From positions 1 through 20,942 of IMG/VR virus record IMGVR_UViG_3300036846_000979: a DNA stretch of 20,942 nt; one strand, 5' to 3'. The stretch comes from a virus. Positions within the stretch are counted from its first letter, which is position 1. Every line of letters begins with the position of its first letter. The notes below the pieces were generated by a model that was given only the letters and a program-made list of their open reading frames with translations, did no database searches and was not told where the DNA came from. This document shows positions 1 through 20,942 of this stretch, in pieces. Position numbers and translations under genes: made by a program.

Positions 1-646
1 CCGCCGGTGCGCGGCGCGGGGCAGCTTGCTTCTGGCGGTTCAGCCCCGAGGTCGGCATCGGCGGCGGTGGCGTCATGTCGATGACTTCATCGGTCGTGTA
101 GGACAGGCCGCGGATCACGTCGGAGAAATCGGCTCGGCACGCCTCAGAGGTGGCGCGTGCCATGAGCATGGCGCGGGGATACTTCTTCCAGGACGAGCCT
201 GGCTTTCCGACCAGATCCGCCCGCTCGGCGTCGCGCATGGTGAAGGTGTGGCTGGTCCATTCCTCGGCAGGCCATTCGCGACGGTGGCACTGGGCCGTCG
301 CCGACTCGTCGTCGCCTTGGACCCGGATTTGGTGGCCGGCCGACATGACCAGGGCGCGCATGCCCTCAGGGGACAGCGACGGGCGGCCCGAGATGATGTT
401 GATGGTGTTGAGCGACTGCATCGGGCCGAGGCCGAGCTCGTGTCCGTAGAGGATTACCGCGCAGACGGCATCGGGCTTGCCGCGTAATCCACCGGGCACC
501 ATTTCGGTGTTGGCGATGACTTCTGAGAGGTACACCACATCGCGGATCACGGCGAAGGAATCACGGGCGACGGGGGCGGCCGAGAGCAGATCGGGCCGGG
601 TGGCGGCCACGGCCACGATCTCGCCGGTGGGCTCGACGACGCTCAC
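1..646 (-). CDS. recT: RecT-like single-strand annealing protein (partial, C-terminus cut)
   Basis: Phage recombinase of the RecT type, expected to bind ssDNA and promote strand annealing in replication and recombination. The frame stays open from GTG at 646 to the left edge (215 codons, 3' end missing). It carries the signatures I know from actinobacterial RecT-like proteins: an YGHELGLGPMQSL segment (about residues 67-79), a GRPSLSPEGMRAL segment, TFTMRDAERADL, then SWKKYPRAMLMARATSEACR followed by DVIRGLSYTTDEV. A Pro-rich linker begins shortly before the edge. GGGGGAG lies only 2 nt before the GTG, which is tight; an in-frame TTG 11 codons upstream or a GTG at codon 11 are alternatives. 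It lies downstream of the HTH gene at 708-917 and probably shares its promoter. The family call rests on recall of motifs, not on a search. Confidence 0.8.
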   Translation of the reverse strand, partial: MSVVEPTGEIVAVAATRPDLLSAAPVARDSFAVIRDVVYLSEVIANTEMVPGGLRGKPDAVCAVILYGHELGLGPMQSLNTINIISGRPSLSPEGMRALVMSAGHQIRVQGDDESATAQCHRREWPAEEWTSHTFTMRDAERADLVGKPGSSWKKYPRAMLMARATSEACRADFSDVIRGLSYTTDEVIDMTPPPPMPTSGLNRQKQAAPRRAPA

Positions 647-707
647 GACTCCCCCGCCGCGGCGCCCCGTTGCCGCGAACAATCGTTATGTAAAGCTGAG
701 GCGCCCC

Positions 708-917
708 TCACGCCGGCTCCGAACGCCTCGGCTCGACCCGCTGGGCGAGCTGCCAGGCGATGATGTCGGCCTCGGCGTAGAGCACGGTGCGCCCGCTCTT
801 GATGTAGGCGGGCCCCTTGCCCTGCCAGCGCCAGTTCTGCAGTGTGCCGACCGCGATCCGCAGACGCCGGGCGGCCGCTTTCTCGCCCAACATTCTTTCA
901 CTCACTGACGGACACAT
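708..917 (-). CDS. AlpA/excisionase-like helix-turn-helix DNA-binding protein
   Basis: A 69-aa protein of the MerR/AlpA/excisionase HTH_17 type. The segment LGEKAAARRLRIAVGTLQNW (residues 10-29) is the HTH, followed by a wing of the form GKGPAYIKSGRTVLYAEADI and a final ITAW-like helix (IIAWQLAQRV). Such proteins act as small transcription regulators or recombination directionality factors. It is the first leftward gene from the divergent control region and precedes recT, so it may be an early regulator. The start is uncertain: ATG at 917 has an AAGG 4 nt upstream, but ATG at 893 or GTG at 905 would better suit a promoter using the TTGACA at 943-938. No integrase was found nearby, so an excisionase role cannot be argued from context. 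Confidence 0.75.
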   Translation of the reverse strand: MCPSVSERMLGEKAAARRLRIAVGTLQNWRWQGKGPAYIKSGRTVLYAEADIIAWQLAQRVEPRRSEPA

Positions 918-928
918 TGAACCTTATC

Positions 929-943
929 GGCGGTTGTTGTCAA
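929..943 (-). promoter_or_regulatory. Operator/promoter-like element upstream of HTH gene
   Basis: On the minus strand this reads TTGACAACAACCGCC and ends 11 nt before the ATG at 917. It matches 13 of 15 bases of the plus-strand element at 1120-1134, which lies at an almost identical distance from the start codon of the divergent lipoprotein gene. The TTGACA could also be a -35 box, with CAATGT 18 nt further on as a weak -10; that would favour an internal start at 893. Confidence 0.45.
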
Positions 944-1042
944 GTTGATGTCCGAAACCCGCTAATCGGTTTTTGCCACCGCCGTTCCGCCCAGCGCCAG
1001 TGTGCGCCGGAGCGGCGACAACGGGGCGACAATTTCGGCCGG

Positions 1043-1078
1043 GACGCCCCACCGGTGTCAGACGCCCCAACGGTGTCA
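1043..1078 (+). repeat. Two tandem 18-bp direct repeats (candidate operator)
   Basis: GACGCCCCACCGGTGTCA (1043-1060) is followed immediately by GACGCCCCAACGGTGTCA (1061-1078), with one mismatch. The GGTGTCA core recurs in inverted form (TGACACC) at 1121-1127, on the other side of the presumed plus-strand promoter. Repeated sites bracketing a promoter in a divergent region suggest regulator binding; the binding protein is unknown, and either nearby HTH protein is a candidate. Confidence 0.55.
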
Positions 1079-1086
1079 ATGGTGGG

Positions 1087-1115
1087 TTGCGTTCCGTGAG
1101 GTTTAGTGGTAAGGT
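1087..1115 (+). promoter_or_regulatory. Candidate sigma70-type promoter for the lipoprotein/HTH pair
   Basis: TTGCGT (1087-1092), a 17-nt spacer, then TAAGGT (1110-1115). The predicted start point near 1122 would give a leader of about 25 nt before the ATG at 1147. Each hexamer matches only 3 of 6 consensus bases, although the spacing is ideal. The promoter lies between the tandem repeats (1043-1078) and the inverted element (1120-1134). Confidence 0.4.
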
Positions 1116-1119
1116 GGCG

Positions 1120-1134
1120 TTGACACCAACCACC
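1120..1134 (+). promoter_or_regulatory. Operator-like element upstream of lipoprotein gene
   Basis: TTGACACCAACCACC ends 12 nt before the ATG at 1147. It is a 13/15 match to the minus-strand element at 929-943, so the two divergent genes carry the same motif in the same relation to their start codons. It is too close to the ATG to serve as a -35 box for this gene, which favours an operator or a leader element. Confidence 0.45.
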
Positions 1135-1146
1135 AGAGAGAGAACC

Positions 1147-1599
1147 ATGAAGACCCGCCCAGCACGTTTCGCCCTCCTCCCCGTCGCCGGCCTGGCGCTA
1201 GCAGCCATCGTGAGCTGCTCGAGCCCGGTCGGGGCAGCGACCAAGCCGCACCCGAGCGCCCAGGGGATCGCCGCCAAGCTGGCCCCGTTGGGCTGCGTCG
1301 CCTCGCCCGCAACGAGCAGCGCCACCATCGGCATCGCTCCTCGGGTCGAGCTCAACTGCACCATCAACGGTGAGAGCGTCAGCATCAACCAGTACCGCAA
1401 CGCCGACCAGATCAAGCGCAACCTGACTGTGGCCCAGAGCGCGTTCGGCTGCTCGATACTCAAGAGCTTCGGTCTCGGGTCCGAGAGCTACGTTCAGTCG
1501 GGCACCACTCTCACCACGGCCCAGACACGCAGCACGGCGCGTCAGATCAAGAACGCCATCGGCCGGGGCGCCAAACTCGCCACCATTCAGTGCCACTGA
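1147..1599 (+). CDS. Secreted lipoprotein, possible phage moron
   Basis: A 150-aa protein with a lipoprotein signal: positively charged MKTRPARF, a hydrophobic stretch (residues 9-22) and lipobox IVSC with the lipidated Cys at 24. The mature part has four further Cys (50, 71, 102, 149), enough for two disulfides, consistent with a folded domain on the outer face of the membrane. An open frame extends upstream to 973, but the signal peptide fixes the start at 1147; AGAGAG is a weak ribosome site. It reads against almost every other gene and leaves the control region divergently, as genes expressed from a prophage often do. I do not recognise the family. Superinfection exclusion or alteration of the host surface is a reasonable guess from location and context only. 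Confidence 0.8.
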   Translation: MKTRPARFALLPVAGLALAAIVSCSSPVGAATKPHPSAQGIAAKLAPLGCVASPATSSATIGIAPRVELNCTINGESVSINQYRNADQIKRNLTVAQSAFGCSILKSFGLGSESYVQSGTTLTTAQTRSTARQIKNAIGRGAKLATIQCH

Positions 1600-1874
1600 G
1601 CGCCTACGGTCGATTCGTGGCCCGGATCCTCAAGGCTTACGGTCGCCGTATCAACGCCGGCGACATCGCCGCCCTGCCCGAACTGGTGGCGCTGCACGAC
1701 GACCTCGACGCAACCATCACCGACGCCGTGCGCCAATTGCGCGCCGAGCCTCACAGCTACTCATGGGCCCAGATCGGTGCCGCTCTCGGCGTGAGCCGCC
1801 AAGCAGCCATGCAGCGTTGGGCTGACGTCGGTGGCGCTCGACGAGCCGGCGGCCAGCCGTCCCATCTGCGCTGA
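1590..1874 (+). CDS. Small helix-turn-helix protein
   Basis: A 94-aa protein with a clear HTH near its C-terminus: YSWAQIGAALGVSRQAAMQR (residues 57-76), the form common in small actinobacterial HTH proteins. The N-terminal half is helical and acidic (ALPELVALHDDLDATITDAV). Its GTG overlaps the end of the lipoprotein gene by 10 nt, and no ribosome site is visible, so translational coupling is likely; an in-frame GTG at 1617 is an alternative. It is a candidate for the regulator that binds the repeats in 918-1146, but nothing in the sequence proves this. Its 3' end faces the end of the late operon. Confidence 0.7.
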   Translation: MPLSAYGRFVARILKAYGRRINAGDIAALPELVALHDDLDATITDAVRQLRAEPHSYSWAQIGAALGVSRQAAMQRWADVGGARRAGGQPSHLR

Positions 1875-1890
1875 TTTGCCTGAAGTTGGT

Positions 1891-1944
1891 GGTGCCGGCG
1901 GGCGGGTCAGAGAGAGTCGTGTAAACCCACCGCCCACCGGCACC
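1891..1944. terminator. Hairpin between convergent transcription units
   Basis: GGTGCCGG at 1891-1898 pairs with CCGGCACC at 1937-1944, and GGGCGG at 1900-1905 pairs with CCGCCC at 1930-1935, with one C/A mismatch between. The stem has 14 paired positions, nearly all GC, with a 24-nt loop. It lies in the 112-bp gap between the stop of the plus-strand HTH gene (1874) and the stop of the last late gene (1987). No U-tract follows on either strand, but actinobacterial terminators often lack one. Confidence 0.55.
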
Positions 1945-1986
1945 GAGCAGGATGCGGGGATGTGGAGGTGCACCTGCCCCACCCGA

Positions 1987-2181
1987 TTATGCCCGCCCGT
2001 TGTCTCCGTTGCGATGGTTGCTGGGCAGCGAATTGACGATGATGGCCAGGCCGCCGAGCAGGCCGATGACGGCCAGGATGTCGCTCGAGCTGTCACGGTT
2101 GAGCACGAACACCACGATGGCGAGCGCCAGGACGGCGGCGCCGAGCACGAACAGCATGGCCAGCTGGCGCGCCCGGCTCAT
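1987..2181 (-). CDS. Small two-TM membrane protein, holin-like
   Basis: A 64-aa protein with two hydrophobic segments (about residues 8-27 and 34-51) joined by a short NRDSSSD turn, an Arg-containing N-terminus and a polar, charged tail (SNHRNGDNGRA). Size and layout fit class II-like holins or holin partners that let the endolysin reach the wall. It is the last gene of the leftward operon, and its ATG shares one base with the stop of the preceding 32-aa membrane protein. A second holin-like gene lies at 3621-3821, so one may be a holin and the other an antiholin or spacer membrane protein. Function is inferred from topology and location. Confidence 0.6.
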   Translation of the reverse strand: MSRARQLAMLFVLGAAVLALAIVVFVLNRDSSSDILAVIGLLGGLAIIVNSLPSNHRNGDNGRA

Positions 2182-2279
2182 CAGAAGATGGCGAAGGCCG
2201 CGACGACGAGGGCGAGGATGACGACGGTGATCACCAGGGCGCCGATCAGTACCTCGTGCTCTGGATACTCCTCGCTCAC
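2181..2279 (-). CDS. 32-aa single-TM mini-protein
   Basis: A 32-aa ORF: an acidic N-terminus ([10 protein letters not shown]) and one strongly hydrophobic helix (residues 11-32) running to the C-terminus. The GTG overlaps the TGA of the fibre gene (GTGA), and its own TGA shares one base with the ATG of the next holin-like gene (TGATG). This exact tiling makes translation likely despite the small size. Location in the lysis cassette suggests an accessory membrane protein such as an antiholin-like factor; there is no homology evidence. Confidence 0.6.
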
Positions 2280-3262
2280 CAACTCAGCACGATCACGTAA
2301 CCGTCACCGCCGCGCCCGCCCGCCCCGCTCGACACGCTCGCGCCATTGGCCCCGCCGCCGCCACCGCCGCCACCGCTACGGACGCCGTTGCCGCCTGCAC
2401 CGCCATTGCCGCCGGTGTTCGAGCCACCACCACCGCCGCCGGTCGCAGGGGTGAGTATGGACAGAGGTGGCTGACCGACGACGCCGTTGCCGCCCGCCCC
2501 GCCACCTGCTGCACCAGGTGCCCCCACCCAGCCGGGCGTCCCTGGCGTAAGGCCGGCCCAGCTTCCGTTCCCACCGCCGAAGGTCCCGTTGGTGGCGGAC
2601 ACGCCGCCACCACCACCGCCACCGCACACATACGGTGCGAACGGCGCAGCTACACCAGCCGCACTTGCACCGCCGGCGCCGCCGGTGCCGCCCAGGTACA
2701 GGCCCCAGCCCGAGCTCGAGCCACCGCCGCCGCTGTTACCCCCGCCGGCCCCACCGCTAGCACGGAGCCACGAGTCGGGGCTTCCACTAGGGCCGAACAA
2801 GCTCACTGCGCCACCAGAGCCGATGTTGATTGCACCCGCTGACGCCGCCCCGCCCGCGCCGCCGGCGCCGACCTGCACCCGCACGGTTGCCGTCAGCTCC
2901 GCGGCGAGCAAGACGAAGTCGGTGACGCCACCGGCCTGACCGCCACCGCCACCGCCCGCAGCGGCACCTAACGCCGCCGCGGCACCCGAAGATCCTCCCC
3001 CACCGCCGCCGGCCACGATGACCCTCACGAATGTCACGTTCGCCGGCTTCGTCCAGGTGAAGTTCCCCGGCGTCGTCCAGCTCTGGAGGTTCGTTACCCC
3101 TGGCGGACCCTGGGGCCCGACCGGTCCCTGTGGCCCGACGGGACCCTGGGGCCCGGTCGGCCCCGGTGGCCCGACCGGACCAGGCGGCCCGATGATCGTC
3201 ACGTCGACGTTGAAGGGGTTGGACCCGGCCGCGGCCACCTGAGCGCCCTCGAGGTCGCTCAT
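2276..3262 (-). CDS. Tail fibre: collagen-like stem plus glycine-rich domain
   Basis: A 328-aa structural protein. After a short N-terminal part come about ten G-X-Y triplets (residues 25-55, [19 protein letters not shown] style), a typical trimerising collagen-like stem of phage fibres. A motif of the kind [20 protein letters not shown] (about 62-81) opens a glycine-rich domain with many G4-G6 runs, ending [14 protein letters not shown]. This matches the glycine-rich C-terminal domain I know from phage tail fibre and adhesin tips, which form polyglycine sandwiches at the host-binding end. It is the probable receptor-binding fibre. Its start overlaps the preceding gene (ATGA). The many G runs make this sequence prone to assembly error and recombination. 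Confidence 0.8.
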
Positions 3263-3606
3263 TGGGTCACCCTCGCCATCAGCTCGAGCCGGCCGCCAGC
3301 CAGCGTGTAGACCGTCCCGGTCAAGGTCAGGGCGCAGTCCCAGACGCAGAGCTGGGGCAGCGTGGTCGAGACCGTCGCCGGCAGGCCGAGCTTCACGACA
3401 TTCACATTGATCGACGTCACAAAGGTGCCGGCGATGGTCGTGCTCGAGCGGCTGGTGCGGATCTGGGCCGCCACGGTCCCAGCGGAGATGTCGATCGGGT
3501 TGCCGCTCTGGTCGGTCACGGTCAGGGTCATGGCGAAATCGTCGCCCTGGTAGAGGCCGAGGTCGACGGGGGCCGGAAGGGCGTTGACGCGCTGGCTGGT
3601 ACCCAT
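3259..3606 (-). CDS. Putative baseplate/minor tail protein, BppU-like N-domain fold
   Basis: A 115-aa beta-rich protein. The pattern [20 protein letters not shown], then [15 protein letters not shown], resembles the small Ig-like domain seen at the start of phage baseplate upper proteins and similar minor tail proteins. The frame opens at 3624, but ATG 3606 has a GGAAAGGA ribosome site 6 nt upstream and is preferred. Its stop overlaps the fibre start (ATGA), which suggests co-assembly with the fibre, perhaps as its attachment or adaptor protein. The fold assignment is from pattern memory only. Confidence 0.65.
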
Positions 3607-3620
3607 GTCAGATCCTTTCC

Positions 3621-3821
3621 TCAATCATGGCGCTCGCGAGTGCCGAGGAACGTGGCAACGGCGCCGACCATGGCGCCGAGCACCGTCGCGAGCAGCGTGG
3701 ACTCGGCCTCTGAGATGTGCCCGGCAATCTGGTGGTCCGCTTCGGACAGGGCCAGAATCACGATGGCGATCGCAGCGCCGAGGGCCAGGATGAGGGCAGC
3801 GACGGCACGCCAGTCAGGCAT
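3621..3821 (-). CDS. Holin-like two-TM protein
   Basis: A 66-aa protein: one hydrophobic helix at residues 6-26, a polar loop with acidic and His residues (SEADHQIAGHISEAES), a second helix at 41-60 and a charged tail (GTRERHD). This is the classic small holin layout. Its ATG follows directly on the TGA of the amidase gene with no gap, so it is co-translated with the endolysin. It would form the inner-membrane lesions that release the amidase, which has no signal peptide of its own. It is the stronger holin candidate of the two in this window. Confidence 0.7.
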   Translation of the reverse strand: MPDWRAVAALILALGAAIAIVILALSEADHQIAGHISEAESTLLATVLGAMVGAVATFLGTRERHD

Positions 3822-4607
3822 TCAGGGCCGAGCGGAGCCGTCGTAAGGGAACTCATAGAAGTTGATGTCCCGGTTGCCCGGGTCCAGGCCGAGCGTGTAG
3901 CCGTTACCGTCACGGCGACCCGCGATTCCGATGCACGGCCACTTCTGGCGGTTGTACTTGTCGTTATTCGTTCCGCCCAGCATCGGCGCCCCTCTATAGG
4001 CGTGCACCGCTCCGTCACGGAACGCAACCCAGTACCCGCCCGAGCGCGGGTCCAAAAGCATCATGTTGTCCTCCTGTTCTGTCGGAATCGGTCCCATGGC
4101 GCCGCCGGCCGCCATGGCGATGACCTGGTCCATCGGGAAGCCCGGGCCGCAGTCCCAGTGTCCGCCACCGGCCGCGCCGAGGTCGACGTGCTGGCAGACG
4201 CCCGACGCCCCGCCTTGGGCCTCGGCGGCGTTGAGCCGCACCAGCGGGATGCCGAACGCGGCGCACTCCTCGGCCACCCATTGGGCCGTGTTGGCGAGCA
4301 TGGTCTCGTGCATCTGCCACTCCGCCGGCGTCCAGGCGGCGAAGGCGCAGAGCTCGGCCGCCACTGAGTAGGGGTTGGCGTTGCCCTGGGTCCAGGCCTT
4401 GTCCGAACGGCGCACGTACTCACCGATGACGCCGGGCGTGTCGTCGATGCCGGTATGGCTGGACACGCCCGAGCTCGGGCTCGAGAAGTAGCTGCCGAGC
4501 GACTGGTAGGTGCGGGCGCCCTCGGCGGTGTGGAGCACCACCAGGCGCACACCACTCCCCCGGCTCGAGTAGTTCGGCGAGCCGATCCACTCGCGTCTAA
4601 GCGCCAC
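3822..4607 (-). CDS. Endolysin: N-acetylmuramoyl-L-alanine amidase (Amidase_2/PGRP)
   Basis: A zinc amidase that cuts the MurNAc-L-Ala bond of peptidoglycan for host lysis. Counted from a possible upstream ATG at 4643, ligand-like residues are H38 (VVLHTAEG), H152 (CQHVDLG) and C165 (HWDCGPGFP), as in Amidase_2 enzymes; H63 (SSHTGID) is also typical. A C-terminal domain (about 195-270) contains GYWVAFRDGAVHAYRGAPM and later CIGIAGRRDGNGYTLGLD, resembling the GYW..DGG.F.FGDA repeats of actinobacterial surface proteins, so it may bind the wall. I prefer GTG 4607: AGAGGAGA stands 4 nt upstream and it overlaps the end of the 45-aa ORF (4597-4734). There is no signal peptide, so export needs a holin. 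Confidence 0.85.
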   Translation of the reverse strand: MALRREWIGSPNYSSRGSGVRLVVLHTAEGARTYQSLGSYFSSPSSGVSSHTGIDDTPGVIGEYVRRSDKAWTQGNANPYSVAAELCAFAAWTPAEWQMHETMLANTAQWVAEECAAFGIPLVRLNAAEAQGGASGVCQHVDLGAAGGGHWDCGPGFPMDQVIAMAAGGAMGPIPTEQEDNMMLLDPRSGGYWVAFRDGAVHAYRGAPMLGGTNNDKYNRQKWPCIGIAGRRDGNGYTLGLDPGNRDINFYEFPYDGSARP

Positions 4608-4734
4608 CGTTCTCCTCTGGTGCGTCGCCCTCGGCGCCGCCATGCGACGGTTCGGTTTCGGGCTCGGGTTCGGGTTCGGGGATCACCTGGGGTTCGGGTT
4701 CGGGGATCACCTGGGGTTCGGGTTCGGTCGTCAT
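4597..4734 (-). CDS. 45-aa Pro-Glu repeat mini-protein
   Basis: A 45-aa ORF with a near-perfect ribosome site (TAAGGAG, 6 nt before the ATG). The protein begins MTTEPEPQVIP, repeats EPEPQVIP, continues with EPEPEPETEP and ends in a Gly/acidic tail (GGAEGDAPEENGGA). It is strongly acidic, probably disordered, and has no TM segment. It fills the gap between the baseplate hub gene and the amidase and overlaps the amidase GTG. Possible roles are a linker-like accessory of the baseplate or a leader that couples lysin translation; no family is recognised. Confidence 0.6.
   Translation of the reverse strand: MTTEPEPQVIPEPEPQVIPEPEPEPETEPSHGGAEGDAPEENGGA
4666..4725. repeat. 24-bp in-frame tandem repeat (2.5 copies)
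   Basis: Two exact 24-bp units (4725-4702 and 4701-4678 on the minus strand), each coding EPEPQVIP, followed by a half unit (4677-4666). The copies are identical at the DNA level, which suggests recent expansion by slippage and possible length variation between related phages. Confidence 0.85.
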
Positions 4735-4744
4735 GGTGTGCTCC

Positions 4745-6040
4745 TTATCGTCGGGACAGTGCGTTGATGGCCTGGTTCTGCGTCCTCATCAGCCCGCCCA
4801 GCGTCGTGGTAGCCCGGGCGACGACGAGATCGACGTCCTCTTGGCCGTCGTCGCCGATGTCGTAGGTGATGCCGAGAATCCGCTGGGCCGTGTTCACCTT
4901 GAGTCGCCCCGAGAAGATGACGACCGGCACGTTGTCGCCCATGTTGATGAGTCCCCAGGTGTAGAAGTTGGGCGTCAGCGTGAGCACGTAGGTCGGAGCG
5001 AGCACGCTGTAGTAGCCGACCTTGCCCGCGGCGCTCTGATTGAGCCAGCCGCTGTTGGTCGAGCTCACGCTCGCCGAGTCGCTGGTCATGAACGTGCCGA
5101 CCGTCGTGCCGGCGGCGTCGGGGGTCCACGACTCACCCGCCAGCTGGGACACCGAGTTGTCGGCCGACCCGTTGTTGCCGATGGTACGCCAGTAGTTCGT
5201 GTAGTCCGCCGCGGTCAGTTGGCGCTGCACCTTGGACACGCTCGAGCCGTAGGCCAGCGTGACCCCGCTCTGGGTGACGCCCTGTTGGGGGTAGAAGATG
5301 CGCATGGCATCGCGGGTGGCGCTGTTCGTCGCCACCTGTGCGCTGGCGTTGTTGGTCATACACAGGGGCTTTATGTCGTAGTCGAAGCCGTTGGACAGCT
5401 TGGCCAGGTTGTCGAACTGGGTCAGCACGACCATGCCGCCCTGCTGGGCGATCGAGCGGGTCTGGCCCGACGGAGGAGTCCGCTGGGTGCCGTCGGGGTT
5501 CGAATGGAACGTCCAGAGCGGCAGGTAGCAGCCGGGCGAGAACGACGTCGGGCTGCCGATGGGGTAGGTGGAGAACACACCCGCCGCCCAGCTGCGCCAC
5601 TGGTCCGCTGCGTAGTCCTGGTCAAAGACCGGCGGCGTGCCCGAGCCCATGTAGTCGGTCTGGGTGCCGGTGTAGATGCGCCGGTTGAACATGGCGAGGT
5701 AGTCGTGGCACGTGAACGTCACCGTGTGGGACTGCTCGTCGATCTGGTCGTCGCTGGCGTCGACCATGCCGCGGAACACTGGTATGTCGGCCCCGCTGTT
5801 CTCGTCCCAGCGCCAGGCGACCACGTCGTGTTGCAGCTCTGCGATCAGGGCGCAGTCGGGAGCATGGCCGTCCATGTCGAAGGTCAGGGTGGCCGGCATG
5901 TCCCAGGCCTGCACGAGTTTGCGGTTCCGCGCGCTGTCGAGCTGGACGATGATCGTCTGGCCCCAGGTCTGGTCATTGAACTGCCGGCGGTGCAGCGTCA
6001 GGCGCCAGCGCCCTCGCCCGGCCGGTATGGGGGTGGCCAT
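4745..6040 (-). CDS. Baseplate hub / minor tail protein (Tal-N/gp27-like)
   Basis: A 431-aa protein placed directly after the Dit-like gene, where siphoviruses encode the hub that closes the tail tube. The N-terminal half has the sequence character of hub proteins of mycobacteriophage and other actinophages: RGRWRLTLHRRQFNDQTW, then FDMDGHAPDCALIAELQHDV, VFRGMVDASDDQIDEQSHTV and a FTCHDYLAMFNRR segment typical of this family's second domain. The open frame runs upstream to 7033, but that part only shadows the neighbouring gene; ATG 6040 overlaps the previous stop by one base (TGATG) and is the true start. No catalytic domain was seen, so wall-degrading activity in the tail is not supported. 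Confidence 0.75.
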   Translation of the reverse strand: MATPIPAGRGRWRLTLHRRQFNDQTWGQTIIVQLDSARNRKLVQAWDMPATLTFDMDGHAPDCALIAELQHDVVAWRWDENSGADIPVFRGMVDASDDQIDEQSHTVTFTCHDYLAMFNRRIYTGTQTDYMGSGTPPVFDQDYAADQWRSWAAGVFSTYPIGSPTSFSPGCYLPLWTFHSNPDGTQRTPPSGQTRSIAQQGGMVVLTQFDNLAKLSNGFDYDIKPLCMTNNASAQVATNSATRDAMRIFYPQQGVTQSGVTLAYGSSVSKVQRQLTAADYTNYWRTIGNNGSADNSVSQLAGESWTPDAAGTTVGTFMTSDSASVSSTNSGWLNQSAAGKVGYYSVLAPTYVLTLTPNFYTWGLINMGDNVPVVIFSGRLKVNTAQRILGITYDIGDDGQEDVDLVVARATTTLGGLMRTQNQAINALSRR

Positions 6041-6897
6041 CAGCTGATGTACCCGTCGTTCCAGAGGAAGGTCGCCTGGGTGGCGCCGGTCGAGCCGCTC
6101 CCGAGCTGGAGGATGAACCGGGCGTAGGAAGGACCGACCGGCAGGACCGGCCAGCCCGTCGTCAGCGCCCAGTTGATCTGATTGAGCACCGATTGACCGG
6201 CCAGGGTCGCGGTGTGCGCGGCACAGTCGAGCGTCAGCACCTGGCCGGCGCCGAGCGTGGTCGACAGCTGGATCGTGTAGGTGGCGAAGCTGGGCGGCCC
6301 CGTCGAGGGGAAGGCGGTCGTGACGATCTGGCCGTTGGTCAGCGGCCCGGTGACCTGGACGAGCGGCCGCGCCGGCACGTCGCCCGCCGTGTTTATGTTC
6401 GCGCTGTTCGCACCCCAGAGCGCGGTGGCGCTCTTCTGCGCCGGGTCGAAGGCGATGGGGTTGGGCGCGATCCATTGCAGGGCGATGTCGCGCTGGGTGG
6501 CCCCCACGATGGGCCAGTCGTAGGAGTCGGGGCGCAGCGTGAGCGTCCGCTCGGGGTTGGTGCCGCGGTCGAGCACGTAGTGGAGCACCGGTCGCGCGCT
6601 CGGCACCATGTACGGGGCGAAGTTGTCGGCCACGTCGTCGATGCGGGCGCCGGCCGTGGTCAGCGCCGTGATGGCGGCGGTGACGGTGCGCGCGCCCATG
6701 TACTGGGTGCGGTCGATGATGCCGTCCTGGTCCGGGGCGTTGTTCATGACCGTGCGCATGATCGGGGTGCCGAGGTCGAGGCTCTGGCACATCCAGCCTC
6801 CGCTCGGGTTGTCGAGCTGGATCGTGTTGCCGCCGAGGGCGAGCCAGGCCTGGCGCACACAGGTCGGCATACCCGAGATCGGCTGGTGGATTGTCAT
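6040..6897 (-). CDS. Distal tail protein (Dit-like)
   Basis: A 285-aa tail protein lying between the tape measure and hub genes, the usual Dit position. It begins MTIHQPISGMPTCVRQAW and includes segments common in actinophage Dit-like proteins: LDLGTPIMRTVMNNAPDQDG (about 40-59), IDRTQYMGARTVTAAITALT, RPVLHYVLDRGTNPERTLTL and QWIAPNPIAFDPAQK. A galectin-like C-domain is plausible (NGQIVTTAFPSTGPPSFATY onward) but not proven. ATG 6897 overlaps the tape-measure stop (ATGA), and its own stop overlaps the hub start. It is expected to form the ring joining the tube to the hub. Confidence 0.75.
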   Translation of the reverse strand: MTIHQPISGMPTCVRQAWLALGGNTIQLDNPSGGWMCQSLDLGTPIMRTVMNNAPDQDGIIDRTQYMGARTVTAAITALTTAGARIDDVADNFAPYMVPSARPVLHYVLDRGTNPERTLTLRPDSYDWPIVGATQRDIALQWIAPNPIAFDPAQKSATALWGANSANINTAGDVPARPLVQVTGPLTNGQIVTTAFPSTGPPSFATYTIQLSTTLGAGQVLTLDCAAHTATLAGQSVLNQINWALTTGWPVLPVGPSYARFILQLGSGSTGATQATFLWNDGYIS

Positions 6898-8576
6898 ATC
6901 CGGTTCCTCGCCACCCAGGCGGCGCGGCGCATGAAGGCGTCCACGTCCACGCCGCTGGTGAAGTGGGCGTTGTTGACGACCACGGCCGGGCCGCTCGAGC
7001 TCGACGCCATGGCGGGGGCCAGCCCACCGGCACCCGCGCTGACGCCGCCCCCGCGGGCCGGGGTGAGCGCGGCGACGGTGGCGTCGAGGGCGGGCTGGAC
7101 GTGCTGGTCGAAACCGGCGGTTATCCCGAGGCCGAGGCCCTGCATGATGAACTTGCCCTGCTCCATCATCACCTTCGACGGGCTGAAGATCGACAGCGGG
7201 TTCTTCAGGAAATTGCCGACCTTTTTCGCCACGCCGCTGAAGAAGCCCTCGACGGCCTTCCAGGCGTCCTCGGCGCCACGTTTGAGGCTGTTGATGATCG
7301 TCATGCCGATGTCGTAGAGCAGGTTCGTCACATCGCCGATGGCGTTCTTGATGTCGCCCGGGATGCCGCTGAAGAAGCTGACGATGTTGTTCCAGTACGT
7401 CACGATCATGAACACGGCGAGCCCGAACGGGCCCGTGAGGATGGCGAGCAACAGGGGCCAGTTGGCGGCGACCCAGTTGTAGACGCCCATGATGGCGTTC
7501 TTGATGGCGTCGAAGGCGACCACGACGGCGTTCCAGACGTCGAGGACGACCGCCTTGAACGTGTTGAAGTGCGTGACGATGAGCACGATGGCGCCGACCA
7601 GCACCACGCCGATCAGCGTGGCGATGAGCACGACCGGGTTGGCCTCGAGGGCGAGGTTCCACAACCACGTCGCCGCCGTGGCGACGCCGCTCGCGACGGC
7701 CTGCGCGGCCTGGCCGATCTTGAGCAGGTTCACCGCGTTCTTGGTGATCTCGATGGCCGAGCCGAGCCCGGCCATGGCGATGCCGGCGGTGCCGATGGCC
7801 GGGCCGTACTTCTGGGCAAACAGCGAGACGTGGTCGGTGATCTCGGCACGCATGGCGTGGAGGTGGCCGGTGAAGGTGTTGGCCTGGGCACTGGCCTGGC
7901 CGCCGAGACTCTGGCCCAGCTGGTCGACCGCCCCCTTGTAGTCCTTGGTGCCGTCCTTGTTCTTGGTGACGACGATGCCGAATTCCTTGAAGATGCGGGC
8001 GCTGCCGTTGTAGGCCTTGCCGAGCTGCCCCGCCGCAGAGGTCAGGTCCTCGTGCTTGGCCGCGGCGAGGTCGGTCGCCGTGTTGAGCAGTTTGAGCGCT
8101 TCGGTCGGGTCGTGGGTGGCCGAGGTGAGCACGCGCAGAGCGCCCTGGGTCTCGTCGGCCGTGTTGCCGAACTTCTCCTGGTGGCCGATGGCCTCCTCGA
8201 CCTGTTTGGAGTACTGGTCGTAGGAATGGCCGGTGGCGGTGATCGAGGCCTGGAGCTGGGCGTGCGCCGCCTGGTCCTTGGACCCGAGCGCGCTGAGCGC
8301 AAGCCCGACGCCGGCCGCCGCACCACCGACGCCCGCCATCTTGAGGCCGGTGCTCTTGGCGTGCTCGCCCATGTTCTGCATGGACTGGTCGGCGGTCTGC
8401 AGCGCGTTGCCGAAGGGCCCGAGCGCCCCGGTGCTGTTGAGCGTGCCGAGCATGCCCGAGAAGGCGCTGTGCATGCCCTGCGCGGCGCTCTGGCCCTTCT
8501 GCTGGGCGCCGGTGAAGCTCTTGCCGAGCCCGGTGACGTCCCCGAGAATTTTTACCATTATGCTAGGCCCCGCCAC
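6894..8576 (-). CDS. Tail tape measure protein
   Basis: A 560-aa protein that sets tail length and helps DNA ejection. It has an Ala/Gly/Gln-rich helical N-terminus (SFTGAQQKGQSAAQGMHSAF), long amphipathic helices, a hydrophobic core (about 290-400: NPVVLIATLIGVVLVGAIVL and later WPLLLAILTGPFGLAVFMI), and a C-terminal FLKNPLSIFSPSKVMMEQGK segment, a very common tape-measure motif. GTG 8576 has AAGGA 8 nt upstream; ATG 8558 is possible. At 560 aa it is short for a siphovirus; by the usual rule of about 0.15 nm per residue the tail would be roughly 80-85 nm. Normally it follows the chaperones directly; here a plus-strand nuclease gene separates them. Confidence 0.9.
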   Translation of the reverse strand: MAGPSIMVKILGDVTGLGKSFTGAQQKGQSAAQGMHSAFSGMLGTLNSTGALGPFGNALQTADQSMQNMGEHAKSTGLKMAGVGGAAAGVGLALSALGSKDQAAHAQLQASITATGHSYDQYSKQVEEAIGHQEKFGNTADETQGALRVLTSATHDPTEALKLLNTATDLAAAKHEDLTSAAGQLGKAYNGSARIFKEFGIVVTKNKDGTKDYKGAVDQLGQSLGGQASAQANTFTGHLHAMRAEITDHVSLFAQKYGPAIGTAGIAMAGLGSAIEITKNAVNLLKIGQAAQAVASGVATAATWLWNLALEANPVVLIATLIGVVLVGAIVLIVTHFNTFKAVVLDVWNAVVVAFDAIKNAIMGVYNWVAANWPLLLAILTGPFGLAVFMIVTYWNNIVSFFSGIPGDIKNAIGDVTNLLYDIGMTIINSLKRGAEDAWKAVEGFFSGVAKKVGNFLKNPLSIFSPSKVMMEQGKFIMQGLGLGITAGFDQHVQPALDATVAALTPARGGGVSAGAGGLAPAMASSSSGPAVVVNNAHFTSGVDVDAFMRRAAWVARNRI

Positions 8577-8593
8577 TACGGTATCCTTGGTGA

Positions 8594-9262
8594 ATGCGAG
8601 TAGGAGACCGATTCGGACGGCTGGTCGTCAAGACCAAGCCCGTCCGTGAGACGGGGACGAGGCACTACTACGTCCAATGTCGTTGCGACTGCGGGCAACG
8701 GCGACGCATTCGAACCGACGCCCTCACTCAAGGCATGACCCTGTCCTGCGGCTGTTACCAGCGAGAAAGAGTCACCCGCCATAGTGGGTCGGGCACCCGG
8801 CTCTACAAATGCTGGCGGGCCATGATCGACCGGTGCTCGAATCCGCGTTCGGGGAACTGGCGGCGCTACGGCGCACGCGGCATCGATGTCTCCGACGAGT
8901 GGCGTGGATCGTTCGTCGCCTTCCGCGACTGGGCCCTGTCCAACGGGTACGGCGAGAGCCTCTCCATCGACCGGATCGACAACGACGGGAACTACACCCC
9001 GGCCAACTGCCGGTGGGTCACGCCACAGGCGCAGGCAAACAATCGGACCCAGGGCGGACCAGGTCGGCACGGCCGGGCGGTCACGGCCTGGGGCGACACG
9101 AGATGGCTGTACCAATGGCTCACCGACCCCCGCTGCACCGTCAGCCAAAACATGCTGAAGAAACGCCTGAACCGGGGCTGGTCCGCCGAGCGGGCCATGA
9201 CCGAACCGATGGCGACGAGTGCAGACGCCGGGAAACGAGGAGCCGCCGCTCGTTGGGGATGA
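8594..9262 (+). CDS. Zinc-finger/HNH homing-endonuclease-like protein
   Basis: A 222-aa protein of the free-standing HNH family common in phages. The N-terminus has the MRVGDRFGRLVV opening and a Cys cluster (C29, C31, C33, C52, C54, as CRCDCG and SCGC). A middle region RLYKCWRAMIDRCSNP leads to the nuclease signature SIDRIDNDGNYTPANCRW (residues 124-141). The C-terminus (WLYQWLTDPRCTV, then RLNRGWSAERAMTEP) is the helical DNA-recognition tail usual in this family. It probably nicks or cuts a site in related phages that lack the insertion. It runs opposite to all neighbouring structural genes, starts 17 nt from the divergent tape-measure start, and converges on the chaperone gene 12 nt away. 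GGTGA just before the ATG is a weak ribosome site. Confidence 0.85.
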   Translation: MRVGDRFGRLVVKTKPVRETGTRHYYVQCRCDCGQRRRIRTDALTQGMTLSCGCYQRERVTRHSGSGTRLYKCWRAMIDRCSNPRSGNWRRYGARGIDVSDEWRGSFVAFRDWALSNGYGESLSIDRIDNDGNYTPANCRWVTPQAQANNRTQGGPGRHGRAVTAWGDTRWLYQWLTDPRCTVSQNMLKKRLNRGWSAERAMTEPMATSADAGKRGAAARWG

Positions 9263-9274
9263 CGGGCCGGCCAT

Positions 9275-9729
9275 CTAGCGTGTCCTGTTCGCCCGGGCGA
9301 TCTCCTCGGCTTCTGTGGCCATGTACCGCACCATGGCGGCGAAGTCCTCGTCACAGAGCTCGTCGATCTGGTCCGGTGTCATCCGCCAGTAGCGGCAGAA
9401 AGCGGCCCGGGCGTCGGCGAGCTGCCGTTCATAGGGTTTGCGTCGTCCACCTCCACCTCGACGTCGTAGGCGTGCAGCCACAGCGTCGTGGGATCCCAAT
9501 TCGGGTAATCGCGCAGCAGGGCGCGGAAGGCGACGATGCGGAACGGCGCGTTCTGCGCCAGGGCGGCGAAGTCAACGCCCTCGATCTTGGTGATGAGGTC
9601 GAGGGTGCGCTGAGAGGGCAGGCGGGCACTGAAGGCCTGGCTGACGCGCACGAGCGTCGGCAGCGTCTCCTCCGAGATGGCCGAGTACTGCTGGGTCGGA
9701 GGCTCGGCGTCGTAGGGCTCGTCAATCAT
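9275..9729 (-). CDS. Tail assembly chaperone, GT-type frameshift product
   Basis: The long chaperone form made by -1 frameshifting. The first 99 codons are read in the G frame (start ATG 9729), then the ribosome slips on AAACCCT (9439-9433) and continues in the second frame, YERQLADARAAFCRYW, to the stop at 9275, giving 151 aa. The C-terminal part (MTPDQIDELCDEDFAAMVRY, then EAEEIARANRTR) matches the T-domain style of actinophage chaperones. G and GT bind the tape measure and guide tail-tube assembly. The T region also forms a short ORF (from 9499), but its start lies within the G gene and it is best read as the frameshift extension. Confidence 0.85.
9379..9729 (-). CDS. Tail assembly chaperone, G-type product
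   Basis: The unshifted chaperone, 116 aa. It begins MIDEPYDAEPPTQQYSAI, with a helical middle (RTLDLITKIEGVDFAALAQN) and WLHAYDVEVEVDDAN just before the slippery site. Its ATG overlaps the end of the HK97 gp10-like gene by 8 nt. Position between the neck/tail-tube genes and the tape measure, and the presence of the slippery heptamer in the right frame, identify it more securely than sequence similarity alone. Confidence 0.85.
   Translation of the reverse strand: MIDEPYDAEPPTQQYSAISEETLPTLVRVSQAFSARLPSQRTLDLITKIEGVDFAALAQNAPFRIVAFRALLRDYPNWDPTTLWLHAYDVEVEVDDANPMNGSSPTPGPLSAATGG
9393..9439 (-). other. Programmed -1 ribosomal frameshift site with hairpin
   Basis: The heptamer AAACCCT lies at 9439-9433 in phase X XXY YYZ with the G frame (GCA AAC CCT), a canonical -1 slippery sequence. 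Five nt downstream CGGCAG (9427-9422) can pair with CTGCCG (9398-9393), with GCCCGGGC inside the loop, so a stimulatory hairpin or pseudoknot is possible. Shifting joins the two overlapping frames exactly as expected for G/GT chaperones. Confidence 0.8.
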
Positions 9730-10159
9730 GCACGGCCTCCGCTGTGGTCGTCTCGTTGCTCCAGGGGAATGAGTCGAAGGCCTTCTGCGCCCCGGCGCTG
9801 TAGAGCTCGGCCGCCTGGGTGGCCAGAGCGGTCGCTGCGGGGAACAGGTAGCGCCCGTTGGTGACGTACGCGCGCCCGGCCGGGTAGCCGCCGAAATCCA
9901 CGGGACCAGCCCACGGCACCGACGCCGAGCCGGCCCGGATCGACGCCCCCGAACGCGTGCCGCTCGTACGCACGCTGCCCGCCAGGCGCCCCGTGACTTG
10001 GGGGTAGCTCGAGCGCGCCTGGGCGGCCACCGGCTCGGCCGCCTGCTTGCCCGCCGCGCTCAGCGCCTTGTTCAGCGGGCCGGCGTCGGCACAAAGGCGG
10101 TTGGCGTCTCGCACCAGAGCACGCAGGCCGACGACGTCGACCGTCGGAGTCGTGGGCAC
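9722..10159 (-). CDS. HK97 gp10-like neck/tail completion protein
   Basis: A 145-aa protein of the HK97 gp10-like type, a small factor needed at the head-tail joint or for tail completion. Typical features are the N-terminal helix VGLRALVRDANRLCADAGPL, a RSSYPQVTGRLAGSVRTSG segment (about 49-67), then PVDFGGYPAGRAYVTNGRYL with the FGG turn and a C-terminal helix. The GTG start follows the stop of the 30-aa membrane ORF with no gap. The location after the major tail protein and before the chaperones is usual in actinophages. Confidence 0.75.
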   Translation of the reverse strand: MPTTPTVDVVGLRALVRDANRLCADAGPLNKALSAAGKQAAEPVAAQARSSYPQVTGRLAGSVRTSGTRSGASIRAGSASVPWAGPVDFGGYPAGRAYVTNGRYLFPAATALATQAAELYSAGAQKAFDSFPWSNETTTAEAVHD

Positions 10160-10252
10160 CTAGCGCCGCCCGACGCCCAACCACGCCAGCGTTGTCACCA
10201 ACGCGATGACGCCCACCTCGATCAGCAGGACGACCCACTCGGTATCTGTCAT
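10160..10252 (-). CDS. 30-aa single-TM mini-protein
   Basis: A 30-aa ORF (MTDTEWVVLLIEVGVIALVT, then a TTLAWLGVGRR end) with one hydrophobic helix and a positive C-terminus. Its ATG overlaps the stop of the major tail gene (ATGA), and its TAG abuts the GTG of the next gene, filling an otherwise empty 89-nt gap exactly. The tiling argues for translation. A membrane protein here is unusual in a tail operon; its role is unknown. Confidence 0.55.
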   Translation of the reverse strand: MTDTEWVVLLIEVGVIALVTTLAWLGVGRR

Positions 10253-10965
10253 GCCTTGCCCACCACCCAGGCCGTACCGGACCAGTGCGCGCCGATGAGG
10301 TCGGCCGTGATGACGTACTGGCCTGTCGCCCACGCCGTGGTCGGGCTGGCGGTGATGCCAGTGAGCCCAGCCAGGTTGGCCGGGACGGTGGCGCCGCTCG
10401 GGCTGTAGAAGCCGGGGAAGCCGGCCGTCGCCGTCGTGGCGGTGATGGCGCCGGTGTTCACCGTCGGCGGGGCGATCATGTTCCAGTCGATGGCGACCTC
10501 AGAAGCCGCGCCGGCGTCGCCGATCAACAGCTCGAAGGGCATCGGGATGACCTGGCCGGTGATGATCGGGTTGTTGGAGCTCGCCACCAGGCTGGCGTGG
10601 GGGCGCGCCTTGAAGGTGGCCGGGGTGCCGCCGCTGAGGTAGGCCTGATAAGCGGCGTTGAGCGTCTGGTAGGTCGCCCCGGTGTCGAAGGACTGGTAGA
10701 AGGTCAACTTCATGTGGTACTTGGTGACGCCGGGATAGTCGGTCTCGGCACAGAAGCTCGTCACCGTCACGAGCTTGTTCTCGGGGATGATCTCGATGTG
10801 CTTCACCAGACAGCGCAGGTTGACCCCGTTGAGCTCGTAGTAGGCGTCGTTCAGGATCAGCGGGTTCGCTACCGGCGGTACGGGGTCGCCGGTCGCGGTG
10901 ACGCTGGCGTCGAGCTGGCCCGGCGCCTCGAGCACGGCACCGCCGTTCTTTTCTGCTGGGCTCAT
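10249..10965 (-). CDS. Major tail protein (tail tube)
   Basis: A 238-aa tube protein. ATG 10965 has an AAAGGGGAACC ribosome site, the strongest in this block, as expected for a protein needed in many copies. The N-terminal half follows the tube pattern: NPLILNDAYYELNGVNLRCL, a HIEIIPENKLVTVTSFCAET strand pair, then YPGVTKYHMKLTFYQSFDTG. A C-terminal part rich in Thr, Ala and Gly (from about 165) may be a decorating domain on the tube surface. Gene order (after the tail terminator, before the neck protein and chaperones) supports the call. Confidence 0.8.
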   Translation of the reverse strand: MSPAEKNGGAVLEAPGQLDASVTATGDPVPPVANPLILNDAYYELNGVNLRCLVKHIEIIPENKLVTVTSFCAETDYPGVTKYHMKLTFYQSFDTGATYQTLNAAYQAYLSGGTPATFKARPHASLVASSNNPIITGQVIPMPFELLIGDAGAASEVAIDWNMIAPPTVNTGAITATTATAGFPGFYSPSGATVPANLAGLTGITASPTTAWATGQYVITADLIGAHWSGTAWVVGKA

Positions 10966-10975
10966 GGTTCCCCTT

Positions 10976-11362
10976 TCACATTCGGATCTCTAGGGTCAGG
11001 TCGGCCGCCAGCGCCGAAATGTTGTTGGCCGCGATGGCGACCCGACGCCAGTTGGACTGCGTGGTCGGTATGAGCGACTGCACCACCCCACCGAGCCCCG
11101 GGTCGACCGACAGGGCGGCTCTGGCCTCTCCGAGCAGTTCGTCGAGGGTGTCGGGGTCGTTCGGCCCGGCGTAGGCGCCCAGGATGAACTCGACCAGGTC
11201 GACGCCGAAGCTGCTGACGTCGTAGGTCACCGTGCGCGGGTAGGCGCAGACGTAGGCCGGCGGATTGAGCGTCTCGGGCGGCGTAGCGAAGCACGACACC
11301 GGCACCTTGGCCGCCAGCACGTCGGCGATCGCCGCGGCCACAGGAGCGCGCTGCCAGCTCAA
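10976..11362 (-). CDS. Putative tail terminator / head-tail joining protein
   Basis: A 128-aa protein. The N-terminal helix (SWQRAPVAAAIADVLAAKVP), the Pro/Tyr-rich strand (TLNPPAYVCAYPRTVTYDVS) and the long helical C-terminal half ending LALDLTLEIRM-like (actual end ALAADLTLEIRM) fit small terminator proteins that cap the tube. No ATG fits: the open frame starts at 11650 inside the preceding gene. TTG at 11362 overlaps the connector stop (TTGA) and gives a natural MSWQ start; GTG at 11341 is the alternative. Neither has a clear ribosome site, so coupling to the upstream gene is likely. Confidence 0.6.
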   Translation of the reverse strand: MSWQRAPVAAAIADVLAAKVPVSCFATPPETLNPPAYVCAYPRTVTYDVSSFGVDLVEFILGAYAGPNDPDTLDELLGEARAALSVDPGLGGVVQSLIPTTQSNWRRVAIAANNISALAADLTLEIRM

Positions 11363-11691
11363 GAGAAAACCAGCGGGGCATAGAGCGCATAGAGCCGTTC
11401 GGTGTCGGGGTCGGCGCGTCCGACGCGGACCACACCCATGTCCCCCCACGCGATCGTCCCGTCGAGAGAATCGCGCCGGCGATAGATGCGGCCCGCGTCC
11501 ATGACGCACGCCTGGAACACGGCGTCGGGCAGGGTGGTCGTGTCGGACAACCACTGTGAACCCGTCCGCCCGATGCCGTATTCGATGGCGGCGAGGCGGC
11601 ACTGGTCGATGACGGCGTCCTCGGCGGCGTCGGGCTGCAGACGCAGCCACGAGCGCACGTCGGAGAGTCTCGGCCAGCCGCCGCCTGCCAT
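11359..11691 (-). CDS. Head-tail connector (adaptor) protein
   Basis: A 110-aa, mostly helical protein. It begins with LSDVRSWLRLQPDAAEDAVI and DQCRLAAIEYGIGRTG, the opening style of gp6/gp15-like connector proteins that dock under the portal; the FQACVMDAGRIYRRRDSLDG segment (about 58-77) is also usual. It ends GRADPDTERLYALYAPLVFS. The ATG lies 3 nt after the capsid gene stop. It should form the ring joining portal and tail. Confidence 0.75.
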   Translation of the reverse strand: MAGGGWPRLSDVRSWLRLQPDAAEDAVIDQCRLAAIEYGIGRTGSQWLSDTTTLPDAVFQACVMDAGRIYRRRDSLDGTIAWGDMGVVRVGRADPDTERLYALYAPLVFS

Positions 11692-11694
11692 GGC

Positions 11695-13059
11695 TTAGCG
11701 CCTCCGGGCCTTGGGCGTGCCCGGTCCTGAGCCCGGCTCGGCCTCGTCGCGGCGCTCGGTCTCTTCGGCCTCGGCCTCTTCGGCCTCGGCGACCGTCGGC
11801 AGCGTGCCCACCACGGTGAGCGGCACGAAGCTGGTCGTGTCGAGCGTGCCGAACGCCACGTAGCCGCCGTAGGCGACCTGGACGCCGAGCAGGGAAGGCT
11901 CGATGACGCTGAGAAGTCCTATGACCTCCTCATAGACCTCGTAGAGCGTGGACGGCCCGACGATGAGCGTGCCTGAGGCGAAGGTCGGCACCACGATGCG
12001 CGGCAAGCCGAACAGGTCGCCGGCGAACATGCCGAGCTGAGACGTGCCCGGGGCGCCCATCTCGCGGGTCGTGTCGACGGGCAGCACCACGCGGGTCGTG
12101 TCGACTAGGGCGCCGAGGGCGGCCCACACGTCGAGACTGCACCAGATCCGGTCGGGCATGCGCCGGGCCTGCTGGTAGGAGTGCATCGCCGCGGTGTAGA
12201 GGCCGGTGGCCCACTGCGACAGCGTGACGGGCTGGGCCGCCGTCCCTACCGAGACCGCCGTGCCGGTGGCCGCCGTCTTGAAGTTGGCCGCCACCGCCGT
12301 CTCGGTCTGCACCGAGTACACCTCGGCCAGGTCACGCACGACGATGTCCCACGCCGCTGGGCTCGTCCAGTCGATGTCCTGGCGGGAGATGTCGACGTAG
12401 CCGCCATAGGTGGCCTTGGTGAAGGTCACCGGGCTGACGACCATGGCCTGGGACGACAACGCCGTCTTCTGCGTGGCCTGCACGCCGACGGTGGTGTGCG
12501 TGGTGACCTTGGGCCGGGTGAAGGTGGTGCCGGCGATCCCGCCGAGCCCTCGAGCACCGCCCAAGCTGGTGATCAGCGGGCGGAAGCTGTCGATGAGGCT
12601 GACCACCTGGCCGATGATCGGGGTGGGCAACAGGCCGGGCGTCTGGGTCGTCGTCATGTCGGCGCGCTGGGCGTAGAAGTTGCCGAGACGTGACGCCGCC
12701 TGCTCGTCGCGCACCGAGCGGTCGAGGATCGAGTTGCCGCGTACGTAATCCACGATGAACTCGCCCGGGGTGTTCCAGGGTGTCGGGCGGTTCGGCACGG
12801 CCGCCGCCCTTACCGCGGCGGTCTCGGGCCGGGGCAGCGCTGACACGGTGTCGTTATGGGTGGCGCGCAGGGCCTCGAAGCCGGCCAGCGGCTCTATCTG
12901 GGCGTCGATCTCGTTGATGCGCTGACGGGCCGCCTCGAGCAGGTTGCGCTCGGCGTCGACCAGGTCGCGCTCCTCGCCTACCTGGCCGAGGATGGCGTCG
13001 ATGGTCGAGATCTGCTCGTCACGCGCTTCGCGCAGACGGTCAAGGACAACGTTGGGCAT
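11695..13059 (-). CDS. Major capsid protein, HK97 fold
   Basis: A 454-aa capsid subunit. An N-terminal helical part (VLDRLREARDEQISTIDAIL through EIDAQIEPLAGFEA, about residues 5-75) resembles the HK97 delta/scaffold domain, to be removed by the protease encoded upstream. The body has typical HK97-like features: TTTQTPGLLPTPIIGQVVSL, a TFTKATYGGYVDISRQDIDW strand (E-loop region) and RMPDRIWCSLDVWAALG. The C-terminus is a charged tail, VAEAEEAEAEETERRDEAEP followed by GSGPGTPKARRR, unusually long and acidic for this family. The frame opens at 13584, but ATG 13059 with GGAAAGGA 8 nt upstream is the start. Confidence 0.9.
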   Translation of the reverse strand: MPNVVLDRLREARDEQISTIDAILGQVGEERDLVDAERNLLEAARQRINEIDAQIEPLAGFEALRATHNDTVSALPRPETAAVRAAAVPNRPTPWNTPGEFIVDYVRGNSILDRSVRDEQAASRLGNFYAQRADMTTTQTPGLLPTPIIGQVVSLIDSFRPLITSLGGARGLGGIAGTTFTRPKVTTHTTVGVQATQKTALSSQAMVVSPVTFTKATYGGYVDISRQDIDWTSPAAWDIVVRDLAEVYSVQTETAVAANFKTAATGTAVSVGTAAQPVTLSQWATGLYTAAMHSYQQARRMPDRIWCSLDVWAALGALVDTTRVVLPVDTTREMGAPGTSQLGMFAGDLFGLPRIVVPTFASGTLIVGPSTLYEVYEEVIGLLSVIEPSLLGVQVAYGGYVAFGTLDTTSFVPLTVVGTLPTVAEAEEAEAEETERRDEAEPGSGPGTPKARRR

Positions 13060-13193
13060 GGTGCCGTTCCTTTCCGGAATGTCGGATTCGGGGCCAACAC
13101 AGATGCATGGCGCCACGTTGCCCCCACGATGGCCCGGCGATGGGCACTGGGGCCCGGGCGTCGGGCCGGGCGTCGGAACGGACCGGCCGCGGT
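13060..13193 (-). promoter_or_regulatory. 134-bp gap before capsid gene with GC hairpin
   Basis: This is a rare gap in the late operon. It carries the capsid ribosome site, a GC hairpin (GGCCCG 13151-13156 with CGGGCC 13162-13167, loop 5 nt) and, on the minus strand, two near-identical 12-bp units of the form CGACGCCCGGCC. No T-tract follows, and no convincing -35/-10 pair was found. It could hold an mRNA processing site or a promoter that raises capsid expression. Confidence 0.3.
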
Positions 13194-13838
13194 CTAGTCG
13201 CTGCTGGCGGACTCTAACGCTTCGCGCCACTTGCGCCAAGCATCCACCTGGCGCACGGGCCTGGTCACCTGGGCCTCGCGAATCTGCAAAGCGTCCATGG
13301 CGGTGCGGACTTCTGACACCCCGGCGTCCTCGAACACCGGCGTCGGCGTCAGGCTCACTTCGACCAGACGTGACTCGTGGTGCGTCACCTTGTCCTTGTG
13401 CTCGGGGCCGAGGGCGGGGTCCCAGTCGTCCCAGGCGATGTGGTCCCAGGTGGATTCGCGGGGCTGGAACCCCACCGACAGCCCGACCAGCAGCCCGTCG
13501 GCCGCGGCGCCGGCGGCGCGCTGGGCCTCGGGCGAGGATTCGTCGAGACGCCACACCCCGCGCAGCCCGTCGTCGTGTGACCACTTCTCGGCCACGCCGA
13601 CGGGGATCCGCTGGCGGTCGTGGAACAGCATCAACGGCAACTTGGAACCCGAGCCGCCGGCGGTCGAGCGCTTGAAGCTGTTGAGGGCGTGGCGCTCCAT
13701 GAACATGCCGCAGTCGCCCCAGGTGTCATACGGCACGGCGCGCCCCTCGAGGTAGCGGTAGGGCTTCTTGCCGGTCACCTCGGTGTCGACGAGCTCGAGC
13801 CGGGTGGCGTAGGTACGTGCTTCAGGTGCGATGGTCAT
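13194..13838 (-). CDS. Prohead maturation protease, HK97 family
   Basis: A 214-aa serine protease (HK97 prohead protease type) that cleaves the capsid N-terminal domain during head maturation. The catalytic triad is visible: H73 in LMLFHDRQRIPVG, S121 in GLLVGLSVGFQP, and E160 in ESRLVEVSLTPTPVF. The N-terminal RYLEGRAVPYDTWGD segment is the family's usual first strand. Its ATG overlaps the portal stop (ATGA). The C-terminal 35 residues are charged and helical. Confidence 0.9.
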   Translation of the reverse strand: MTIAPEARTYATRLELVDTEVTGKKPYRYLEGRAVPYDTWGDCGMFMERHALNSFKRSTAGGSGSKLPLMLFHDRQRIPVGVAEKWSHDDGLRGVWRLDESSPEAQRAAGAAADGLLVGLSVGFQPRESTWDHIAWDDWDPALGPEHKDKVTHHESRLVEVSLTPTPVFEDAGVSEVRTAMDALQIREAQVTRPVRQVDAWRKWREALESASSD

Positions 13839-15055
13839 GGCTGGACTCCTCCGGTTTCGCCGGTGTCGGGTGCGAGCGGCGCGTTGGGGTCGTCGGGTGA
13901 CGCGGTCGAGGTGCCGCCGAGGTCCGCGGTCGCACCTGTCGCCCCGAAGGTCTGGGGCGGCAGGCCCACCATGACGCGCGCTTCTGGAAGCGACATGATG
14001 CCCGAAGCCACACCGGACACCGCGGCCGCCATGGACGTCGCCAGGTCCTCACGGAGCAGCTGGCTGCGCTGGAAACGGATCGTGGTGCCCCGCGGGAGCC
14101 AGGCGTTGGACCAGACGTCCTCGAAGTCGGCCAGCAGCGGCTCGAGCGAAGTACGCAGGACCTGTTGGTACTGCGGGCCGGCGGTGCGGTACGTCATGCC
14201 GGCCACCGGGGCACCGAGCCAGTAGCCGTCGAGGTTGAACATGTTCGCCACGTCGATGAGCGAGAGACGGCGCGCCTCTGAGAGCTGGGTGTCGGTCGGC
14301 GACCACGCCAGCGGCTGGATCACCGTGCCGTTGGGCAGGATGACCGGCTCGCGCACCGGGCCGCTGAAGTTGGTCATCCACGTCGCCTTGGCCTCGTCGG
14401 CCACTTCCTGGGTCAGCGTCGCCTGGGGGGTGATGATGGCGGCCGAGGGCACCGCGCCGTTGGAGAGCGCCCCGCGCTCGTACTCCTCCTCCATCGCCAC
14501 ACGGTCCAGCGTGTTGAGGTACTCCTCGACGACGCCGACGCCGCGGACGGGATAGAACCGGTCGGCGCCGCGCTTGACGTGGATCACGTCGTCGGTGACG
14601 AGCATTTCGCCCAGGTAGTTGTACGACGCGGCGGGCCCGGTCGGGTCGACCCAGTTCCACATGATGTTGACCCATTGCACCGGCAGCCAGACCACGCTCA
14701 ACGGCCAGCCATCAGCCCCCCGGGCTGTCACATAGCTGATGGCGTTGCCGTTGAGCAGGTAGTCCTCGACGTTGACCTGGACGAACCAGGACCCGGCGTT
14801 GTCGGGGTCGGGGCGGCTGAGCATGCGGGGCTGGCTGTCGAGGCGCTGGTAGCCCCGGTAGGCCTCCATCGGCATCTGCTTGCACATGCCGCTGTAGAGC
14901 TGGAGCGCGCGCCCAACGGCGGGCACCTGGCGCGCCGTCGAGGCGTCGACCACGTAGGGCCCGACGCCGGCGAGCAGGTTCACCCCCGGCGGCATGGCGC
15001 TGCGCGCCCGCGCGCTGGTGATCATGGGCCCGCTCGGGGTCGCGGTCAGCGTCAT
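13835..15055 (-). CDS. Portal protein, HK97 family
   Basis: A 406-aa portal subunit forming the DNA entry channel at one capsid vertex. Typical sequence landmarks are PAVGRALQLYSGMCKQMPME (about 45-64), VNVEDYLLNGNAISYV, DDVIHVKRGADRFYPVRGVG with EEYLNTLDRVAMEEEYERGA, and a C-terminal SEARRLSLIDVANMFNLDGY, the segment linked to the channel helix in phage portals of this family, with RTSLEPLLADFEDVWSN further on. A flexible Ala/Gly/Pro tail (from about 375) ends ETGGVQP. ATG 15055 lacks a strong ribosome site. It lies between terminase and protease as usual. Confidence 0.9.
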   Translation of the reverse strand: MTLTATPSGPMITSARARSAMPPGVNLLAGVGPYVVDASTARQVPAVGRALQLYSGMCKQMPMEAYRGYQRLDSQPRMLSRPDPDNAGSWFVQVNVEDYLLNGNAISYVTARGADGWPLSVVWLPVQWVNIMWNWVDPTGPAASYNYLGEMLVTDDVIHVKRGADRFYPVRGVGVVEEYLNTLDRVAMEEEYERGALSNGAVPSAAIITPQATLTQEVADEAKATWMTNFSGPVREPVILPNGTVIQPLAWSPTDTQLSEARRLSLIDVANMFNLDGYWLGAPVAGMTYRTAGPQYQQVLRTSLEPLLADFEDVWSNAWLPRGTTIRFQRSQLLREDLATSMAAAVSGVASGIMSLPEARVMVGLPPQTFGATGATADLGGTSTASPDDPNAPLAPDTGETGGVQP

Positions 15056-15130
15056 GGGCGCGTCAACATTCCCGCGTCAGAGCAGGTAAAAGCAAGCATT
15101 CACCTCTACTGAAGGCTTAGAGTCGCGGCC

Positions 15131-15298
15131 ATGTGGCATTTCAAGGTCCTCCGCGTCGACGTCAAGAGCGAAACCGACGAGGCGACCTTCCCGGGCGGCT
15201 GGGAGCCCTTCCACGCCGAGGCCTCGACGATCTCGGGCGGGGGCTGGGTCGTGTACCTGCGCCAGGACGACGGAGTCACCGAGCCGCCACCCAAGTAA
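15131..15298 (+). CDS. 55-aa conserved-type phage protein (GGWEPF motif)
   Basis: A 55-aa ORF on the opposite strand from its neighbours. It starts MWHFKVLRVDVKSETDEATF, has GGWEPFHAEASTISGGGWVV in the middle and YLRQDDG near the end. The pattern of a first beta-strand, GGWEPF, then a strand ending in LR matches a small uncharacterised family I recall from actinophages and their hosts. It lies between the portal start (15055) and the terminase stop (15346), with no coding minus-strand frame in the gap. The ribosome site is weak and no sure promoter was found. Function unknown. Confidence 0.6.
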   Translation: MWHFKVLRVDVKSETDEATFPGGWEPFHAEASTISGGGWVVYLRQDDGVTEPPPK

Positions 15299-15345
15299 AC
15301 CGCCCGACGCGGCGGAGGGGGATCTCGGCGCGCCGGACGGCATCC

Positions 15346-16686
15346 CTAGTAAATCCGGAACGACCCGAGCGCAGCGGGAGCATGGTCGTAGGCCCACAAC
15401 GCCACGGTGGCCGCGGTGAGCGTGGCGATCGAGGTGGCGGACTGGCGCCGGCCCCAGCTCCAGGCGTCGGCGAAGCTGCGCCGCGCCGCCGAGGCGGCCG
15501 CGGCGTCGAGCGCGCTATGGGGCCGGATGCGCACAGCGCCCTCTGTGATGGCTTCTAAGAGCCCCTGGCACGCCGCGGCGTAATCCCTCCCCTTGACGCC
15601 CTCGAGGGCCACCCCGTGGCGCCTGAGCACGTCTGCGACGTCGATGGCCGGCCCGGCCTCGTCGAAGGCGAAGGCGAGCGGCGCCCAGCGCTCGACGAGC
15701 TCGGCGGCGCGCTCGGGGATCCAGCCGACAGTTGGGCGACAATCGGCGACCTCGATGTGCGCGACGCCGTCCTCTGAGCGCCAGGCCGCCGCGATGGCGC
15801 CCTCTGAGCGGTCCAGCGCCACGTCGAAGCCGAGCGCCACCGCCCCGCGCTCGGGCATGGGCGCTTCTGGGTCCGCCGCGTCACGCCACGCCGGGGCGGG
15901 GATGACGCGGTCGACCATCGACACCCACTTGTTGGCATAGGCCCGGGCGAACTCGTCGGGGCCGAGCATGGCCAGGGCGGCGTGCATGGAGTCCGCGCCG
16001 ATGGTGCGCCCGTAGGCGGGGTGGTAGAGCGGCCAGGAGGCCGGATCAGTGGGATCGAGCTCGTCGGGACAGGACCACTCGAAGAAGGCGACGCCCCGGT
16101 CCTTGCCGCTGAGTGCCGCAGCTCGGCCGGCTTCTACGGTGCCGAGCCACCACAGCGCCGCCGCGTCGCCGGCGGTGGACAGTTTCCAGACCTGGGCGTT
16201 GGGGCGCGTGGCCTGGGTCGGAATCACCGCTTGGTCGAGCTGAGAGCCCTTCATCTGGTCGAAGGCCCAGCATTCGTCGATGACCACGATGTCGGAGACC
16301 TTGCCGTGCAGACCGGTCGGGTTGGGCGGGAAGGGACGGATCATGCCACCGCTGACGTTCCAGCGGATGTCCTCGGATCCGGCCATGCGGCGCAACCGGG
16401 CCGCGTCGGCGAACGGGGCGAGCAGGGGCCAGTGTTCGTTCGTCAGCCAGTCGACCGCGTCCTTCTGGGTCTGCATCGTGTACCAGGCCCGACAACGCGG
16501 CACGAGCAGCGCTCGGTGGTCGAGCACGAGGCCGAACAGCGACGTCTTGCCGCTTTGCCTGGGCACCGTGACGACGACGAGCTGGTAGACGAACCGCCCG
16601 TCGGAGTCGATCTCGAGCGCCACGTCGGCCACGTGGCGCTGCCAGGGCATGAACGGCTTGCCCACCACCTCGGCGAGCCGCGCCAC
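15346..16686 (-). CDS. terL: Terminase large subunit
   Basis: The packaging motor ATPase and nuclease. Counting from GTG 16686 (446 aa): adenine-binding segment KPFMPWQRHV (10-19), Walker A VPRQSGKTS (41-49), Walker B DIVVIDE (132-138), coupling motif KLSTAGD (168-174), and an RNase H-like nuclease domain with D288 (ALGFDVALD) and D342 (AFAFDEAGPA). The N-terminus is uncertain: the frame is open to 16803, and TYGPAV just upstream of the chosen GTG looks homologous to other TerL proteins, so initiation inside terS (ATG 16779, or a CTG at 16785 eight nt after AGGAGG) is possible. It would pair with TerS from the gene just upstream. Confidence 0.9.
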   Translation of the reverse strand: MARLAEVVGKPFMPWQRHVADVALEIDSDGRFVYQLVVVTVPRQSGKTSLFGLVLDHRALLVPRCRAWYTMQTQKDAVDWLTNEHWPLLAPFADAARLRRMAGSEDIRWNVSGGMIRPFPPNPTGLHGKVSDIVVIDECWAFDQMKGSQLDQAVIPTQATRPNAQVWKLSTAGDAAALWWLGTVEAGRAAALSGKDRGVAFFEWSCPDELDPTDPASWPLYHPAYGRTIGADSMHAALAMLGPDEFARAYANKWVSMVDRVIPAPAWRDAADPEAPMPERGAVALGFDVALDRSEGAIAAAWRSEDGVAHIEVADCRPTVGWIPERAAELVERWAPLAFAFDEAGPAIDVADVLRRHGVALEGVKGRDYAAACQGLLEAITEGAVRIRPHSALDAAAASAARRSFADAWSWGRRQSATSIATLTAATVALWAYDHAPAALGSFRIY

Positions 16687-16708
16687 CGCCGGCCCGTAGG
16701 TCGCCCGG

Positions 16709-17008
16709 CTAGTCGTTCGCCGGCTTGCTATCGCCGGGGGTGGCCCGCAGGACGTCGGCCATGAGCGAATCCCAGGCATCGACAGCTTTGGTTCCTCCTG
16801 CACTCAGACCAGCGGCCTGTCGTATTTGCAAGTAAGCCACGTTGGCCCGGGTCACGACGTCGGGCTCGCCCGCCTGTTCGCCCCGATCGACCGCCCGAGC
16901 TTGCGCCCGGAGCGCCGCGCGCTCGGCCTTGCCGATGTCAGGGCGGACCGTCAGATCCGCGTTCAATCCCGTCTCGACCCGGCCAACCTGGAACGGTCTG
17001 GACTTCAT
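16709..17008 (-). CDS. Putative terminase small subunit
   Basis: A 99-aa, charged, mostly helical protein (RPDIGKAERAALRAQARAVD, 22-41, then RANVAYLQIRQAAGLSAGGT) directly upstream of terL. Position, size and helical nature fit TerS, which recognises the packaging site and loads TerL. No clear HTH can be assigned by eye, so the call is mostly contextual. AAGGGG 13 nt upstream and AGG nearer the ATG are modest ribosome sites. AGGAGG near its 3' end overlaps GGA GGA codons and may also serve terL. Confidence 0.65.
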   Translation of the reverse strand: MKSRPFQVGRVETGLNADLTVRPDIGKAERAALRAQARAVDRGEQAGEPDVVTRANVAYLQIRQAAGLSAGGTKAVDAWDSLMADVLRATPGDSKPAND

Positions 17009-17205
17009 CGGCCTAAATCAGCCCCTTGACCAGGTCTTTAGGAAAAAAACCGACACGAAGACGGACGTGGACAGGCACGCTCCCCAGAAAAACGAACCCC
17101 CCCCACCGGCGGGCACCCCCCCGGGTCGTCGCGCCCGCCGGCATGGGGTGGGGGTAGGGGGTGCCGGTCGGTCGTAACTATCTCCCCCACCGCTGGGGTG
17201 GCAGG
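17009..17205. other. Intergenic GC-tract region, candidate packaging (cos) site
   Basis: This 197-bp gap between the HNH nuclease gene and terS has no supported ORF. It contains C8 and C7 tracts, a perfect 9-bp inverted repeat (CCGGCGGGC 17106-17114, GCCCGCCGG 17133-17141, 18-nt loop), G4/G5/G5 runs (about 17144-17161) and A7 at 17043-17049 (T7 on the transcribed strand). HNH proteins encoded beside terminase genes are known partners in cos cleavage, and cos sites commonly lie just upstream of terS, so this is the most likely place for genome ends. A transcription terminator or promoter may also sit here. Confidence 0.45.
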
Positions 17206-17484
17206 TCACAGGCGCGTCTCGTAGAACGGCTGCGAACCAACCCCCCGTCGCCGGCGACCGACGCCACCGTGCCGTCCCCAGTTGCACGGGCCACACGACG
17301 CACGCAGGTTCGCCATGTCGTAGACCGAGCCGCCCTCTGCTCGAGGGATGACGTGGTCCACCTCGGTGGCATAGGTCCTGCACTTGGGCCCACGTATCTG
17401 GCAGGTGTAGTTGTCACGGACCAACACCATGCGACGCAGGCGCCGGTAGCCCTGTGTCCACAACAACCTGCTATCTGCGGCCAC
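17206..17484 (-). CDS. HNH endonuclease beside terminase
   Basis: A 92-aa HNH nuclease. From GTG 17484: helix YRRLRRMVLVRDNYTC (13-28), zinc-type Cys C28 and C34, catalytic DH at 43-44 (EVDHVIPRAEGG), N59 (MANLRASCGPCN) and second Cys pair C64/C67. In HK97-like phages such HNH proteins join the terminase complex and are needed for cos cutting. The frame is open to 17721, but the upstream part is a shadow of the 17471-17746 gene; the GTG overlaps that gene's end by 14 nt. GTG 17487 and 17493 are alternatives. The basic tail (GVGRRRRGVG) may bind DNA. Confidence 0.8.
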   Translation of the reverse strand: MAADSRLLWTQGYRRLRRMVLVRDNYTCQIRGPKCRTYATEVDHVIPRAEGGSVYDMANLRASCGPCNWGRHGGVGRRRRGVGSQPFYETRL

Positions 17485-17746
17485 GACCGCCACGCATGGA
17501 GCGCACCGCGCCCTGGTGCTGGCGTGCCACGTGCGCCCGCACCGTGCTCGGTGCACCGCGTGTACTACGGCGTGCCGAATATGAAAGGGCGGCACGGTGA
17601 GTGCGCCCACGCTGGGCCTCCGATATGCCGGCCCGTCGGGCCTGAGCCTTGGTAGGTGCGGGGTAGCGCCAGTTGCTACGTGGGCCAGAATGCAGAGCGA
17701 ATGCGCTACGTGGCAGGGCATTGCGCTGCCGTGCGGTCAGTGCCAT
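17471..17746 (-). CDS. Small basic phage protein (LTARQRNALP family type)
   Basis: A 91-aa basic protein with an excellent ribosome site (AAAGGAGGT, 4 nt before the ATG). It begins MALTARQRNALPRSAFALHS, a start I recall from small actinobacterial and phage proteins in which (K/R)(Q/A)R..LP.SAFALP is followed by helical repeats over basic residues. Later come KAQARRAGISEAQRGRTHRA and an Arg-rich C-terminus ending GGRGRR. Nucleic acid or capsid association is possible given the charge; no function is established. It precedes and overlaps the HNH gene, so both belong to one unit. Confidence 0.65.
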   Translation of the reverse strand: MALTARQRNALPRSAFALHSGPRSNWRYPAPTKAQARRAGISEAQRGRTHRAALSYSARRSTRGAPSTVRAHVARQHQGAVRSMRGGRGRR

Positions 17747-17760
17747 GCCGACCTCCTTTG

Positions 17761-17961
17761 CTAGGTCTCACCAGTATGTGTCTCGTCCTCGACGTGCTGT
17801 TGCCAGTCCTTGATCGCCATGGCCTCGGTGTCGCCCTCGAAGCAGGCGCCACAGCTGCAGTCGACAATGACCGTGATCGCGGCGACGTGATGGTCGCCGC
17901 TGGGCAGGAAGACAACGCGGTCAGAGCTTTGGTTTGGGCCGGTTCCTGAGTCGTGACTCAT
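17761..17961 (-). CDS. Small Cys-rich protein
   Basis: A 66-aa protein with a central CSCGACF (C35, C37, C40), then a helical TEAMAIKDWQQHVEDE containing H56. The CxCG..F.....A......HV arrangement is common in small, probably zinc-binding phage proteins of unknown role. The frame extends upstream to 18075, but ATG 17961 forms an ATGA overlap with the previous ORF and is preferred. Its stop is 14 nt before the next ATG. Confidence 0.6.
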   Translation of the reverse strand: MSHDSGTGPNQSSDRVVFLPSGDHHVAAITVIVDCSCGACFEGDTEAMAIKDWQQHVEDETHTGET

Positions 17962-18095
17962 TTGGGCCACCGCCCGAGGAGTCGTACGTGGGTGGCGCTC
18001 GGCCGACCGAGCTCGGGGTCTTCGACCTGCCAGTCGTAGACGTAGGGGCTGCGATGCCGGCGCCAGCGGCGCCACAGTGAGCGCAGACGGTTCAC
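17958..18095 (-). CDS. 45-aa Arg/Trp-rich mini-protein
   Basis: A 45-aa ORF with a strong ribosome site (CAGGAGA, 4 nt before the GTG). It begins with a very basic segment (MNRLRSLWRRWRRHRSPYVY), followed by DWQVEDPELGRPSATHV and RLLGRWPK. Its TGA overlaps the next ATG (ATGA). The basic Trp-rich start could bind nucleic acid or a membrane surface. No family is recognised. Confidence 0.55.
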   Translation of the reverse strand: MNRLRSLWRRWRRHRSPYVYDWQVEDPELGRPSATHVRLLGRWPK

Positions 18096-18157
18096 GGCTT
18101 CTCCTGTATTGGTGGGGCGGCGTCGGTTACCGAATGCCCTGTGCGATGATTGGCGCC

Positions 18158-18277
18158 ATGAGGAGTTTTCTTCGCTGGTTGTCGACTCCGTTGCGGTGGT
18201 GGGCCAACCACGACGTGGCCGAGGAGTCGTACCTCAGCGGCTGGTGGGCCCCGAAGGACTGGCCTCACCGGCTGTAG
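18158..18277 (+). CDS. Doubtful 39-aa Trp-rich plus-strand ORF
   Basis: Open frame MRSFLRWLSTPLRWWANHDV followed by AEESYLSGWWAPKDWPHRL. It occupies the only gap (18096-18264) in the minus-strand tiling here and overlaps the end of the next minus-strand gene by 13 nt. Trp-rich amphipathic character may suit a membrane peptide. There is no clear ribosome site and only weak promoter-like boxes, so it may not be translated. An in-frame ATG at 18146 adds four residues. Confidence 0.35.
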   Translation: MRSFLRWLSTPLRWWANHDVAEESYLSGWWAPKDWPHRL

Positions 18278-18513
18278 CGCCCCCGCGCCTTGTCGTGGAG
18301 GTACTGGTAGAAACCGAACGGCTCGTCGGCAGGTTCTTGGCCCACCTCGGCACGCTCGAGCGCCTGGACGGCCTTGCGGACACGGTTGAAGTGCCACTCG
18401 ACGCGGTCCCATTCGCGGCGCGTCATGGCGGCCTTCAGGGCGTCGAGCCGGCGGTACAACTCGTCGATGGCGCGGTTCTCGGCGCGTTTTTCGACCGGGG
18501 CGTCATCGTTCAC
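18265..18513 (-). CDS. Small helical hypothetical protein
   Basis: An 82-aa charged helical protein (RAENRAIDELYRRLDALKAA, TRREWDRVEWHFNRVRKAVQ, ending FGFYQYLHDKARGRYSR). The heptad-like spacing of hydrophobic residues in the first 65 positions suggests a coiled coil. GTG 18513 has AGGGGG 6 nt upstream and overlaps the VRR-NUC gene's end by 11 nt. No family recognised; location suggests an early accessory role. Confidence 0.6.
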   Translation of the reverse strand: MNDDAPVEKRAENRAIDELYRRLDALKAAMTRREWDRVEWHFNRVRKAVQALERAEVGQEPADEPFGFYQYLHDKARGRYSR

Positions 18514-18799
18514 GGGTGACCCCCTTGAGCAGGTAGGCGATGGCGTCGAGCTCGTCGGGGCGCCACAGGTAGCTGAGCACCCGGTTGCAGCCGTCGAGCA
18601 GCTCGAGCGTGTCGCGCTGGTCGGTCGACACCTTGCCGCGTTCGGTCTTGAGCTCGGCCAGGATCACCGTCGGCGGTCGGACGAGGGCGAGATCGGGCCA
18701 ACCCGGCGTCGAGTACGGGCTGAAGGTGGTCGAGTAGCTGCGCCAGCCGTAGGCCCGGGCGATGTCGAGCACTTGCCGGCGCCACTGGGCCTCGTTCAC
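18503..18799 (-). CDS. VRR-NUC domain nuclease
   Basis: A 98-aa minimal VRR-NUC protein of the PD-(D/E)xK superfamily. From GTG 18799: N-terminal helix NEAQWRRQVLDIARAYGW (2-19), GWPDLALV with D36, then VILAELKTERGKVSTDQ with E49 and K51, giving the D...ExK site. Stand-alone phage VRR-NUC proteins of this size are thought to act on branched or flap DNA in replication or recombination. The frame opens at 18844, but GTG 18799 makes a GTGA overlap with the upstream gene and has AGGTGG 6 nt before it, so it is preferred. Confidence 0.85.
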   Translation of the reverse strand: MNEAQWRRQVLDIARAYGWRSYSTTFSPYSTPGWPDLALVRPPTVILAELKTERGKVSTDQRDTLELLDGCNRVLSYLWRPDELDAIAYLLKGVTRER

Positions 18800-19713
18800 G
18801 CCGACCACCTGGCGCGACCGACGGCGCCGGTATGTATGTGACATAGACCGCCCTCAAGCGGCACCGTGCGACTGCATGGCTGCCCGTTGAGATTGGTGGC
18901 CGCGCAGGGGTACTCGTTTCGGTGTTTGCCGTTCGCGACCGCCGGCATGAGGTCCTCACGGCCGACCCGGCGTAACGCTTGCTCAATCTTTGACCCTGGC
19001 CTGATGTAGCGCCGGTTAGGCGGCGGCGCCGTACCGTCGAGGATCCTCTTCGCCCTTTCTACTTCCGAGGGCCGGTGCGATGTCGGGTGACGCAAAACAG
19101 ACAATGCGTGGGCGCGCCGTTGTGTTTCATATTTCTCAGGCGAGAGATAACGCCGACCTTCAGTGATGATGAGATAACAATCGCCACCGCACGTGCGCTG
19201 AACTTTGCGTCTACGTCGAAACGGTTTGCCACATATCTCGCACGTGGCCTGACACGCCGCCTCAGCGTCGGCCGCGGCCCGGGCTTGTTCGGCCGCCCGC
19301 CGTATCTGGCGCGTTTGGCCGACGATGACGCCTTCGCGTTTTGTTATCTGACGGACGCGTTCTCGGGTGATCCCGAACTCGGCGCCCACCGCTTGGAGCG
19401 TTAGGCCCTCATTGACGCGATCCGCGATGGCCGCGTCGCGGGCGGCATTTGTCGACCCACGCCGCCGGGGTTCTCTTGGCCTCGGCGGCGTTTGCTGGAC
19501 CTTGGCCCGCTCGAGCCTGGCACGGAGACGGTTGTTCTGACGGTCGGTATATCCGACCATGGCGACGAGCTCGGCTATGACGCCGACGGCTAAATCGGGA
19601 TCGTCGCGTATGAGCTGAGCCGCGATGGAACGGACCCATTTGTCCGAGTCGTCGCGGATGTCCTCGACGGCCATGAGGGCGTCACGGGCGGCAGCCACGC
19701 CGTCACCGTTCAC
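18796..19713 (-). CDS. HTH plus double Cys-cluster DNA-binding protein
   Basis: A 305-aa protein with an uncommon build. Residues 1-75 are helical (MVGYTDRQNNRLRARLERAK, coiled-coil-like). Residues 95-127 form a sigma-region-4-like HTH: AIADRVNEGLTLQAVGAEFG then ITRERVRQITKREGV. A first Cys cluster follows (C154, C158, C161, C175, C179; CEICGKPFRRRRK and CGGDC), resembling a treble-clef or HNH-like zinc knuckle lacking evident catalytic His. A C-terminal cluster (C270, C280, C291, H294; YPCAATNLNGQPCSRTV and GLCHIH) is a second likely zinc site. The role may be transcription control or DNA targeting. GTG 19713 overlaps the HNH gene stop. The middle part (about 19060-19210) is visibly less GC-rich than its surroundings. 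Confidence 0.7.
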   Translation of the reverse strand: MNGDGVAAARDALMAVEDIRDDSDKWVRSIAAQLIRDDPDLAVGVIAELVAMVGYTDRQNNRLRARLERAKVQQTPPRPREPRRRGSTNAARDAAIADRVNEGLTLQAVGAEFGITRERVRQITKREGVIVGQTRQIRRAAEQARAAADAEAACQATCEICGKPFRRRRKVQRTCGGDCYLIITEGRRYLSPEKYETQRRAHALSVLRHPTSHRPSEVERAKRILDGTAPPPNRRYIRPGSKIEQALRRVGREDLMPAVANGKHRNEYPCAATNLNGQPCSRTVPLEGGLCHIHTGAVGRARWSA

Positions 19714-20099
19714 GCCGGCCCCTCGTTATGGAAGGCGGCGTGATGTCTGGCGCACAGGACTACGAGGTCGCTCGGCCGTTCGTGCCCGAGGCGGGCGTAG
19801 GTGTTGTGGTGGACGTGCAGCTCGACGTCGCGCTGACTGGCGCTGCAGAGCTGACACTTGAAGTCGGCGCGGACGAGCGCACCGCGTCGCACGGTCTGCC
19901 AGTGCTCGGTCTGGAGATATTCCGCGTAAGGCAGCTTCTTGAACTCGGGCCGGTGGGCGTCCCAAAGCCACTCATCCGAGAGCCACCCGGCCGCGGTCAC
20001 CGGACTGGTGCCGCGGGCTTCGAGTTCGTCCAGAAACAGCCCTAGCAGGTGAGAGATGTGGACAGCTGTGACGTTTTCGCAGGTCACGGCGTTATCCAC
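19710..20099 (-). CDS. HNH endonuclease
   Basis: A 129-aa HNH nuclease. The N-terminal part (FLDELEARGTSPVTAAGWLS, then EFKKLPYAEYLQTEHWQ) is helical; the core has C82 and C85 (DFKCQLC), HH at 97-98 (ELHVHHNTYARLG), then RPSDLVVLCARHHAAFH with C116, H119, H120 and H124. This is the YxxYLxTxHW...HHxTYxxxGxExPxDLxxLCxxCH type, well known in phages and prophages. The GTG at 20099 overlaps a perfect DnaA-box match on the other strand. It lies in the early region away from terminase, so it may be a homing or recombination-linked nuclease. Its stop overlaps the next start (GTGA). Confidence 0.85.
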   Translation of the reverse strand: MDNAVTCENVTAVHISHLLGLFLDELEARGTSPVTAAGWLSDEWLWDAHRPEFKKLPYAEYLQTEHWQTVRRGALVRADFKCQLCSASQRDVELHVHHNTYARLGHERPSDLVVLCARHHAAFHNEGPA

Positions 20100-20100
20100 A
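20057..20100. promoter_or_regulatory. Two DnaA-box-like sites
   Basis: TTATCCACA at 20092-20100 (plus strand) is an exact DnaA box of the R1 type. CTGTCCACA on the minus strand (20065-20057) matches 8 of 9 positions of TTGTCCACA, the form usual in Actinobacteria. Both lie within the 5' part of the HNH gene beside an AT-rich stretch. Two sites may occur by chance; location beside repeats and a replication-initiator-like gene makes an origin worth testing. Confidence 0.4.
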
Positions 20101-20210
20101 CCCCCAACTGAAAGTAATTAACAGATGTAAGTAATTGTCTCTGGTAGGGGTAGGGGTACAGGGCATGGCGCGGCATATGCGGAACGGATGCGTAGGCATA
20201 TGCGGGCGCA
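20100..20210. promoter_or_regulatory. Intergenic region with paired direct repeats, candidate origin/operator
   Basis: A 111-bp gap between the initiator-like gene and the HNH gene. It holds three pairs of direct repeats: AAGTAATT (20112-20119, 20129-20136), GGGGTA (two adjacent copies near 20146-20158) and GGCATATGCGG (20172-20182, 20195-20205), the last with a palindromic GCATATGC core spaced 23 bp apart. The AAGTAATT part is the most AT-rich stretch I noticed in the window. Iteron-like sites, an AT-rich unwinding element and nearby DnaA boxes fit a replication origin; operator sites for the HNH operon are the alternative. Confidence 0.45.
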
Positions 20211-20564
20211 TTACGGTTCGCATCTTTCGGTTCGCGCTTTTGACCAACGAACCTGAGCGGCGTTGCGGGCGGACGCCGAACGGTTTTCACCGACGCCGTT
20301 CCATTCCATGTAATCGTGGACTTCGATCGTCTCCCCTGGTCCGACCTTGTGCCACAGTTCGACGGCCAGTAGTGCCCGGTGTGCCTTGGGCCGGTAACCA
20401 AGTAGGGCTCTTACCTTCGATCCCGGCACGCGTCCGCGGGTGTTATTGCGGCGACAAAACGCCAAACTTGCGATGAACAGCAATGGGGCGTAACCGTCGA
20501 GTTCGAAGGCGTCAATTACCTTCAAATGTTCGTCAAAATGGTCGTCGAGATAGACCCAGGGCAT
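20211..20564 (-). CDS. Replication-initiator-like winged-helix protein (short form)
   Basis: A 117-aa protein that begins MPWVYLDDHFDEHLKVIDAF, then ELDGYAPLLFIASLAFCRRN, NTRGRVPGSKVRALLGYR, and ELWHKVGPGETIEVHDYMEW, ending in ARNAAQVRWSKARTERCEP. The W...LDDHF.EHPK opening and a late IHDYL.(Y/W)N strand match the N-terminal domain of actinophage replisome-organiser-like proteins (DnaD/winged-helix style) as I recall them. Family members often carry a longer C-terminal part, so this is a short form. The frame opens at 20675, but ATG 20564 follows the 53-aa ORF by 7 nt and starts at the conserved segment; GTG 20567 is an alternative. It sits next to the repeat-rich gap, as expected for an initiator. 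Confidence 0.65.
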   Translation of the reverse strand: MPWVYLDDHFDEHLKVIDAFELDGYAPLLFIASLAFCRRNNTRGRVPGSKVRALLGYRPKAHRALLAVELWHKVGPGETIEVHDYMEWNGVGENRSASARNAAQVRWSKARTERCEP

Positions 20565-20571
20565 CACCGTC

Positions 20572-20733
20572 TCACCATGTCGGGTCGCCCTTCTCGCCCC
20601 GTTCGGCCTCGCGCAAGAGGGCGGCCTGTTCGGCCTGGCTCCAGGCTTCGCGCACCTCGAGGTCGGGCACGCCATCGGCGTCGTGAACCACGAGTACTGC
20701 TTCGAGCCGGGTTTTACAGATCGGGCAAATCAC
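20572..20733 (-). CDS. 53-aa zinc-knuckle-like mini-protein
   Basis: A 53-aa ORF beginning MICPICKTRLEAVLVVHDAD, then an acidic helix (VREAWSQAEQAALLREAERG) and EKGDPTW. A single CPIC pair at the N-terminus suggests half of a zinc ribbon, perhaps completed by dimerisation. The GTG overlaps the previous stop (GTGA), so it belongs to the operon of the right-edge ORF and the initiator-like gene. No function can be assigned. Confidence 0.55.
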   Translation of the reverse strand: MICPICKTRLEAVLVVHDADGVPDLEVREAWSQAEQAALLREAERGEKGDPTW

Positions 20734-20942
20734 TCGTAGTTTTCGGCATCGATCGCGGCGGCTTCTTCGATCTTGCCTAGCTCGGCCACCTGGGCGGCGA
20801 AATCACGCAGCGTGCTTGGCGGAAAGTCCAGGTTCACCGAGTCCAGCCATTTACGGAATGCGGCGCGGTCGGCTGGCTTCAGTCTGTTGAGACGCAACTG
20901 AAGCTCGGCAGTGGCCTTGATCAGCTCGCCGTTAGCGTCGGT
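20730..20942 (-). CDS. C-terminal fragment of an ORF cut by the right edge
   Basis: An open frame with no start in the window: 70 residues to the stop at 20730. The sequence is helical and charged (TDANGELIKATAELQLRLNR, LKPADRAAFRKWLDSVNLDF, PPSTLRDFAAQVAELGKIEE, then AAAIDAENYE). The PADRAAFRKW and TLRDFAAQVAEL helices resemble the small helical tail that ends some actinophage RecT-like proteins, so it may be the missing end of the recT cut at the left edge if the genome is circular. As the ends stand, the frames differ (see findings). Otherwise the gene is unidentified. Confidence 0.6.
   Translation of the reverse strand, partial: TDANGELIKATAELQLRLNRLKPADRAAFRKWLDSVNLDFPPSTLRDFAAQVAELGKIEEAAAIDAENYE

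Follow-up and report, generated by a model that had tools for sequence, protein, structure and literature searches.

The genome map of an uncultured, probable HK97-type siphophage opened within recT, with predicted cohesive ends upstream of terS

The virus record IMGVR_UViG_3300036846_000979 of IMG/VR (G000; 20942 bases), which we analyzed in its entirety and call the window, is interrupted at both edges by open reading frames that resemble parts of RecT. This raises the question of whether the record is a piece of something larger or a whole genome and, in the latter case, of where the ends of the packaged DNA lie. The initial annotation, made from the letters of the window, proposed that it may be the entire genome of a small siphophage that is either circular or terminally redundant and has been cut open within recT. 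From sequence comparisons, we put at about 88% the probability that the window comes from a single uncultured HK97-type siphophage, that it holds all of a ~20.96-kb genome but ~20 nt, and that the virion DNA of this phage is linear with 3' cohesive ends (cos) at 17057-17066.

The list of open reading frames, together with PHROG and Pfam matches, bears out the description of a gene order that runs once around a phage map. A CPIC-type ORF (20572-20733) stands beside the gene of a replication initiation protein (20211-20675, minus strand; phrog_2447 E=4.7e-15). HNH/VRR nuclease genes separate this initiator from TerS/TerL, and one of them, an HNH endonuclease gene (17206-17721, minus; PF01844 E=1.1e-6, phrog_589 E=1.5e-15), lies across the predicted cos site from TerS. 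The gene at the TerS position (16709-17008, minus) is conserved in 74 loci and had no family match in profile searches. It is followed, all on the minus strand, by the genes of the large terminase TerL (15346-16803; phrog_9 E=1.7e-55), the portal (13835-15055; PF04860 E=2.3e-44), the prohead protease (13194-13838; PF04586 E=8.8e-9), encoded apart from the capsid, and the HK97-type major capsid protein (11695-13041; phrog_2263 E=4.6e-45). Portal, TerL, protease, and HK97-type capsid are all present and in order, which places the window among the HK97-type tailed phages. A small plus-strand ORF between portal and TerL (15131-15298) encodes a protein that is 96% identical in several relatives.

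Connector genes lie between the capsid and tail genes. The tape measure gene (6894-8576, minus) was assigned by position and length, as a 560-aa helical ORF without a Pfam match that is conserved in 67 loci and precedes a gene for a distal tail (Dit)-like protein (6040-6891, minus; PF22768 E=0.004, a weak match under the family cut-off). Just ahead of the tape measure gene, where frameshifted tail assembly chaperones are usually encoded, two minus-strand ORFs overlap within 9275-9729 (9379-9729 and 9275-9499). On the opposite strand, a homing-type HNH endonuclease gene (8594-9262, plus; phrog_374 E=9e-57) lies between tail genes; it occurs in the relative L002 at 97% and is absent from most others, with matches in 6 of 194 loci. 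Further left are an amidase (lysin) gene (3822-4643, minus; PF01510 E=1.5e-11) and the gene of a tail-fibre-like protein (2276-3262; phrog_863) in which collagen-like GPQGP repeats precede a glycine-rich domain.

The control region proposed at 918-1146 is a real divergent intergenic gap, between the HTH_17/excisionase-like regulator upstream of recT (708-917, minus; PF12728 E=7.5e-10, phrog_66) and a lipoprotein-like ORF (1147-1599, plus). A promoter scan of this region gave nothing above chance. The convergent terminator that was thought to lie beside it found no counterpart: scanning 600-2400 returned one terminator against 0.5 expected, and it lies outside any convergent gap. The lipoprotein-like ORF encodes a secreted protein of 150 aa without family matches and overlaps an HTH gene (1590-1874, plus; phrog_686). 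Both are oriented opposite to nearly all other genes of the window, and the pair possibly has an early, lysogeny-type, or exclusion function.

Whether this map closes on itself depends on recT. Joined directly, the edges bring the recT frame to a stop after four codons, and the initial annotation had called for 2 extra bases, 1 fewer, or a longer missing stretch. We could confirm its arithmetic: none or one added base leaves a stop, whereas with two the right-edge ORF can be read in frame over its full length. The left part of the gene (2-682, minus; 227 codons encoding the N-terminus and core, cut by the window edge; phrog_561 E=3.7e-32) was used as a query and retrieved L002, from a record of 21969 bases, which is 88% identical to it. 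The 70-aa right-edge ORF (20730-20942, minus), previously noted as a possible RecT tail, aligns to the C-terminus of the L002 RecT with 99% identity. One continuous RecT of 281 aa runs in L002 through both window-edge sequences, with 20 nt between them: the left-edge sequence ends in ...CACCGGCGG, the linker reads GGAAGCGCGACGAGGGGCCT, and the right-edge sequence resumes with ACCGACGCTAACGGCGAG.... These 20 nt leave the remainder (2 mod 3) needed to keep recT in frame, as had been anticipated. The linker is just as long in L266 and L125 (APAGRRDEGPT and SAGSRDEGPD), where it stands ahead of the same C-terminal domain. The RecT of L003 has a core 78% identical to that of the window, and the domain is still recognizable after this core (37% over 52 aa). 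We therefore rejected the right-edge ORF as a separate gene: judged by L002 and L003 it is the C-terminus of RecT, and it needs no start of its own.

Since the linkers of L002, L266, and L125 and the RecT of L003 span the junction, sequence homology identifies the window as a whole circular genome map of ~20.96 kb less ~20 nt, the figure of 20 being taken from the relatives. These ~20 nt were lost in assembly. The break in recT is an assembly artefact and not a biological end, because the linear contigs of relatives end elsewhere, at a cos-like site with terS on one side and the HNH gene on the other.

The relatives that allow this conclusion belong to one uncultured family of IMG/VR contigs, including G001 (L002), G003, G005, G008, G042, and others. 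They are alike in size and have portals 44-98% identical to that of the window, whereas they differ in replication and recombination genes, several of them carrying another annealase core. The family contigs form two classes, circles of 20.2-22.5 kb with overlapping ends and non-overlapping contigs that end at one site upstream of terS. Overlapping ends were found in 10 of the 13 relatives examined that assemble through this site, over 94-803 nt at 92-100% identity, and these circles are opened at different genes. Most of the overlaps are imperfect, probably because of strain variation, which would explain why closed relatives have gone unrecognized.

The second class points to the position of the virion ends. 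Among the 63 contigs for which the end upstream of TerL is known, 25 begin in a single 86-nt bin, 225-310 nt before TerL, where 0.26 would be expected if ends were spread evenly along 21 kb. A T-run follows 2-9 nt after the start in 18 of the 25, against 2.6% of random positions. Five contigs (G024, G025, G033, G042, and G043; 20.2-21.9 kb) have both ends at the site, without overlap. Relative to contigs that span the site, about 7-11 nt are absent between the cos-like ends. For example, G041 reads GCACGC-CTGATGC-GTCGTTTTTT across the site and G042 ends in ...GCACGC and starts with GTCGTTTTTT; L072 reads CAT-CCCGTACGCA-TCGGCGG and L066 starts with TCGGCGG. End repair during library preparation strips bases from 3' overhangs, whereas 5' overhangs are filled in and give overlapping ends. 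Because a few bases are missing between the ends and these do not overlap, we infer a single-stranded 3' extension of about 10 nt at the ends of the virion DNA.

In the window, this site had to be placed by homology, while in the family the fixed ends beside the terminase genes are seen as contig ends. Searching with one regular expression for the cos core recovered the site in roughly half of the sequences that span it, but not in the window. Here the predicted overhang (GTCCGTCTTC) departs from the consensus of the family, given above for L072, which counts against the assignment. We therefore relied on L123, the nearest cos-ended relative (TerL 94%), which begins at window position 17056 on the minus strand. 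This places the predicted overhang of about 10 nt at 17057-17066 (minus; the sequence above is its reverse-complement reading), flanked by the virion ends. Aligned with spanning and cos-ended relatives, the putative cos region (17020-17110, minus) consists of a T-run, about 20 nt, the overhang, 7 nt, and a second T-run.

The closest isolated phages with characterized ends have a comparable arrangement. The portal finds its best matches in Microbacterium phages of cluster EE (about 17 kb) and in Curtobacterium phage Barebow, TerL in Rhodococcus phage RRH1 (14.3 kb) and small Gordonia phages, and the capsid in mycobacteriophages of 55-73 kb at 28-31% identity. The phages of cluster EE (Orlajensenviridae, Pelczarvirinae; Naby and Efeko, 17.0-17.5 kb) are small HK97-type siphophages whose cohesive ends are 3' extensions of 9 bases (PMC7302621, Table 1). 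They resemble the window in the portal (28-29% identical), in the order TerL, portal, capsid, tail, lysis, HTH, in a gene 1 that starts at nt 41-48, and in an HNH gene near the right end; unlike the window, they have capsid and protease in one fused gene, are 3.5 kb shorter, and, in Naby and Efeko, have no listed RecT. Naby ends in ...GACAC-CCCGCCCCA and starts with GTCTTCATTTTC. Barebow (18.3 kb) has the same layout and a portal at 27%, but carries a tyrosine integrase and a fused protease-capsid gene. RRH1 and the Gordonia phages SallySpecial and EricDab (15.9-16.7 kb) have the closest TerL of isolated phages (38-40%) and an HNH gene at the right end, and the left end of EricDab (GTGTCCGTTTTTTCC) resembles that of the window (GTGTCGGTTTTTTTCC); they differ in a fused protease-capsid gene and in lysis genes placed between portal and capsid, and the small Gordonia phages also in having an integrase. 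Gene 1 starts at nt 48 in Naby and at nt 47 in Barebow, and the gene at the TerS position of the window starts at nt 49 from the predicted cut. In several of these phages an HNH gene lies just across the ends. The homology of the site and the layout shared with isolated phages thus support a cos site upstream of TerS.

These comparisons also bear on the identity of the phage. The matches of TerL and portal are mainly to actinophages, portal relatives at 46-49% are found in contigs of Microlunatus, Phytomonospora, and a Propionibacteriaceae MAG, and the phage probably infects Actinomycetota. A lytic lifestyle is likely, since no integrase was found in the ORF list of the window or by the Pfam and PHROG searches. 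These also returned no host gene. A protease-scaffold-capsid fusion has been described for the group of small-genome actinophages (clusters EE, AN, CW, DM, and RRH1; PMC7302621). The two genes are separate in the window (13194-13838 and 11695-13041), so that, for all its resemblance to this group, it is not filed in its clusters. The size of about 21 kb, initially regarded as small for an HK97-type siphophage, is not exceptional, since siphophages with this layout and genomes of only 14-18 kb have been isolated (PMC7302621). The window represents a new, uncultured phage of a known type, a small, probably cos-packaging HK97-type phage and probable siphophage.

The proposed path from virion to record is as follows. 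The linear DNA would be cut at 17057-17066 by TerS/TerL, helped by the HNH nuclease encoded beside the site, leaving the genes of TerS, TerL, portal, and capsid at one end and the HNH gene at the other. After infection, the cos ends would anneal and be ligated. The assembly would have passed through joined ends, either in replicating circles, in concatemers, or in ligated virion ends, which would be why the map is circular, and would then have broken at an arbitrary place inside recT. The circular map of the initial annotation thus stands. That the virion holds a circular molecule is unlikely, given that the linear contigs of the family end at the cos-like site. Probably the virion DNA is neither a circle nor terminally redundant.

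Terminal redundancy would be expected under headful packaging, with circularly permuted virion DNA of which the window would be one permuted assembly. The circular-map contigs do open at many different genes, as this mode predicts, but headful packaging has no fixed ends, and the accumulation of contig starts at one place, with five contigs that both start and end there, is at odds with it. Moreover, where the ends of close relatives are known, they are of the 3' cos type, and an end-against-end comparison found no direct repeat, exact or near, common to the two edges of the window. We thus disfavor headful packaging as very improbable. Equally improbable, in our judgment, is a whole circular map in which the ends upstream of TerS reflect a failure of assembly or sequencing, the virion ends being elsewhere. 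The contig breaks do fall at T-rich and G-rich tracts, and many contigs assemble through these G and T runs, so that a technical cause is possible, and this counts against reading them as cos. Yet many contigs begin at the identical base relative to the motif, five have both ends there with a short constant gap, and both in the site and in its distance from gene 1 the family agrees with phages whose 3' ends have been determined. Least probable of all is that the window was cut out of a larger phage or a provirus and that several kb are lacking between its edges. A record that ends without overlap would fit this, but in L002 a single gene bridges the edges with 20 nt, the closed relatives match the window in size, and neither an integrase nor a host gene turned up in its ORF list or in the profile searches; we rejected this reading.

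The gene that closes the map varies among the relatives in its core. L125, L265, L266, and L228 keep the N-terminal peptide GEIV...TRPDLL(S/T)AAP and the C-terminal domain, and their annealases (L125:5508-6266, L265:5443-6204, L266:5449-6210, and L228:57-803) have cores without a RecT match. L065 (2264-3073) carries, between the same peptide and domain, a third core, matching phrog_10048, of unknown function. The alternative core had no match among the sequences of solved structures. An AlphaFold model with this second core, built from a shallow alignment of 4 sequences, has a mean pLDDT of 57, with C-terminal helices at about 90. Of the ten PDB entries that match it best, nine are RAD52 chains, but the matches are weak, with no E-value below 0.018. 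G003 carries the second core (L266), yet its portal is 98% identical to that of the window. A scan of viral contigs with the C-terminal domain alone gave few new loci. The pattern is suggestive of relatives exchanging the RecT core for other cores while both termini are kept. We give even odds to the broader proposal that the family is a large group of uncultured cos siphophages, 20-22 kb in size, with a modular annealase. In it, a constant N-terminal peptide and a C-terminal three-helix domain, which in the window is the right-edge ORF, would frame a RecT, RAD52-like, or third core, even at 98% portal identity.

With these results, a record whose edges had no explanation becomes a nearly complete genome for which physical ends can be predicted. 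They also indicate that whole members of the family are present in IMG/VR without being recognized as closed, because cos-ended contigs have no overlap and the overlaps of circular ones are obscured by differences between strains; small cos phages of this kind are probably more often complete than they are taken to be. The family adds to the smaller isolated phages a group of siphophages of 20-22 kb without the protease-capsid fusion. It may also offer an example of core exchange in phage annealases and, if this exchange is real, the annealing core would be an exchangeable cartridge, and binding to a partner would fall to the conserved C-terminal domain.
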